DNA of 64,000 bases from Actinoplanes sp. NBC_00393 (GTDB lineage Bacteria > Actinomycetota > Actinomycetes > Mycobacteriales > Micromonosporaceae). A program made the position numbers and the translations under genes. The stretch spans positions 10,530,001-10,594,000 of the forward strand of contig NZ_CP107942.1 in assembly GCF_036053395.1 (NCBI RefSeq), given 5' to 3'. The stretch's first letter is position 1; the number at the start of each line of letters is the position of its first letter. The notes under the pieces were generated by a model. It searched no databases. It saw only the letters and a list, made by a program, of their open reading frames with translations, and was not told the DNA's origin. Positions 1 through 64,000 of the stretch are shown here, in pieces.

Positions 1-203
1 CCGCGTACCGGGAGGCCCGGATCGTGGCGGCACACGCGAACCTGCTCGACGTGATGCGCTTGTCCGCGTCGTTGTCCCTGGTCTCGGTCGAGTGGGAGTA
101 CCTCGACGAGGCCGGCGAGGCGGTGCCCGGCGAGCACTACCGCTACCTGATCCGGACCGATGCGGACGGGCCGCGTATCACTGCAGTCATCACTACCCGC
201 TGA
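1..203 (+). CDS. C-terminal fragment of an uncharacterised protein (possibly NTF2/SnoaL-like)
   Basis: The reading frame is open from the left edge and ends at TGA 201-203, giving the last 66 residues of a protein whose start lies outside the window. The fragment has an alternating beta-strand pattern and ends ...YLIRTDADGPRITAVITTR, which resembles the final strands of NTF2/SnoaL-like proteins. This is an impression of fold, not a motif match, so no function is assigned. Its stop overlaps the 3' end of the convergent glycosyltransferase gene (stop at 193-195) by 11 bp. Confidence 0.55.
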   Translation, partial: AYREARIVAAHANLLDVMRLSASLSLVSVEWEYLDEAGEAVPGEHYRYLIRTDADGPRITAVITTR

Positions 204-2031
204 TCCGGATCCCTAACTCGTTCGCTCCGGAGAACTCCGGTTGCATTCCACCGGCCGCCGGCAACACGTAGGCGGTCCGCTTGTCGACGATGTCGTCACC
301 GACCTTCCCGAGCGGCACCGGTTGCTCTCCGCGGGACGGGCGTAGCCAGAGGCGGTGTACGCCCGTCGGCAGATCAGACACGGTCGCCCGGAACCCGGGG
401 CCGGTGGCGCTCACCGGAAACTCGCGGTCGCCGGCGACCAGGACCGCATCCCGGAGCCCGGCGCCGATCAGCCGCCCGGCCAGGTGTACGCCCTGCTCGT
501 CGGCCTGGATCTCGTCCACCTCGGCCCGGACCGGAGCGTCCACGACCCGCAGAGCCAGTCCGCCGTCGGGAAGCCGGTACGGCAGTTCGGTGCGGGTCGC
601 CTCCGGCCGTGCCAGCAGCGCCCGGGTGTCGCGCCACCCGGCCAGCACCGCGGTGCCGTCGGCCAGGTGCAACCGCCAGGAGCCCGCGGGCACCGGGTCG
701 CCGGCCGGGATCTCGGCCGGTTCGCCGGTGCCGATCCGGCGCCAGCGCATCCCGGCGACGTCCGGTCCGTGCAGCACCAGCGTGCCGTCGGCGGTCACCG
801 TGCAGTCGGCGACCGGCATGGTCAGCGACGGCGCCGGGCCCAGCACCGGCACCGGTTTGCCGCGCCGCCGCCACGGCCACCACTTGCCGGCCGCCAGCTC
901 CTCGAACAGGCGCTCGTACTGCCCGGCGATCGGTCCCGGGTCGTACCGCTGCGAATTGGCCAGCGCACGAGCCGCCATCGCGCGCCGGCCCTCGTCGTCG
1001 TTGATCACCCGCAGCAGGGCGGCGGCCAGCGCCTCCGGATCGCCGACCGGGGTGAGCAGGCCGTCGACCCCGTCGGCGAGGATCTCGCCGGGGCCGTGCG
1101 GGGCGTCGGTGCTGACCACCGGGAGCCCGGCCCGCATCGCCTCGACCAGGGTCATCCCGAACGGCTCCTTGTCGGCCGACACCGCGGCGATCGAGCCCTT
1201 GGCCCACTCCGTCTCGATCGGCGCGTAGCGGCCCATCATCCGCACGTGGTTGTGCAGGCCGAGCTCGAGCACCAGGGCGCGCAGGTCACCCGACTCCTCG
1301 CCGTCGCCGTAGAGCCGCAGCGTCCAGTCCGGGCGCTCGGCCACCACCCTGGCGAAGGCTTGGAGCAGCACGTCGTACCGCTTGCTGCGGACCAGCCGGC
1401 CGGCCGCGAGCACCAGCTTGGCCCGGCCGTCGGAGGGCGGCACCCGCGGCGCCGGCACGCTGTTCGGGATGTGCAGCAGCCGGGTGCGCCCGAGCCGTAG
1501 ATGCTCGCGGTAGTCCTCGGCGTCGCGGGAGCTCACCGTGACGAAGGCGTCCAGCCGGCGCAGATGCGCGGGCATCACCCGGTGCAGGCCCTTGCGGTGG
1601 CGGCCGCGGGTCAGGTGCTCCTGACCGATCCGGATCATGTGGCGTGGGGCGAACCGGGCGGCGTACGCGATCAGGCCGGGCCGGGTGGCGATCACCACAT
1701 CGGCGTCGCTGCCGCGCAGGAACCCGCGGTAGCGGTCCTCCACGAAACGGTCGTAGGTGGCTGCCCGGAAATCGGCCCGCGGGTACACCCGGGCCGGTTC
1801 GCCGCGCCCCGGCGCGTCCTTGACGTAGTCCGGGTGGGCCTTGCGCGCCTCCACCAGCGAGATCAGCTCGATCCGCGGGTCGGCCGGCAGTTGTGGCAGG
1901 TCCCGGCCCCGGACCGTGCTCAGCACCGTCACGTCGTGCCCCCGCTCGGCGAGCGCGCCACCGAGGTTGAAGGTGGTCTGGATGGTGCCGCCGACGCCGA
2001 ACGCGTTGTTGATCAGAAAAAGGATCTTCAC
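193..2031 (-). CDS. GT4-family glycosyltransferase with a C-terminal beta-rich extension
   Basis: Predicted retaining glycosyltransferase of the GT-B fold, 612 aa, probably making a cell-surface glycan or teichoic-acid-like polymer. The start is GTG at 2031, giving MKILFLINNAFGVGGTIQTT, the usual N-terminal beta-strand and glycine loop. The C-terminal Rossmann half contains LVLAAGRLVRSKRYDVLLQAF, then the donor-site run EPFGMTLVEAMRAGLPVVST with the expected E-x7-E spacing. About 220 residues follow the catalytic unit (after roughly residue 390). They are predicted to be beta-rich and resemble the C-terminal extensions of actinobacterial teichoic-acid-type transferases. There is no signal peptide, so it probably acts on the cytoplasmic face of the membrane. 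The frame stays open far upstream of 2031, but that part is antisense to the pullulanase gene and is not coding. Substrate unknown. Confidence 0.85.
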   Translation of the reverse strand: MKILFLINNAFGVGGTIQTTFNLGGALAERGHDVTVLSTVRGRDLPQLPADPRIELISLVEARKAHPDYVKDAPGRGEPARVYPRADFRAATYDRFVEDRYRGFLRGSDADVVIATRPGLIAYAARFAPRHMIRIGQEHLTRGRHRKGLHRVMPAHLRRLDAFVTVSSRDAEDYREHLRLGRTRLLHIPNSVPAPRVPPSDGRAKLVLAAGRLVRSKRYDVLLQAFARVVAERPDWTLRLYGDGEESGDLRALVLELGLHNHVRMMGRYAPIETEWAKGSIAAVSADKEPFGMTLVEAMRAGLPVVSTDAPHGPGEILADGVDGLLTPVGDPEALAAALLRVINDDEGRRAMAARALANSQRYDPGPIAGQYERLFEELAAGKWWPWRRRGKPVPVLGPAPSLTMPVADCTVTADGTLVLHGPDVAGMRWRRIGTGEPAEIPAGDPVPAGSWRLHLADGTAVLAGWRDTRALLARPEATRTELPYRLPDGGLALRVVDAPVRAEVDEIQADEQGVHLAGRLIGAGLRDAVLVAGDREFPVSATGPGFRATVSDLPTGVHRLWLRPSRGEQPVPLGKVGDDIVDKRTAYVLPAAGGMQPEFSGANELGIRISG

Positions 2032-2142
2032 AGGCGAACCACCGGAGGGGTACGGGAGCGGGCACAGATCCGACACGCTAGAACGTATCCACAAACTTCC
2101 GGCCGGCCTGAAAACGTCACAGGCCGGTGCGACGATGGTGCG

Positions 2143-5100
2143 GTGACGACGATCGAGATCACTGCGACCGCCCCGCCGCACCACCGGCCCCGTCCGCAAT
2201 GGCTCATCGTGCACTATCACCGCGCCGACGGCGATTACACCGACTGGTCGCTGCACGCCTGGGGCGACGTCGCGGCCGGATCGGAGACGGTCTATCCCGA
2301 GGGCACCCCGTTCGCCGGTGAGGACTCCTACGGCCGGTTCGCCTGGGTGCGGCTCGCTCCGGAGGCGCGTGAGGTCGGTTTCCTGGTGGTGCACCGCTAC
2401 GGCGCCAAGGACGTCGACCTGGACCGCTGGGTCGATCTCGGCCGGACCACCGAGATCTGGCTCAAGGCCAACGACCGGCGGGTCGTGCACGAGCCGCCGG
2501 CGCCGGCCCCGGCGCCGGATCCCGGCTTCGCCGTGATCCATTACCGCCGGCCGGACGGTGATTACTCCGGGTGGGGCCTGCACTGCTGGGAGGGTGTCGA
2601 GCGCCAGGACAAGACCCGGTGGGGTACGCCTAAGGCACCCGCCCGCTTCGACGAGTACGGCGCGGTTTTCGAGGTGCCGGTGCGCGCCGACGCCATCGGC
2701 CTGCGCTACGTCCTGCACCGCGGCGAGGAGAAGGACCTGCCCGACGACCAGCGGCTCGACCTGACCGCCAGCCGCGAGGTGTGGCTGCTCGCGGGCGTCG
2801 CCGCCCCGGTCCGCCCCGACCTGGGCACCCTCGGCCCCGAGCTGGACCCGGCCCGGTCCCTGGCGGTCTTCCTCGACCGGGGCACCATCGCGCTGCCCGA
2901 GTGGTTCGCCGCCCGGGCGGAGACGTTCACGCTGGCCGCGTCCGCCGAGGGCCGGCTGCGCCGCGACGGCACCGACCTGACCGGTGAGGACGACGAGCTG
3001 GCCCTGGTGCCCCGCCCCGGCGGGCTGTTCCAGGCGCAGAGCCGGCGCTTTCCGCACCTGCGGGCCTACCGCGCGTTCGCCGTGCGCGAGCTGGGCGACG
3101 CGGTCCTGGGCGAGCTGCTGCGCGGCCAGCTCCTGGTGGCCGGGCGGGACGCCGACGGCCGGGTGGTCGCGCTCACCGGCGTGCAGCCCGCCGGCGTCCT
3201 CGACGATCTGTTTGCGGATGCCGCCGACGCCGAGCTCGGCCCGCTGCTGGCCGACGCCGAGCGCGCGCAGCTCGCGGTCTGGGCGCCCACCGCCCGCGAC
3301 GTGCAGCTGGAGCTGTTCCGGGCGCCCGGCGACGAGCCGCGCCTGGTGCCGATGGAGCGGGACGCGGTGACCGGTGTCTGGTCGGTCGCCGCCAAGCGCA
3401 AGTGGCTCGGCCGCTACTACCGGTATCGGGTTCAGGTGTGGCATCCGGCCGCCCAGCGGGTGGTCACCACCAGCGTCACCGATCCGTATTCGGTGTCGCT
3501 GGCCACCGACTCCACGCACAGCCAGCTGGTCGACCTCGCCGACCCGGCGCTGCGCCCACCGGGGTGGGACGAGCTGGGCAAACCACCCGCCGTGCCGCCC
3601 GCCCGGATGCAGATCGCCGAGGTTTCGGTCCGCGACTTCTCGATTTTCGACGGTTCCGTTCCGGCCGCCGAACGCGGCACCTACCTGGCGTTCACCCACC
3701 CCGGCTCGGACGGGATGCGGCACCTGCGCTCGCTCGCCGAGTCCGGGCTGACCCACGTGCACCTGCTGCCGGTCAACGACTTCGCCACCGTCCCGGACCG
3801 CCGGGCCGACCAGGCGCAGCCCGCCTGCGACCTGGCGTCGTTCCCGCCCGACTCGCCCGAGCAGCAGAAAGCGGTGATGGCCGTCGCCGACGAGGACGGC
3901 TACAACTGGGGTTACGACCCCTGGCACTGGACGACGCCGGAGGGCGGCTACGCCACCGACCCGGCCGGCACCGCCCGGATCCTCGAGATGCGCTCGCTGG
4001 TCGCCGCGCTCAACGGCGCCGGCCTGCGAGTGGTCCTCGACGTGGTCTACAACCACACGATGGGCGACGGGCTCGACCGCTTCAGCGTCCTGGACCGGAT
4101 CGTGCCGGGCTATTACCACCGGCTGCTCGCCGACGGCAGCACCGCCGAGTCGACCTGCTGCCCGAACACGGCGACCGAGCACATGATGATGAGCAAGCTG
4201 GTGATCGACTCGCTGGTCACCTGGGCCCGGGAGTACCGGATCGACGGTTTCCGGTTCGACCTGATGGGTCACCACCCGCGGGCCAACATCCTGGAGGCCC
4301 GGATCGCGCTGGATCATCTCGGCGGCCACGGGCCGGACATCTGCCTCTACGGCGAGGGGTGGAATTTCGGCGAGGTGGCGTACGACGCCCGGTTCACCCA
4401 GGCCACCCAGGTCAACATGGCCGGTACCGGGATCGGCACGTTCAACGACCGGCTGCGGGACGCGGCTCGCGGCGGCGGGTCGTTCGGCGACGATCCGGGT
4501 GTGCAGGGATTCGCCACCGGGCTCGGGGCGCGGACCCCGCTGTGGCTGCACGACCAGATCAAGGTGGGATTGGCGGGCGGGCTCGCGGCGTACCGGTTCG
4601 TCACCCACACCGGCGCCGAGCGCAGTGGCGGGCAGATCGACTACAACGGCTCCCCGAGCGGGTACGCGCACGCCCCCGGCGAGACGGTGAACTACGTGGA
4701 CGCCCACGACAACGAGATCCTCTTCGACGCGATGGCGTTCAAACTGCCGGTCGGCACCGCGCCGCTGGACCGGGCCCGGATGCAGGTGCTCGCCCTCGCG
4801 CTGGTGGTGCTGAGTCAGGGCGCCGGCTTCGTGGCGCTCGGCAGCGAGCGGCTGCGGTCCAAGTCGCTGGACCGCAACTCGTTCAACTCCGGCGACTGGT
4901 TCAACCAGATCCGCTGGGACCCGGCGCTCGGCAACGGTTTCGGGGTCGGCCTGCCGCCGTACGACGACAACGGCGACAAGTGGGAGTACGCACGGCCGCT
5001 GCTCGCCGATCCGTCCCTGGTCCCGCCGCCGGACGCGATCACGATGACCGCCGAGCGGTACCGGGAGCTGCTCCGGATCCGCCGGTCCTCGCCGGTCTTC

Positions 5101-5418
5101 GGCCTGCCCACCGCGGAGGAGGTGCAGCGCCGGGTGACGTTCCCGCTGGGCGGCCCGGACGAGACCCCCGGTGTGATCGTGATGTGCCTGGACGGCACCG
5201 GCCTCGACTCGCGGTGGCGGTCCCTCACGGTCGTCTTCAACGCCACCGAGGAGCCGACCACCCAGCGGCTCCCGGCGACCGAGTTGCGGCTGCACCCGGA
5301 GCTGACCGAGTCGGCCGACCCGGTGCTGCGGACGGCGAGCGCGGAGATCGAGGGGGACGCGGTGGTGCTGACTGTTCCGGGGCGCTCGGTCGCGGTCTTC
5401 GTCAGCGACCTGACCTGA
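2143..5418 (+). CDS. pulA: Pullulanase-type alpha-1,6-glucosidase (glycogen/alpha-glucan debranching)
   Basis: Hydrolyses alpha-1,6 branch points in pullulan, glycogen or limit dextrins; 1091 aa from GTG 2143. Two PUD/CBM41-like modules open the protein (IVHYHRADGDYTDW near residue 25 and VIHYRRPDGDYSGW near 130). A CBM48-like segment and a GH13 barrel follow. The conserved GH13 regions are visible: VVLDVVYNH; GFRFDLMGH with the nucleophile at D706; YGEGW with the acid/base at E738; and NYVDAHDNE with H855/D856. There is no signal peptide, so the enzyme is probably cytoplasmic and used for storage polysaccharide or imported dextrins. It lies divergent to the glycosyltransferase with a 111-bp gap. 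Length and domain order fit the TIGR02103-type pullulanases. Confidence 0.93.
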   Translation: MTTIEITATAPPHHRPRPQWLIVHYHRADGDYTDWSLHAWGDVAAGSETVYPEGTPFAGEDSYGRFAWVRLAPEAREVGFLVVHRYGAKDVDLDRWVDLGRTTEIWLKANDRRVVHEPPAPAPAPDPGFAVIHYRRPDGDYSGWGLHCWEGVERQDKTRWGTPKAPARFDEYGAVFEVPVRADAIGLRYVLHRGEEKDLPDDQRLDLTASREVWLLAGVAAPVRPDLGTLGPELDPARSLAVFLDRGTIALPEWFAARAETFTLAASAEGRLRRDGTDLTGEDDELALVPRPGGLFQAQSRRFPHLRAYRAFAVRELGDAVLGELLRGQLLVAGRDADGRVVALTGVQPAGVLDDLFADAADAELGPLLADAERAQLAVWAPTARDVQLELFRAPGDEPRLVPMERDAVTGVWSVAAKRKWLGRYYRYRVQVWHPAAQRVVTTSVTDPYSVSLATDSTHSQLVDLADPALRPPGWDELGKPPAVPPARMQIAEVSVRDFSIFDGSVPAAERGTYLAFTHPGSDGMRHLRSLAESGLTHVHLLPVNDFATVPDRRADQAQPACDLASFPPDSPEQQKAVMAVADEDGYNWGYDPWHWTTPEGGYATDPAGTARILEMRSLVAALNGAGLRVVLDVVYNHTMGDGLDRFSVLDRIVPGYYHRLLADGSTAESTCCPNTATEHMMMSKLVIDSLVTWAREYRIDGFRFDLMGHHPRANILEARIALDHLGGHGPDICLYGEGWNFGEVAYDARFTQATQVNMAGTGIGTFNDRLRDAARGGGSFGDDPGVQGFATGLGARTPLWLHDQIKVGLAGGLAAYRFVTHTGAERSGGQIDYNGSPSGYAHAPGETVNYVDAHDNEILFDAMAFKLPVGTAPLDRARMQVLALALVVLSQGAGFVALGSERLRSKSLDRNSFNSGDWFNQIRWDPALGNGFGVGLPPYDDNGDKWEYARPLLADPSLVPPPDAITMTAERYRELLRIRRSSPVFGLPTAEEVQRRVTFPLGGPDETPGVIVMCLDGTGLDSRWRSLTVVFNATEEPTTQRLPATELRLHPELTESADPVLRTASAEIEGDAVVLTVPGRSVAVFVSDLT

Positions 5419-5492
5419 TCGGCGCGTGCGGGGCTGCGCTAGATTTCGCCGGGTGGCCGTCGACGGGCGGGGGTCGCGGAGCGGAGGTCGTG

Positions 5493-5993
5493 GTGCGGAT
5501 CGAGCGTGCCCTGTGCGCGTTGGTTCTGGTCGGTCTGGCCGGCGGGTGCACGTCGGGCGACAAGGACGAGCCGGCCGTCACGGATCCGGCGCCCACCACT
5601 GCCGCGAGCGCGTCGCCGCCGGCGTGGAGCGAGCCGGCCGCCTACTCGTACGCGCTGGCGTTCGGATGCGAGGAGGGCGCGCCCTTCGGCCGTTACCAGG
5701 TGACCGTCGCGGACGGCGCGGTGTCGAAGGCCGAGCGGGTCGGTGGCCCGGCAGCTGTGCCGTCGGCCTCCGGTGAGGTGGATCTCGGGCCGGTGACCGG
5801 GCAGGAGGGCGAGGAGATCGACGTGCCGACGCTCGGCCAGCTGGTCGAGATGGCGCGGACCGCCACCGAGGACGGCGCCGAGGTGGCGACCACGTTCGAC
5901 ACGGCCGACGGCCACCCGGTCAAGGTCACCATCAACGTGACCGACTCGCCGGACGGCGCCCAGTGCTGGAGCATCTCCGACTACCGGCCGTAA
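5493..5993 (+). CDS. DUF6174-like secreted lipoprotein
   Basis: Predicted lipoprotein of 166 aa. The start is GTG 5493, chosen over GTG 5490 because GCGGAGG at 5481-5487 is better spaced. The N-terminus MRIERALCALVLVGLAGGC is a short signal peptide ending in a lipobox (LAGGC, lipidated Cys19). A Ser/Thr/Pro/Ala-rich linker follows. The mature part reads YSYALAFGCEEGAPFGRYQVTVADG and ends with VTINVTDSPDGAQCWSISDY, the layout of the DUF6174 family: a beta-rich domain with one early and one late Cys, which may form a disulfide. Function is not known. It stands alone between the pullulanase and the MMPL exporter. Confidence 0.75.
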   Translation: MRIERALCALVLVGLAGGCTSGDKDEPAVTDPAPTTAASASPPAWSEPAAYSYALAFGCEEGAPFGRYQVTVADGAVSKAERVGGPAAVPSASGEVDLGPVTGQEGEEIDVPTLGQLVEMARTATEDGAEVATTFDTADGHPVKVTINVTDSPDGAQCWSISDYRP

Positions 5994-6074
5994 GGCCCGT
6001 CCACCGACCGGTGGACAACAGGTTGGATCTGTCGATGCTGTCCGCGGAGACCCGCCGCGACCAGCATTTACGGC

Positions 6075-8219
6075 ATGAGAAACCTTCCTGTGCGGATGGC
6101 CGGCTGGAGCGCCCGGCACCCGTGGCAAGCGATCGCCGGCTGGCTGCTGTTCGTCGTTTTGTGCCTCGGCGCCGGGATCGCGGCGGGCGGTAACGCGGCC
6201 ACCACTGAGGACTTCCGGATCGGCGAGGCCGGCCGGGCCGAGGCGATGGCGGCCGAGGGCGGGCTCGGGCAGAAGCCCCTCGAACGGGTCCTGATCACCG
6301 CCGGCGCGGGCGGCTTCGACCGGGCCGAGGCGGAGAGCGCGGCACGCGACGTCGCCGGCCGGATGGGGAAGCTGGCCGAGGTCGAGTCGGTCGGCGAGCC
6401 GGTCTGGTCGGCCGACGGCACGGCGGTACGCGTCGACGTGACCCTGCGCGGCCCGGAGCTCGACGGCAAGAAGCACGTCGGCCCGCTGCGTGAGCAGACC
6501 GCCCAGGCGCAGGCCGCCCACCCCGGCCTGCGGATCGAGGAGACCGGCAGCCCGTCGATCAGCAAGGGCATCGGCGAACTGCGCAGCGACGACCTGGCCC
6601 GGACCGAGATGATCGCGGTGCCGGTCACCCTGCTCACGTTGTTCGTCGTGTTCGGATCGCTCGCGCTGGCCGTCGTGCCGCTGGTGATCGCCCTGTCCTC
6701 GATCGCCGCGGCGATCGGCCTGTCCATGCTGGCCTCGCACGTGTTCCCGGACGCCGGGGTCGGCACCAACGTGATCCTGCTGATCGGGATGGCGGTCGGC
6801 GTCGACTACACGCTCTTCTACCTCAAGCGGGAACGCGAGGAACGGGCCCGTGCCGGCGGCCGGCTCAGCTCGGAGGCGATCGTGCACATCGCCGCGGCCA
6901 CGTCGGGACGGACCGTGCTGCTCTCCGGCATCGCCGTGATCGTCTCCAGCGCCACGATGTTCCTGGCCGACGACGTGATCTTCTCCTCGACCGCGACCGG
7001 CGCCATCACCGTCACCCTGGTCGCGGTGCTCAGCTCGATGACCGTCCTGCCCGCGCTGCTGGCCAAGCTCGGCGCCCGGAGCACCCGGCGGGAGAAGGGT
7101 GCCGGCCGGATCACCAGCGCCCTGCTGCGTCTCACCGGCCGCCGGCCCGCCGCCGTCCTGAGCGTCGCGGTCCTGGCCATGCTGGCCCTGACCGCCCCGC
7201 TGCTCGGCCTCAACCTCACCGACATGGGCCGGGAGACCCACCCCCGCGAGGTTCCCGCGATGCAGACGTACGACCGGCTGAACCAGGCGTTCCCCGAGCT
7301 CAAGGCCATGCACCAGGTGGTCGTCCGGGCCGGGGGCGACCGGGCCGGCCAGGTCGGCGCAGCGCTGCGGAAGCTGGCTCAGCGTGCCGGGGCCGACGAC
7401 CGGCTGGCCGGCACGGCCGAGTTGCGGACCTCCGCGGACGGCCGGATCAGCGTGCTGGAACTGGCCGTGCCGCACTACGTGAGCACCGACGAGGCGAAAT
7501 CGTCGCTGCAGACCCTGCGCCGCGACTACGTGCCGGCGACCGTCGGCGTGCTGTCCGGCGTCGAGGTGGCGGTCACCGGTGACGTCGCCCGATATGCCGA
7601 CTACCCGGAGCATCAGAAGCAGCGGCTTCCTCTGATCATCGTGGCGCTGCTGCTCGTGACGTTCGGGATCACCTTGTGGGCGTTCCGGTCGGTGACTCTC
7701 GCGGTGGCGGGAGTGTTCCTGAACCTGCTGTCGGTGGGCGCCTCGCTCGGCGTACTGGTGCTGGTCTTCCAGAACACCTGGGCGCAGAACCTGCTCGACT
7801 TCGTCTCCACCGGCTCGATCGGCTCGCGGGTGCCGTTGTTCCTGCTGGTGATCCTGTTCGGTCTGTCCACCGACTACCAGATGTTCGTGATCAGCCGGAT
7901 CCGGGAGGCGGTGCAGCGCGGTGTGCCGACCCGTCAGGCGGTCCTCGACGGCATCGGCAGCTCCGCGCGGGTGGTGACCGGCGCCGCGTTCGTGATGGTG
8001 ACCGTCTTCGCCAGCTTCGTCGGGCTGCACATCATCGAGATGAAGCAGATGGGCTTCGTCCTGGCCGTGGCGGTCGTTTTGGACGCGGTGGTCATCCGCA
8101 TCATGATCCTGCCGGCGCTCATGCTGCTGCTCGGCGAGCGCAGCTGGTGGCCGGTCCGCCCCGGGCCCCGGGACCGGCCGGACGCGAACACCGACCGTCC
8201 CCTCCTGGAAGTACGCTGA
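6075..8219 (+). CDS. MMPL-family RND transporter
   Basis: Integral membrane exporter of the MMPL/RND superfamily, 714 aa. It shows the family's two-fold repeat: a first membrane helix near residues 17-40, an extracytoplasmic porter domain, then five helices, and the same again from about residue 355. The helix IV motif GMAVGVDYTLFYLKR in the first half has its counterpart FGLSTDYQMFVISRIRE in the second; these Asp-Tyr pairs are the proton-relay region. Relatives export lipids, siderophores or drugs, and the substrate here cannot be read from sequence. It is followed after 5 bp by a histidine kinase/response regulator pair on the same strand, so the two-component system may control this pump. 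Confidence 0.9.
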   Translation: MRNLPVRMAGWSARHPWQAIAGWLLFVVLCLGAGIAAGGNAATTEDFRIGEAGRAEAMAAEGGLGQKPLERVLITAGAGGFDRAEAESAARDVAGRMGKLAEVESVGEPVWSADGTAVRVDVTLRGPELDGKKHVGPLREQTAQAQAAHPGLRIEETGSPSISKGIGELRSDDLARTEMIAVPVTLLTLFVVFGSLALAVVPLVIALSSIAAAIGLSMLASHVFPDAGVGTNVILLIGMAVGVDYTLFYLKREREERARAGGRLSSEAIVHIAAATSGRTVLLSGIAVIVSSATMFLADDVIFSSTATGAITVTLVAVLSSMTVLPALLAKLGARSTRREKGAGRITSALLRLTGRRPAAVLSVAVLAMLALTAPLLGLNLTDMGRETHPREVPAMQTYDRLNQAFPELKAMHQVVVRAGGDRAGQVGAALRKLAQRAGADDRLAGTAELRTSADGRISVLELAVPHYVSTDEAKSSLQTLRRDYVPATVGVLSGVEVAVTGDVARYADYPEHQKQRLPLIIVALLLVTFGITLWAFRSVTLAVAGVFLNLLSVGASLGVLVLVFQNTWAQNLLDFVSTGSIGSRVPLFLLVILFGLSTDYQMFVISRIREAVQRGVPTRQAVLDGIGSSARVVTGAAFVMVTVFASFVGLHIIEMKQMGFVLAVAVVLDAVVIRIMILPALMLLLGERSWWPVRPGPRDRPDANTDRPLLEVR

Positions 8220-8224
8220 CCGCG

Positions 8225-9322
8225 ATGGATCGTCAGAGGCTGCTTCACCAGGGGTACGCGGCCACGTGGGTCGTCTTCGGCCTGTGCCCGCCACTGGTCG
8301 CGACCTCGGACGAGCCCACCGCGACACGACTGGGATCGCTGGTGATCGCGGCTGTGCTCGCGGGCGGCTATGCGGCGGCCCGCACCGCCCCGGCGCTGTT
8401 CGTCGGTCTGCTGATCGCCGGGCTGGGCGGGAGCGCCTATCTGCTCGGCGGCGGCGCGGCGTTCTTCGTCGTGTCGCTGCCCCAGTTCTGGCTGTTCACC
8501 CGCGGGCCGCGCCAGGCGGTCACGTTCAGCGGGCTCGCCGCGCTGGCCACCCTGGCCGGCGGCGGCCTGGCCGCCGGGATGCGCACCGGCAACTTCCTGG
8601 CCACGGTCATCGGCTACGTCGCGGGCACTCTGCTGGGGCTGCTGTTCCAGCGGCTGGTCCGCGAGCACGCCGTGGACACCGCCCGGCTGCGCTCCGAGCT
8701 GGACCTGGCGCTGCAGCGCCAGGGCGCGGCCGAGGAGCGGGAACGCATGGCCCGGGAGATCCACGACACCCTCGCTCAGGGCTTCGCGTCGATCGTGGTC
8801 CTGGCCGAGGCGGCGCGGGCCGGGATGGCGACCGCGCCGGACCGGACGGCACGCCAGCTCCGGTCGATCGAGCAGACGGCCCGGGAGAACCTCGCCGAGG
8901 CGCGGATTCTGGTCGGTTCCGCGCCGCACGCCACCGGCACGATCACGCAGGCGCTGCGCCGGGTCCTCGACCGGTTCGCCGAGGACACCGGCGTGGCCGT
9001 CGAGGCGGACCTCGCCGACCTCACCGGCGACCAGCAAACCCGGATCGCGCTGCTGCGGTGCCTGCAGGAGTCGCTGGCGAACGTACGCAAACACGCCGCC
9101 GCCTCCACCGTCGGAGTGGTCCTGGCCGACCACGGGGACACGGTCGAACTGGAGATCACCGACGACGGCCGGGGCTTCGCCGTCGGGGATTCGCCGGGCT
9201 TCGGCCTGGACGGCATGCGCCGGCGGATGGCCGAGCTCGGCGGCGAACTCTCCGTCACCAGCTCGATCGGCGACGGCACCCGGATTCTGGCGACCTTGCC
9301 GGCGAGCGGAGCGGTGACATGA
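8225..9322 (+). CDS. Sensor histidine kinase (NarL-system, HisKA_3 type)
   Basis: Membrane sensor kinase, 365 aa. The first 145 residues hold four or more hydrophobic helices and no obvious extracellular domain, so it may sense a signal within the membrane. The dimerisation/phosphoacceptor segment is EERERMAREIHDTLAQGF, with His180 as the expected phosphorylated residue. The HATPase part has the N-box-like LQESLANVRKHA and the G1 box DDGRGF, then GFGLDGMRRRM. The ATG at 8225 is 5 bp after the MMPL stop, and the gene overlaps the following regulator (ATGA at 9319-9322), so the three genes probably form one transcript. The ligand is unknown. Confidence 0.92.
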   Translation: MDRQRLLHQGYAATWVVFGLCPPLVATSDEPTATRLGSLVIAAVLAGGYAAARTAPALFVGLLIAGLGGSAYLLGGGAAFFVVSLPQFWLFTRGPRQAVTFSGLAALATLAGGGLAAGMRTGNFLATVIGYVAGTLLGLLFQRLVREHAVDTARLRSELDLALQRQGAAEERERMAREIHDTLAQGFASIVVLAEAARAGMATAPDRTARQLRSIEQTARENLAEARILVGSAPHATGTITQALRRVLDRFAEDTGVAVEADLADLTGDQQTRIALLRCLQESLANVRKHAAASTVGVVLADHGDTVELEITDDGRGFAVGDSPGFGLDGMRRRMAELGGELSVTSSIGDGTRILATLPASGAVT

Positions 9323-9978
9323 GCGGGGAACGGGTCCGGATCATCCTGGCCGACGATCACACCGTGATGCGGGCGGGAGTCGTCGCCCTGCTGACCCCCG
9401 AGTCCGGGATCGACATCATCGGCGAGGCCGGCAACGGGCGGCAGGCCGTCGAACTGGTCGACCGGCTCGCTCCGGACGTCGCCCTGCTCGACCTGCGCAT
9501 GCCGGTGCTGGACGGGGTGGAGGCCACCGCTGAGATCGTGGCCGCTGGTGGGCGTACCCGGGTGCTGATCCTCACCACGTACGACACCGACGCCGACATC
9601 GAGCGGGCCGTGGAGGCCGGCGCCGTCGGGTACCTGCTCAAGGACGCCACCGGCGAACAGCTCGTGGCCGCGGTGCACGCCGCCGCCCGGGGCGAGACGG
9701 TCCTCGCGCCGAGGGTGGCGCAGCGGCTCGTCGCCCGCATGCGGGAGCCGGCGCCGGTGTCACTGACCGTCCGCGAAATCGAGGTGCTCAACGCTGTGGC
9801 GGACGGGCTCTCCAACCCCGACATCGGCCGGAAGCTGGTCATCGCCGAGGCGACCGTGAAGACGCACCTGCTGCGCATCTTCGCGAAACTCGACGTCAGT
9901 GACCGTACGCATGCGGTGGTGGTGGCCCTGGACCGCGGCCTCATCACCCGGCCGGGCAAGCGTGCCGGGCAGGCCTAG
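9319..9978 (+). CDS. NarL/FixJ-family response regulator
   Basis: DNA-binding partner of the preceding kinase, 219 aa. The receiver domain shows the acidic pair D12/D13, phosphoacceptor D58 (ALLDLRMP), the conserved Thr in LILTTYD and Lys in YLLKDAT. A C-terminal LuxR helix-turn-helix follows: LTVREIEVLNAVADGLSNPDIGRKL...EATVKTHLLRIFAKL. The ATG lies inside the kinase stop (ATGA). Its own TAG at 9976-9978 overlaps the stop of the convergent gene at 9975 by three bases. Probable targets are the upstream operon or other membrane-stress genes; this is inferred from position only. Confidence 0.94.
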   Translation: MSGERVRIILADDHTVMRAGVVALLTPESGIDIIGEAGNGRQAVELVDRLAPDVALLDLRMPVLDGVEATAEIVAAGGRTRVLILTTYDTDADIERAVEAGAVGYLLKDATGEQLVAAVHAAARGETVLAPRVAQRLVARMREPAPVSLTVREIEVLNAVADGLSNPDIGRKLVIAEATVKTHLLRIFAKLDVSDRTHAVVVALDRGLITRPGKRAGQA

Positions 9979-10457
9979 TCCGGCACGTGGCCGAGCAGAT
10001 CCAGCAGCATCACGATGAAGAAGCTGGCACCGGCGCCGAACGCCGCGGTCAGGGCGTAGCCGATCGCCAGGTCGGCGCCGGTGGGGGTGATCCGGGTGTC
10101 CGGATCCCAGTCCACCCGCACCTCCCCGTCGACGACCTGGAAATCGCCGAGCCGGAACCCGTCGCGGGACAGCCGGCTGGTCTCCGGGTCCTTGGGCCGC
10201 AGCAGATAGGCCGCGCCGTCGTGGACCACCCGCACCTTGTACGACCCGCGCGTGTACCGCCCCGGACCGGGCCGCAGGACGGCCGGCACGCCGTCGATCG
10301 TCATCCTCAGGTGCTTGCGATCGCGGGTGCCGATCGGCACGTGCTTGCGGGCCGCCGGGTCGCCGATCCTCTCGATCGTGACGAACCCGCCGGCCCGCAC
10401 CGCCACCCGGCCCTCGGTCACCCGGACATCGATCGGCGTCTCCTGCACGTCGTCCAT
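9975..10457 (-). CDS. Hypothetical protein with a C-terminal membrane helix
   Basis: Predicted 160-aa protein from ATG 10457; a TTG at 10484 would add nine residues. The first ~125 residues are polar and rich in beta-strands (VRVTEGRVAVRAGGFVTIER, then LRMTIDGVPAVLRPGPGRYT). The last 35 form one strongly hydrophobic stretch, IGYALTAAFGAGASFFIVML, that should anchor the protein in the membrane. I do not recognise a family. It starts 29 bp after the end of the aminopeptidase P gene on the same strand, so the two may be cotranscribed. Confidence 0.6.
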   Translation of the reverse strand: MDDVQETPIDVRVTEGRVAVRAGGFVTIERIGDPAARKHVPIGTRDRKHLRMTIDGVPAVLRPGPGRYTRGSYKVRVVHDGAAYLLRPKDPETSRLSRDGFRLGDFQVVDGEVRVDWDPDTRITPTGADLAIGYALTAAFGAGASFFIVMLLDLLGHVPD

Positions 10458-10486
10458 GCCGGACAGTGTGCCGGAGGTGATCAAAC

Positions 10487-11938
10487 TCAGCCGGGCAGGC
10501 GCGGGCCGGCCTCACGCTGCGACGCCAGCCACTGCTCCACCTCGCCGGAGGACCGCGGCAGGCCGGCCGACAGGTTGCGGCAGCCGTCCGCGGTCACCAG
10601 CACGTCGTCCTCGATCCGGACGCCGACGCCGCGCAGCTCCTCGGGGACCAGGTCGTCCTCGGCCTGGAAGTACAGACCCGGCTCGACGGTCAGCACGTAG
10701 CCCTCCTGCAGCCGGCCGTCCCGGTAGGTCTCGTTACGAGCGTTCGCGCAGTCGTGCACGTCGATGCCGAGCATGTGGCCGAACCCGTGCAGCGTCCAGC
10801 GCCGGTAGACGGTGCTCTTCTCGCTCATCGCCTCGTCCACGCTGACCGGGAGCAGGCCCAGGTCGTGCAGGCCCTCGGCGAGCACCCGCATGCAGGTCCG
10901 GTGGACGTCGCGGAACGCCACGCCGGGCCGGATGGCGTCCATCCCGGCCTGCTGCGACGCGTACACGATGTCGTAGACCTGGCGCTGCAACGGGGTGAAG
11001 GTCCCGGAGACCGGCACGGTACGCGTGACGTCCGCGGTGTACAGGTTGTGGCCCTCCACACCCATGTCCATCAGCAGCAGCTCACCCGGCGTGGTGACCC
11101 CGGTGTTGCGGACCCAGTGCAGGATCGTCGCGTGCGGGCCGGAGCCGACGATCGAGCTGTAGCCGACGTCGTTGCCGTCGTGCCGGGCGCGCAGCCCGAA
11201 CACCCCCTCCAGCAGGCGCTCCTTGACGCTGCGGTCGGCCGGCAGCACCCTCGCCACGTCCTCGAAGCCGAACACCGTGGCGTCGATCGCAGCCTGCAGC
11301 TGGGCAATCTCCCACTCGTCCTTCACCAGCTTGAGCTCGGAGATCACCCGGGCCAGCTCGCGGTCGCGGGGGCGGCTGCGGTCCGGCTCGTAGGCCAGCA
11401 CCGCCCGGTCCACGTTCGCGTCCAGGCCGCGCAGCACCCGGGTCCGGCCCGGCGCCGAATGGGCCAGGGCCGGGCCCAGCTCACCCAGCGGCGCCGTGTC
11501 CAGGCCCAGCTCCGTCGACTTCTCGGAGAGCGTGTGGGTCCGGCCGATCCAGAGCTCACCGTTGCGGTCCCGGAAGAACCGGTCGGTGTCCTTCGAATTG
11601 CGCTGCCGGGTGTAGAGCACCGCGTCATGACCGGAGCCGCTCGGCCGCAGCACCAGCACGCTGTCCGGGTCGCGGTCGCCGGTCAGGTAGAAGAAGTCGC
11701 TGCCGGGGCGGAACGGGTAGTCGGTGTCGTTCGCCCGCACCTTCTCGTTGCCGCTCGGGATGATCAGCGTCTCGCCGGGGAAGGCCTCGGAGAGCGCCGC
11801 GCGGCGCTTCGCGTAGTTCGGCACCTCGGGCAGCGGTGCGACCGTCAACGGGTCCTCCCGCCAGCCGCTGCGCATGAACTGCAGAAACGCCTCCGGGAAG
11901 TCGGGGTCGTGGGACTCCGTCTTGGGCTGGTCGGACAT
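10487..11938 (-). CDS. pepP: Xaa-Pro aminopeptidase (aminopeptidase P, M24B)
   Basis: Cytosolic metalloprotease of 483 aa that removes the N-terminal residue from peptides with proline in position two. It has the N-terminal creatinase-like domain (to about residue 195) and the C-terminal pita-bread domain. The five metal ligands of the family can all be placed: D291 (LLMDMG), D303 (YTADVTRT), H388 (HGFGHMLGID), E419 (LTVEPGLY) and E443 (VRIEDD). A further active-site His is in ILHWVRN (His274). The ATG at 11938 gives MSDQPKTESHDP, typical of actinobacterial members. All catalytic residues are intact. Confidence 0.93.
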   Translation of the reverse strand: MSDQPKTESHDPDFPEAFLQFMRSGWREDPLTVAPLPEVPNYAKRRAALSEAFPGETLIIPSGNEKVRANDTDYPFRPGSDFFYLTGDRDPDSVLVLRPSGSGHDAVLYTRQRNSKDTDRFFRDRNGELWIGRTHTLSEKSTELGLDTAPLGELGPALAHSAPGRTRVLRGLDANVDRAVLAYEPDRSRPRDRELARVISELKLVKDEWEIAQLQAAIDATVFGFEDVARVLPADRSVKERLLEGVFGLRARHDGNDVGYSSIVGSGPHATILHWVRNTGVTTPGELLLMDMGVEGHNLYTADVTRTVPVSGTFTPLQRQVYDIVYASQQAGMDAIRPGVAFRDVHRTCMRVLAEGLHDLGLLPVSVDEAMSEKSTVYRRWTLHGFGHMLGIDVHDCANARNETYRDGRLQEGYVLTVEPGLYFQAEDDLVPEELRGVGVRIEDDVLVTADGCRNLSAGLPRSSGEVEQWLASQREAGPRLPG

Positions 11939-11971
11939 GTGGGGTGCCTCCGTTCTCCGCTGCCTGCGACG

Positions 11972-12535
11972 TTACAACCTCCCGCCGCCGTTCCCGTATG
12001 CGGAGACGGCGGTGCGGGTCAGGCACGCCAGCCGGGCGCCGGCCATGCCGGCCTCGCCGGGGGCGGTGTGCGTACGCTCCGCGTGCAGCACCAGCGACCA
12101 GGGCTGGCGGTCCACGTCGAAGTGCCACGACTGCTTGCTGGCGGCGCGGGCGTTCCCGTCGGCGTCAGCGGTGAAGTCCAGCCAGATCTCGTTGCGCGGG
12201 TTGGCGTACTCCGGGTCGACAGAAGGCTGCACCGGGTCGATCCGGTGCTGGAAGTGCGGGCCGGCGTCGGCGGGCTTGTCGGTGCAGGGGTTGACGTGCA
12301 GGTGCGCGCCGTACGCCCGTCCCGGCACCAGACCGGTGACCTTGAGCCGGACGCTGACGCCGGTCTTCTCGTCGGTGACCGTGACCTTGGCGGTGGCGCC
12401 TTCCGGGACCGCGGTGGTGTCGTAGGTGACGGCGGGCGTGGCCTCGTTCCAGGCGCGGAAGGTGCCCTCGGTGACGTCGGCGGGCACGTAGCTCGGCAGG
12501 ATCAGCGGGACTGCGAAGAGCAGCAAGCTATTCAT
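11972..12535 (-). CDS. Secreted Cu/Zn superoxide dismutase-like protein
   Basis: Predicted exported protein of 187 aa with a short N-terminal hydrophobic segment (MNSLLLFAVPLILPSYVPAD). The body has the Cu/Zn-SOD pattern: AHLHVNPC with H78/H80 as copper ligands and C84, AGPHFQH with H94 as the bridging-type His, SLVLHAERTH with H151 as the last copper ligand, and ARLAC with C171, which would form the SOD disulfide with C84. The usual zinc-loop sequence between H97 and the strand NEIWLDFTADADG is not obvious. The zinc site may therefore be altered, making it either a copper-only SOD or a non-catalytic relative. It would act outside the membrane. The upstream gap holds a perfect 44-bp palindrome. 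Confidence 0.75.
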   Translation of the reverse strand: MNSLLLFAVPLILPSYVPADVTEGTFRAWNEATPAVTYDTTAVPEGATAKVTVTDEKTGVSVRLKVTGLVPGRAYGAHLHVNPCTDKPADAGPHFQHRIDPVQPSVDPEYANPRNEIWLDFTADADGNARAASKQSWHFDVDRQPWSLVLHAERTHTAPGEAGMAGARLACLTRTAVSAYGNGGGRL

Positions 12536-12893
12536 CCTAAAATTCTGACAAATCCCCTTAAAGCGGGTGGCTTTTCGCCGGAGCTGACCAGGCGGACGTC
12601 GGCGAGAAGATGCCGCATGCCCGATTCACACTCGATCCGAGCGCAGGGGGCCTGGCCGTGCGGGAGTGCCGGCACCCGGCGCCACATACGCTGCGGGTGT
12701 GCGCACACCCGCAGCGTATGTGGCCACTCCAGTGAGCTATCGGACCGCCGTGAGCAAGCGAGATGGCGCACCGGGCGGGCGGGGCCCGGAGCGGGTGGCT
12801 GTGCGTGGCCGGCGTCGATCCCGGATGGAAGGCTGTGCCCGAGCGCGGCGGGTGGGACGCTGAGCCGGGACGAGACAGCGGAGGGACGCGGAC
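12536..12893. other. Divergent intergenic region (SOD-like gene / sugar kinase)
   Basis: 358 bp between two divergent genes. It should hold both promoters. The only strong structure is the palindrome at 12681-12724, annotated separately. GGAGGGA at 12880-12886 is the ribosome-binding site of the PfkB kinase. Open frames across it have no coding character. Confidence 0.6.
12681..12724. repeat. Perfect 44-bp palindrome (22-bp arms, no spacer)
   Basis: Arms 12681-12702 and 12703-12724 are exact reverse complements; the right half begins GCACACCCGCAGCGTATGTG. The same 22-mer recurs in altered form (19 of 22 identical) at 62436-62457 next to its own inverted partner, so this is a dispersed element rather than a chance hairpin. 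There is no T-run, so an intrinsic terminator is unlikely. It could be an operator for a dimeric or tetrameric regulator, or a cruciform-forming repeat. Confidence 0.85.
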
Positions 12894-13832
12894 ATGGGTT
12901 ACGCGATGGTGTTGGGCGAGGCGCTGATCGACCTGCTCGAGGCCGACCTCGACGGCGAGCAGATCTACCGGCAGGCGATCGGTGGCGCGCCGCTCAACGT
13001 CGCCGTCGGGGTCTCCCGGCTCGGGGGTGACGCCCGATACGTGGGCACCCTCAGCGACGACGTGCTCGGCGACCGGATCGCGGCGTTCCTGCGCGAGGCG
13101 GGAGTGGGCCGGGACAGTGTGCGGCGGGTGCCGGTCTCGACCACGCTCGCGGTCACCACCTTCGAGGGCGCCGAGCCGACTTTCACGTTCTACGGTGAGC
13201 CGCCCTCGTACGCTCTGCTCGCCCCCACCGACCTGGACGTTTCCGCTGTGGCCGGCGCCGCCGTGCTCTACACCGGCTCGATCTGCCTGCTCCGGGAGCC
13301 TTTCCGGGCGGCGGCCCGCGCGGCCTGGTCCACGCCCGGCCCGCTGCGGGTCTTCGATCCCAACGTCCGGCCGACCCTGCTCCCGGACGCCGCCGCGGTG
13401 GCCGCCCTCCGCGATCTGGTCGAGGAGTTCTTCGCCTCCGCCGACCTGGTGAAACTCAGCGCCGCCGACGCCGTGGTGCTCTACGGCGAGGACGACCCGG
13501 CAGCCGCCGCGGCCCGTATCCGTGCCCTGGGCGCCGGCGCGGTCGTCGTCACCTGCGGCTCGGCCGGCGCGCATGTCACGGCCGCCGACGGCTCCGCGAT
13601 GATGCCCGCCCCGTCGGTCGCCGCGATCGACGCCACCGGCGCCGGCGACTCGGTGATGGGCGCCCTGATCCACCGCCTGCTCACCGACGGCCTGCCCGGC
13701 GATCTCGACGGCTGGCAGCGCAACGTCCGCTTCGCCCTGGCGGTGGCCGGCCTGGTCTGCGAACGCAAGGGCGGCGCCACCGCCATGCCCACCCCGGCCG
13801 AACTCACCGCCCGCTGGGGCGCCCTGCGGTGA
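12894..13832 (+). CDS. PfkB-family carbohydrate kinase (fructokinase/ribokinase type)
   Basis: ATP-dependent sugar kinase of 312 aa. The N-terminal PfkB signature is GGAPLNVAVGVSRLGG (about residues 29-45). The C-terminal signature is AAIDATGAGDSVMGALIHRL with the catalytic base Asp of GAGD near residue 252. The run FDPNVRPTL is typical of fructokinase-like members. The substrate is probably fructose or a related ketose, but sequence alone cannot exclude ribose or 2-keto-3-deoxygluconate. GGAGGGA lies 7 nt before the ATG. It appears to be a single-gene unit. Confidence 0.88.
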   Translation: MGYAMVLGEALIDLLEADLDGEQIYRQAIGGAPLNVAVGVSRLGGDARYVGTLSDDVLGDRIAAFLREAGVGRDSVRRVPVSTTLAVTTFEGAEPTFTFYGEPPSYALLAPTDLDVSAVAGAAVLYTGSICLLREPFRAAARAAWSTPGPLRVFDPNVRPTLLPDAAAVAALRDLVEEFFASADLVKLSAADAVVLYGEDDPAAAAARIRALGAGAVVVTCGSAGAHVTAADGSAMMPAPSVAAIDATGAGDSVMGALIHRLLTDGLPGDLDGWQRNVRFALAVAGLVCERKGGATAMPTPAELTARWGALR

Positions 13833-13885
13833 CCGGCGCCGGCGACCGAGGCGCGTCGGAGCAACGGCGGCAATGGCGTCGCGGG

Positions 13886-14281
13886 TCAGTCCCCCAGGGC
13901 GCGGGCGATGAACTTCTGCCGGTCCAGCAGCACGCGTTCCACCCGGACCTCGGCGACCAGCGCATCCCCGTCGTGGACGGTGACGTCGAAGTAGAGCTTT
14001 CGCCCCTCCACCTTGTTCAGCGTGGCCTGTGCGGTGACCCGGCGGCCGACCGGTGTGGGCGCCCGGTGTTCGATCTCCGCGCGGCTGCCGACCGTGGTGA
14101 CGCCGCCGGGCATCTGGCGGGCGGTCGCGGCCACGGTCGCGGCCTCGGCCAGGGCGAGCAGCCGGGGCGTGCCCAGGACCGGCACGTCGCCGGACCCGAG
14201 GGACTGGGCGGTGTCGGCGTCGGTGACGGTCAACTCGACCCGGGCGTTGAGACCGGGCGCGAACTCCGGAAGCTCCATCAT
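13886..14281 (-). CDS. Hotdog-fold thioesterase (FlK-like)
   Basis: Predicted acyl-CoA thioesterase of 131 aa. The segment VLGTPRLLALAEAATVAAT forms the central hotdog helix, as in fluoroacetyl-CoA thioesterase relatives. It is followed by strands VGSRAEIEHRAPTPVGRRVTAQA and KLYFDVTVHDGDALVAEVRVERVLL. No substrate can be named. The ATG at 14281 (a second ATG follows at 14278) is 6 bp downstream of the stop of the PH-domain gene, so it is probably the last gene of that operon. Confidence 0.8.
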   Translation of the reverse strand: MMELPEFAPGLNARVELTVTDADTAQSLGSGDVPVLGTPRLLALAEAATVAATARQMPGGVTTVGSRAEIEHRAPTPVGRRVTAQATLNKVEGRKLYFDVTVHDGDALVAEVRVERVLLDRQKFIARALGD

Positions 14282-14287
14282 CAAAGC

Positions 14288-15895
14288 TTAAGACTGTGAA
14301 GGCCGCTGCCAGTACGTCTCATCGTCCGGCGCGCCCGGCCCCGGCGGCGGGTATCCGCCCCCGGCCGGCACTGATCCAGGCGGCACCGATCCGGGCGGCA
14401 CGGCCGGGAACGCGGACTGCGCGGGCGAGCCAGGCCCAGCCGCCTGCGCGGGCGAGCCGAACCCCACGGGCTGCGCGGAGAAGCCAGGGCCGGCAGAGAA
14501 GCCAGGGCCGGCGGAGAGCCCGCGTGCCTGGCGCGCCCGCAGCGCCAACTGCTCAGCAAGAGCCCAAGCCTCCGCCAGATCACGATCCCGGGCGATCCCG
14601 GCGCGCCCGCCGGCCGTGTCGGCGTAGACGGTGGCCAGGCGAAGCTGGCGCTGCAGTGGCCCTTGAACGACCCGGACGCTCTGCAGCCGCGCATAAGGCA
14701 CCAGGCTCATCTCCCGCGTGACCCGCCCGGACCGGCTGACGAACACGTCCGGAGTGAGGCCGGCGCCGTAGAAGCGCAGCGCGAACGGATGCAGCCAGCG
14801 CGCCCGGGCCGGCGGCGGCGAGGTCGCCAGGGCGGTCAGGTCGACGCCGGGGAACACCGCCGCGACCAGCGCCCGGGCCGTCCCGATGTCACCGACCGGC
14901 ATGAGGCGGTCGGAGGCCTTGTCGTCGCCCGGCTCCGGGCCGGAGTAACCGGCGATGTCCAGGCGCAGGTTGAGCCAGCGCTTGGCGCGCCACAGCAGCG
15001 GCCAGGTCACCCGTACCGTCTGCACGCGGTGCAGAGGAACCACCTGGCTGCGCGTCTCCACCAGGCCGTAGTGCAGCACCAGCCGCTGCTCCGGGTCGCG
15101 GGCGGCCCGGAAGTCCCAGTCGCGCAGCACCCGGCGGATCGGCTGGAGCAGCACACCGGCCATCGCGGTCACCGTGCTCGCGATGCCGATGAACGTCCAG
15201 GAGCCCTCGAACACGAACTGCGCGGACACCCAGGCGATGCCGATCGGCAGGAAGAGCGCCTGCGGCGTCAGCAGCTGGCTGACCAGCAGATCCTGGTTAC
15301 GGACGCGGTAGAGCGGGGCTTCCATGGGTGGCGCGGCGGCGTTTGCCGCCGGGTCCGCGGTGGTCGTTCCGGGTGCCGGAGCAGTGGTACGCCCGGACAG
15401 CGCCAACAGCCGCTCCCGGAGTGCCGCGGCGTCGCGGACCGTGAGGTACGCCAGCGGCGCCTCGGTCTTGCCGCCGCCGACCACCTCGAGCCGGAGCTCG
15501 GCCAGCCCGGTCAGCTGGGCGAGCAGCGGCCGCCGCAGCTCGACGGCCTGCAGCCGGTCCAGCGGGATCGCTCGGTTGCGCCGCCAGATCAGGCCCTCGG
15601 TGATCCGCAGTTCGCGGCCCACCACGTGATAGCCGGTGCTCCACCAGCCGATCACCGAGAAGATCACCACGCCGATCGCGAGGACCGCCACCACCATGGC
15701 GAAGTGCGCGGCGCCGAGCTGGTTAAACGTCTGCCAGGACAGCGCGGCGACGATCACCACGATGCTCTTGGCCCCGTTCAGCAGGGGGCTGAGCGGGTGC
15801 AGCCGCTGCCGTCCCTCCGGCTCGGCGGGCGGAACCGGAGCCGGGTACGACGGGCCGGCGTAGGGCGGGGTGGGCGGGAGGCCGGGGCTGGTCAC
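14288..15895 (-). CDS. Membrane protein with repeated bacterial PH (bPH_2/DUF304) domains, YdbT-like
   Basis: Integral membrane protein of 535 aa. A Pro-rich N-terminus is followed by paired helices (about 42-90) and a first bPH_2 domain (GYHVVGRELRITEGLIWRRNRAIPLDRLQAVEL). A second helix pair (about 210-260) precedes the second bPH domain (LVLHYGLVETRSQVVPLHRVQTVRV). A third, helix-less copy follows (PDVFVSRSGRVTREMSLVPYARLQSVRV). The repeated "R...IPL.R.Q.V" strand marks each domain. The C-terminal ~70 residues are low-complexity Gly/Pro/Ser. GTG 15895 overlaps the stop of the preceding small PH protein (GTGA), as in YdbS-YdbT pairs. YdbT-type proteins are linked to envelope stress and antimicrobial-peptide tolerance; no reaction is known. 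Confidence 0.85.
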   Translation of the reverse strand: MTSPGLPPTPPYAGPSYPAPVPPAEPEGRQRLHPLSPLLNGAKSIVVIVAALSWQTFNQLGAAHFAMVVAVLAIGVVIFSVIGWWSTGYHVVGRELRITEGLIWRRNRAIPLDRLQAVELRRPLLAQLTGLAELRLEVVGGGKTEAPLAYLTVRDAAALRERLLALSGRTTAPAPGTTTADPAANAAAPPMEAPLYRVRNQDLLVSQLLTPQALFLPIGIAWVSAQFVFEGSWTFIGIASTVTAMAGVLLQPIRRVLRDWDFRAARDPEQRLVLHYGLVETRSQVVPLHRVQTVRVTWPLLWRAKRWLNLRLDIAGYSGPEPGDDKASDRLMPVGDIGTARALVAAVFPGVDLTALATSPPPARARWLHPFALRFYGAGLTPDVFVSRSGRVTREMSLVPYARLQSVRVVQGPLQRQLRLATVYADTAGGRAGIARDRDLAEAWALAEQLALRARQARGLSAGPGFSAGPGFSAQPVGFGSPAQAAGPGSPAQSAFPAVPPGSVPPGSVPAGGGYPPPGPGAPDDETYWQRPSQS

Positions 15896-16458
15896 AGGCC
15901 CTCGGCCCGGTCCTCGCCGAGGGCGGTCAGCCGGTCGCGCAGGCGGGACGCCTCCTCCGGCGGCAGGCCGGGGATCCGGGCGTCGCTGGCCGCGGCGGCG
16001 GTGTGCAGTTGCACCGTGGCCAGCCCGAACGCACGTTCCAGCGGGCCGGCGGTGACGTCGACGTACTGCATCCGCGCGTACGGAACGATGGACAGGTGAC
16101 GGACCAGCAGCCCGTGGCGGACGAGCAGGTCGTTGTCGCGTTCCGCGTACCCCCAGGCTTTGACCGCCCGGGCCTCGATCACCGCACGCCAGATGCCCAT
16201 CAGGACCACCGCGAGGATCGCGAACGGCCACCAGGACTGCCCGCCCAGCGCCCAGCCGACGCTGAGCCCGGCGACCAGGAAGGCGATCCACGCGCTGAGC
16301 CCGATCAACTCGACGATGATCAGCTTCGGCGAGACGGGGCGCCACTCGACCGTGTCCGGCCAGGGTTCGAGGGCATCGATGACGTTGTTTCGGTCCGGAG
16401 TGCCGCCTCGCGGCGCGGAGGCCGAAACTGCGTCACTGGTGCGGGACGGCTCGCTCAC
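15892..16458 (-). CDS. Small PH-domain membrane protein, YdbS-like
   Basis: Partner of the larger PH-domain protein, 188 aa from GTG 16458. Two adjacent hydrophobic helices (about 47-92) lead into a single bPH_2 domain: AERDNDLLVRHGLLVRHLSIVPYARMQYVDVTAGPLERAFGLATVQLHTA. The pattern (short YdbS followed by long YdbT, with stop and start overlapping by 4 bp) is a well-known pairing and suggests a complex at the cytoplasmic membrane. Confidence 0.87.
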   Translation of the reverse strand: MSEPSRTSDAVSASAPRGGTPDRNNVIDALEPWPDTVEWRPVSPKLIIVELIGLSAWIAFLVAGLSVGWALGGQSWWPFAILAVVLMGIWRAVIEARAVKAWGYAERDNDLLVRHGLLVRHLSIVPYARMQYVDVTAGPLERAFGLATVQLHTAAAASDARIPGLPPEEASRLRDRLTALGEDRAEGL

Positions 16459-16467
16459 ACCTGAAGC

Positions 16468-16707
16468 CTAGGAGATGACCGCATCTCCTGCCTCGCTGAA
16501 GGGTCTGACCTCACGCAGGAATCTGCGCGCGTCCAGGAACGAGCCGAGGGACTCCCGATGATCCACGCAGGCCAGCCAGGTCTTGCGGTACTCCGGGGTG
16601 TGCAGTTTCGGATTGTTCCACCGCAGTTGCCACGCGGCGTCCGCCCGGCAGCCCTTGGCCGAGCACTGGGGTTTGAGCACTGCGGGCTGAAAGAGATCCT
16701 CGACCAT
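16468..16707 (-). CDS. Small conserved actinobacterial protein with a probable zinc site
   Basis: Predicted 79-aa protein from ATG 16707. The four likely metal ligands are C15 and C20 (PQCSAKGC), and C47 and H50 (LACVDH). The intervening LRWNNPKLHTPEYRKTWLAC and following HRESLGSFLDARRFLREV match a family widespread in actinobacteria. That family is often labelled "acetone carboxylase" in databases, a name with no visible support here. Function unknown. Confidence 0.8.
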   Translation of the reverse strand: MVEDLFQPAVLKPQCSAKGCRADAAWQLRWNNPKLHTPEYRKTWLACVDHRESLGSFLDARRFLREVRPFSEAGDAVIS

Positions 16708-17028
16708 GACCAGAGCCTAGGGAGGTTGAGCGCCGGGCGGCCACGGGGGAAGCCGCCCGGCGACGAGCCAAATGCTACACGCTCCAGCCGGTTGCGTATC
16801 CACCCGGTGACCATGCCCGATCCGGCGGATCGCGCAGAAAGATCAACACGACCGGACTATGGCGTGCGGGGCAGCGATGGGGACAGTGCCGGCCGGTTGA
16901 CGGCACCTGCGCCTAGGCTTGCCGCAGCGGCTCCTAGGAACCTCTCAGCCGTGTGTTGTTGTGTGTCGTGTAAGTCTTGAACGTCGGCATCCACGCCGGC
17001 GGATCACGACCGTTGTGGAGGACGACCG
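16708..17028. other. Divergent intergenic region upstream of the MoxR operon
   Basis: 321 bp between divergent genes. It contains two copies of the 6-bp palindrome CCTAGG at 16910-16915 and 16931-16936 and a GT-rich stretch (16950-16970) just before the MoxR gene. GTGGAGG at 17014-17020 is the MoxR ribosome-binding site. No gene or RNA is recognised. Confidence 0.5.
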
Positions 17029-18188
<1,160 letters not shown>

Positions 18189-18192
<4 letters not shown>

Positions 18193-19187
18193 CCACCGCG
18201 CCCGCCACGGACGACTCCGCCCGGGCGGAGGCGGTCCTCGGCCGCCTGCAGTTGCTGGTCACCCGGAAACTGGACGGCCTGCTGCAGGGCGACTACGCGG
18301 GCCTGCTGCCCGGTCCGGGCACCGAGGCGGGCGAGTCCCGGGAGTACCGGCCGGGCGACGACGTGCGCCGGATGGACTGGCCGGTGACGGCGCGGACCAC
18401 GCTGCCGCACGTGCGCCAGACGGTGGCCGACCGCGAGCTGGAGACCTGGATGGCGGTCGACCTCTCGGCGAGCCTGGACTTCGGTACGGCACGCTGGCTG
18501 AAACGGGATCTGGTGATCGCCGCCGCGACCGCGATGGCCCATCTGACGGTCCGCGGCGGGAACCGGATCGGCGCGGTGGTGGGCACCGGCTCCGGCGTAC
18601 CGGAGAAGGGGGAGAGCCCGAGCTGGTGGCGCCGGAAGGCGGCGACGCAGCCGGCGCCGCACCCGGCCGGCCCGGTGGTCCGCCTGCCCGCGCGGCCCGG
18701 CCGCAAGGAGGCGCAGGGCCTGCTGCGGGCGATCGCCCGCACGCAGATCCGGCCCGGCCGGACCGACCTGGGCGCCCTGATCGACATGCTGAACCGGCCG
18801 CCGCGACGGCGTGGCGTGGCCGTGGTGATCTCCGACTTCCTGGCGCCGGTGGAGGGCTGGGCCCGGCCGGTGCGCAAGCTCGGGGTACGCCACGACGTGC
18901 TCGCGATCGAGGTGGTCGACCCGCGTGAGCTGGAGCTGCCCGACGTCGGCGTGCTGACGCTGGCCGACCCGGAGTCCGGCGCGCTGCACGAGGTCCAGAC
19001 CTCCGATCCGAAACTGCGCCAGCGGTACGCCGAGGCGGCCGGCGAACAGCGTGCCGCGATCGCCCGGACGCTGCGTGCCGCCGGCGCCGCCCACCTGCGC
19101 CTGCGCACCGACACCGACTGGCTGCTCGACATGGTCCGCTTCGTGGCCGCTCAACGCCACGCCCGTACCCGAGGGACCACACGATGA
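18189..19187 (+). CDS. DUF58 domain-containing protein
   Basis: 332-aa protein of the DUF58 family that accompanies MoxR ATPases. The signature REYRPGDDVRRMDWPVTARTTLPHVRQ, about 55 residues in, is followed by the VWA-like core (ELETWMAVDLSASLDFGT) with a degenerate DxSxS. No transmembrane helices are evident, unlike many DUF58 proteins. Overlapping start and stop codons with both neighbours (18189-18192 and 19184-19187) indicate a tight operon. Its precise role is unknown in the family. Confidence 0.9.
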
Positions 19188-20134
19188 TCCGTTTCCTGGA
19201 ACCGTGGTGGCTGCTGACGATCCTGCCGGTCCTGCTGATGGCCGGCGTCTACGTCTGGCGGCAGTTCCGCAAACGCTCGTACGCGATGCGCTTCACCAAC
19301 GTCGACCTGCTGCGCACCCTCGCGCCGAAGGGCCTGGGCTGGCGCCGGCACGTCTCCGCCGCAGCGTTCCTGCTGATGCTGGGCGCGCTGGCGGCCGCGA
19401 CCGCGCGCCCGTCGGTGGACACCGAGCAGCCGCTGGAACGCGCCACCGTGATGCTCGCCATCGACGTCTCGCTGTCGATGCAGGCCGACGACGTGGCGCC
19501 GAGCCGGATCGAGGCGGCGCAGGAGGCGGCGAAGGCGTTCGTCAGCGAGTTGCCGCCCACCTACAATCTGGGTCTGGTGTCGTTCGCGAAGGCGGCGAAC
19601 GTGCTGGTCTCGCCGACCAAGGACCGGTCCGCGGTGATCTCCGCGATCGACGGGCTGACGCTGGCCGAGGCGACCGCCACCGGTGAGGCGGTGTTCACCT
19701 CGCTGGACGCGATCCGCACGGTGCCGGCGGACGGGGCGGACGGCGCGCCGCCGGCCCGGATCGTGCTGCTCTCCGACGGGTACCGCACGTCCGGCCGGTC
19801 GATCGAGGACGCGGCGACCGCGGCTTCGCAGGCCAACGTGCCGGTCTCGACGATCGCCTTCGGCACCGACACCGGCGTGGTGGACATCCGCGGCTCGGTG
19901 CAGCGGGTGCCGGTGGACCGGCTCTCCCTGCAGGAGCTGGCCGAGAACACCAAGGGCTTCTTCTACGAGGCCGCGTCGGTCAGTGAGCTGAAGCAGGTGT
20001 ACGAGGACATGGGCAGCTCGATCGGTCACCGGACCGAGCCACGTGAGGTCACGCAGTGGTATGCCGCCGCCGGCCTGCTGCTGGGCCTGCTGGGCGCCAC
20101 GATGAGCCTGCTCTGGACCTCGAGGCTGCCTTAG
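19184..20134 (+). CDS. Membrane-anchored von Willebrand factor A protein (BatA-like)
   Basis: 316-aa protein with two N-terminal membrane helices (about 8-24 and 58-73), a VWA domain and a C-terminal helix near residues 290-310. The metal-ion-dependent adhesion site is complete: DVSLSM (DxSxS), a Thr in the TATGEAVFTSL loop, and LLSDGYRTSG. The domain should therefore bind a divalent cation and a protein ligand at the outer face. It is the third gene of the MoxR-DUF58-VWA operon. The stop TAG 20132-20134 overlaps the stop of a possible small gene on the other strand. Confidence 0.9.
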   Translation: MIRFLEPWWLLTILPVLLMAGVYVWRQFRKRSYAMRFTNVDLLRTLAPKGLGWRRHVSAAAFLLMLGALAAATARPSVDTEQPLERATVMLAIDVSLSMQADDVAPSRIEAAQEAAKAFVSELPPTYNLGLVSFAKAANVLVSPTKDRSAVISAIDGLTLAEATATGEAVFTSLDAIRTVPADGADGAPPARIVLLSDGYRTSGRSIEDAATAASQANVPVSTIAFGTDTGVVDIRGSVQRVPVDRLSLQELAENTKGFFYEAASVSELKQVYEDMGSSIGHRTEPREVTQWYAAAGLLLGLLGATMSLLWTSRLP

Positions 20135-20217
20135 GGCGTGTTGTGCGCGAGCACGAAAAGCACGACGACCCAGGCCGAGAGCAGGGTGAAACCGAGGGGC
20201 GCGACGAAGTTCTTCAT
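20131..20217 (-). CDS. Possible 28-aa single-pass membrane peptide
   Basis: A short frame from ATG 20217 to TAA 20131-20133 encodes 28 residues: MKNFVAPLGFTLLSAWVVVL followed by FVLAHNTP. The N-terminal Lys, a ~20-residue hydrophobic helix with a Trp, and a polar tail are what one expects of a real small membrane protein. The stop overlaps that of the VWA gene in convergent orientation by three bases. There is only a weak purine run (GGAAG) upstream, too far for a strong ribosome-binding site. Presented as a candidate only. Confidence 0.35.
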   Translation of the reverse strand: MKNFVAPLGFTLLSAWVVVLFVLAHNTP

Positions 20218-20463
20218 GATGGAACCGTCTTCCGCTGGTGACTGAACGAGGTCAGAGTCACGTCGCGGCCGGAAAGACCCGCGCACGGCTGAGCCGTGTG
20301 AACACCGGATGCGCGGGAAGAGAGAACTGGTCAGCGAGGCTGACGAGTGTCCCGGCCGCGACTAGGAGGATCGCTATCTCGCACAGCGATCACCTCCGTC
20401 AAGTCGTCGGGCCTGGGAACCGTGTGGGAGCGTACTCCTTAAGCGCCGCTTAAGAAAATCGGG
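20218..20463. other. Intergenic region after the MoxR operon
   Basis: No recognised gene. A plus-strand frame at 20238-20453 is open but has no domain, and its composition is unlike that of the neighbours. The notable structure is the palindrome CTTAAGCG-C-CGCTTAAG at 20438-20454, ten bases from the stop of the response regulator on the minus strand. It may act as a short bidirectional termination or protein-binding site, although no T-run follows. Confidence 0.4.
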
Positions 20464-21104
20464 TCACTCTCCCGCGGCAACGAGTCCGGTCTCGTACGAG
20501 AAGACCACCGCCTGCGCCCGGTCCCGCAGACCGAGTTTGCCCAGGATCCGGCCCACATGCGTCTTCACCGTCTGCTCGGCGACCACCAGGTCGGCGGCGA
20601 TCTCGGCGTTCGAGCGGCCGCGGGCGATCAGCCGCAGCACGTCGGTCTCCCGCGGGGTGAGCGCGTTGAGCGCCACCGGCCGGGGCCGGTCCCGGTGCGG
20701 CCGGGCGGCGAACTCGGCGATCAGCCGCCGGGTCACCGACGGCGCCAGCAGCGCCTCGCCGGCTGCCACCACCCGGACCGCGTGCACCAGGTCGGCGGCC
20801 GGGGCGTCCTTGAGCAGGAAGCCGCTGGCCCCGGCCCGCAGCGCCTCGTAGACGTAGTCGTCCAGGTCGAAAGTGGTCAGGATGAGCACCTTGGGCCCGG
20901 TGATCCGCCGGGTCGCCTCCAGGCCGTCCATCACCGGCATGCGCACGTCCATCAGCACGACGTCCGGCCGCAGCTCCCGGGCCGCCTCGACGGCCGCCGC
21001 GCCGTTCGCCGCGTCGCCGACCACCAGCAGGTCGGGCTGGGCGCCGAGCAGCGCGCCGAAGCCCTGCCGGACCATCGCCTGGTCGTCCGCGATCAAGATT
21101 CTGA

Positions 21105-21108
<4 letters not shown>
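20464..21108 (-). CDS. NarL/FixJ-family response regulator
   Basis: 214-aa regulator with a receiver domain (acidic pair D8/D9, phosphoacceptor D54 in VLMDVRMP, LILTTFD, FLLKDAP) and a LuxR-type helix-turn-helix (LTPRETDVLRLIARGRSNAEIAADL...EQTVKTHVGRILGKL). It overlaps the upstream kinase by ATGA (21105-21108), so the two proteins are produced together. It is a second, separate system from the one at 8.2-10 kb. The target genes are not evident. Confidence 0.94.
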
Positions 21109-23106
<1,998 letters not shown>

Positions 23107-23145
23107 GTTTTGCGCTTCTCAATAGGCACTGTCAGGAGAGAGAAC

Positions 23146-23913
23146 TTGTCTGGATTGCTGGCCGGAAAACGGCTGCTCGTCACCGGGGTGATCACCGACG
23201 CCTCGATCGCGTTCTCGGTGGCGAAACTGGCGCAGGAGAACGGCGCCAAGGTGGTGCTCACCGGGTTCGGCCGGCTCTCGCTGGTCGAGCGGATCGCCAA
23301 GCGGCTGCCCGAGCCGGCGCCCGTCATCGAACTGGACGTCACCAACCAGGAGCACCTGGACAGCCTCGCCGACCGGGTTCGCGAGCACGTCGACGGACTG
23401 GACGGCGTTGTCCACTCCATCGGCTTCGCTCCGCAGAACGCCCTGGGTGGCGCGTTCCTGGAGACCACCTGGGAGGAGGTGGCCCAGGCGTTCCAGGTGT
23501 CGACGTACTCGTACAAGTCCCTCGCGACCGCGTGCCTGCCGCTGATGCAGGCGGGCGGCTCGATCGTCGGCATGACGTTCGACGCGACCAAGGCGTACCC
23601 GCTCTACGACTGGATGGGCGTGGCCAAGGCCGGGCTCGAGTCGGCGTCCCGCTACCTCGCCATGCACCTCGGCAAGCAGGGCATCCGCAGCAACATGGTG
23701 TCGGCCGGACCGCTGCGCACGATGGCGGCCAAGTCGATCCCGGGCTTCAGCGACTTCGAGGACGCCTGGACCCAGCGGGCACCGCTCGGCTGGAACCTGA
23801 CCGACCCGGAGCCGACCGCCCGCGCGGTCTGCGCCCTGCTCTCCGACTGGTTCCCGGCCACCACGGGTGAGATGGTGCACGTCGACGGGGGCTACCACGC
23901 GCTTGCCGCGTGA
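23146..23913 (+). CDS. fabI: Enoyl-[ACP] reductase FabI (InhA-like)
   Basis: NADH-dependent enoyl reductase completing each fatty-acid elongation cycle, 255 aa. The start is TTG 23146, chosen because AGGAGAG sits 5 nt upstream and gives MSGLLAGKRLLVTGVITD. The glycine motif with the ITDASIAF variant is specific to FabI/InhA. The catalytic pair is in YDWMGVAKAGLESA (Tyr and Lys six residues apart plus one, as in InhA Y158/K165). The C-terminus TGEMVHVDGGYHALA is characteristic. It is the target class of isoniazid and triclosan. Confidence 0.95.
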   Translation: MSGLLAGKRLLVTGVITDASIAFSVAKLAQENGAKVVLTGFGRLSLVERIAKRLPEPAPVIELDVTNQEHLDSLADRVREHVDGLDGVVHSIGFAPQNALGGAFLETTWEEVAQAFQVSTYSYKSLATACLPLMQAGGSIVGMTFDATKAYPLYDWMGVAKAGLESASRYLAMHLGKQGIRSNMVSAGPLRTMAAKSIPGFSDFEDAWTQRAPLGWNLTDPEPTARAVCALLSDWFPATTGEMVHVDGGYHALAA

Positions 23914-23933
23914 TCCGGTGGCAGGATGGTCGG

Positions 23934-24962
23934 GTGGTTTACGACGCGTTCGTCCTGCTCTCCTTCGGTGGACCCGAGAAACCCGATGACGTGATGCCGT
24001 TCCTGCGCAACGTGGTGCGCGGGCGCGGTGTCCCGGACGAGCGCCTCGCCGAGGTGTACGAGCACTACATGCACTTCGGCGGGGTGTCCCCGATCAACCA
24101 GCAGTGCCGCGATCTGCTGGCCGCTCTTTCGTCGGATTTCCGCGATCATGGCATCGGTCTCCCCACGTACTGGGGCAACCGCAACTGGCACCCGATGCTC
24201 GCCGACACCGTCGCGCAGATGCGTGACGACGGCGTCGAGCACGCGCTTGGCTTCGCGACCAGCGCGTACGGCGGGTACTCCTCCTGCAAGCAGTACTGGG
24301 AGGACATCGCCGCGGCCCGGGCCCAGGTCGGCCCGCGCGCCCCCAGGATCGCCAAGCTGCGGCAGTTCCACGACCACCCGGGCTTCGTCGAGCCGCACGT
24401 CGAGGCCGTCAGTGCGGCGCTCAGCACGCTTGACCCGGCCCGCCGGGCGACCACCCGGCTGGTCTTCACCGCCCACTCGATCCCGGTCAGCATGGCGAAC
24501 ACGGCCGGTCCGACCGGCGGCCGCTACAACGCGCAGCTGGAGGAGACCGCCCGGCTCGTGCACGCCGCCGCCGCGATGGACCTCGGCTACGACCTGGTCT
24601 GGCAGAGCCGCTCCGGCCCGCCGCAGATCCCGTGGCTGGAGCCGGATATCAACGACCACCTGGAAGCCCTCGCCGAGAAGGGGGTGACCGACGTGGTGGT
24701 CAGCCCGATCGGCTTCGTCTCCGACCACCTCGAGGTGATCTGGGATCTGGACAACGAGGCGAAGGACACCGCCGCCCGCCTCGGCCTGGGGTACGCCCGT
24801 GCGGCCACCCCGGGGATTCACCCGAAGTTCGTCGCAATGGTGCGGGAACTCGTACAGGAACGTACCGATGATCAAGCGCGTGCCTCGATCGGTACGCTGC
24901 CGATCTGGGACGCCTGCCCGGCCGACTGTTGCCCCCCACCCGCGCGACGAAAGGCATCCTGA
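23934..24962 (+). CDS. hemH: Ferrochelatase (coproporphyrin ferrochelatase in actinobacteria)
   Basis: Inserts iron into the porphyrin ring in haem synthesis; in actinobacteria the substrate is coproporphyrin III. 342 aa from GTG 23934, preceded by an AGGATGG run. A GTG at 23910 overlapping the fabI stop is possible but lacks a ribosome-binding site. Family motifs: LLSFGGPEKPDDVMPFLRNV at the start, VFTAHSIPVSM with the catalytic His, YDLVWQSRSGPPQIPWLEPDI, and VSPIGFVSDHLEVIWDLDNEA with the catalytic Glu. It ends with ACPADCCPPP, a Cys-rich tail that may be the iron-sulfur ligand found in many actinobacterial enzymes. Confidence 0.95.
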   Translation: MVYDAFVLLSFGGPEKPDDVMPFLRNVVRGRGVPDERLAEVYEHYMHFGGVSPINQQCRDLLAALSSDFRDHGIGLPTYWGNRNWHPMLADTVAQMRDDGVEHALGFATSAYGGYSSCKQYWEDIAAARAQVGPRAPRIAKLRQFHDHPGFVEPHVEAVSAALSTLDPARRATTRLVFTAHSIPVSMANTAGPTGGRYNAQLEETARLVHAAAAMDLGYDLVWQSRSGPPQIPWLEPDINDHLEALAEKGVTDVVVSPIGFVSDHLEVIWDLDNEAKDTAARLGLGYARAATPGIHPKFVAMVRELVQERTDDQARASIGTLPIWDACPADCCPPPARRKAS

Positions 24963-25741
24963 TGAAGGAGCGCAAGGCGATCGAGAGCTGGCTCACCGAC
25001 ATGGACGGGGTGCTCGTCCACGAGGGTGAGCCGGTGCCGGGCGCCCCCGAGTTCGTCAACCGGATGAAGGCGTCCGGCAAGCCCTTTCTGATCCTCACCA
25101 ACAACTCCATCTACACCCCGCGTGACCTGCAGGCCCGGCTGTCCCGGATGGGCTTCGAGGTGGATGAGCAGTCGATCTGGACGGCTGCGCTGGCCACCGC
25201 CCAGTTCCTCGCCGACCAGCGGCCGGGCGGTACGGCGTACGTGATCGGCGAAGCCGGCCTGACCACCGCGATGCACGCCTCCGGGTACGTGCTGACCGAG
25301 TTCGACCCGGACTACGTGGTGCTCGGCGAGACCCGCACCTACAGCTTCGAGGCGATCACCAAGGCGATCCGGCTGATCAACGCGGGTTCCCGGTTCATCT
25401 GCACCAACCCGGACGCCACCGGACCGTCCAACGAGGGCCTGCTGCCGGCCGCCGGCTCGGTCGCCGCGATGATCTCCAAGGCGACCGGCGTGAAGCCGTA
25501 CTTCGTCGGCAAGCCCAACCCGATGATGATGCGCTCGGCGCTGAACGCGATCGGCGCGCACAGCGAGACCACCGCGATGATCGGCGACCGGATGGACACC
25601 GACGTGCTGTGCGGTCTCGAGGCCGGGCTGGAGACGATCCTGGTGCTGACCGGGATCAGCAGCCGGATGGAGAGCGAGACCTATCCGTACCGGCCGTCCC
25701 GCATCATCAACTCGGTCGCCGACCTGATCGACGAGATCTGA
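24962..25741 (+). CDS. HAD-IIA family phosphatase (NagD-like)
   Basis: 259-aa cytosolic phosphatase. Motif I is LTDMDGVL with nucleophile D13 and acid D15, motif II LILTNNSIYT, motif III the Lys of FVGKPNP, and motif IV MIGDRMDTDV. The large insertion between motifs II and III is the C2A cap of NagD-type enzymes, which dephosphorylate sugar phosphates, nucleotides or glycerol phosphate. ATG 24962 shares a base with the hemH stop (TGATG), indicating coupling, with AAAGG 7 nt before it. Confidence 0.9.
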   Translation: MKERKAIESWLTDMDGVLVHEGEPVPGAPEFVNRMKASGKPFLILTNNSIYTPRDLQARLSRMGFEVDEQSIWTAALATAQFLADQRPGGTAYVIGEAGLTTAMHASGYVLTEFDPDYVVLGETRTYSFEAITKAIRLINAGSRFICTNPDATGPSNEGLLPAAGSVAAMISKATGVKPYFVGKPNPMMMRSALNAIGAHSETTAMIGDRMDTDVLCGLEAGLETILVLTGISSRMESETYPYRPSRIINSVADLIDEI

Positions 25742-25746
25742 GCCTG

Positions 25747-26142
25747 ATGGAGGTCGTCGCCGCCGCCTGGGTCTGTGTCCGCGACCGGCGGGTGCTGGTG
25801 GTCCGGGCGAGCGGTTCGGACGCGTTCTACCTGCCGGGCGGCAAGCCGGAGGCCGGCGAGAGCCACGCCGAGGCCGCTGCCCGGGAGGTCCGCGAGGAGG
25901 TCGGCATCCCGGTCGACCCGGCGGCGCTGCGGCTGTTCACCACCATCGAGGCGCCCGCGCACAACCGCCCGCCGGGCACCCGCGTCCGCCTGGTCTGCTT
26001 CATCGGCCCGGCCACCGGCGAGCCCGCGGCCGCCAACGAGATCGCCGAGCTGGCCTGGTTCTCCTCGGCCGAGTCGCACCGCTGCGCCCCGGCCATCCAG
26101 CGACTGCTCACCGAACTCGTGGATGCCGGCCTGATCGACTGA
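25747..26142 (+). CDS. Nudix hydrolase (MutT-like)
   Basis: 131-aa pyrophosphohydrolase that cleaves a nucleoside diphosphate linked to some other moiety. The Nudix box is complete: G32-x5-E38-x7-R46-E47-V-R-E50-E51-x-G53 (GGKPEAGESHAEAAAREVREEVGI). It starts 5 bp after the HAD gene, with which it is probably cotranscribed. The substrate may be an oxidised nucleotide, but the box alone does not decide this. Confidence 0.88.
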   Translation: MEVVAAAWVCVRDRRVLVVRASGSDAFYLPGGKPEAGESHAEAAAREVREEVGIPVDPAALRLFTTIEAPAHNRPPGTRVRLVCFIGPATGEPAAANEIAELAWFSSAESHRCAPAIQRLLTELVDAGLID

Positions 26143-26235
26143 TCCTTACCGATCCCTTACGAGGTCGCTCCAGCGGTGGCCGGAGAGATCCACGGCGGCG
26201 AGGCTGAGGTCCTCGACCGAAACGGGGAGGCTCTC

Positions 26236-27312
26236 ATGAAACTGTCGAAGTCCCTGCTGGGCGGCGTGACCGCGCTGGGCGTGGCGCTGGCCGCGCCGCC
26301 GCCCGCATCCGCTGCCGAGACGTCCTGGCGCGTCACGTCGGCGTCGCTGCCACAGCTGAGCCGGCTGCAGGACGTGACCGCGACCGGCCCGTCGGCCGCG
26401 TGGGCGGTCGGCTACCAGAACCACTCGTTCGTCGGTGTGCCGGCCGGCCTGCAGTTCTACGCCGTGATGCGGTGGAACGGCTCCCGCTGGGCGCAGGAGC
26501 AGCTGCCCGGCGACCCCAGCAACCTGACCGGGGTCAGCGCGGCGGGCAACGCCGACGTCTGGACGGTCGGCCATGCCGACGAGTTCGTCCCGTACGCCGC
26601 TCACTTCAACGGCCGTACGTGGACGAATCACCGGCCCCTCGGCGACGACAGGTTCGCGACTCTGAACGACGTGGCGGCCCGTGCTGGACGAGCGGTGTTC
26701 GTCGGCTCCAAGCACCCCAACCCCAAGATCGTGGAGTGGGACGGGCAGCGGTTCACCGATGTCGCGGTCACCGTGCCGGACAGCTGGTCCAACGGGCTCT
26801 ACTCGGTGTCCACCGCGTCGGACGGGGTGACCTCCGCGGTGGGCGAGACGTACCGGGCGGACGGGTCGGGTCCGTACCCACTGGCCCTGCAACGGCGGAA
26901 CGGGGCATGGCGGGTGATGCCGATGCCGGACATCGTCAACGCCCGGCTCCTCAGCGTGGCGGCGCGCTCGGCGAATGACGTCTGGGCGGTCGGCACGATC
27001 GACGACAGCTACACCCGTCAGCCGCTGATCATGCACTTCAACGGGCAGTCGTGGCGGCAGATCGCCGCACCGGTGTCGAACGCCCCACTGCAGACGGTCG
27101 CCGTCGATGCCGGCGGCACCGTGTGGATCGCCGGTCACGACGAAACCCGCCGGCTGGCGCTCTACCTGAGTTACCGCGCCGGCCGCTGGACGGTCGAGCG
27201 GGGGACCGGCGACCTCGCCATCTCCGGGCTCGCCGCGATCCCCGGAACCACCGGCGGATTCTGGGGAGTGGGCACCGACGGCACCGGTGCGGTCATCGCG
27301 CGGCGCGGCTGA
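26236..27312 (+). CDS. Secreted beta-propeller-like protein with W-x-VG repeats
   Basis: 358-aa exported protein. ATG 26236 is preceded by GGGGAGG at 5 nt. The N-terminus MKLSKSLLGGVTALGVALAA continues to a signal-peptidase I site at ASA-AET (near residue 30). The mature protein carries about six or seven repeats of roughly 45 residues, each with a strand like AWAVGYQ, VWTVGHA, VWAVGTI, VWIAGHD or FWGVGTD. These are typical of a propeller made of short blades. No catalytic residues are evident. It is probably an extracellular binding or structural protein, function unknown. Confidence 0.82.
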   Translation: MKLSKSLLGGVTALGVALAAPPPASAAETSWRVTSASLPQLSRLQDVTATGPSAAWAVGYQNHSFVGVPAGLQFYAVMRWNGSRWAQEQLPGDPSNLTGVSAAGNADVWTVGHADEFVPYAAHFNGRTWTNHRPLGDDRFATLNDVAARAGRAVFVGSKHPNPKIVEWDGQRFTDVAVTVPDSWSNGLYSVSTASDGVTSAVGETYRADGSGPYPLALQRRNGAWRVMPMPDIVNARLLSVAARSANDVWAVGTIDDSYTRQPLIMHFNGQSWRQIAAPVSNAPLQTVAVDAGGTVWIAGHDETRRLALYLSYRAGRWTVERGTGDLAISGLAAIPGTTGGFWGVGTDGTGAVIARRG

Positions 27313-27313
27313 G

Positions 27314-27817
27314 TCACCGTCTCCGGCCGAGCTCGGTGAACCATCGCGTGGCGATCGCCGTGTGGATGCTGAAGCCGAGCTCGGTCGGGCCGTAGAGGAT
27401 CTCCCGGCCCAGCGCTTCCGGGTTCGCCAGCGGAGGTGGCAGCGCGGCGGCGCCGGGCAGGGGCGGGAGCAGGGCGAAGACGAGCAGGGTGCCGTCGGGG
27501 GCGCTGATCGTGTCGTAAAGGCGTACGCCCGCAGGGTCGGCCACCAGGCCGGTCTCCTCGAACAGTTCCCGGACCGCGGCGGCCTGCCAGGTCTCGCCGA
27601 CGTCGATGAAACCGCCCGGCAGGGCGAGCCGGCCGACGGCCGGCGGAACGCCGCGCCGAACCGCCAGCAGGCCGGCTCCGACCGGCTGGACAGCGACCGC
27701 GACCGGGCTCGGATTCAGGTAGCTCGTCTCGCCGCACGCGCCGCAGCGGCGCGGCCAAGGCTGACCGGGCAGGAACCGCGCCCCGCAGTACGTGCAGTGG
27801 GCGTGACGATCCTGCAT
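27314..27817 (-). CDS. Zinc-ribbon Nudix hydrolase
   Basis: 167-aa protein from ATG 27817. An N-terminal zinc ribbon (CTYCGARF ... [14 protein letters not shown], two CxxC pairs) precedes a Nudix domain with box [24 protein letters not shown]. This arrangement resembles NudC/NADH pyrophosphatase-like and NUDT14-like enzymes, though it is shorter than NudC. Its ATG overlaps the stop of the preceding gene (TAATG), so the two are coupled. Confidence 0.87.
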
Positions 27818-28599
27818 TACGGGCGCAGCGGGGAGTTGCAGGCCGCGACCAGCGCCTGCCGGCAGGCGGCGGTCAGCGGGCGCAGGGCCGCGTCCCGGGC
27901 CTGCGCCTCGTAGCCGTTGACCGCCCCGCCCGGCGCGTTGCTCCCGGCGAGCGCCAGCACCTGGTCGAGCACGGCCGCCCGGGCGAAGAGCCGGCGGGCC
28001 CGCGGGTCGAAGCCGGGTGGCAGAGTGGCGGTGCTCTCCGGCCGCCGCAGCGCCTGCAGGGCGCCGGCCAGCTCGGGTTTCCACTGCGCCACGTCCAGCT
28101 TGGTGAGCTGGGTGGTGGCTTCGGTGAGCGCGGTGGTCAGCTCGGCCTCGGCCTCGGCGGCGCCCATCTGGAAGACCGGACGGTACTCCGGCGCGGGGAG
28201 CACCCGCCAGAGCACGGTCGCGAACTCCACGCCGGACCCGGAGGTGTGCTTGCGCACCTCGGGCACGACCCCGAAGGACGGCGTCATCACCGCCTCGCCG
28301 GCCAGCAGGGCGGCGCCGGTCAGGTCGCTCGGGCCGGGCAGGCCGCGCGGGTCGCCGGGGGCGGGCAGCACCAGCCGGATCTCGTCCGGGTGCAGTTTCG
28401 CGAAGATCGGCAGGCCCTGGGGGAGAGGTACGTCGGTCCAGGTGCCGGGGGCGTCGGCGACGAGCTGCTCCTCGCCGTCGGCGATCTCGTCGGCCAGCTC
28501 GTCGAAGGGCACGAGCCCGGCGCGCCAGGCACGTACCCAGGCCACGAACCGGGTGGACCGGCGGGCGGTACGGGTGGCCGCCTCAGCTGCGGGAGACAT
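27817..28599 (-). CDS. Conserved hypothetical protein
   Basis: 260-aa soluble protein from ATG 28599 ([20 protein letters not shown]). No signal peptide or membrane helix. The central part has [43 protein letters not shown], then a helical Ala/Leu-rich C-terminal half. Similar proteins occur in actinobacterial genomes without known function. It is coupled to the zinc-ribbon Nudix gene and divergent from the DUF3097 gene (89-bp gap). Confidence 0.75.
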
Positions 28600-28688
28600 G
28601 CGGCAAGGGTACGTGCCGGTGCGGAAGGTTGTCTCGGCTCGGAGCGTCACGGACGGAGGGTTCCTGATCACGGGTTACCGTGCGGGTC

Positions 28689-29495
28689 ATGTATGGGGAG
28701 GATGTGCTCGAGGGGAACTGGCGCCGCCGCAAAGTGATACCCGAGGTGGACGCCGAACCGGATCTGGTGGTCGAGGACGCGGACTCCGGCTTCTGCGGCG
28801 CGGTCGTCGGCTTCGAACTCGGCGCCGTCGTGCTGGAGGACCGGCACGGCAAGCGCCGCAACTTCCCGCTCGAACCGGCTGCCTTCCTGCTCGACGGGCA
28901 GGTGGTCACCCTGCGCCGGCCCACTTCGAAGGCGACGCCCGCGCAGCGCCGGATCACCGCCTCCGGCTCGGTCGCGGTCGCCGGGGTGAAGGCACAGGTC
29001 GCCAAGGCCAGCCGGATCTGGGTGGAGGGCATCCACGACGCCGCCCTGGTCGAGCGGATCTGGGGTGACGACCTGCGGATCGAGGGCGTGGTGGTGGAGC
29101 CGCTGGACGGCATCGACGACCTGGCCGCCGCGGTCGCCGAGTTCCGGCCCGGCCCGCAGCGGCGGCTCGGTGTGCTGGTGGACCACCTGGTTCCGGGTTC
29201 CAAGGAGAGCCGGATCGTGGCCGCGGTGACCGATCCGAACGTGCTGATCACCGGTCACCCCTACGTGGACGTCTGGCAGGCGGTGAAGCCGGAACGGGTC
29301 GGTCTGCGCGCCTGGCCGGTCATCCCGCCGGGCCGGCCGTGGAAGGAAGGCGTCTGCGCCGCCGTCGGCGTCCGCGAGCCGGCCGAGATGTGGCGCCGCA
29401 TCCTGGCCTCGGTCCGCAGCTACAAGGACGTCGAGACCCCCTTGATCAACTCGATGGAGCGCCTGATCGATTTCGTCACGGTCCTGGAGGACTGA
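28689..29495 (+). CDS. DUF3097 family protein
   Basis: 268-aa cytosolic protein of the actinobacterial DUF3097 family. The N-terminus MYGEDVLEGNWRRRKVIPEV and the central SRIWVEGIHDAALVERIWGDDLRIEGVVVEPLDGIDDL are diagnostic. The latter has the look of a TOPRIM-like fold (EGxxDA...), which suggests nucleic-acid binding, but this is inference. ATG 28689 is preferred to the in-frame GTG 28680. Its stop overlaps the 3' end of the MocR gene by about 20 bp (convergent). Confidence 0.87.
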   Translation: MYGEDVLEGNWRRRKVIPEVDAEPDLVVEDADSGFCGAVVGFELGAVVLEDRHGKRRNFPLEPAAFLLDGQVVTLRRPTSKATPAQRRITASGSVAVAGVKAQVAKASRIWVEGIHDAALVERIWGDDLRIEGVVVEPLDGIDDLAAAVAEFRPGPQRRLGVLVDHLVPGSKESRIVAAVTDPNVLITGHPYVDVWQAVKPERVGLRAWPVIPPGRPWKEGVCAAVGVREPAEMWRRILASVRSYKDVETPLINSMERLIDFVTVLED

Positions 29496-30894
29496 GCACG
29501 CGGCCGATGCGTTGCGCGGCCTCGATGAGGCGGTCCGGCGCCTGCGCCGCATAACCCAGGACCAGGCCCGGCGGTCCCGGCCGTCGGCGGTGCCAGCTGA
29601 GCGGATGCACCTGTACGCCCGAAGCACCCACCCGCTCGGCGAGGAGCGTGTCGTCACCGTCCCCGGGCAGCATGACCAGCAGGTGCAGCCCGGCCGCCAC
29701 CCCCGTCACCCGGGCCTGCGGCAGGTGCTCGCGCAACCCCGCGAGCAGCGCGTCCCGCCGGCGTCGTTGCCGGGTTCGCACCGCCCGCAGATGCCGCTCG
29801 TAGTCGCCGGACGCGATCAGCTCGGCGAGCACGAGCTGCGGCAGCGCCGGACTGCCCAGGTCGCTGGCGTGTTTGACGGCGAGCAGTTCGGTCTGCATCC
29901 GGCGCGGCGCGATCAGCCAGCCCACCCGCATGCCGGGCGCCAGCGACTTGGAGACGCTGCCGAGGTACGCCACCCGGTCCGGCGCCGACCCCTGCAGCGC
30001 GGCGACCGGCGCCCGGTCGTAGCGGTGCTCCGCGTCGTAGTCGTCCTCGATCACCAGTCGCGTCTCCGCCCAGCTCAACAGGGCGCGCCGCCGGTCCGGG
30101 CCGAGCACCACGCCGGTCGGGAACTGGTGCGCCGGGGTGAGCACAGCCGCGTCCAGCCCGGTCGCGGCGAGCTCGTCGACCCGGATCCCGTCGTCGTCGA
30201 CCGGCACCCCGACCGGCCGCAGCCCCCAGAACGCCATCTGGTCCCAGGCGCCGCGGGAGCCCGGGTCCTCGACCGCTACCGCATCCGTGCCCTGGCCGCG
30301 CAGAACGTGCGCGAGCAGGGCGAGTCCCTGGGCCACGCCGCTGCAGATCACCACGTCGTCCGCTTCGGCCCGGACCCCACGGGTACGCGCCAGCCAGCCG
30401 ACGAGCTCGGCCCGCAGCCGGGGTGTGCCGCCCGGGTCGCCGTACCCGAGGTCGGCGCCGGTGACCCGGTCCAGCACCGCCCGTTCGGCCCGCAACCAGG
30501 CGGTACGCGGAAACGCCTGCAGATCCGGCACCCCGGGCGACAGGTCCAGGTCGACGCCGTCCGCAGCTCGCAGCGGCAGCCGTAGCTCCGCGAGGGTGCG
30601 CCGCCGGTCGCCGGCCGGCCGGGCGTTGAGCGCCGTCCCCCGGCCGGTGACCACGGTTCCGGAGCCGGTCCGCGCCCCGGCCAGCCCCTCGTCGACGAGC
30701 CGCTGGTAGGCCTGCACCACGACGCCCCGGGAGATGCCGAGCTCGCCGGCGAGCAGCCGGGTCGCGGGCAGCCGGTCGCCCGGGGTGAGCCGCCCGGAGA
30801 CGACGGCGTCGCGCAGACCGTCGGCCAGCCAGGCGGTCAGCCCTTTCGCCGGGGCCGTCTCCGGGCGCAGCTGAAGGAAGTCCGAACCGGTGAT
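29476..30894 (-). CDS. MocR/PdxR-type regulator (GntR helix-turn-helix fused to an aminotransferase)
   Basis: PLP-binding transcription regulator. The aminotransferase-like part has SGVAQGLALLAHVL, AHQFPTG, IEDDYDAEHRY and the PLP lysine in YLGSVSKSLAPGMRVGW. The first standard start codon in frame is GTG 30720, but that would cut the DNA-binding domain in half. In-frame sequence upstream encodes the missing part (AKGLTAWLADGLRDAVVSGR then RLPATRLLAGELGISRGVVV), preceded by GSDFLQLRPE as in homologues. No ATG, GTG or TTG occurs between the stop at 30904 and 30720. A GAGGTGG element (30899-30905) lies 4 nt before ATC 30892-30894, used here as the provisional start; CTG 30870 is another option. 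The gene faces the EamA transporter, its probable target. Confidence 0.82.
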   Translation of the reverse strand: MTGSDFLQLRPETAPAKGLTAWLADGLRDAVVSGRLTPGDRLPATRLLAGELGISRGVVVQAYQRLVDEGLAGARTGSGTVVTGRGTALNARPAGDRRRTLAELRLPLRAADGVDLDLSPGVPDLQAFPRTAWLRAERAVLDRVTGADLGYGDPGGTPRLRAELVGWLARTRGVRAEADDVVICSGVAQGLALLAHVLRGQGTDAVAVEDPGSRGAWDQMAFWGLRPVGVPVDDDGIRVDELAATGLDAAVLTPAHQFPTGVVLGPDRRRALLSWAETRLVIEDDYDAEHRYDRAPVAALQGSAPDRVAYLGSVSKSLAPGMRVGWLIAPRRMQTELLAVKHASDLGSPALPQLVLAELIASGDYERHLRAVRTRQRRRRDALLAGLREHLPQARVTGVAAGLHLLVMLPGDGDDTLLAERVGASGVQVHPLSWHRRRPGPPGLVLGYAAQAPDRLIEAAQRIGRVLSPPGP

Positions 30895-30938
30895 TGGTCC
30901 ACCTCATCACGCCTCGATTGGTCCTCGAACCGGACCAT
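30892..30938. promoter_or_regulatory. Repeated GATTGGTCC boxes between MocR gene and EamA transporter
   Basis: GATTGGTCC occurs at 30892-30900 and again at 30916-30924, 24 bp apart, with the inverted partner GGACCAT at 30932-30938. MocR/PdxR regulators commonly bind direct plus inverted repeats of this sort near the divergent target promoter. CATACT at 30936-30941 could be a -10 box for the transporter. Assignment is by position and symmetry only. Confidence 0.5.
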
Positions 30939-30959
30939 ACTCGCGACGAGCATCAAGGT

Positions 30960-31901
30960 GTGAAAACACTCCCGATCCTCGCCGGCGCCCTCGGCATGGC
31001 CTTCGTCGGCGGCAGCGCCGCCGTCTCCGGCCGGCTGGCCGACGCGCCGTACCTCACTGTCCAGAGTCTCCGGTACGCCCTCGCGTGCCTGCTCCTGATC
31101 GGCTGGGCGCGGTGGACCCGGGCGCCGTTGCGCCTGCCGCGCGGCGCCGAATGGCTGTGGCTGCTCGGCGTCACCGGCACCGGCCTGCTGCTCTTCAACG
31201 TCGCCCTGGTCCGGGGCAGCATGCACGCCGAACCCGCGGTGCTCGGCGTCGCGGTGGCGTGCGTGCCGATCCTGCTCGCGGTCGGCGGCCCGCTGCTGGA
31301 AGGCCGCGGCCCGGCGCCCCGGGTGATCGCCGCCGCGGTCGTGGTCACCGCCGGCGCCGCCCTGGTGCAGGGACTCGGCCGCACCGACGGGATCGGTCTG
31401 TTCTGGGCCGCCGTGACGTTCGCCTGCGAGGCCGCGTTCACCCTGCTCGCCCTCCCGGTGCTCGGCCGGCACGGCCCGCTCGGCGTCTCCGTGCACACCA
31501 CCGCGATGGCCACGGTCCTCTTCGGCGTGGCCGGGGTGGCCGTCGAGGGCCCCACCGCGGTCACCCGCCTGCACACCGACGACCTGCTCGCCGGCGCCTA
31601 CCTCGCGGTCCTGCTCACCGCGGTCGCGTTCCTGCTCTGGTACACCTGCGTAGCCCGCCTCGGCGCCGGCCGCGCCGGCCTGCTCACCGGGGTCGCCCCG
31701 ATCGCCGCCGCCCTGACCGGCATGGCCCTGGGCGGCCCGTCCCCGCGCCCGCTCGTCTGGCTGGGCATAGCCACCGTCGCCGCCGGCCTCGCCCTCGGCC
31801 TGACCACCCGCCGCCCCGCCCCAACCCCACCCCAGCTGACCACCACGGCCGCTTCCGCGCCGGGGAAGCGACGCTGGGCGTCAGCCGAAGTGCCGGGCTG
31901 A
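30960..31901 (+). CDS. EamA/DMT-family transporter with a repeat-encoded C-terminus
   Basis: Ten-helix drug/metabolite transporter of 313 aa from GTG 30960. Two EamA halves are visible: residues ~1-130 (ILAGALGMAFVGGSAAVSGRL ... AAAVVVTAGAALVQGL) and ~140-290. Family members export amino acids, nucleosides or drugs. The last ~20 residues (TTAASAPGKRRWASAEVPG) are encoded by the first unit of the downstream 62-bp repeat array, and the TGA at 31899-31901 is formed by the GCTGAC that opens the second unit. Probably controlled by the divergent MocR regulator. Confidence 0.87.
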   Translation: MKTLPILAGALGMAFVGGSAAVSGRLADAPYLTVQSLRYALACLLLIGWARWTRAPLRLPRGAEWLWLLGVTGTGLLLFNVALVRGSMHAEPAVLGVAVACVPILLAVGGPLLEGRGPAPRVIAAAVVVTAGAALVQGLGRTDGIGLFWAAVTFACEAAFTLLALPVLGRHGPLGVSVHTTAMATVLFGVAGVAVEGPTAVTRLHTDDLLAGAYLAVLLTAVAFLLWYTCVARLGAGRAGLLTGVAPIAAALTGMALGGPSPRPLVWLGIATVAAGLALGLTTRRPAPTPPQLTTTAASAPGKRRWASAEVPG

Positions 31902-32567
31902 CCGCCAGGGCTGCTTCCCGGGCCGGGAAGCGACGCTGGGCGTCAGCCGAAGTGCCGGGCTGACCGCCAGGGCTGCTTCCGCGCCCGGGAAGCGACGCTG
32001 GGCGTCAGCCGAAGTGCCGGGCTGACCGCCAGGGCTGCTTCCGCGCCCGGGAAGCGACGCTGGGTGTCAGCTGAGGGTTCGGGCTGACCGCCAGGGCTGC
32101 TTCCCGGGCCGGGAAGCGACGCTGGGCGTCAGCCGAGGTGCTGGGCTGACCGCCAGGGCTGCTTCCCGGGCCGGGAAGCGACGCTGGGCGTCAGCCGAGG
32201 TGCTGGGCTGACCGCCAGGGCTGCTTCCCGGGCCGGGAAGCGACGCTGGGCGTCAGCCGAGGTGCTGGGCTGACCGCCAGGGCTGCTTCCGCGCCCGGGA
32301 AGCGACGCTGGGCGTCAGCCGAGGTGCTGGGCTGACCGCCAGGGCTGCTTCCCGGGCCGGGAAGCGACGCTGGGCGTCAGCCGAGGTGCCGGGCTGACCG
32401 CCACGGCTGCTTCCGCGCCCGGGAAGCGACGCTGGGCGTCAGCCGAAGTGCTGGGCTGATTACCACGGCTGCTTCCCGGGCCGGGAAGCGACGCTGGGCG
32501 TCAGCCGAGGTGCCGGGCTGACCGCCAGGGCTGCTTCCCGGGCCGGGAAGCGACGCTGGGCGTCAGC
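31835..32567. repeat. Array of twelve 51-nt hairpins at an exact 62-bp period
   Basis: Twelve units begin with GCTGAC and end with GTCAGC. They start at 31835, 31897, 31959 and so on every 62 bp to 32517. The core GAAGCGACGCTGGGCGTCAG recurs at 31865, 31927, 31989, 32051, 32113, 32175, 32237, 32299, 32361, 32423, 32485 and 32547. Each unit can fold on itself: outer pairs GCTGAC/GTCAGC and an inner perfect GCTTCCCG-GGC-CGGGAAGC (a GCTTCC-GCGCCC variant in some copies). Units are joined by 11-nt linkers. The array fills the gap between the convergent EamA and serine-hydrolase genes and overlaps the last codons of EamA. Confidence 0.92.
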
Positions 32568-32711
32568 TGGCCGCCCGGCCAACGCGGGGGCTACTGGAGC
32601 GGCCACCTGCATGGGCCCGGCGGGCGCGCTGGGGCCCGGGGCCGTGCGGTGATCGCGCGGCTTGGCGGTACTCCTTCGAAAACCCGTACCGGAAAGGGGC
32701 TTGATCTTGGG
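32568..32711. other. Short intergenic tail after the repeat array
   Basis: 144 bp between the last repeat unit and the stop of the serine hydrolase. No gene or clear terminator is seen. Confidence 0.4.
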
Positions 32712-34046
32712 CTATGCCAGATGTTCGGGGTTGCGGCGGTAGATGAAAGTCGCGATGTCGATGTGGTCCATCGTGCCCTCCGGGGAGCGCACCAGCGACA
32801 TGACCTCGCCCTCGTTGTTGCCGGTGAGGCCGCGCCAGCGGTCCGGTGCCTCGCGGATGAAGCGGGTGCGGTGGTGCGGCCCGGTCATCAGCAGGCCGTC
32901 GCCGTCCGGGGTGATCTCGTACTCGCGGCCCATCCACCACCAGCGGCCGCAGAGTTCGGCGGCCTCACCCTGCGGAGGCGCGGACGGGCGCCAGACCGGG
33001 ACCGTCGACGGCTCGTTGTCGAGGACGGTGGTCAGGGTCTCCAGACTGATCTCTTTGATGCCGGCGCCGGTGAGGCCGTAGGCGTTGGCGAACAGGATGA
33101 CGCCGAGCCGGCTGCGGCGGTGGACGGCCAGGTGCGCGACGTATCCGGGCATCGAGCCGCCGTGGCCGACGTAGACGCGTTCGCCGACCCGGTACAGCTG
33201 CGGGCCGAGGCCGTGCCCGCCGGTCCACGACTCCAGGTCGCTGATCACCACCGGGGCGCACATCTCGTCGACGGTCTCCCGGGCCAGCACCGCGGGGGCG
33301 GGGTCGGCCAGGAACCCGGCCCATTTCGCCATGTCGGTGACGGTGGACCAGAGCTGCCCGGCGGGCGCCATCGCACCGGTGTCCGGGCGGGGTTCCTCGT
33401 GCAGGGCGCCGCCGAGGGCGTGCACCACGTAGCCGCGGGCGTACGGTTCGACCGGGTGGTAGCTGGTGCGTTTCATGCCGAGCGGGTCGAGGACGCGCTT
33501 GCCGACCAGCTCCGCCCAAGACTGGCCGGTGACCTTCTCCAGGACCGCGCCGAGCAGGCCGTAGGCGAGGTTGGAGTAGCGGTACCGGCGGTACGGCGGA
33601 CCGGCGAGCTTCTCGTAGGTCAGGGACGCGAGCAGTTGGTCCACGTCCCCGCCCGGGTTGCGCTCCCACCACAGCCCGTCCGGTTCGCGCTGCAGCCCGG
33701 AGACGTGCCCGAGAAGCTGGCGCAGCGTCACCCCGCCGATCGGGGTGCCCGGCAGATGCCGGTAGAGCAGGTCGTCCAGGGCGAAGAAGCCCTCGTCACG
33801 CAGCTGCATCACCAGCGTCGCGGTGATCGTCTTGGTGATCGAGCCGAGCCGGTACTGGGTCTTCGGATCCGGCCGGGGTTGCTCTCCGGCGCCCGCGAAG
33901 TGCAGCACCGCACGGTCGCGAACCACCGCGCACGCGAGCGAAGGCACCCGGCCGGTGGACTGTGCCCGGGCGACGATCTCATCGATCCGTCGGCCGGTCT
34001 CCGGAAGCAGCGACACGCTGGGGTCCCTCTCCTGTGGCGAACTCAT
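32712..34046 (-). CDS. Class C beta-lactamase-like serine hydrolase
   Basis: 444-aa member of the beta-lactamase/penicillin-binding-protein superfamily. The active-site tetrad S69-x-x-K72 is in YRLGSITKTITATL. The second motif Y157-S158-N159 is in RYSNLAYGLLGAVLEKV, and the third, KTG-like motif appears as HGG in YVGHGGSMPGYVAHL. There is no signal peptide, so it is probably a cytosolic esterase or peptidase rather than a resistance enzyme. A C-terminal lipocalin-like extension follows (from about residue 355). ATG 34046 is followed by MSSPQERDPSV; the frame is open upstream but antisense to the NfeD gene. Confidence 0.88.
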   Translation of the reverse strand: MSSPQERDPSVSLLPETGRRIDEIVARAQSTGRVPSLACAVVRDRAVLHFAGAGEQPRPDPKTQYRLGSITKTITATLVMQLRDEGFFALDDLLYRHLPGTPIGGVTLRQLLGHVSGLQREPDGLWWERNPGGDVDQLLASLTYEKLAGPPYRRYRYSNLAYGLLGAVLEKVTGQSWAELVGKRVLDPLGMKRTSYHPVEPYARGYVVHALGGALHEEPRPDTGAMAPAGQLWSTVTDMAKWAGFLADPAPAVLARETVDEMCAPVVISDLESWTGGHGLGPQLYRVGERVYVGHGGSMPGYVAHLAVHRRSRLGVILFANAYGLTGAGIKEISLETLTTVLDNEPSTVPVWRPSAPPQGEAAELCGRWWWMGREYEITPDGDGLLMTGPHHRTRFIREAPDRWRGLTGNNEGEVMSLVRSPEGTMDHIDIATFIYRRNPEHLA

Positions 34047-34127
34047 GGGTCTAACTGTTCGACGTCGATTCGGGTACGCCGCATTCTGGCGTCGCTGAAC
34101 GTGCGCGGACGTGCCACGATCGTGGAT

Positions 34128-34577
34128 GTGGACGCCGTACTCTGGATCATCCTCGCGATCGCCCTCGTGGTCGCCGAGGCCTTCACCGCGACGATTCTGG
34201 TCGTCTTCTTCGCCGCCGGCGCTGCCGGTGCGGCGATCGCTGCCGGCCTGGGCGCCTCGGTGCTGGTGCAGGTCATCGTGTTCGCGCTGGTCTCCGGCGT
34301 GTCGGTGGCCGCGGTCCGGCCGATCGTCATGCGGCACGCGCGATCCGCGCTGGAGTCGGGCGACACCCCGTTCGGGATCGAGGCGATGGAGGGCGCGCGC
34401 GGCACGGTCGTGGACGAGGTCGGCCCCCACCAGGGCATGATCAAGATCGACGGCGAGCTGTGGCAGGCTCGCGCGTTCGACGGCAACGAGACATTTTCCC
34501 CCGGTGACCACGTAAGGGTCGTCAAGGTCCGTGGCGCCACGGTCCTGGTCTGGCACGACGACCTTCCCGACGTCTGA
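34128..34577 (+). CDS. NfeD-family membrane protein
   Basis: 149-aa short NfeD protein from GTG 34128 (GTG 34122 is possible). Two or three N-terminal helices (VLWIILAIALVVAEAFTATI, then VLVQVIVFALVSGVSVAAV) are followed by the C-terminal OB-fold: EGARGTVVDEVGPHQGMIKIDGELWQARA ... GDHVRVVKVRGATVLV. Short NfeD proteins work with the SPFH/stomatin protein encoded just downstream (31-bp gap), probably in membrane microdomain organisation. Confidence 0.9.
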   Translation: MDAVLWIILAIALVVAEAFTATILVVFFAAGAAGAAIAAGLGASVLVQVIVFALVSGVSVAAVRPIVMRHARSALESGDTPFGIEAMEGARGTVVDEVGPHQGMIKIDGELWQARAFDGNETFSPGDHVRVVKVRGATVLVWHDDLPDV

Positions 34578-34608
34578 GTAGTCCCATCACGAACATCTGA
34601 GAGGCGTC

Positions 34609-35718
34609 ATGGAAGTCATCATCCTGGTCCTCGTCATAGCCATCGCGGTCTTCGCGGTGACCACCCTGGTCCGCTCTGTCCGGATCGTCCCGCAGCAGCG
34701 GATGGACGTCGTCGAGCGGCTGGGGAAGTACAAGCGCACCCTGTCACCGGGGCTGAACCTGCTGGTCCCGTTCGTCGACGCGGTCCGCACCAAGGTCGAC
34801 ATGCGGGAGCAGGTGGTCTCGTTCCCGCCGCAGCCCGTGATCACGTCCGACAACCTGGTCGTCTCGATCGACACGGTGCTCTACTTCAAGGTCGTCGACC
34901 CGGTCCGCGCGACGTACGAGATCTCGCACTTCCTCCAGGCGATCGAGCAGCTCACCGTCACAACACTGCGCAACGTGATCGGCTCCCTGGACCTGGAACG
35001 CGCGCTGACCAGCCGTGAGGAGATCAACAAGCATCTCTCCAGCGTGCTCGACGAGACCACCGGCCGGTGGGGCATCAAGGTCACCCGGGTCGAGATCAAG
35101 GCGATCGAGCCGCCGCCCAGCATCCGCGACTCGATGGAGAAGCAGATGCGCGCCGAGCGGGAGCGCCGGGCCACCATCCTCAACGCCGAGGGTCACAAGC
35201 AGGCGGCGATCCTCACCGCCGAGGGTGAGAAGCAGGCCGCGGTGCTGCGCGCCGACGGTGACCGGCAGTCCCGCATCCTGCAGGCCGAGGGCCAGGCCAA
35301 GGCGATCCGGACCGTGTTCGACGCGATCCACCAGGCCAACCCCTCGCAGAAGGTGCTGGCGTACCAGTACCTTCAGTCGCTGCCGCAGATCGCCAACGGC
35401 TCGGCGAACAAGGTGTGGATCGTGCCGACCGAGCTGACCAAGGCCCTCGAGGGTCTCGGCGGCGCGCTCGGCGGCCTGGCGAACATGGCCGGTGACCTGC
35501 CCTCCTCGCAGGTCGACGCGGGTGCGGTGGAGCGCGAGGCGGCAGCGGCCGCGGAGGCTGCGGCGGCCGAGGCACAGAAGGTGGATGCCGAGGTACGCGC
35601 AGCCGAAGCCGAAGTCAGCGGCAACGACAAAGCCCTCCCGGCGTCCGACGTCATCCCGCCCGCCGCAGCGCTGGGCAGCGCCGACTATCACGAGACGAGC
35701 CAGGTCGAGAAAGCCTGA
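34609..35718 (+). CDS. SPFH/Band 7 (stomatin-like, QmcA type) protein
   Basis: 369-aa membrane-associated scaffold protein. A single N-terminal helix (VIILVLVIAIAVFAVTTLV) anchors it. The Band 7 domain starts RIVPQQRMDVVERLGKYKRTL and contains MREQVVSFPPQPVITSDNLVV and TLRNVIGSLDLERALTSREEIN. A long coiled-coil stretch (about 185-230, with AEGHKQAAILTAEGEKQAAVL repeats) promotes oligomer rings. The C-terminal tail is Ala/Glu-rich. It forms an operon with NfeD and is closed by a strong terminator 9 bp after its stop. Confidence 0.94.
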   Translation: MEVIILVLVIAIAVFAVTTLVRSVRIVPQQRMDVVERLGKYKRTLSPGLNLLVPFVDAVRTKVDMREQVVSFPPQPVITSDNLVVSIDTVLYFKVVDPVRATYEISHFLQAIEQLTVTTLRNVIGSLDLERALTSREEINKHLSSVLDETTGRWGIKVTRVEIKAIEPPPSIRDSMEKQMRAERERRATILNAEGHKQAAILTAEGEKQAAVLRADGDRQSRILQAEGQAKAIRTVFDAIHQANPSQKVLAYQYLQSLPQIANGSANKVWIVPTELTKALEGLGGALGGLANMAGDLPSSQVDAGAVEREAAAAAEAAAAEAQKVDAEVRAAEAEVSGNDKALPASDVIPPAAALGSADYHETSQVEKA

Positions 35719-35727
35719 CAGTCGTCT

Positions 35728-35766
35728 GGCAGGGCCGGTCCTTCACCGACCGGCCCTGCCCTTTTT
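35728..35766 (+). terminator. Intrinsic terminator after the NfeD-SPFH operon
   Basis: A perfect 13-bp stem (GGCAGGGCCGGTC at 35728-35740 and GACCGGCCCTGCC at 35748-35760) with a 7-nt loop (CTTCACC) is followed directly by CTTTTTG. This is the clearest Rho-independent terminator in the window. Confidence 0.95.
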
Positions 35767-35873
35767 GTGGTATCCGACACATGGGCCGGAGAAGTTTGGC
35801 ATGCTTCCGTGCAGGATTCCGACCGGTGCCCCCCGGCCGCTCGGCTTGTTGCCCCTGTGATCGAGGCGGAGCC

Positions 35874-36539
35874 ATGAGCATCAGCCAGCGTCAGACCGCA
35901 AGTGGCCGTCCCCTGCGGATCGCTCCGGCCTGGGTCGGCGCCGCAACGCCGGCCGACGGCGCGGACCATCTTCCGGTACGCGACGCGGTCTGGATCTGGT
36001 CGGTCCGCCGGTACGCGCGCCTCGCTCTCTGGGCCCTACCGGTCGCCGCCGTCCTGTACGGCTGGCTCACCCTCGGCGTCGACACCCCACCCGGTCCGCT
36101 GGCGGTCGGCCTGCTCGCCGGCTGGCTGGCCACCATCTCGCTGATCGCCCTGGCCGGCCTGCTCGCCGGTTCGCGGACCCGCCGCTGCGCCCTGGCCGGT
36201 TTACTGGTCACCCTGGCCGGCGCCACCATGCTGCTGCCGCTCGCCGCACTGCCCGAGGACGCGGTGCTGGAGAGCGCCCCGCTGGTCGCCGGGCACGAGC
36301 CGGGGCTGCTGACCACGGCCGGGACGATCGCCGGCGCCGGGATGCTGCTGCTGGGCTGGGCGGTGTTCCGCTCCAAGCTGGTCAACCCGGCCGACGGGGT
36401 GCTGCTGATGCTCGCCGCGGTGGCGATGGGCGCCGGCACCTATCTGACCCAGCCGGTGCCGACGGTCGGGGCGCTGCTGCTGCTCGCCGCCGGGATGGGG
36501 CTGGCCTGGACGGGTGGCCGGCTGGTGCCCCGCGCATAA
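35874..36539 (+). CDS. Polytopic membrane protein, unknown function
   Basis: 221-aa protein from ATG 35874 with GAGGCGGA upstream. After a polar N-terminus (~45 residues) it has six hydrophobic helices (YARLALWALPVAAVLYGWL, GLLAGWLATISLIALAGLLA and others). No transport or enzyme motif is recognised. It lies 8 bp before the RNA methyltransferase gene on the same strand and 107 bp after the SPFH terminator. Confidence 0.72.
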   Translation: MSISQRQTASGRPLRIAPAWVGAATPADGADHLPVRDAVWIWSVRRYARLALWALPVAAVLYGWLTLGVDTPPGPLAVGLLAGWLATISLIALAGLLAGSRTRRCALAGLLVTLAGATMLLPLAALPEDAVLESAPLVAGHEPGLLTTAGTIAGAGMLLLGWAVFRSKLVNPADGVLLMLAAVAMGAGTYLTQPVPTVGALLLLAAGMGLAWTGGRLVPRA

Positions 36540-36547
36540 TCGGGCCG

Positions 36548-37357
36548 GTGCCCGACGTACAGCTGATCACCGACCCCGACGACGAGCGGCTCGGTGACTA
36601 TCGCGCCCTCACCGACCTTGAGTTGCGTACCAGGTGGGAGCCGCCCAACGGGCTCTTCATCGCCGAGGGGGAACTGGTGCTGCGGCGCGCGCTGCGGGCC
36701 GGTTACCGTCCCCGGTCCTACCTGATCGACGCCAAACGGGTCGCCCAGATCGAGGATCTCGAGGACGCGCCGATCTACGCGGCCACCCCGGACGTGCTGG
36801 AACGGGCCACCGGTTTCCACGTGCACCGCGGGGTGCTCGGCTCGTTCCACCGGTCGCCGCTGCTCGGCGCGGACGAGGTGCTCGCCGGCGCGCGCCGGGT
36901 CGCGATCCTGGAGGACGTCAACAACCACACCAACATCGGGGCGGTGTTCCGGGGCGCGGCCGCGCTCGGCATCGACGCCGTCCTGCTCTCGCCGACGTGC
37001 GCGGACCCGCTCTACCGGCGCAGCGTCCGGGTCAGCATGGGCGAGGTGTTCGCGGTGCCGTACGCCCGGCTCGAACCCTGGCCGGACGCCCTGCACCAGG
37101 TCCGGGAGGCGGGTTTCACCGTGCTCGCGATGACCCCGGCCCCGGACGCGGTCGCGATGCAGCGGCTGACCCCTGAGCAGCGGAAACGGGCGGCCCTGCT
37201 GCTCGGCGCCGAAGGGCCCGGCCTGTCGCGGCACGCCCTCGCCGCGAGCGACGTGCCGGTCAAGATCCCGATGCGGCGCAACGTCGACTCGCTCAACGTG
37301 GCGGCCGCGGCGGCGGTGGCGTTCTGGGAGCTCGGCCGCGACGACCTGGAAATCTGA
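36548..37357 (+). CDS. SpoU/TrmH-family RNA 2'-O-methyltransferase
   Basis: 269-aa S-adenosylmethionine-dependent methyltransferase of the SPOUT class, acting on rRNA or tRNA ribose. The three SpoU motifs are present: VNNHTNIGAVFRGAAALGID (motif 1), LLLGAEGPGLS (motif 2) and KIPMRRNVDSLNVAAAAAVAFWE (motif 3, the knot). The N-terminal substrate-binding domain reads GLFIAEGELVLRRALRAGYRPRSYL. GTG 36548 start. The target nucleotide cannot be told from sequence. Confidence 0.92.
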   Translation: MPDVQLITDPDDERLGDYRALTDLELRTRWEPPNGLFIAEGELVLRRALRAGYRPRSYLIDAKRVAQIEDLEDAPIYAATPDVLERATGFHVHRGVLGSFHRSPLLGADEVLAGARRVAILEDVNNHTNIGAVFRGAAALGIDAVLLSPTCADPLYRRSVRVSMGEVFAVPYARLEPWPDALHQVREAGFTVLAMTPAPDAVAMQRLTPEQRKRAALLLGAEGPGLSRHALAASDVPVKIPMRRNVDSLNVAAAAAVAFWELGRDDLEI

Positions 37358-37358
37358 G

Positions 37359-37865
37359 TCAGCACCAGGCGGCGCCGTCGTGGGACGCGGTCACCTCGAG
37401 GCCGTACTCGTCGGCCGGGGCGTCCGGGACCCCGGGGGTGTCGTTGAAGTCGCTGGGGAACCAGACCGCCAGGTACGCGGTGGTCCCGTCGACCTCCTTG
37501 GTGAAGCAGCTGCGGGCGGCGCTCACCACGAGCCCGGTGCTCGGCACTCCCGGGCCGTCGCCGGACCAGGTCCACCCGTCCTGTTCGGCGGCGGTGCGGT
37601 AGAACGTCTGGACCCCGGGCCGGTCGAGCCGGGACCGGTAACTGCGGCCGGCGTGCGCGAAACCGTCGTCCTCGTCGCAGCCGAACCCCTCGCCGACCCC
37701 CTCCGCGCCGTCCGGGTGGACGCCGAGGATCGCCAGCTCGTTCAGGTCGCCGGCGAACGCGCGGTCCCGGTGGCTGCATCCGCCGCCGAAGACGCTGCCC
37801 GAACCGCAGGCGGTCAGCGAAGCGGCGGTCACCACTGCCATGACCAGCAGCCGGATATCGATCAC
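37359..37865 (-). CDS. Predicted secreted lipoprotein, unknown function
   Basis: 168-aa protein from GTG 37865. MIDIRLLVMAVVTAASLTAC is a signal peptide ending in the lipobox LTAC (Cys20). The mature part has several cysteines (GGGCSHRD, GFGCDEDDG, ARSCFTKEV, terminal AWC) that probably pair outside the cell. An ATG at 37895 would lengthen the N-region by ten residues. The gene is convergent with the methyltransferase, with the stops 1 bp apart. No family is recognised. Confidence 0.72.
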   Translation of the reverse strand: MIDIRLLVMAVVTAASLTACGSGSVFGGGCSHRDRAFAGDLNELAILGVHPDGAEGVGEGFGCDEDDGFAHAGRSYRSRLDRPGVQTFYRTAAEQDGWTWSGDGPGVPSTGLVVSAARSCFTKEVDGTTAYLAVWFPSDFNDTPGVPDAPADEYGLEVTASHDGAAWC

Positions 37866-37952
37866 CGGCGCAGCATAGTGTCCTTCTTCAAGCATCAGGG
37901 GCGTCCGGTGCGGGAAGATGGACCTTGAGGCTCGTACCGTTCTTCTCCGGGG

Positions 37953-39623
37953 GTGTCAGTGTCGTCTGGTTCGGGACCGGGGTCGGACCCGCATCTGCTC
38001 GCCCTGCTGCGGGCCATCCGGCTGCGGCAGAACGCGCCGGACGCGGCAGCCGCCGGCGAGGCGGACACCGCGGCCGCGCTGTCCGAGCTGCCCGCCCCCG
38101 ACGAACCGGAGCCGGCCACCGACCCGGAGCCCGCGGCACCGCCGGCTTCCGGGCCCGGGATGCCCTACGGCAGGTCGAGCGGCACACCGGGCCGCCGGAT
38201 CCTGCCCAAGCCGGCCGCCGGGCCACCCTCCGCCGAACGCGGCACCTCAGAGTTGCTGTGGCGCGGTGATCCCGGGGCCACGCTGGGTCGCTCCGGGTTG
38301 GCAGCCCGGAAGACTCGGCGGGGTGCTTGGGGCGTACCGGTCAGTGGGGTGAACCCGGTCGGAGCCACCGGCGCCGTGCCCGAAATCCCACCGGTGGCGG
38401 GCCCCCGCCCCATCGGGGCGGCCGGCACTGAATTCCCGGTCATCCAGCCGCAGGTCCGTCCCACCATGCCCGGCCCGCTGCGCCAGGACGGCATGGACCC
38501 GGCCGACGACGCCGCGCTGCGCGACACCCAGCGCCTGCTCAGCACCAGCCTCACCTTCGCCGGCGGCACCGAGGAGGTGGCCGACCGGCTCTGGCACGCG
38601 CTGTACCGGGCCCAGCCCGACCTGCTCTCGGTGCTGCCCGGCTCCCCGCAGACCCAGCGTGACCAGATCGCCCGGGCGCTCATCTGGCTGACCCACACCC
38701 TGGACTCACCGCCCACGCTGGTGGCCGGCTGCACCGCGCTGGGCGCCGCCCTGGCCGAGTCCGGGGTGCAGTGGAAACAGCTCGAACTGGTCGGCGCCGC
38801 CCTCGCCGAGGCGCTGCGGGCCGGGATGGCGCCCGGCGCCTGGCGACAGGACTTCGACCACGCCTGGCGCTGGACGTGGCAACACAGCTACGAATGGATC
38901 GTGCACGGCGGGACACTCACCGGATATCAGCCGACCACCTGGCGCGCCGAGGTGGTCAGTCACGACCTGCGCCGCCCGGACCTCGCCGTGCTGCGGCTCC
39001 GGCCGTATCTGCCGATGCCGTTCCGGCCCGGCCAGTACGCGCGCATCGAGGTGCCCGACGTGCCGGGCGTCTGGCGGCCGTATTCACTGGCCCTCGCCCC
39101 GCACCGCGACGACCTGGTCGAGCTGCACGTGCGGGCCAAGACCGAGACGGGGGTCAGTGGCACGCTGGTCTATGACACCCGCGTCGGTGATCAGGTGCGG
39201 ATCGCTCGGGCCGAGGGGGAGATGGGGCTGCCGGTCGATCCGGGTCGTGGCGTTTTGATGATCGCGGGGGACACCGGAGTGGCGCCGATGAAGGCGATGC
39301 TCGCTGAGCTGGCGGCTACGGCTGATCCGCGGCCGGCTGTGCTGTTCTGGGGGGTGCGCGACATCAACGAACTCTACGACATGCCTGATTTATCGGAAAT
39401 CGCCCGGTCGGCGCCGCGGGCGACTGTGGTGCCGGTGATCGCCGAAGGCGATCCGGGGCCGTACCCGTCCGGCCTGGTCACGGACGCGGTCGCCGCCTAC
39501 GGCGAATGGTCCGGCAGCGAGGTCTACCTGGCCGGGCCGCCGCTGATGCTCGCCGCGACGAGCGCGGCCTTGCAGCAGCTGGGCGTGGCGCCCGAGCGCA
39601 TCCATCACGACGCTCCGGAATAG
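37953..39623 (+). CDS. Globin-like/ferredoxin reductase fusion lacking the proximal histidine
   Basis: 556-aa protein with three parts. The N-terminal ~175 residues are disordered and rich in Pro/Ala/Gly. A globin-like domain follows (~185-325, DTQRLLSTSLTFAGGTEEVADRLWHALYRAQPDLLS). A flavin/NAD reductase unit completes it (FAD motif R375-P-Y377-S378 in VWRPYSLA, NAD motif G439-D-T-G442-V-A-P445, late AGPPLML). The layout copies flavohaemoglobin, but the position of the haem-binding His before GV in the F helix is Leu267 (ALAESGV). The Tyr of helix B also appears to be Trp. Haem binding is therefore doubtful; it may be a sensor or an electron-transfer partner. Confidence 0.85.
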   Translation: MSVSSGSGPGSDPHLLALLRAIRLRQNAPDAAAAGEADTAAALSELPAPDEPEPATDPEPAAPPASGPGMPYGRSSGTPGRRILPKPAAGPPSAERGTSELLWRGDPGATLGRSGLAARKTRRGAWGVPVSGVNPVGATGAVPEIPPVAGPRPIGAAGTEFPVIQPQVRPTMPGPLRQDGMDPADDAALRDTQRLLSTSLTFAGGTEEVADRLWHALYRAQPDLLSVLPGSPQTQRDQIARALIWLTHTLDSPPTLVAGCTALGAALAESGVQWKQLELVGAALAEALRAGMAPGAWRQDFDHAWRWTWQHSYEWIVHGGTLTGYQPTTWRAEVVSHDLRRPDLAVLRLRPYLPMPFRPGQYARIEVPDVPGVWRPYSLALAPHRDDLVELHVRAKTETGVSGTLVYDTRVGDQVRIARAEGEMGLPVDPGRGVLMIAGDTGVAPMKAMLAELAATADPRPAVLFWGVRDINELYDMPDLSEIARSAPRATVVPVIAEGDPGPYPSGLVTDAVAAYGEWSGSEVYLAGPPLMLAATSAALQQLGVAPERIHHDAPE

Positions 39624-40061
39624 GGGGTACGGGTTTCCGCCGTCGCCCGAATCGATGCCCGTCCCGCCGCTTCCAGGCGGCCAGGCACAACTCAAGGCAG
39701 CCAGCGCCCGCGCCGGGCTTACCTATCTCCCGGCCTACCTCGCTCCACCCTTCCCGCTCGAACCCGAGCTTCGTGCGCTTGTCCCATTCGTCCATCACCG
39801 GAACCACCACCGCGGCCCCGCCGACCAGGTCAGCGGCCAAACCGCCGAACAAGTCGTCCTGCCCGACCGCTTCGCTCTTCTTCACCGCCGACGCCGCATC
39901 CACCGCGCCGCGCGAACCGAGCCGTCGCCCACGCGCCCACCTGGCTGAGCTGCCCCGCTCACTTCCCGCCTGTTCCTGCGCCTCGTTCCTACCGCGCCGC
40001 GCCTCACTCCATCCCCGAGGCCGAGCGGGCCAGGCTCGCCAGCTGGGCTGCAGGCCCGCCG
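39624..40061. other. Intergenic region before repeat array 2
   Basis: Between the globin-FNR gene and the second hairpin array. Apart from the dnaE remnant at 39745-39910 I see no gene. The stretch 40028-40060 looks like a degenerate partial repeat unit. Confidence 0.45.
39745..39910 (-). pseudogene. Fragment of DNA polymerase III alpha subunit (dnaE) remnant
   Basis: On the minus strand the translation AVDAASAVKKSEAVGQDDLFGG followed by VMDEWDKRTKLGFERE matches the DnaE segment just before the C-terminal OB region (in DnaE: ...K.EA.GQ.DLFGG ... EW....KL..ERE.LG.Y.S.HPL). Similarity stops abruptly after ERE (near 39751), where the LGLYVSGHPL continuation is missing, and fades upstream of 39910. 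No intact dnaE lies nearby. It is best read as a decayed, non-functional piece between a convergent gene pair. Confidence 0.6.
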
Positions 40062-40485
40062 GCTGGCGCTCGGTGCTGTCTCCCGCTCCTCGAAGCAGCC
40101 GTGAGTGTCAGCCGAGGCCGCCCGGCTGGCGCTCAGTGTTGTTTCCGGCGTTGCGAGGCAGCTGTGAGTGTCAGCTGAGCCGCCCGGCTGGCGCTCAGTG
40201 TTGTTTCCGGCGGCGGGAGGCAGCCGTGAGTGTCAGCCGGGCCGCCCGGCTGGCGCTGAGTGTTGTTTTCGGCGGCGGGAGGCAGCTGTGAGTGTCAGCT
40301 GAGCCGCCCGGCTGGCGCTCAGTGTTGTTTCCGGCTCCTCGAGGTAGCCGTGAGTGTCAGCCGAGCCGCCCGGCTGGCGTTCAGGGCTGTTTCCGCGGGT
40401 GCGAGACGACCCTCAGCGCCAGCTGGGCTGTCCGGCTGGCGCTCAGGGTTGCTTCGTCGGTCCCGGGACAGCCGTGAGTGACAGC
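40062..40485. repeat. Array of seven 51-nt hairpins at a 62-bp period (second family variant)
   Basis: Units start with GCTGGC at 40062, 40125, 40187, 40249, 40311, 40373 and 40435 and end with (G)TCAGC or ACAGC, each 51 nt with 11-12 nt linkers. The left arm (GCTGGCGCTCAGTGTTGTTT) pairs imperfectly with the right arm (CAGCYGTGAGTGTCAGC). The consensus differs from arrays 1 and 3 but unit length, spacing and end pairing are the same. It lies between the convergent globin-FNR and cupin genes, ending 14 bp before the cupin stop. Confidence 0.9.
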
Positions 40486-40498
40486 CGTGCGGAAAGGG

Positions 40499-40861
40499 TC
40501 AGCGGACGGCGTAGCCGGGGACGGAAGGCCAGCGGACGGTCAGGACGACTGACTCCTCGGCGGCGTACCAGGAATGATCGACGCCGCGCTGCCAGACCAC
40601 GTAGTCGCCCTGCTTGTCGAGGATGACGGTGCGGCCGGGGAACTCCATGTGGAAGCAGCCACTGATCAGCACCAGCAGGGCCGTGCGGGCCTCACCGCGT
40701 ACCCATCGGGCCCGGCGATCACCCTGCGCATGACGGCCCCACTTGATCTCGACGTCGGTGCTGTGCCGGGGGTCGCCTTCCGGCTTGAAGTGGCCCAGCA
40801 GCCAGCCGTGGTCGGCGAGCGCGTCCGGGTCGGCGTTCCCGACGTAGATCCCATCTGTCAC
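40499..40861 (-). CDS. Cupin-like protein
   Basis: 120-aa protein from GTG 40861 (MTDGIYVGNADPDALADHGWLLGHF). The strand pattern and motifs HSTDVEIKWGRHAQG, TALLVLISGCFHMEF and GDYVVWQRGVDHSWYAAEESVVLTVRWPS fit a single cupin barrel, with His residues placed to bind a metal. Close relatives are common in actinobacteria and often carry the mistaken label "signal peptidase I". Function unknown. It lies 10 bp downstream of the serine hydrolase and is probably cotranscribed with it. Confidence 0.78.
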   Translation of the reverse strand: MTDGIYVGNADPDALADHGWLLGHFKPEGDPRHSTDVEIKWGRHAQGDRRARWVRGEARTALLVLISGCFHMEFPGRTVILDKQGDYVVWQRGVDHSWYAAEESVVLTVRWPSVPGYAVR

Positions 40862-40871
40862 GCCGGGAACG

Positions 40872-41963
40872 TTACCTACCGGCGCTGCGGACGACCGCTT
40901 CGATCAGGTCGGCGTTCTCCGGCGCGGCGCCTCCGGGGAAGGCGAAGCGGCGGCGCGTGTACGCGTACGCGATCCCGGTCCGAGGGTCGGCGAATGCGTG
41001 CGACCCGGCGGCACCGCTATGACCGAAAGCGATCGGGCTGAGCCCACGATAGTGGGTCTGGGTCTCGAAGCCGAGACCGAAGTGCCCGGGCTCGCCGGTG
41101 ACCACGTCGGTGCCGGGCGACGACACCGTGGCGAAGGTGGTCAGCGTGTCCCGGTCGAGCAGCGGTTCGGCGCCGTCGACGCCCCAGACCGCAGCCGCGT
41201 ACATCTTTGCCAGCCCTCGTGCGCTGGCCACTCCGGCCGCGGAGGACTGCCCGAGCGCGCGCACCGACGGGATGTTGATCCACTCCGCCAAGTCGGTGGG
41301 TGGGTCGGCGTTGAGGTTGAAGGCGACGCCGATGAGGCTGTCCGGCGGGAGTTCGGCCTTCTGCGGTGCGGGCAGGACCGGCCGGTAGCGGGACTCGTCG
41401 GGTGAGCCGAGGAAGACCTCGACAGCGAAAGGCGTCCGAACCAGATCAGTAAAGAGCTGCTGGATGGTACGGCCGGTGGCGCGCTCGGCGACCGCGCCGA
41501 GGAGGGCGCCGATTACGAAGGCGTGATACCCGTACGTCGAGCCGGGCCGCCAGAACGGCTGCTGGCGGAGCAGGCGGTCGGCGAGGATCCGGTCGTCGGC
41601 CAGCTCGGCGGAGGTGAAGCCGCCGTCGACGCCGATCAGCCCGCTGCGATGGGCAAGCAGGTCACGCAGGGTGAGGTCGCTGGTGAACTCCGGCCAGTAC
41701 GCCACGACGGGCCGGTCCAGGTGGAGGACGCGATCGCGGACCAGGCGGGCGATCACCAGGTGGGTGGCACCCTTGGTCGCCGAGAAAACGCCGGTCAGCG
41801 CGTCGCCGTCACCGGCCGCGCTGGACCACAGGTCGGCGACGATCCGGTCGCGCTGGTAGGCGACGAGCTGCGCCGCCGGGTCGCCGGGCTGGTCGGCGAG
41901 CATCTTGGCGAACGCGTCGCGGACTTCGGTGTACGAGCTGTCAACAGTGCCGTGAACCGCCAT
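40872..41963 (-). CDS. Beta-lactamase-family serine hydrolase (EstB-like)
   Basis: 363-aa serine hydrolase with S61-x-x-K64 in GVFSATKGATHLVIARL and the motif YGYHAFVIGALLGAVAERATG in place of YxN. A His-Ser pair (AFGHSGAAGSHAFADP) stands in the third-motif position. No signal peptide. Family members hydrolyse esters or lactams. ATG 41963 is chosen over an upstream frame extension because the gap to the divergent marR gene holds a clear operator. It is probably under MarR control. Confidence 0.87.
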   Translation of the reverse strand: MAVHGTVDSSYTEVRDAFAKMLADQPGDPAAQLVAYQRDRIVADLWSSAAGDGDALTGVFSATKGATHLVIARLVRDRVLHLDRPVVAYWPEFTSDLTLRDLLAHRSGLIGVDGGFTSAELADDRILADRLLRQQPFWRPGSTYGYHAFVIGALLGAVAERATGRTIQQLFTDLVRTPFAVEVFLGSPDESRYRPVLPAPQKAELPPDSLIGVAFNLNADPPTDLAEWINIPSVRALGQSSAAGVASARGLAKMYAAAVWGVDGAEPLLDRDTLTTFATVSSPGTDVVTGEPGHFGLGFETQTHYRGLSPIAFGHSGAAGSHAFADPRTGIAYAYTRRRFAFPGGAAPENADLIEAVVRSAGR

Positions 41964-41975
41964 GCCGGTGACGCT

Positions 41976-42013
41976 ATAGTCACCGATGTTGATAGTCAAC
42001 AAGGGTGACTATC
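41976..42013. promoter_or_regulatory. Probable MarR operator
   Basis: The divergent gap contains the inverted repeat GATAGTC-AACAAGGGT-GACTATC (41991-42013, perfect 7-bp arms) and an extra half-site ATAGTCA at 41976-41982. A single site between the regulator and its divergent neighbour is the usual MarR arrangement and would repress both. Confidence 0.7.
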
Positions 42014-42035
42014 ACTAAGTGTTACGATCCCGTGA

Positions 42036-42485
42036 ATGCGGCGCGGTGAACGGAAGCAGACCGATCCTGACCTCGGCGTCCTGGCCGGCCGGTTGCTCTT
42101 CGCGGTCCAGGACGAGCTGTTCGGGCGGCTCGCGCGCGAGGGCCACCCGGATCTGCGGCCGCAGCACGGCGCGGTGCTCGCCTACCTCGACGCCGAGGGC
42201 AGCCGGGCAACCGATTTGTCCCGGTTCAGCGGCCTGCACAAGCAGGTGGTGGGCAAGCTGATCGACGAACTGGAGACCTTGGGGTACGTCGAACGCCGCC
42301 CCGATCCCACCGACCGCCGCGCCAAGCTGATCGTCCCGACCGAGCGCGGCCTCGACCAGATGGCGCGCTCCGACGCGATCATGGCGGACCTCGAGCAGAG
42401 CGCCGCGACCGCCGTCGGCGCCGCGGCTTACGCCGAGTTCAAAAACCTGCTGCGTACGGTGACCGCGCACCAACGCTCCCGCTGA
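42036..42485 (+). CDS. MarR-family transcriptional regulator
   Basis: 149-aa winged-helix repressor. The reader helix region is GSRATDLSRFSGLHKQVVGKLIDELETLGYVERRPDPTDRRAKLIVPTERG, with the typical wing D-x-R-DRR. It is divergent from the EstB-like hydrolase with the operator in between. The ligand is unknown. Confidence 0.92.
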   Translation: MRRGERKQTDPDLGVLAGRLLFAVQDELFGRLAREGHPDLRPQHGAVLAYLDAEGSRATDLSRFSGLHKQVVGKLIDELETLGYVERRPDPTDRRAKLIVPTERGLDQMARSDAIMADLEQSAATAVGAAAYAEFKNLLRTVTAHQRSR

Positions 42486-42647
42486 ACGCCCACGGCGGGG
42501 GTGGGGCGGGGGAGCGGACTGGGGCGGCCGGGTGGGTGGCTGAGCGGGCCGGGCCAGCAGAGTGGGGGGAACGGGCCGGGCCGGCCGGACGGGATGCCGG
42601 GCCGGGCCGGCTGGGCGGGATGCTGAACGGCCCGGCTGGGTGAGCGG
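42486..42647. other. Low-complexity G-rich spacer
   Basis: Between convergent marR and murL. It is dominated by GGGCCGG/GGGCGG runs on the plus strand with no coding frame. No clear terminator with a T-run is present. Confidence 0.45.
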
Positions 42648-43964
42648 TCAGATGGTGGGGCTCTGAGCCACGGCCTCGTCAAGGATCTTGCGGTAGGCCG
42701 GGGGGATGTGGTTGGCGCCGCCCGGGGTGAAGACGTTGCTGTGGGAGGCGTCGGCCCAGGCGGAGTCCGGGACGGCTGCGCGCAGCGCCACCAGCACCGG
42801 GGCGTCGTCGGTCAGCATGGCGAGCGCGACCAGGCACTCCTCGGCCTCGCCGACGCACTCGAACGGCTTGTGCGCGTCCACGCCCAGCAGCTCCAGGAAG
42901 CCGGGGATCTGCGCCTCGTCCGCGAACAGGTCATGGCCGAAGATGTGGGCCAGCCGCTCCCGCGACATGTGCGGCGCCATCGCCAGGAAGACGAAGCGGC
43001 ACTTCGGACAGTCACCACACCAGCGCGCTGTCGGGTCGTGCAGCTTGAAGGCCTTGTTACAGCTGGTGACGACATCATCGTACGCAGTGTGACCGGCAAA
43101 GAGCTGAGCGATGTGCAGCTCGGACAGCGGCCGCAGCAGCGAGAAGTATGGGTCGGCCAGCCCGGCGTACGCCGTCACCGCCTCCCGCAGCAGCCCTTCG
43201 GCCGCCACCCCCTTGGACCACTGGTGGTTCACCTCGTGCCCGTTCCACACCAGGTTGGGGTCGGAGGCGGACCGCTCGTTCGACATCACCACCGGGCCGA
43301 GACCGTGCCACACCGCGGTGGCGATCGCGATCAGCGAGTTGATCGCGGTGACCGGGATGTGCCCGTTCAGCGCACCGGCCTTGTTCAGCTCGAACAGCCG
43401 CGGGTCGAGCTTGCGGCGGGCGGCCAGCGCGGGCAGACCGGAGGCGGCGTTCACGTTCTCGATCACCGGGTTCGGGTTGACCGAGAACGGGACCGGGTCG
43501 AGCCCGGCGGCGCGCAGGATCTCACACGTGACGATCGAGTCCTTGCCGCCGCCGACTGCGGAGAGCGGGCGGCCGGCTGTCTCGACGGGGGCTGCCGCGG
43601 GGGCGACGCCGGGGGTCTCGACGGTCAGGTCCAGCACGTGGGCGAGCTGGTTGCGGTAGGCGTACTCGGCCAGCCCTTCGGTGTAGACCGCGGTGAAGAA
43701 CGAGGCCACCTCGGCCGGCACCGGCTTCGGCGCGACCACCCGCGGCGGGGCGCCGACCTTGTAGTAGCTGACCCCGGCGACGACATGCAGCAGATCCAGC
43801 ACCCGGTGGAAGGCGGCCGGCACGTCCGGCCGCGAGGGCACCGGGAACGTGATCGTCTCGGTGAAGTGCAGCGGCTCCGGCCCGTCCAGCAGGTAGTCGA
43901 ACGTCGCCACCCCGGTCGACGGGTCGAACGCGTACGAGGGGAAGTGCATGACGTCGAACTGCAC
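42648..43964 (-). CDS. murL: UDP-MurNAc-L-Ala-L-Glu epimerase MurL
   Basis: 438-aa enzyme that converts the terminal L-glutamate of UDP-MurNAc-L-Ala-L-Glu to D-glutamate using ATP, giving peptidoglycan its D-Glu without a glutamate racemase. The PP-loop-like AVGGGKDSIVTCEIL (residues ~137-151) and the cysteine cluster WCGDCPKCRFVFLAM (C317, C320, C323) are characteristic. The N-terminus FDYLLDGPEPLHFTETITFP is also typical. The start is GTG 43964 because AGGAG is correctly spaced; ATG 43949 is an internal Met. It is divergent to a murD homologue (74-bp gap), the partner expected for MurL. Confidence 0.9.
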   Translation of the reverse strand: MQFDVMHFPSYAFDPSTGVATFDYLLDGPEPLHFTETITFPVPSRPDVPAAFHRVLDLLHVVAGVSYYKVGAPPRVVAPKPVPAEVASFFTAVYTEGLAEYAYRNQLAHVLDLTVETPGVAPAAAPVETAGRPLSAVGGGKDSIVTCEILRAAGLDPVPFSVNPNPVIENVNAASGLPALAARRKLDPRLFELNKAGALNGHIPVTAINSLIAIATAVWHGLGPVVMSNERSASDPNLVWNGHEVNHQWSKGVAAEGLLREAVTAYAGLADPYFSLLRPLSELHIAQLFAGHTAYDDVVTSCNKAFKLHDPTARWCGDCPKCRFVFLAMAPHMSRERLAHIFGHDLFADEAQIPGFLELLGVDAHKPFECVGEAEECLVALAMLTDDAPVLVALRAAVPDSAWADASHSNVFTPGGANHIPPAYRKILDEAVAQSPTI

Positions 43965-44038
43965 CCGGGAACTCCTGTCTTTCGGCCGACGGGCAATATT
44001 AGTTCGGCCGTGCTGGATTCCAACCAAGGAGAGACGAC

Positions 44039-45391
44039 GTGCGCCTGGCAGATCTGCGCGGCCGCTCGGTGGCGGTCTGGGGCACCGGCCGGGAGGGCCG
44101 GGCCGCGGTGACCGCGATCGCCCGTCATGAGCCGTCCCGGTTGATCGCCGTGGACGACAGCGCCAACTACCTCTCCGTCGACTGGTCCGGCGAGCTGGCG
44201 CAGCTGGCCCCGCTGGCCGGTGGCGAGCACGCCCAGGCCGCGCTGCTGACCGCCGACGTAGTGGTCCGGTCGCCGGGGGTGCCGCAGACCCACCCGTACC
44301 TCAAGGAGCTGCGCGCCCGGGGGATCACGGTGACCGGCGGCAGCGCGCTGTGGATGGCCGAGCACGCCGCCCGGACCGTCGGGGTGACCGGCAGCAAGGG
44401 CAAGAGCACCACGTCCAGCCTGATCAGCCACCTGCTGGCGGCAGTCGGGCAGCCCAACGCGTACGGCGGGAACATCGGCATTCCGCTGCTCGACCTGCCC
44501 GAGGCCGAGCTGTACGTGCTGGAGCTCTCCAGCTACCAGTGCGCGGACCTGACCGACTCGCCGCGGGTCGCGGTGGTCACGTCGCTCTTCCCCGAGCACC
44601 TGGACGCGCACGGCGGGGAGCGCGAGTACTACCGGGACAAACTCAACATTCTTCAGTACGGGCCTGAGCTGATCGTCGTCAACGGGGTGGACGAGCGGCT
44701 GCGCGACGAGATCCGCGGGGTGATCGACCGCAGCGGCTTCCCGCCGGTGCCGGCAGCGGCTGACGACTCCCGGTTCCGGGTCGAGGACGGAACGGTCTTC
44801 TGCAGCGACGACGAGCTGTTCCCGCGGGAGGCGCTGGCGCTGAAGGGCCGGCACAACGAGCGGAACCTGTGCGTGGCACTCGCGGTCCTGGACGGCATGG
44901 GTGTCGACGTGGTCGGGCAGCGGGCGGTCATCGAGGAGGCGGTCCGGTCGTTCCGGGGGCTGCCGCACCGGCTGGCCGAGATCGAGGACCCGTCCGGGCT
45001 GACCTTCGTCGACGACACGCTGTCGACCAGTCCCTACTCGGCCATGCACGCGATCGAAGCGTACGAGGGACGGCCACTCACCGTGCTCGTCGGCGGAACC
45101 GACCGCGGTCTTGATTACACGCCGTTACGAGACTTCCTCGCCTCCCGGGAACTCACCGTGATCGGCCTGCCGGACAGCGGCCCGCGCATCCTCGCCGAGC
45201 TGGCCGGGCTGCCGAAGGTGCGCACGGTCGCGTCGGAGGACCTGTTCGACGCCGTCCGGCTCTCCCGCGAGCTGACCCCGGCCGGCGGCGTGGTGCTGCT
45301 GTCGCCCGCCGCGCCGAGCTACGGCCGCTTCCGCAACTTCGAACACCGCTCCGAGGCCTTCGCCCAGGCCGTCCGCGACACCGCCAAGTAG
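44039..45391 (+). CDS. murD2: UDP-MurNAc-L-Ala:L-glutamate ligase MurD2
   Basis: 450-aa Mur ligase. The N-terminal Rossmann-like domain (RGRSVAVWGTGREGRAAV) binds the UDP precursor. The ATP loop is GVTGSKGKST at residues 115-124. The central motif LELSSYQCADL and the Lys/His region LKGRHNERNLCVAL follow, and the C-terminal substrate domain includes FVDDTLSTSPYSAMHAI. In ordinary MurD the substrate is D-Glu. The association with MurL, and the family known from Xanthomonas, suggest it adds L-Glu. GTG 44039 with AAGGAGAG 5 nt upstream. Substrate assignment is by context. Confidence 0.88.
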   Translation: MRLADLRGRSVAVWGTGREGRAAVTAIARHEPSRLIAVDDSANYLSVDWSGELAQLAPLAGGEHAQAALLTADVVVRSPGVPQTHPYLKELRARGITVTGGSALWMAEHAARTVGVTGSKGKSTTSSLISHLLAAVGQPNAYGGNIGIPLLDLPEAELYVLELSSYQCADLTDSPRVAVVTSLFPEHLDAHGGEREYYRDKLNILQYGPELIVVNGVDERLRDEIRGVIDRSGFPPVPAAADDSRFRVEDGTVFCSDDELFPREALALKGRHNERNLCVALAVLDGMGVDVVGQRAVIEEAVRSFRGLPHRLAEIEDPSGLTFVDDTLSTSPYSAMHAIEAYEGRPLTVLVGGTDRGLDYTPLRDFLASRELTVIGLPDSGPRILAELAGLPKVRTVASEDLFDAVRLSRELTPAGGVVLLSPAAPSYGRFRNFEHRSEAFAQAVRDTAK

Positions 45392-45435
45392 CTCTGGCCG
45401 CCTCCGCCCTCACTGCGCGCCAGCCGGGTGGCCGG

Positions 45436-45674
45436 GCTGACGGTGAGTGCTGCCTCGGGCGTCGCGAAGCGACGCTGGGCGTCAGCCGGGTGGCCGGGCT
45501 GACGGTGAGTGCTGCCTCGGGCGTCGCGAAGCGACGCTGGGCGTCAGCCGGGTGGGCGGGGCTGACGGTGAGTGCTGCTTCGGGCGTCGCGAAGCGACGC
45601 TGGGCGTCAGCCGGGTGGGCGGGGCTGACGGCTGGTGCTGTTTCCGGGTGCCGGAAACAGCACTCAGCGTCAGC
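45436..45674. repeat. Array of four 51-nt hairpins (third copy of the 62-bp repeat family)
   Basis: Units begin GCTGAC at 45436, 45498, 45561 and 45624 and end GTCAGC exactly 51 nt later each time, with 11-12 nt linkers. The first three share GAAGCGACGCTGGGCGTCAG with array 1. The fourth has a different inner stem, GCTGGTGCTGTTTCCGG paired with CCGGAAACAGCACTCAGC, which is nearly perfect. A partial unit end precedes the array near 45410-45430. It starts 45 bp after the murD2 stop and has no gene inside. Confidence 0.92.
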
Positions 45675-46118
45675 TGAGGAACCACCGCATCAGCCCGGCG
45701 GCCCCCGTAGGGCCCGGTGTTGTGCCTGGCTGGGCCGGATGTGGCGGGCAGGTGTAGCTCCGGCGGCCGCGGCGCGGACCCGTACCGAGAATTTTTTTGA
45801 TCTTGTTTCGTGTGTAACGGCGCGATGTCGCCGCGTCACCGGGAGTGGCCGAACGGCCTACCTTGCGCCCGCCGATCGGTTGGGCGACTGCTGACGAACG
45901 GCCGAGGGCAAATCGGGCTTAACAGGGGCACGTGATGGCGGTCACGTCGTAAGGGTTATTTCCGGATCGATGGCTGTCATCCGGCCTCCGCGAAACATCT
46001 GTTCATTGCCGCAGGCCAGGTCACGTTTTGAAAACTTCCTTCACAGTCTTGACAGCGAGGGGCGGTTAGTAAGAACTTTTACCGCGACAGTAAACAGTCC
46101 TTCCTGAAAGGGTGTCCG
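45675..46118. promoter_or_regulatory. Upstream region of the RpiR-sugar transporter cluster
   Basis: 444 bp without a gene. It contains an AT-rich stretch (GAATTTTTTTGATCTTG, near 45788-45804), the inverted repeat ACGTGA-TGGCGG-TCACGT at 45930-45947 and a possible promoter with TTGACA at 46049-46054 and TAAGAA at 46070-46075 (15-bp spacer, a little short). The repeat could be an operator of the RpiR regulator. This is inferred from symmetry and position only. Confidence 0.45.
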
Positions 46119-47096
46119 ATGGCTGAGCCGGAGATGGACGGCACCGCGTTGACCGCGGTCGCCGACTCGCTGGTTCGCGACCGTGCCGCCCTTAACGGGA
46201 TTCCGCAGCTCGCGAACGACATGGCAACCGACGGAGTGCTGCTGCGGGTGCGCACGCTGCTCCCGGAGTTCACCGGGGCGCTGCAGCGGGTCGCCGAGCA
46301 GGTGCTCGCGGACCCGGCCGCCGCGTCGCGGGCCACGATCGTCGAACTGGCCGAGCGCAGCGGAACCTCGCCGGCGACCATCACCCGGTTCTGCCGGGCG
46401 GTCGGCTTCGACGGCTACGCGGACCTCCGCCTCGGCATCGCGGCGGAGACCGGCCGGGCCCGCTCGGCCGGATGGACCGTGGACATCGGCCGCGAGATCC
46501 AGCCGAACGACCCGCTGGAGCGGGTCCTCGGCCAGATCATGGCGGCCGACACCCGGGCCATGCACGACACCGCCTCGCTGCTGGATCTGGGTGAGGTGGC
46601 GCGGGCCGCGGTGGCGATCGCCGCCGCGCCGCGGGTGAACATCTTCGGCGCCAGCGGAAGTGCGCTGGTCGGCGAAGAGATGCAGTTCAGCCTTCACCGC
46701 ATCGGCATCCCGGTGTGGGCCTGGACCGACGTGCACAACGGTCTGGCCAGCGCCGCGCTGTCGAGGCCCGGCGACGTCGCGCTCGGTATCTCGCACAGTG
46801 GCGAGACCGGCGAGACGATCGAGCTGCTCGCCGAGGCGAGCAGCCGGGGCGCCACCACCATCGCGCTGACCAGCTTCCCCCGCTCTCCGCTGGCCGAGCT
46901 CGCCGACATCGTCCTGCTCACCGCCACGCAGGCGACGACCTTCCGGCCGGACGCGCTCAGCGCGCGCCATCCCCAGCTGGTCGTCCTGGACCTCCTGTAC
47001 GTCGCCGTCGCGCAACGTACCCACGAACGTTCGCATGCCGCGTTCCAGCGCACCGCTCAAGCGGTGCACGGGCACAAGGCCGCGAAGGACAGCTGA
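46119..47096 (+). CDS. MurR/RpiR-family transcriptional regulator
   Basis: 325-aa regulator with an N-terminal helix-turn-helix of the RpiR type (ATIVELAERSGTSPATITRFCRAVGFDGYADLRLGIA) and a C-terminal SIS domain that binds a sugar phosphate (VNIFGASGSALVGEEMQFSL; LGISHSGETGETIELLAEASSRGATTIALT). It is the first gene of a same-strand block that continues with two ABC importers, so it probably senses an amino-sugar phosphate (GlcNAc-6-P, MurNAc-6-P or similar) and controls the block. Confidence 0.92.
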   Translation: MAEPEMDGTALTAVADSLVRDRAALNGIPQLANDMATDGVLLRVRTLLPEFTGALQRVAEQVLADPAAASRATIVELAERSGTSPATITRFCRAVGFDGYADLRLGIAAETGRARSAGWTVDIGREIQPNDPLERVLGQIMAADTRAMHDTASLLDLGEVARAAVAIAAAPRVNIFGASGSALVGEEMQFSLHRIGIPVWAWTDVHNGLASAALSRPGDVALGISHSGETGETIELLAEASSRGATTIALTSFPRSPLAELADIVLLTATQATTFRPDALSARHPQLVVLDLLYVAVAQRTHERSHAAFQRTAQAVHGHKAAKDS

Positions 47097-47137
47097 ACCC
47101 TCTTTTTCGAAGAATGAAAACCCCCTGGGGAGGAAAA

Positions 47138-48448
47138 GTGAAGCGCAAGATCGCGGTTGCCGCGGCGCTCGCGGCAACGCTGTTCGGCGCCGCCGCGTGC
47201 GGTGGCTCGGACGCCGAAGAGGGCGCCACCTCGGCCAACGCCAAGGTCGACGGCGCCGGTAAGACCCTGAAGGTCTGGCTCATGGTCGACGCCGAGACCG
47301 CCTGGAAGAGCGTGGTCGAGGACGCCACCAAGCGGTTCACCGACGCCACCGGCGCGCAGGTCAAGGTCGAGTACCAGCAGTGGGCCAACCACCTCACCAA
47401 GCTGGACGCGACGCTGGCCGGCTCGGACGTTCCGGACGTGGTCGAGCTCGGCAACACCGAGTTCTCGAAGTACGTCTTCAACGGCGGCTTCGCCGAGCTG
47501 AACAAGGGTGACTTCGAGAACTCCGACACCTGGCTGTCGGGTCTGTCGGGCGCCTGCGAGCTGGACGGCAAGACCTACTGCGTGCCCTACTACGCCGGTG
47601 CGCGCGTGCTGATCTACCGCAAGGACCTGTACGAGAAGGCCGGCATCACCGAGGCCCCGAAGACGTACGCGGACTTCCTCGCGGCCGCCGAGAAGCTGCA
47701 GACCGGCAACGCGGCGGACAAGAAGTTCAGCGCCGTCTACATGCCGGGCCAGTACTGGTACGCGGCGATGTCGTGGGTCAAGTCCTCCGGTGGCGAGATC
47801 GCCAAGAAGGAGGGCGACAAGTGGGTCGGCCAGCTGTCCTCCCCGCAGTCCCAGGAGGGTCTGCAGAAGTGGGTCGACATGACCAAGAAGTACTCGAAGG
47901 CTGACGTCACCAAGAACGAGAACGAGCAGGCCGGCATCTTCGCGCAGGGCTCGGGCGGCATGTTCTACGGCAACGCCTGGGAGCAGGGCTCGGCGGAGGA
48001 GACCCGCAAGGACCCGAACGACCCGAACTCGCCGCTGGTCCCGACCAAGGTGAAGGGCAAGCTGGCCGCCGCGCCGATGCCGGAGATCCCCTCCTTCCTC
48101 GGTGGCTCGAACCTGGGCGTGACCCAGAAGAGCGCCAACAAGGAGCTCGCCGCTCAGTGGATCAAGGCCTTCACCGACAGCAAGTCGATGGAGGGCCTGA
48201 TCAAGGCCAACGCGCTGCCGAACTCGACCGCGCTGCTGGACAAGGCCGCTGAGAACCCCGCCATCGCGAACGCCGCGCTCGCCGCCAAGTCGAGCTGGTT
48301 CCCGCCGAACGCGGAGAAGTGGGCCGACGTGGAGAAGGGCAACGTTCTCCAGACCATGCTGACCGACATCCTGACCGGCAAGAAGTCGGTGGCCGACGGC
48401 GCCAAGTGGGCCGACGAGCAGATCAACACCACGCTCAACGAGGCCTGA
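47138..48448 (+). CDS. Sugar ABC transporter substrate-binding lipoprotein (DasA-like)
   Basis: 436-aa family-1 solute-binding lipoprotein from GTG 47138 (GGGAGG upstream). MKRKIAVAAALAATLFGAAAC is a signal peptide with lipobox at Cys21. TLKVWLMVDAETAWKSVVED and DATLAGSDVPDVVELGNTEFSKY resemble DasA, the N,N'-diacetylchitobiose-binding protein of Streptomyces. Ligand by resemblance: chito-oligosaccharide. A strong hairpin follows the stop, which may raise its mRNA level relative to the permeases. Confidence 0.88.
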   Translation: MKRKIAVAAALAATLFGAAACGGSDAEEGATSANAKVDGAGKTLKVWLMVDAETAWKSVVEDATKRFTDATGAQVKVEYQQWANHLTKLDATLAGSDVPDVVELGNTEFSKYVFNGGFAELNKGDFENSDTWLSGLSGACELDGKTYCVPYYAGARVLIYRKDLYEKAGITEAPKTYADFLAAAEKLQTGNAADKKFSAVYMPGQYWYAAMSWVKSSGGEIAKKEGDKWVGQLSSPQSQEGLQKWVDMTKKYSKADVTKNENEQAGIFAQGSGGMFYGNAWEQGSAEETRKDPNDPNSPLVPTKVKGKLAAAPMPEIPSFLGGSNLGVTQKSANKELAAQWIKAFTDSKSMEGLIKANALPNSTALLDKAAENPAIANAALAAKSSWFPPNAEKWADVEKGNVLQTMLTDILTGKKSVADGAKWADEQINTTLNEA

Positions 48449-48457
48449 TTCGCTGTG

Positions 48458-48488
48458 CCGCCCGCTCCCTGATCGAGGGGGCGGGCGG
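48458..48488 (+). terminator. Intergenic stem-loop between binding-protein and permease genes
   Basis: CCGCCCGCTCCC (48458-48469), loop TGATCGA and GGGGGCGGGCGG (48477-48488) form a 12-bp stem with one G-T wobble, and no T-run follows. At this position in ABC operons such stems stop or protect the 3' end of the binding-protein mRNA, so that more binding protein than permease is made. The permease ribosome-binding site (CTGGAGG) lies 5 nt after the stem. Confidence 0.7.
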
Positions 48489-48508
48489 TACGCCTGGAGG
48501 GATCACTG

Positions 48509-49480
48509 ATGTACGCCGTCGACTCCCCGCCGGAGACGCAGCCGGCTCCGCCGAAGCCGCAGCCCACGCACCGGGCGCGTCGTCGTAACCGCAGCGAGAC
48601 CCGGGTCCCGTGGCTGCTTTCCCTGCCCACGCTCCTGATCCTGGCAGCGCTGCTCGCCTATCCGCTGTACCGCATGATCGTGCTGTCGTTCCAGAACATG
48701 CGGCTGCGGGAGCTCATCACCGGCTTGACGCCGCCGTGGGTCGGCTTCGAGCAGTACACAAAGGCGCTGGGTGACGGCGTCTTCTGGGGGGTCGTGGCGC
48801 GTACCGCGGCCTTCACGGTCGTCTCGGTCACCGTCTCGGTGCTGCTCGGCCTGAGCATCGCGCTGCTGATGCGCCGGGTACACGCCAAGGTTCGCATCTT
48901 CATGATGATCGCGATGATGTTCGTCTGGGCGCTGCCCCAGCTGGTCGCCGCGCAGGCGTTCCGCTGGCTGACCGACTCGGACTTCGGCGTCCTGAACTAC
49001 CTGATCGACAAGATCCCCGGGGTGGATTTCGCGAATCACAGCTGGTTCGTCAACCCGTGGGAGGGCTGGGCGGTGATCACCGCGCTGGTGGTCTGGGCCG
49101 GCATCCCGTTCCTGGCGATCTCGCTGAGCGCCGGCCTCACCCAGGTGCCGAAGGAGCTCCTGGAGGCCGCGACGGTGGACGGCGCCTCGTCCTGGCAGTC
49201 GCTGCGCAACATCACGCTGCCGATCCTGAAGCCGCTGTTGACCATCGTCACGACGCTGTCGGTGATCTGGAACTTCGGCCTCTTCACCCAGAACTGGGCA
49301 TTGCGGGACGGTCACCCCGAACCGGTCTATCAGACTCTGTCAACCTTCTCGTACACGCAGGCGTTCGGGCAGTCCCGGTACAGCTACGGTTCGGCGATCG
49401 CGGTGATCACCGTGGTGCTGATGTTCGGCGTGATGGTGTTCTACATCCGCCAGATGTTCAAGATCGGAGAGGTGGACTGA
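48509..49480 (+). CDS. Sugar ABC transporter permease (DasB-like)
   Basis: 323-aa MalF-type permease with six helices (first near 34-54: VPWLLSLPTLLILAALLAYP). The EAA loop that contacts the ATPase is ELLEAATVDGASSWQSLRNITLPILKPLL. A basic N-terminal tail of about 30 residues precedes the first helix. Its stop overlaps the next permease (TGATG at 49478-49482). Confidence 0.92.
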   Translation: MYAVDSPPETQPAPPKPQPTHRARRRNRSETRVPWLLSLPTLLILAALLAYPLYRMIVLSFQNMRLRELITGLTPPWVGFEQYTKALGDGVFWGVVARTAAFTVVSVTVSVLLGLSIALLMRRVHAKVRIFMMIAMMFVWALPQLVAAQAFRWLTDSDFGVLNYLIDKIPGVDFANHSWFVNPWEGWAVITALVVWAGIPFLAISLSAGLTQVPKELLEAATVDGASSWQSLRNITLPILKPLLTIVTTLSVIWNFGLFTQNWALRDGHPEPVYQTLSTFSYTQAFGQSRYSYGSAIAVITVVLMFGVMVFYIRQMFKIGEVD

Positions 49481-50337
49481 TGGCTCGCCACGACGAGGGT
49501 GTCGTCACCGTCGGACGCAGCCGCACGGGCACGTTCTTCGCGAACACCACGGGCATCGTTTTCGGCCTGGTCATGCTCTTCCCGGTGTACTGGGTGCTGA
49601 ACACCGCCTTCAAGCCGGACAGCGAGGTACGCAGCTTCACGCCGACCTTCCTGCCGGCGAACCCGACCCTGGACAACTTCAAGTCCGCCCTCGGCGAGGA
49701 GCTGTTCATCCCGGCGATGATCAACGGTTTGATCATCACGGCGATGGCGGTGGCCGCGGCCCTCGTGGTCGGCTTCCTCGCGGCGCTGGCGATCGCCCGG
49801 TTCCAGTTCTACGGCCGCAAGGCGATCATCCTGGTCGTGCTGGCCGTGCAGCTGGTGCCGTTCCTGGCGCTGCTCATCCCGCTCTTCCTGATGATGCAGC
49901 GGGCTCAGCTCACCAACTCGCTGGTGGGCGTGGCCCTGGTCTACCTTGTGCTGCTGCTGCCGTACACGGTGTGGACGCTGCGTGGTTTCATCTCCGGCAT
50001 CCCGCGCGAGCTCGACGAGGCCGCGATGATCGACGGATGTTCCCGGCCGCAGGTGTTCTGGCGGATCATCCTGCCGCTCACCGGCCCCGGCCTGGTCGCC
50101 ACCTCGGTCTACGGCTTCATCCAGGCGTGGAACGAGTTCATCATCATCAACACGCTGAACAGTCCGGAAAAGCAGAACCTGATGGCCTGGCTGCTCTACA
50201 ACCAGACCGAGCGGGGTACCGCCTGGGGCCCGCTCATGGCCGGTGCGATCATCACATCCATTCCTGTGGTGGTCTTCTTCCTGCTGATCCAACGCAACAT
50301 CGCCACCGGTTTGACGGCCGGCGCCGTCAAGGGTTGA
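49480..50337 (+). CDS. Sugar ABC transporter permease (DasC-like)
   Basis: 285-aa MalG-type permease, six helices, EAA loop ELDEAAMIDGCSRPQVFWRIILPLTGPGL, ending in RNIATGLTAGAVKG as MalG-like proteins usually do. It overlaps the previous gene by one base. No ATPase gene follows; such systems in actinobacteria are driven by a shared MsiK-type ATPase encoded elsewhere. Confidence 0.92.
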   Translation: MARHDEGVVTVGRSRTGTFFANTTGIVFGLVMLFPVYWVLNTAFKPDSEVRSFTPTFLPANPTLDNFKSALGEELFIPAMINGLIITAMAVAAALVVGFLAALAIARFQFYGRKAIILVVLAVQLVPFLALLIPLFLMMQRAQLTNSLVGVALVYLVLLLPYTVWTLRGFISGIPRELDEAAMIDGCSRPQVFWRIILPLTGPGLVATSVYGFIQAWNEFIIINTLNSPEKQNLMAWLLYNQTERGTAWGPLMAGAIITSIPVVVFFLLIQRNIATGLTAGAVKG

Positions 50338-50353
50338 TCTGAAAGGGACATCG

Positions 50354-51799
50354 ATGTCTGACATAACGAACTCCGAGCTGGACCGTCGTTCCCTGCTCCG
50401 TCGCACGGCCGCGGTCGGTTTCGCCTCCATCCCCGCGGTGGGCATGCTCAGCGCCTGCGTCGGCGGCGGCGGTGACGAGGAGAACGAGCAGGCCACCGGG
50501 ACGAAGTCGGCGGACAACCCGCTGGGCATCGACCCGAAGGCCGGCATCGAGATCGTCATCTTCGACGGTGGTCTCGGCACCAAGTACGCCACCGACGTCG
50601 ACACCCCGATGTACACCAAGAAGTGGCCGGAGTCGAAGGTCACCTACAACGCGACCGAGCAGATCGCCACCACGATCAAGCCGCGGCTCAACGCCGGCAA
50701 CGCCCCCGACATGATCAACAACTCGGGCGCGGACATGATGGACTTCGGCGCCATCGTCAAGGCCGGCCAGGCGGCCGACCTGACCGACCTGTTCGCGGCG
50801 CCGTCGTTCGACGTCGAGGGCAAGACCGTCGGCGAGACGCTGGTTCCCGGTGCGATCGAGCAGGGCACGTACGACGTCGAGGGCGGCCGCAAGCCGTTCG
50901 CGGTGAACTACTCCTTCACCGTCTTCGGCCTGTACTACAACAAGAAGCTGTTCGAGAAGAACGGCTGGACCGCGCCGACGACCTGGGCCGACTTCACCGC
51001 CCTGTGCGACAAGATCAAGGCGGCCGGCATCACGCCGTTCGCGTACGCGGGTGCGAACGCCTCCTACTACATGGTCCGCGCGATCATGACGAGCGCGGCC
51101 AAGATCGGCACCGAGCAGGTTCTGAAGGACCTGGACAACCTCAAGCCGGGCGCGTGGCAGGCCCCCGCCATCAAGCAGGCGGCCGAGGCCTGGGGCCAGA
51201 TCGGCGCCAAGTACATGAACAAGAGCTTCCTCGGCCTGCGGCACACCGAGGTCCAGCTTCAGCAGAACCAGGACAAGGTCGCGATCTACCCGTGCGGCTC
51301 CTGGCTGGAGAACGAGCAGGCCGCCAGCATCACGCCGAACTTCGAGTACGCGGTCATGCCGTACCCCAGCGTGACGGCTTCGGACCAGCTCCCGGCGACC
51401 GCGATCAACGCGGCGGCCGGCGAGATCTACTTCGCGTCGACCAAGGGCAAGAACGTCCAGGGCGGCAAGGAGTACCTGCGGGTCATGCTCTCCAAGGCGG
51501 CTGCGCTGGAGTTCACCAAGCTCACCAAGTCGCTCACCGTGGTCGCCGGCGCGGCCGACGGCCAGACCATCTCGCCCGGTCTGACCAGCGGTAACGACAT
51601 GCTGAGCAAGGCCGGCAAGGACGTCTTCATGGGCTACCTCTGGGACACCTGGTACAAGAAGATGAACGACGCCTCGCTGGAGGCCGTCAACGCCCTGATG
51701 TTCAACGGCGGCGACGCGCAGAAGTTCTGCGACACGATGGAGAAGGTGGCCCAGGAGGTCGCCAAGGACTCCTCGATCTCCAAGAACACCCGGGCCTGA
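50354..51799 (+). CDS. ngcE: GlcNAc/diacetylchitobiose-binding protein NgcE
   Basis: 481-aa binding protein. The N-terminus has twin arginines (DRRSLLRRTAAVGFASIPAV) leading to a lipobox (LSAC), so export may be Tat-dependent. DNPLGIDPKAGIEIVIFDGGLGTKYATDVDTPMYTKKWP and NYSFTVFGLYYNKKLFEKNGW are characteristic of the NgcE family, which binds N-acetylglucosamine and chitobiose. It comes 16 bp after the DasC-like gene, so both importers could be on one transcript. Confidence 0.87.
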   Translation: MSDITNSELDRRSLLRRTAAVGFASIPAVGMLSACVGGGGDEENEQATGTKSADNPLGIDPKAGIEIVIFDGGLGTKYATDVDTPMYTKKWPESKVTYNATEQIATTIKPRLNAGNAPDMINNSGADMMDFGAIVKAGQAADLTDLFAAPSFDVEGKTVGETLVPGAIEQGTYDVEGGRKPFAVNYSFTVFGLYYNKKLFEKNGWTAPTTWADFTALCDKIKAAGITPFAYAGANASYYMVRAIMTSAAKIGTEQVLKDLDNLKPGAWQAPAIKQAAEAWGQIGAKYMNKSFLGLRHTEVQLQQNQDKVAIYPCGSWLENEQAASITPNFEYAVMPYPSVTASDQLPATAINAAAGEIYFASTKGKNVQGGKEYLRVMLSKAAALEFTKLTKSLTVVAGAADGQTISPGLTSGNDMLSKAGKDVFMGYLWDTWYKKMNDASLEAVNALMFNGGDAQKFCDTMEKVAQEVAKDSSISKNTRA

Positions 51800-51832
51800 C
51801 GAGAACCCCAGTTAGTAGGACGGTAGAGCGCC

Positions 51833-52738
51833 ATGCGGCACGGCAAGTATCCCTTCATCATCGGTTTCCTTGCCGTGCCGGTGGCGCTGTACGCCATCTT
51901 CGTGGTCGGCGCGTACCTGCAGATGTTCCGGCTGTCGCTGACCGACTGGACCGGCTACGGCACGTTCAAGGACATCGGCTTCGACAACTTCGTGAAGCTC
52001 TGGAACGACCCGGTCATCTGGACGGCGTTGCGGCACAACGCCTACCTGCTGCTCGTGATGCCGCTCGCGACCATCGCGATCGCGCTGCTCTTCGCCTTCC
52101 TGCTGAACGTCGGCGGCGGCTCGAAGGGCGGCATGACCCGCGGGGTCTGGGGCTCGAAGGTCTACCGGGTGGTCTTCTTCTTCCCGCAGCTGCTGGCGCT
52201 GGCCCTGGTCGCGGTGATCTTCCAGCGGGTGTACGGCCCGGACAAGAGCGGCATGATCAACGGCCTGCTCCCGGACTCGTGGGAGCCGTGGCTGTTCCTG
52301 GCCGACGAGAACTGGGCGCTGACCTGCATCCTGATCGTGCTGGTCTGGCAGGCGGTCGGCTTCTACGTGGTGCTCTTCTCGGCCGGCATGGGCTCGATCG
52401 GGCAGGAGATCTACGAGGCGGCCGCCCTGGACGGCGCGAACCGGATCACCCTCTTCTTCAAGATCACCATGCCGCTGCTCTGGGGCAACATCCAGGTCGC
52501 CTGGATCTACCTCGGGATCGCCGCCTTCGACGCGTTCGCGCTGGTCAACATCATGACCGTGAACCAGGGCGGCCCGAACAACTCGACCCAGGTGCTGAGC
52601 ATGCAGATCTATCTCAACGCCTTCAAGTACTCCCAGGCCGGCTACGCCTCGGCGATCGGCGTAGTGCTGTTCTTCCTGGCCCTGAGCTTCGCGTGGCTGA
52701 CCCTGCGGGTCACCCGTCGCGACAGCGTCGAAGCCTGA
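51833..52738 (+). CDS. ngcF: GlcNAc/chitobiose ABC permease NgcF
   Basis: 301-aa MalF-type permease from ATG 51833. MRHGKYPFIIGFLAVPVALYAIFV starts the first helix. The EAA loop is EIYEAAALDGANRITLFFKITMPLLWGNI. The late segment NIMTVNQGGPNNSTQVLSMQIYLNAF is typical of NgcF. Six helices are predicted, consistent with family length. It lies 33 bp after ngcE. Confidence 0.88.
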   Translation: MRHGKYPFIIGFLAVPVALYAIFVVGAYLQMFRLSLTDWTGYGTFKDIGFDNFVKLWNDPVIWTALRHNAYLLLVMPLATIAIALLFAFLLNVGGGSKGGMTRGVWGSKVYRVVFFFPQLLALALVAVIFQRVYGPDKSGMINGLLPDSWEPWLFLADENWALTCILIVLVWQAVGFYVVLFSAGMGSIGQEIYEAAALDGANRITLFFKITMPLLWGNIQVAWIYLGIAAFDAFALVNIMTVNQGGPNNSTQVLSMQIYLNAFKYSQAGYASAIGVVLFFLALSFAWLTLRVTRRDSVEA

Positions 52739-52747
52739 TTGCGAGAC

Positions 52748-53659
52748 ATGATGACGAACCTCACCAGCGAGAAGACCGCCGATGCGACGGTGAAGCCGGA
52801 GCGCGCCGCTGGTAAGTCCCGCGAGAGGCGCCGCGCCAACCCGCTCGGCGGCGTGGCGCACCTGGCCCTCTTCCTCTGGGCGCTCGCCACCGTCGGCCCG
52901 CTGATCTGGGTGGTGCTGGCCTCGTTCAAGACCAACGAGGAGATCTTCCTCGGCGAGCCGTTCGGGCTGCCGTCCAGCTTCTCGTTCACCAGCTACGCCG
53001 ACGCCTGGCGCGAGGCGCACATCGGCGAGTACTTCCTGAACAGCGTCTTCGTGGTGCTGGTGAGCACGGCCGGCACCATGCTGCTCGGGTCGATGGCCGC
53101 GTACGTGCTGGCCCGCTACAAGTTCGTCGGCAACCGGTTCATCTACTACCTGTTCGTGTCCGGGCTGGCCTTCCCGACCTTCATGGCGCTGGCCCCGCTG
53201 TTCGGCATCGCGCAGTCGCTGAACCTGCTGGACTCGTTCACCGGCCTGATCCTGATCTACATCGCCTACTCGCTGTCGTTCACGGTCTTCTTCCTGGTGG
53301 CGTTCTTCCGCACGCTGCCGTACGAGATCGAGGAGGCGGCGACCGTGGACGGCGCCGGGCACCTGCGCCGGTTCTTCCAGGTGATGATGCCGATGGCGAA
53401 GTCCGGCCTGGTCAGCATCACGATCTTCAACATCGTCGGCCAGTGGAACCAGTACCTCCTACCGGTCGTGATCATGCAGAGCGAGTCGAAGTACGTGCTG
53501 ACCCAGGGCATCGCGAACATCAGCGTGTCGGCCGGTTACCAGGCTCAGTGGGGCCAGCTGTTCGCCGCGCTCACCCTCTCCATCCTGCCGATGATCGTCG
53601 TCTACGCGATCTTCCAGCGGCAGATCCAGGCCGGTCTGACCGCCGGCGCGGTCAAGTAG
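52748..53659 (+). CDS. ngcG: GlcNAc/chitobiose ABC permease NgcG
   Basis: 303-aa MalG-type permease. ATG 52748 is preferred to TTG 52739. After a basic N-terminal tail there are six helices and the EAA loop EIEEAATVDGAGHLRRFFQVMMPMAKSGLV. The C-terminus is QRQIQAGLTAGAVK. It is the last gene of the importer block. No ATPase, glycosidase or kinase gene follows. Its 3' end is close to a stem-loop shared with the convergent LysR gene. Confidence 0.88.
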   Translation: MMTNLTSEKTADATVKPERAAGKSRERRRANPLGGVAHLALFLWALATVGPLIWVVLASFKTNEEIFLGEPFGLPSSFSFTSYADAWREAHIGEYFLNSVFVVLVSTAGTMLLGSMAAYVLARYKFVGNRFIYYLFVSGLAFPTFMALAPLFGIAQSLNLLDSFTGLILIYIAYSLSFTVFFLVAFFRTLPYEIEEAATVDGAGHLRRFFQVMMPMAKSGLVSITIFNIVGQWNQYLLPVVIMQSESKYVLTQGIANISVSAGYQAQWGQLFAALTLSILPMIVVYAIFQRQIQAGLTAGAVK

Positions 53660-53668
53660 AAGAGCCCT

Positions 53669-53691
53669 CGGTGAGTCACGGGGGCTCACCG
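53669..53691. terminator. Possible bidirectional terminator after ngcG
   Basis: CGGTGAG (53669-53675) and CTCACCG (53685-53691) form a 7-bp stem with a 9-nt loop, overlapping the stop of the LysR gene. There is no T-run, so termination would be weak or factor-dependent. Confidence 0.45.
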
Positions 53692-54573
53692 CGGACCGTC
53701 CGGCAGGGCCAGCCGTAGCAGGGCGTCGGTGGCCGGCCCTGCCGGTGTTCCGGAGGGCAGGGCGACCGAGACCTGCCAGGCCGGTCCCGAACCGGAGACC
53801 GCGGCCGCGTGCAGGCCCTTGGCGTGCGGCTTGCGGGTCACCGGAGCGGGCACCAGGGCGACGCCGAGGCCCTGGTGCACGAAGTCGAGCAGGGTGTGCA
53901 CGTCGTTCACCTCGACCGCGATGCGCCGCTCGGCCCCGGCCCGGGCGAAGGTGAGGTCGTTGACCCCGCGAGCGCCCCAGTCCGGGCTGAAGTCGACGAA
54001 GTCCTCGCCGGCCAGATCGCTCACCGACACCTCGTCCTGCTCGGCCAGGACGTGTGCCGGGTGGCAGAGCAGCATCATCGACTCGACGCCGAGCGACAGC
54101 AGGCGTACCCCGTCCGGCGCCGGACCGGGGAGCGCGACGAACCCGGCGTTCAACTGCCCGGTGCGCACCTGCTCGACGAGATGGCCGGAGCCGGCGTAGC
54201 GCAATCGCACCTCGACGCCGGGATGCGCGCGACGGAAAGCGGCGACCAGCGGGGGCAGGTCGATCACCCCGAGGCACTGCTCGGAGCCGACCGCCAGACT
54301 GCCGCGCAGCAGCCCGCGCACCGCGGCCACCGCGTTGCGGGCCGCCGCCGCGCTGGCCAGCGTCCGGTGCGCCTCGGTGAGCAGCGCCTGCCCGGCGTCG
54401 GTGAGCTCGACCCGGCGGGTGTGCCGGACGAACAGCTCGGCGTCCAGATCGCGCTCCAGCGCCCGGATCGAGGCGGACAACCCGGACTGGGCCACCCGCA
54501 TCCGCTTGGCGGCACGGGTGAAGTGCTGCTCCTCGGCGACGGCCACGAAATACTCGAGATGCCGCAGTTCCAC
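53686..54573 (-). CDS. LysR-family transcriptional regulator
   Basis: 295-aa regulator from GTG 54573. The helix-turn-helix is LRHLEYFVAVAEEQHFTRAAKRMRVAQSGLSASIRALERDL, and an effector domain of the periplasmic-binding type follows (GSLAVGSEQCLGVIDLPPLVAAF...). It is divergent from two aldo/keto reductases, which are its likely targets. The 78-bp gap contains TTAGCTGCTTAA (54587-54598), a partly symmetric T-N-A element of LysR type. Confidence 0.92.
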   Translation of the reverse strand: MELRHLEYFVAVAEEQHFTRAAKRMRVAQSGLSASIRALERDLDAELFVRHTRRVELTDAGQALLTEAHRTLASAAAARNAVAAVRGLLRGSLAVGSEQCLGVIDLPPLVAAFRRAHPGVEVRLRYAGSGHLVEQVRTGQLNAGFVALPGPAPDGVRLLSLGVESMMLLCHPAHVLAEQDEVSVSDLAGEDFVDFSPDWGARGVNDLTFARAGAERRIAVEVNDVHTLLDFVHQGLGVALVPAPVTRKPHAKGLHAAAVSGSGPAWQVSVALPSGTPAGPATDALLRLALPDGPR

Positions 54574-54651
54574 GATTGAGCACCTTAGCTGCTTAATCCG
54601 AGCGGTTTCTTCTGTTGGACGCGACGTCTCCCGCAGACAAAGGTGGAGCTC

Positions 54652-55506
54652 ATGCAAACCCGACGAATCGGTGACGTAGAAGTCAGTGCGATCGGCCTCG
54701 GCGGCATGCCGATGTCGATCGAGGGCCGTCCGGACGAGGACCGCTCGATCCGCACCATCCACGCCGCGCTCGATGCCGGCGTGACCCTGATCGACACGGC
54801 GGACGCGTACCACCTGCATGCGGACGAGGTCGGGCACAACGAGTCGCTGATCGCCCGGGCGCTGGCGAGTTATGGCGGGGACGCTTCGGGCGTACTGGTC
54901 GCCACCAAGGGCGGGCACCTGCGGCCCGGCGACGGAAGCTGGACCCTGAACAGCTCCCCGGACTACCTGAAGCAGGCCTGCGAGGCCTCGCTCAAGCGCC
55001 TCGGGGTCGAGGCCATCGGCCTCTACCAGCACCACCGGCCGGACCCGCGGGTTCCCTACGCGGACTCGATCGGCGCGATCCGTGACCTGCTCGACGCCGG
55101 CAAGATCCGGATGGCGGGCATCTCCAACGCGAACCCCGCGCAGATCCGTGAGGCGCAGGAGATCCTCGGAGGCCGCCTGGTTTCCGTGCAGAACCAGTTC
55201 TCCCCGGCGTTCCGCTCGTCCGAGCCGGAGCTGGAGCTCTGCACCGAGCTGGGCATCGCCTTCCTGCCCTGGTCGCCGTTGGGCGGGATCAGCCGGGCGG
55301 CCGAGCTGGGCGGGCACGCGGCGGCTTTCGCCGCGGTGGCCGAGCGGTACGGGGTGAGCCCGCAACGCGTCTGCCTGGCCTGGCACCTCGCCAAGTCCCC
55401 GATCTCGATCCCGATCCCCGGCTCTTCGCGTCCGGAAACGATCGCCGACTCCGCCGCCGCTGTCGATCTTGACTTGACCGCCGACGATCTCGCGGAGCTG
55501 AACTGA
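54652..55506 (+). CDS. Aldo/keto reductase
   Basis: 284-aa NADPH-dependent reductase of the (beta/alpha)8 barrel class. Catalytic residues are in TLIDTADAYHLHADEVGHNE (Asp and Tyr), VLVATKGGH (Lys) and YQHHRPDPRVP (His). The C-terminal cofactor loop is IPIPGSSRPETIADSAA. ATG 54652 follows AGGTGG. The next gene is a second reductase starting 1 bp after this stop, so they are coupled and probably share the LysR regulator. Confidence 0.9.
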   Translation: MQTRRIGDVEVSAIGLGGMPMSIEGRPDEDRSIRTIHAALDAGVTLIDTADAYHLHADEVGHNESLIARALASYGGDASGVLVATKGGHLRPGDGSWTLNSSPDYLKQACEASLKRLGVEAIGLYQHHRPDPRVPYADSIGAIRDLLDAGKIRMAGISNANPAQIREAQEILGGRLVSVQNQFSPAFRSSEPELELCTELGIAFLPWSPLGGISRAAELGGHAAAFAAVAERYGVSPQRVCLAWHLAKSPISIPIPGSSRPETIADSAAAVDLDLTADDLAELN

Positions 55507-55507
55507 C

Positions 55508-56497
55508 ATGGAGTACCGCCGTTCCGGCCGCAGCGGCCTGAAGCTGCCCGAGATCTCGCTCGGCCTCTGGCACAACTTCGGCGACGACAAGCCCCTGGAG
55601 ACCCAGCGGGCCATCCTGCGCCGGGCCTTCGACCTGGGCATCACCCACTTCGACCTGGCCAACAACTACGGCCCGCCGTACGGGTCGGCCGAGTCGAACT
55701 TCGGCCGCGTCCTGGCCACCGACTTCCGGGCGCACCGTGACGAGCTGGTCATCTCCACGAAGGCTGGCTACGACATGTGGCCCGGCCCGTACGGCGACTG
55801 GGGTTCCCGCAAGTACCTGACCGCGTCGCTGGACCAGTCGCTGCAGCGGATGGGCCTGGACTGCGTCGACATCTTCTACTCGCACCGCTTCGACCCGGAG
55901 ACGCCCCTCGAGGAGACGATGGGCGCGCTGGACGCCGCGGTGCGGGCCGGCAAGGCCCTCTACGTCGGCATCTCGAGCTACTCGCCGGAGAAGACCGCCG
56001 AGGCCGCCGCGATCCTGCGGAGCCTCGGCACACCCCTGCTGATCCACCAGCCGTCCTACTCGATGCTGAACCGCTGGATCGAGAACGGCCTGCTGGACAC
56101 CCTGGACGGGGTGGGCGCCGGCTGCATCGCGTTCTCGCCGCTCGCCCAGGGCATGCTCACCGACCGCTACCTCAACGGGGTGCCGGAGGGCTCGCGGGCC
56201 AGTGAGGACAAGTCGCTGAGCACCGACCTGCTCAGCGACGAGAACCTGGAGAAGGTCCGGGCCCTGCACGCGATCGCCGAGCGGCGCGGGCAGAGCCTAG
56301 CCCAGATGGCGATCGCCTGGGTTCTGCGCGACCCGCGGATGACCTCCACGGTGCTCGGCGCGAGCAGCGTCACCCAGCTCGAGACGAACGTCGCGGCGCT
56401 GGCGAACGCCTCGTTCAGCGACGACGAGCTGGCCGAGATCGACAAATACGCCACCGATTCCGGGATCAACCTCTGGGCCGGGTCCAGCCAGCACTGA
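55508..56497 (+). CDS. Aldo/keto reductase, YghZ/glyceraldehyde-3-phosphate reductase type
   Basis: 329-aa reductase. The start MEYRRSGRSGLKLPEISLGLWHNFG and the segments FDLANNYGPPYGSAESNFG, VISTKAGYDMWPGPYGDWGSRKYL and DIFYSHRFDPETPLEETM mark the YghZ (L-glyceraldehyde 3-phosphate reductase) subgroup. The tetrad Asp/Tyr/Lys/His is complete. Such enzymes detoxify aldehydes such as methylglyoxal and L-GAP. Confidence 0.91.
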   Translation: MEYRRSGRSGLKLPEISLGLWHNFGDDKPLETQRAILRRAFDLGITHFDLANNYGPPYGSAESNFGRVLATDFRAHRDELVISTKAGYDMWPGPYGDWGSRKYLTASLDQSLQRMGLDCVDIFYSHRFDPETPLEETMGALDAAVRAGKALYVGISSYSPEKTAEAAAILRSLGTPLLIHQPSYSMLNRWIENGLLDTLDGVGAGCIAFSPLAQGMLTDRYLNGVPEGSRASEDKSLSTDLLSDENLEKVRALHAIAERRGQSLAQMAIAWVLRDPRMTSTVLGASSVTQLETNVAALANASFSDDELAEIDKYATDSGINLWAGSSQH

Positions 56498-56527
56498 AGT
56501 GTCATACCCCCGGGTGAGAATGGCGGC

Positions 56528-58168
56528 GTGCTGGTAGCCGTCTCACCCGATCCCGACGGCCGCGGCGGCCGTCTGGCGGAGCTGTCCGCCGGCACGCCGT
56601 CGCGGCACGTCGGCGATCTCGCGCGGGCGGTCGCCGAGCGCGAGGCCGCCGACCATCCCCGCTGGATCTGGGCGGCCACCTCGGACATCTATCCGGCACT
56701 GCTCCGGGCCGGGGTCCGGGTGGCCCGGTGCCACGACCTGGAGCTGACCGAGGCGCTGCTGCTGGGCCATGCCGGGCGCTGGGGCGAGCCACGCAATCCG
56801 GCGGCGGCCCGAGCGCGGGCGCGCGGCCTGCCGGCCCCGCCGGATCCGTTGCGGCCCGGGGCCGAGCCACCGGGTTTCGCGCAGGGTGCGCTCTTCGAGG
56901 CGGTCGCGGCCCCATCGATCAAGATCGAAGACCTGCTGGAGGTGTACGGGGAACAGCTGCACCGCATCGCCGAAACAGGTCATCCCGGCCGTTTCCGGCT
57001 GCTCGTGGCGGCCGAGTCGGCCGGGGCGCTGATCGCCGCCGAGATGGGCCACGCCGGGCTGCCGTGGCGCGCCGACGTGCACGACGAGCTGCTGCGCGAG
57101 CTGCTCGGCCCACCCCAGCCGGTCGGCCCGCCCCGCCGCCTCGCCGAGCTGACCGCCGAGATCAACGCCGCGTTCGGCACCCGTGGCCTGCATCCCGACT
57201 CGCCGGCCGAGGTGGTGCGCGCGTTCGCCCGGGCCGGGGTCGACGTGCCCAACACCCGGCGCTGGGTGCTGCGCGGCGTCGATCATCCGGCGGTCGCCCC
57301 GCTGCTGGAGTTCAAGGAGCTCTACCGCATCTGGACGGCGCACGGCTGGGCCTGGTGCGACGCCTGGGTGCGCGACGGCCGCTTCCGTCCGGAATATGTC
57401 GCGGGTGGCGTCGTCTCCGGCCGCTGGGCCACCCGGGGCGGCGGCGCGCTGCAGGTTCCCAAGGTGGTCCGCCGCGCGGTGATCGCCGACCCCGGCTGGC
57501 GGTTCGTGGTGGCCGACGCCGGGCAGTTGGAGCCCCGGGTGCTGGCCGCAGTCTCCGGCGACGAGCGGCTGGCCCGCGCTGCCGCGGCCGGCGACCTCTA
57601 CGCGGCCCTCGCCACCGACTCGTTCGACGGCGACCGGGCCAAGGCCAAGGTCGCCCTGCTCGGCGCGATGTATGGGCAGACCGGCGGCAACGCGATCCCG
57701 GCTCTCGCGGTGCTGCGCCGGCAGTACCCGACCGCGTTCGAGTACGTGGAGGCCGCCGCCCGGACCGGGGAGGCCGGTGGGCTGGTCCGGTCCTGGCTGG
57801 GGCGGACCTGCCCGCCGTCCGCGAGCGCGCTGCGCGACGCCGGCCTGGACCCGCCGGACGAGGTGGCGCCACCACCCGGCCGGGCCCGGGGGCGGTTCAC
57901 CCGCAACTTCGTCATCCAGGCCACCGCTGCCGAGTGGGCGCTCGTCCTGCTCGCCACGCTGCGCACCGCGCTGGAGGGCACCGAGGCCGAATTGGTGCTG
58001 TTCGTGCACGACGAGGTGGTGGTGCACTGTCCGGAGGAGCAGGCCGGCGACGTGGTGCGGGCCGTGCACGAGAGCGCGGCAACGGCCGGGCGGCTGCTGT
58101 TCGGCGCCACGACGGTGCGTTTTCCGCTGGACGTCTCAGTGGTTGGTGCCTACGCCGACGCGAAGTGA
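56528..58168 (+). CDS. Family-A DNA polymerase-like protein ("bifunctional 3'-5' exonuclease/DNA polymerase")
   Basis: 546-aa protein from GTG 56528, half the size of DNA polymerase I. Motif A is [20 protein letters not shown] (in Pol I: DYSQIELR), motif [18 protein letters not shown], and motif [11 protein letters not shown] with the catalytic Asp-Glu. The N-terminal half aligns with the 3'-5' exonuclease position but has no clear DxE, so proofreading is doubtful. Family members of unknown role occur in most actinobacteria. In motif A the Ser of SQIE is changed to Gly, which fits the family. It stands 118 bp upstream of metH. Confidence 0.87.
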
Positions 58169-58194
58169 AAGGGTGGGTATCGTTATTGCTCCGG

Positions 58195-58279
58195 CCGAGA
58201 GGCGCTGCAGCGGGGCCCACCCGTCACGCTCGACCGGTGATCCACCCGAAACAAGGGCGCCTCCGACTCATCTCGGAGG
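58195..58279 (+). promoter_or_regulatory. SAH-riboswitch-like leader of metH
   Basis: The leader begins CCGAGAGGCGCTGCAGCG and ends its first domain with AACAAGGGCGCCTC. Arms GAGGCGC (58199-58205) and GCGCCTC (58257-58263) give the closing stem. The layout (G-rich GCGCTGC after the 5' arm, A-rich linker before the 3' arm) resembles the S-adenosylhomocysteine riboswitch that precedes metH and ahcY in many bacteria. A competing hairpin CCTCCGA (58260-58266) / TCGGAGG (58273-58279) covers the ribosome-binding site of metH. Stabilising the first stem would free it, so high SAH would turn metH on. The internal pseudoknot was not confirmed. Confidence 0.65.
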
Positions 58280-58286
58280 TGACTGC

Positions 58287-61870
<3,584 letters not shown>

Positions 61871-61886
<16 letters not shown>

Positions 61887-62050
61887 CCGTCCACACGTCG
61901 CTGAGCTGCCTCGCGCTTGTACCCGCGATGCAGCTCAGCGACGTCCGCATCCTCCTCGAGCAGTTCAGCAAGCGGGACCACGGCCAGTTCCCGCCCGCCG
62001 GCTCCTACCACGAGGCGGCCGGTAATGCTCGGCACGATCTCGACGCGCAT
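61871..62050 (-). CDS. Possible 59-aa protein opposite the metH 3' end
   Basis: A frame from ATG 62050 to TAG 61871 gives [40 protein letters not shown] and [12 protein letters not shown] plus a short tail. It looks like a small globular domain (strand-strand-helix-helix), and codon third positions are G/C-rich. The frame is open about 85 bp further upstream (FAAGLTEM precedes the start), so the ATG may be internal. It overlaps metH by 16 bp in convergent orientation. No family recognised; it may be a decayed remnant. Confidence 0.35.
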
Positions 62051-62486
62051 CTCCGTCAGCCCGGCGGCGAACCACCGGCGCGGACCCGGCCCGGAGAGAT
62101 CCGGATCAGGTCCCGGCCCGCAGGGCGAGCACCTCCTGAGTCATGCGCGCATCCCCTCGCGCGGCCTGCAGCATCAGGCCCACCCGTCGGACCAGCCATC
62201 CCCCAGCCGGCGCCACCGCCGAATCCGCCGTCGGACCGGCCTCTTTCCCCGCCACTCGTCACCCTCGCCTTCGATCCGTCGCCCATCCACAGCCCAGCCT
62301 CTTCGCCGCCGCGTCCAGGGCCGCTGCCTCCTGCTCCGGCTTTGCCGAGCATGGTGCCGGAAGGAGGAGGTCTGGCGACGGCCCGTGGGCCTGCCTGTGG
62401 ATAACTCTCGTCGGAGCCGGTACTCCGATTTGCCGGCACACCCGCAACGGATGTGGATACACCCGCTGCGGGTGTGCTGCGTTTTC
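62051..62486. other. Intergenic region downstream of metH
   Basis: Mostly without recognisable genes. A second short minus-strand frame (GTG 62255 to TGA 62106; 49 aa ending MTQEVLALRAGT) precedes the 59-aa frame and could be part of the same decayed locus. The rest is Pro/Ser-rich in all frames and appears non-coding. The palindromic element at 62436-62477 is listed separately. Confidence 0.4.
62436..62477. repeat. Second copy of the GCACACCCGCARCG palindromic element
   Basis: Left half 62436-62457 (GCACACCCGCAACGGATGTG...) differs at three positions from the right arm of the 44-bp palindrome at 12681-12724. The right half 62458-62477 is its imperfect inverted partner (reverse complement begins GCACACCCGCAGCGGGTGTG). 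The two halves are joined in the opposite order to the first copy. Confidence 0.65.
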
Positions 62487-62626
62487 GAGGACTGCTTCGA
62501 TCCGCCGATCCGTAACAGCGGGCCGGCAGGGGTGAGGACTGCTTCGAGCCGCCGATCCGTAACAGCGGGCCGGCAGGGGTGAGGAGTGCTTCCAGCGCTG
62601 GTCCGTAGCAGCGGGCCGGCAGCGCT
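62487..62626. repeat. Three tandem copies of a 47-bp repeat
   Basis: GAGGACTGCTTCGA begins at 62487 and 62534, and the variant GAGGAGTGCTTCCA at 62581. Copies 1 and 2 share all but one or two bases over 47 bp (including CCGATCCGTAACAGCGGGCC); copy 3 is more divergent. It is followed by GTCAGCG repeated at 62634-62650. It sits between convergent metH and the oxidoreductase, as the 62-bp arrays do elsewhere, but the period and sequence are different. Confidence 0.8.
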
Positions 62627-62780
62627 GAAGTGTCAGCGGTCAGCGGTCAGGACGGGCTGTGGCTCGAGACGGAGGCACGGCGGAGCCGGGACGGGTGCGG
62701 CTGAGAGTGTGGGCCGAGTGCGCCTCCGGCGCGCCTGGTGGGATGTGTCGTGGGCTGGGCGGTCTATGGGGCGGGATGGG
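62627..62780. other. Intergenic tail before the oxidoreductase stop
   Basis: 154 bp with G-rich sequence and no recognised gene. A plus-strand frame across it is antisense to the oxidoreductase and is rejected. Confidence 0.4.
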
Positions 62781-63710
62781 TCAGGGGACCAGTACCAGCC
62801 GGCCCCGGAGGCCGCCGGCGGCCGCGCGGGTGTGTGCTTCGGCGGCCGACGTCAGCGGCAGGGTTCCTGCCACCCGCAACGTCAGGCGGCCCGCGTCGAC
62901 CAGGGCGGACAGCTCGGTCAGCCGGGCGCCGTCGGCGTACACCTCCTGGACGACCACCCGCGTGCCGCGCAACGGCGGTGGGGCGAACGGGGCGACCAGC
63001 GCGACGAAGACGCCGCCGCCGCGCAGCGCCTCGTGGGCGGCGACCCCGGTCACCGCGGCGTCGACCACGGCATCCACTCCACCGGGGACGACCGCGCGGA
63101 CCGCGGCGCCGAGCCGGTCGGTGCGGGGGACGAACCAGGTGGCGCCGAGCGATTCCACGATCTTGCGGTCGTCCGGGCCGGCCACTGCCACCGTACGGAT
63201 GCCGCGCAGTGCCGCCAGCTGGAGAAGCGCACCGCCGACGCTGCCCGCCGCGCCGGTGACCAGCAGGGTTTCGCCGCGGCGCAGCCCGGCGAGGGCGAGG
63301 GACCGATCCGCGGTGAGCCCGGCCATCGGCAGGGTGGCGGCTTCGGCCGCCGACGCCGTGACCGGAGCCGGCGCGACCGCCGCCACGTCCAGAACCACGT
63401 GCTCGGCGTAGGTGCCCGGGGCGGAGAGCACGTCACGCAGGCCGATGACCCGGTCCCCGACGGTGAAGTCCGTCGCCGGGCCGACCGCGTCGATCTCGCC
63501 GGCCACGTCCCAGCCCAGCGAGTAGCTGTCGGCGCGGGTGAGCAGGCCGGCGTGGAAGAGTTTGCCGTCGCGGGTGGACAGATCGATCCGGTTGACGGCG
63601 GCAGCGGCCACCCTGATCCGGACCTGGCCGGGGCCCGGTTCCGGCAGGGGCAGGTCGGCGAATTCGATCGCTTCGGGGCCGCCGAAGTGGCGGACGATGG
63701 CAGCTCTCAT
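62781..63710 (-). CDS. NADP-dependent quinone oxidoreductase-like protein (zinc-free MDR family)
   Basis: 309-aa medium-chain dehydrogenase/reductase. MRAAIVRHFGGPEAIEFADLPLPEPGPGQVRIRV opens the GroES-like domain, and GWDVAGEIDAVGPATDFTVGDRVIG follows. The Rossmann motif is LLVTGAAGSVGGALLQLA (AAGSVG as in quinone reductases). Zinc-binding cysteines are absent. It is divergent from an HxlR regulator with the operator between, a common pairing in redox or electrophile response. Confidence 0.9.
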   Translation of the reverse strand: MRAAIVRHFGGPEAIEFADLPLPEPGPGQVRIRVAAAAVNRIDLSTRDGKLFHAGLLTRADSYSLGWDVAGEIDAVGPATDFTVGDRVIGLRDVLSAPGTYAEHVVLDVAAVAPAPVTASAAEAATLPMAGLTADRSLALAGLRRGETLLVTGAAGSVGGALLQLAALRGIRTVAVAGPDDRKIVESLGATWFVPRTDRLGAAVRAVVPGGVDAVVDAAVTGVAAHEALRGGGVFVALVAPFAPPPLRGTRVVVQEVYADGARLTELSALVDAGRLTLRVAGTLPLTSAAEAHTRAAAGGLRGRLVLVP

Positions 63711-63750
63711 GGCGACGACGCTATGTTCGGCGGCAGGGGCGCGGTAAGGA

Positions 63751-63766
63751 CGCACTTCGGAGTGCG
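63751..63766. promoter_or_regulatory. Probable HxlR operator
   Basis: CGCACT-TCGG-AGTGCG (63751-63766) is a perfect 6-bp inverted repeat in the 79-bp gap between the divergent oxidoreductase and HxlR genes, followed by a further half-site-like GTAACGCAC. It probably serves repression of both genes by the HxlR protein. Confidence 0.6.
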
Positions 63767-63789
63767 TAACGCACGGGGAGGTACGCGCG

Positions 63790-64000
63790 ATGGCGACCAC
63801 GACTGCGGCGCAGCGCCGGGCCGAGGAGAGCCGGCAGTACAACGCCAACCTGGCGGCCTGCCCGGGACACGAGCTGCTCGCCACGCTCAGCGACAAGTGG
63901 CTGACCCTGATCATCGACGCGCTCGCCGACGGGCCGCAGCGTTACGCCGAGCTGTCGCGCACGGTGGCCGGCGCGAGCCAGAAGATGCTCACCCAGACGC
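63790..64000 (+). CDS. HxlR-family transcriptional regulator (N-terminal part; cut by window edge)
   Basis: The first 70 residues of a winged-helix regulator from ATG 63790, with GGGGAGG upstream. The N-terminal Cys (AACPGHELLATLSDKWLTLIIDAL) and the recognition region (GPQRYAELSRTVAGASQKMLTQT) are diagnostic of HxlR proteins. The Cys suggests redox or electrophile sensing. The 3' end lies outside the window. Confidence 0.92.
   Translation, partial: MATTTAAQRRAEESRQYNANLAACPGHELLATLSDKWLTLIIDALADGPQRYAELSRTVAGASQKMLTQT

Follow-up and report, generated by a model that had tools for sequence, protein, structure and literature searches.

Tandem hairpin arrays between genes of Actinoplanes are polarised by replication and not by transcription

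Introduction

The REP, BIME and REPIN elements of enterobacteria and pseudomonads, which go with a RAYT, are short extragenic palindromes that number hundreds per genome, are species-specific and stand partly in tandem; the foot of a REP is the tetranucleotide GTAG. In P. fluorescens SBW25, REP sequences that stand in tandem arrays are described as running in opposite directions on the two chromosome halves, with five arrays forward at ~2 Mb and six reverse at ~4 Mb (PMC3116915), and IS200/IS605 elements are reported to act on the lagging-strand template (PMC6006769). Template-switch mutation at quasi-palindromes in E. coli is replication-linked, strand-biased and makes hairpin arms complementary (PMC7202029, PMC8794818), and it can yield compensatory changes without selection (PMC8794818). 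The genome paper of Actinoplanes sp. SE50/110 blames sequencing gaps on many stable high-G+C structures; its account of the gaps mentions no repeat family, arrays or polarity for them, and they are possibly relatives of the hairpins treated here (PMC3364876).

The Actinoplanes hairpins resemble REP in the general features just listed, including the opposite orientation in the two chromosome halves, but each unit holds one 53-nt hairpin, repeated head-to-tail at a fixed 62-64-bp step (62/63 bp in the genome studied most closely) rather than as inverted pairs, no RAYT was found, the oriented consensus of 103 units contains no invariant flanking tetranucleotide, and polarity belongs to the arrays and is absent from single copies. 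With IS200/IS605 they have in common hairpins on the lagging-strand template and an orientation relative to the fork, but the units carry no transposase gene and a single repeated hairpin in place of two different end hairpins with TnpA, an array-rich second species (G200) has no PF01797 match, and polarity is confined to tandem arrays. Quasi-palindrome mutation is known as point or short corrections, whereas the outcome that we propose here is duplication of a whole hairpin.

Results and discussion

Re-examination of the window, a stretch of 64,000 nt that is part of an 11.43-Mb Actinoplanes chromosome (G000), confirms three hairpin arrays with the 12, 7 and 4 units given in a preliminary description of this DNA (Table 1). 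The 51-nt units with 11-12 nt linkers drawn there (45436-45674 for array 3, with linkers of 11, 12 and 12 nt) fit less well than a 53-nt hairpin, GGCTGAC...GTCAGCC, followed by a linker of 9-10 nt, and the proposed common ends GCTGAC...GTCAGC do not fit array 2, whose ends are GGCTGGC...GTCAGCC. Folded as plus-strand DNA, one unit from each array gives z scores of -4.3, -3.2 and -4.2, and the near-perfect hairpin that forms unit 4 of array 3 gives -10.4. An Rfam search of the window returned 0 matches at gathering score, and a search of plasmid and phage collections with array 1 returned no match.

Table 1. Hairpin arrays of the window and their neighbouring genes
Feature	Positions	Strand	Tandem Repeats Finder score	Stem mismatches, G.T:A.C	Remarks
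EamA-like transporter gene	30960..31901	+			stop codon (31901) inside array 1, at the start of unit 2
array 1	31835..32567	+	1205	14:13	12 units, steps exactly 62 bp; between EamA gene (+) and beta-lactamase-family gene (-); leading-sense strand here: plus
beta-lactamase-family (PF00144) gene	32712..33908	-			convergent neighbour of array 1
FAD/NAD-binding oxidoreductase gene	38349..39623	+			upstream of array 2
array 2	40059..40487	+	504	36:3 (plus strand)	7 units, 62-bp period (steps 63 then 62); stems G.T-rich on plus
120-aa gene	40499..40861	-			no Pfam match
MurD-like Mur ligase gene	44069..45391	+			ends 43 bp upstream of array 3
array 3	45434..45677	+	391	11:6	4 hairpin units
RpiR/SIS regulator gene	46119..47096	+			downstream of array 3

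Array 1 begins within the 3' end of the EamA open reading frame; arrays 1 and 2 lie between convergent genes and array 3 between two plus-strand genes, of which the Mur ligase gene served to place the DNA in its genus and to view the site in relatives. Genes lying between two arrays were listed and the Pfam search took in 20 proteins, so that a mobility gene may be hidden among the others. A plus-strand gene does stand upstream of each array, but the statement that all three follow the 3' end of such a gene is loose, because array 2 lies 437 bp from its plus-strand gene, and the minus-strand gene downstream has its 3' end 12 bp away.

The anticipated spread of the family beyond the window is borne out by 504 hairpins at 128 loci in 1.87 Mb sampled from the G000 chromosome, where resemblance to window units, on one strand or the other, decided which loci were chosen, as compared to 0 hairpins in six control stretches of 20 kb, two of which adjoin the window. 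Of the 128 loci, 107 are tandem arrays whose period is sharply 62/63 bp, found chiefly where convergent genes end, and centre spacings are dominated by 62 (n=182) and 63 (n=143). The 53-nt tests omit 27 of the 504 units, which were centred as 54-mers, and a sequence-free detection of peaks in named loci was noisy and did not enter the counts. For each of proC and argC, 30 of 60 loci were taken. Clusters of known matches are few near the terminus. Among other tandem repeats of G000, 18 of 190 have a period of 58-68. An assembly artefact is unlikely, because the genome is a single contig and the same pattern recurs in a second single-contig species, G200, with a different hairpin sequence and a period of 63-64 bp.

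The arrays are a genus-specific family, their pattern occurring only in Actinoplanes among the genomes examined. A genome-wide search for GGCTGNC...GNCAGCC with the next unit 8-11 nt on gives 246 forward matches and 0 for a reversed control, and only background counts in 174 genomes of other genera of the same family; other Actinoplanes have their own sequence versions of the 53-nt hairpin, ending in GGCTG...CAGCC, single or arrayed. Outside the genus, the window hairpin model made one weak match in 16 genomes (G038, E 1.8e-4), which we take as chance, its DNA being without such a hairpin array.

Placement is extragenic and close to gene ends. With 2 of the 128 loci left out for want of a gene on one side, 126 placed loci divide into 78 convergent, 41 tandem and 5 divergent, with 2 within called genes counted apart, whereas all sampled intergenic regions of at least 100 bp, array-bearing ones included, divide into 125, 308 and 235; 124 of the 126 therefore lie outside genes as called by our own codon-score caller, not by annotation. 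The median distance to a gene 3' end is 33 bp over the 119 arrays with such a neighbour, 42 of which have that end within 10 bp and 18 of which overlap the stop codon.

Complementary changes in the inner stems had been read as evidence that the folded form is selected. Covariation of stem pairs is indeed strong between species (42 cross-species hairpins, of which ~8 are out of register and were kept, so that the score is lowered; shuffles ignore kinship, and the named genomes may overlap with the unnamed ones), but within G000 it is only slightly above shuffles, and template switching at quasi-palindromes could mimic it.

We find that the arrays are polarised by replication and not by transcription. 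On the leading-sense strand, i.e., the lagging-strand template, which has the same sequence as the nascent leading strand, stems of G000 hairpins carry G.T and A.C mismatches at 1457:519, and 100 of 117 non-tied loci agree with their replichore while 17 run contrary (sign tests omit ties, 11 of 128 loci here and 2 of 40 in G200). The observed value of 938 compares to a maximum of 492 in 20,000 permutations, and a free two-break scan places the switch points at 2.5 and 8.5 Mb, with dnaA at 8,533,618. Across both replichores, G+T-richness on the leading-sense strand holds for 103 of 107 arrays, and the leading-sense hairpin is the more stable one in 83 of 107, vs. 9 of 21 single hairpins, in which we detect no replichore polarity; 12-30-bp tandem repeats likewise have none (G+T-rich on that strand in 54 of 115), and the other repeats of longer period give 27:17 at 31-57 bp and 4:4 above 68 bp. 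Within the arrays the asymmetry is greatest in the linkers, with a TG/CA ratio of 3.78, while sequence just outside the arrays is nearly symmetric at 1.20. In G200 the mismatches stand at 520:209, 31 of 38 non-tied arrays agree with the replichore and 7 do not (permutation p 5e-5), and the free scan returns 4.8 and 9.6 Mb vs. dnaA at 4.71 and a predicted terminus at 9.66. These arrays seem to be shaped by the machinery that copies the chromosome rather than by RNA.

Our preferred reading, to which we give a probability of about 0.52, is that the arrays are REP-like DNA palindromes of ~53 nt, for which no RAYT was detected and which have expanded in tandem at the 3' ends of genes via replication-fork hairpins. 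They would exist and evolve as hairpins of single-stranded DNA at the fork, where a hairpin that folds well on the leading-sense strand, as lagging-strand template or as nascent leading strand, would slip or switch template during copying and duplicate itself plus a few flank bases to give a 62-64-bp unit. Repeated rounds of this inferred slippage would build the arrays and make linkers alike within each, and arrays would survive where convergent genes end, since that is where they are least harmful. Linker identity is 0.69 within arrays and 0.35 between them, unlike the unique spacers between identical repeats of a CRISPR; the linkers resemble both flanks, and for this reason a polar duplication that copies the fork-distal flank alone was dropped. 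The contrary loci of G000 and G200, and array 1 of the window with its nearly balanced mismatches, count against fork hairpins, and a polar function such as protein binding or priming would likewise yield oriented arrays.

Rather unlikely, but deserving of weight, is passive damage, in which inert palindromes extrude on an exposed strand and their unpaired C and A become T and G, with asymmetry arising from neither oriented expansion nor function. At unpaired positions (loops and linkers) C>T stands at 51/1092 vs. G>A at 70/2387, and A>G at 19/174 vs. T>C at 34/449, while stems show no difference between C>T and G>A (25.0 and 25.1 per 1000); since C>T exceeds G>A in loops and linkers, strand-biased mutation may contribute, and the high linker asymmetry fits as well. 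Whole-array substitutions (65 arrays) would seem to exclude mutation bias, but the region split (61 arrays; arrays of fewer than four units left out of both) reveals this keto-making excess, and mutation is kept as a rival. Passive damage does not account for the lack of asymmetry in single hairpins and 12-30-bp repeats, for the near symmetry of the flanks, or for a stem GT:AC of 2.8:1 that current stem changes fail to match, T>C (53.5 per 1000) exceeding A>G (35.0) and so eroding the GT excess. New single changes at Watson-Crick pairs within arrays run GT 83 : AC 63 (p 0.12), so that present-day change does not visibly generate the stem asymmetry; this and the erosion by T>C count against the fork-hairpin reading too.

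Unlikely too is an HUH transposase of REP/RAYT or IS200/IS605 type that acts on lagging-strand-template hairpins and spreads copies in a fixed fork orientation. The polarity has the sign expected from the strand that IS200/IS605 use (PMC6006769), the SBW25 arrays are oriented by chromosome half (PMC3116915), and Y1 matches were found in 5 of 9 hairpin-positive vs. 2 of 15 other genomes among the 24 searched first, although several positives have none. Copy number, location outside genes at their 3' ends and the species-specific nature of the families bear out the REP/BIME-like character suggested at the outset, but the link to a REP-associated transposase, searched in 24 and then 12 genomes, found no support: PF01797 (Y1/RAYT) at E 1e-3 has no match in array-rich G200, G182 and G233 or in hairpin-bearing G016, G007 and G015, and two partial matches in G000, one with an internal stop. 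No Y1 locus among the first 24 genomes was linked to hairpins, and in the 12 Y1 loci then scanned with the window hairpin model, which may miss other species' versions, there was one weak match (E 0.1) and no RAYT flanked by palindromes. Insertion itself should moreover orient single copies, which lack polarity. A more distantly related enzyme may nonetheless act.

Quite unlikely, in our estimate, is a new kind of fork element in which tandem hairpins at a fixed 62-64-bp step function only when folded on the lagging-strand template, e.g., in lagging-strand priming or fork handling between convergent genes, and are copied and kept alike by a putative hairpin-processing enzyme. If this were true, its signature would be the common 63-bp step of hairpin arrays in G000 that differ in sequence, 11 other intergenic ones of which have a period of exactly 63.

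Transcript termination and RNA protection had been raised early; that the hairpins act in this way on mRNA 3' ends, for both genes of a convergent pair, is now very unlikely. The hairpins are stable, lie just past stop codons and are markedly enriched between convergent genes, but the consensus 3' of them is G-rich with no U-tract, and tolerance of G.U in the mRNA sense is not seen: 16 arrays between lagging-strand genes give GT 157 : AC 48 on the leading-sense strand, which is an A.C excess in the mRNA. Ordinary hairpins after genes (n=306) lean to the mRNA sense instead (GT:AC 140:86), a control that is weaker after lagging-strand genes (52:43 in the gene direction), and that leans to the leading-sense strand overall as well (131:95). 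Termination and RNA protection are disfavoured because it is the replichore, not the direction of the genes, that sets the asymmetry of the arrays, unlike that of ordinary hairpins; this test rejects RNA function as the main force, and an RNA role may exist in addition to DNA-level shaping.

Very unlikely as well are signals that give the chromosome polarity, such as KOPS or Chi, or sites at which a protein of nucleoid or gyrase type would bind in phase. In their favour, 62-63 bp approximates six helical turns and the period of 63 recurs in the G000 arrays of differing sequence; against them are a step of 63-64 bp in G200, the scarcity of known match clusters near the terminus and the lack of any polar word shared by every array. 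Each of the 12 8-mers with the strongest strand bias is present in 20-76 of the 107 arrays on the leading-sense strand, compared to 0-56 on the opposite strand, and these counts reject a single KOPS- or Chi-like oligomer (leading-sense vs. other strand, KOPS 7 vs. 3 and Chi 7 vs. 1). Judged by its near-six-turn step, the repeat may still bind a nucleoid protein.

Conclusions

The arrays touch a long-standing question, namely by what route palindromic repeats multiply in bacteria, and whether it is as DNA or as RNA that their folding matters. With more than 100 natural replicates in one genome, on both replichores and with a clean strand signal, they permit forces at the DNA and the RNA level to be told apart in a test, and they carry a warning that covariation in genomic hairpins need not imply a functional RNA. 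They point to replication-coupled expansion, which could be reproduced in a reporter strain.

Hairpin arrays in the window and across its genome

The three tandem arrays set out in the preliminary description are present in the window at the unit numbers tabulated, each unit being a 53-nt hairpin (GGCTGAC or GGCTGGC ... GTCAGCC) plus a 9-10-nt linker, 62-63 bp in total. Window unit DNA gives 151 and 75 matches in the 11,433,213-bp single-contig genome (G000), and a covariance model matched 150 of 150 candidates scored, a saturated count that stands for at least 150. The unit recurs at many further loci: a 1.87-Mb sample including the window (94 stretches around known matches and 6 controls), in which loci were chosen by similarity to window units, holds 504 non-overlapping hairpins in 128 loci of 1-15 units, 107 of them with at least two. 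Every targeted stretch was positive and the 6 control stretches (120 kb) contained none. Neighbouring units are spaced 62 bp apart in 182 cases and 63 bp in 143. The array pattern, defined as two unit ends followed at the correct distance by the start of another unit, has 246 forward occurrences in the whole genome, with 0 for the reversed control.

Tandem hairpin arrays in the window, and other G000 hairpin arrays of period 63 (L, stretches taken from G000)
Feature	Stretch	Positions	Units or period
Array 1	window	31835-32567	12 hairpin units
Array 2	window	40059-40487	7 hairpin units
Array 3	window	45436-45674	4 hairpin units
Other array	L192	10531-11070	period 63
Other array	L131	8310-8581	period 63
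Other array	L165	2154-2339	period 63
Other array	L175	7602-7780	period 63
Other array	L123	1785-1971	period 63
Other array	L149	16178-16521	period 63
Other array	L191	15762-16011	period 63
Other array	L196	18531-18654	period 63

By our own gene calls, 126 placed loci divide into 78 convergent, 41 tandem, 5 divergent and 2 within called genes, against 125 convergent, 308 tandem and 235 divergent among the intergenic regions of 100 bp or longer in the sample, those holding arrays also counted. For the 119 loci with an adjoining gene 3' end, the distance is at most 10 bp in 42 and at most 50 bp in 71, and the stop is overlapped in 18. Another short motif, CAGCCCGGCGG / CCGCCGGGCTG with its variants, flanks arrays, e.g., at window 45691-45701 and in L317, after the proC array; it is 5.3 times denser at up to 200 bp from arrays than in the rest of the sample (12 vs 50 matches). 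The window also holds a 47-bp tandem repeat at 62487-62622 (2.9 copies, 91% match).

Stem mismatches follow replication, not transcription

Transcript termination or RNA protection was among the roles first proposed, and a folded RNA would tolerate G.U in the mRNA sense and avoid the mirror A.C. Counting plus-strand G.T and A.C at every locus, we find that the asymmetry is accounted for by chromosome position, and that gene direction fails to explain it at the G000 loci. A free two-break scan finds 2.5 and 8.5 Mb; dnaA lies at 8,533,618, which puts the half-genome point at 2.8 Mb. On the leading-sense strand (the lagging-strand template, with the sequence of the nascent leading strand) GT:AC is 1457:519, 100 of 117 non-tied loci agree with their replichore (Fisher 1.2e-15), and a permutation test gives 938 observed vs a maximum of 492 in 20,000 permutations. 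The 16 arrays between lagging-strand genes are 157:48 on the leading-sense strand, i.e., against the mRNA, and the 25 between leading-strand genes are 255:99. Ordinary hairpins after genes (306) served as the control: they score 140:86 in gene direction (p 4e-4) and lean leading-sense too (131:95, p 0.02), with 52:43 in gene direction after lagging-strand genes alone; this control carries a modest RNA signal, and the arrays clearly run the opposite way. Within the window, array 1 is balanced (14:13), array 2 is 36:3 and array 3 is 11:6.

A second species, G200, has a quite different inner stem (CCCTATCC/GGATAGGG) and a period of mostly 63-64. In 40 listed hit clusters (at least 40 exist, from 235 matches overall) leading-sense GT:AC is 520:209, 31 of 38 non-tied arrays agree with their replichore (Fisher 1.5e-4, permutation 5e-5), and the breaks of the free scan fall at 4.8 and 9.6 Mb, compared with 4.71 for dnaA and 9.66 for the predicted terminus; these tests cover two species only, and arrays within one genome are not mutually independent.

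The polarity is a property of tandem arrays: GT:AC is 29:34 in single hairpins, 268:97 at 2-3 units, 430:162 at 4-5 and 730:226 at six or more. The leading-sense strand is G+T-richer in 103 of 107 arrays, compared with 54/115, 27/44 and 15/18 of other intergenic tandem repeats of 12-30, 31-57 and 58-68 bp; several of the last class are themselves hairpin arrays of differing sequence (tabulated), some keeping GCTGGC...GCCAGC ends. Plain intergenic segments are G+T-rich on this strand in 168 of 283 (168 vs 115), a mild excess indicating little general strand skew in the chromosome. For the composition product TG/CA, linkers reach 3.78 and loops 2.78, vs 1.20 just outside arrays and 1.05-1.18 for other DNA between genes. 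In DNA folding, stability favours the leading-sense hairpin in 83 of 107 arrays, by about 1.3 kcal/mol on average, and in 9 of 21 singles; in the window, where plus is leading-sense, plus is also the better-folding strand for the one unit tested from each array.

Distribution, site turnover and covariation

Among 220 genomes of the family (46 of the window's genus, 174 of other genera), clear arrays of the GGCTGNC-type pattern, which would miss versions with other ends, occur in the window's genus only. Forward counts are 246 in G000, 86 in G200, 40 in G182, 17 in G233, 12 in G229 and 10 in G240, with 2-6 in G014, G115, G193 and G015; the 174 genomes of other genera give 0-2, control-like. The window hairpin model also picks up hairpins in G010, G016, G019, G007 and G021; in the 17 loci viewed these often occur singly and have inner stems of their own, with pairing at 16-23 of 23 positions.

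Site turnover is high. A strict screen of the DNA after proC in 30 loci picks out the G000 array and one perfect own-type hairpin in G014; G017 also scored, with a palindrome that looks like chance, and G015, the closest relative there (94% protein identity), has none. At argC 8 of 30 loci scored, the G000 array included; G227 and G216 carry family-like hairpins by eye, the remaining scored loci look like chance, and G015 is without a hairpin. The MurD-like protein beside array 3 has its best named match in Actinoplanes aureus (95%), then in other Actinoplanes, and on this basis we assign the window to that genus. Downstream of its gene (13 loci, by eye), A. aureus, A. siamensis, A. lutulentus, A. 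palleronii and strain DH11 have their own versions, and a search with G000 profiles finds A. palleronii alone among 80 loci. Differently sequenced hairpins lie 3' of this gene in loci L201, L208, L210, L211 and L216, from several Actinoplanes species (by eye). The sequences suggest that this one site has been occupied repeatedly.

Compensatory stem changes, initially read as evidence of a selected fold, hold up between species (one hairpin from each of 23 genomes): Watson-Crick pairs reach 76% vs 52.8% when shuffled (maximum 57.8 of 1000), and both-side changes number 101 vs 31 (maximum 45). In G000, with one hairpin taken at each of 121 loci, the signal is weak, 67.4% vs 65.3% (maximum 66.9 of 500), so that most pairing there is shared consensus. 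Covariation is not proof of selection, since template switching in DNA replication can, as described in PMC8794818, also yield compensatory changes.

Relation to REP sequences

REP sequences are the nearest relatives in kind, and the tandem REP arrays of P. fluorescens SBW25, described as oppositely oriented on the two chromosome sides (PMC3116915), are a small precedent for the polarity in Actinoplanes. The REP-associated transposase that the preliminary description proposed looking for did not turn up: PF01797 (RAYT) has 0 matches in six hairpin-bearing genomes (G200, G182, G233, G016, G007, G015) and two partial matches in G000. Scanning 12 Y1 loci with the window hairpin model gave one weak match only (E 0.1). 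The two partial G000 matches, to Y1 transposases of IS200/IS605 type, lie in stretches L094 and L099 (G000:C1, 3.49 and 3.44 Mb); an internal stop interrupts one of them, and neither has hairpins nearby. With the defining RAYT missing, we dropped the REP/RAYT class for this family, which works like REP/RAYT without being filed as one. We found no published description of it by title or abstract in open PMC papers; the many stable high-G+C structures that, per the SE50/110 genome paper, broke sequencing (PMC3364876) are possibly the same kind of element.

A possible route for array expansion

Linkers share more with others of their array (identity 0.69) than with those of other arrays (0.35), and they are similar to both flanks (right 0.40 vs 0.31, left 0.37 vs 0.30; 77 arrays), as expected if the duplicated block, as we infer, extends a few bases beyond both hairpin feet. 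Recent changes within arrays are mixed. In loops and linkers C>T (51/1092) exceeds G>A (70/2387), which is what exposed single strands would give. In stems C>T and G>A are level and T>C is the more frequent of T>C and A>G; mismatches newly arisen at paired sites are 83 GT to 63 AC, a non-significant difference, and at G.T pairs 111 of 124 single changes bring back a Watson-Crick pair. Most of the stem asymmetry therefore predates the latest changes. Most simply, the nascent leading strand would slip or switch template; events of this type reportedly occur more often on the leading strand of E. coli (PMC8794818), and a strand bias also appears in PMC7202029. It is evidently on one of the two strands at the fork that the folded form is exposed, and expansion would favour hairpins able to fold on the leading-sense strand.
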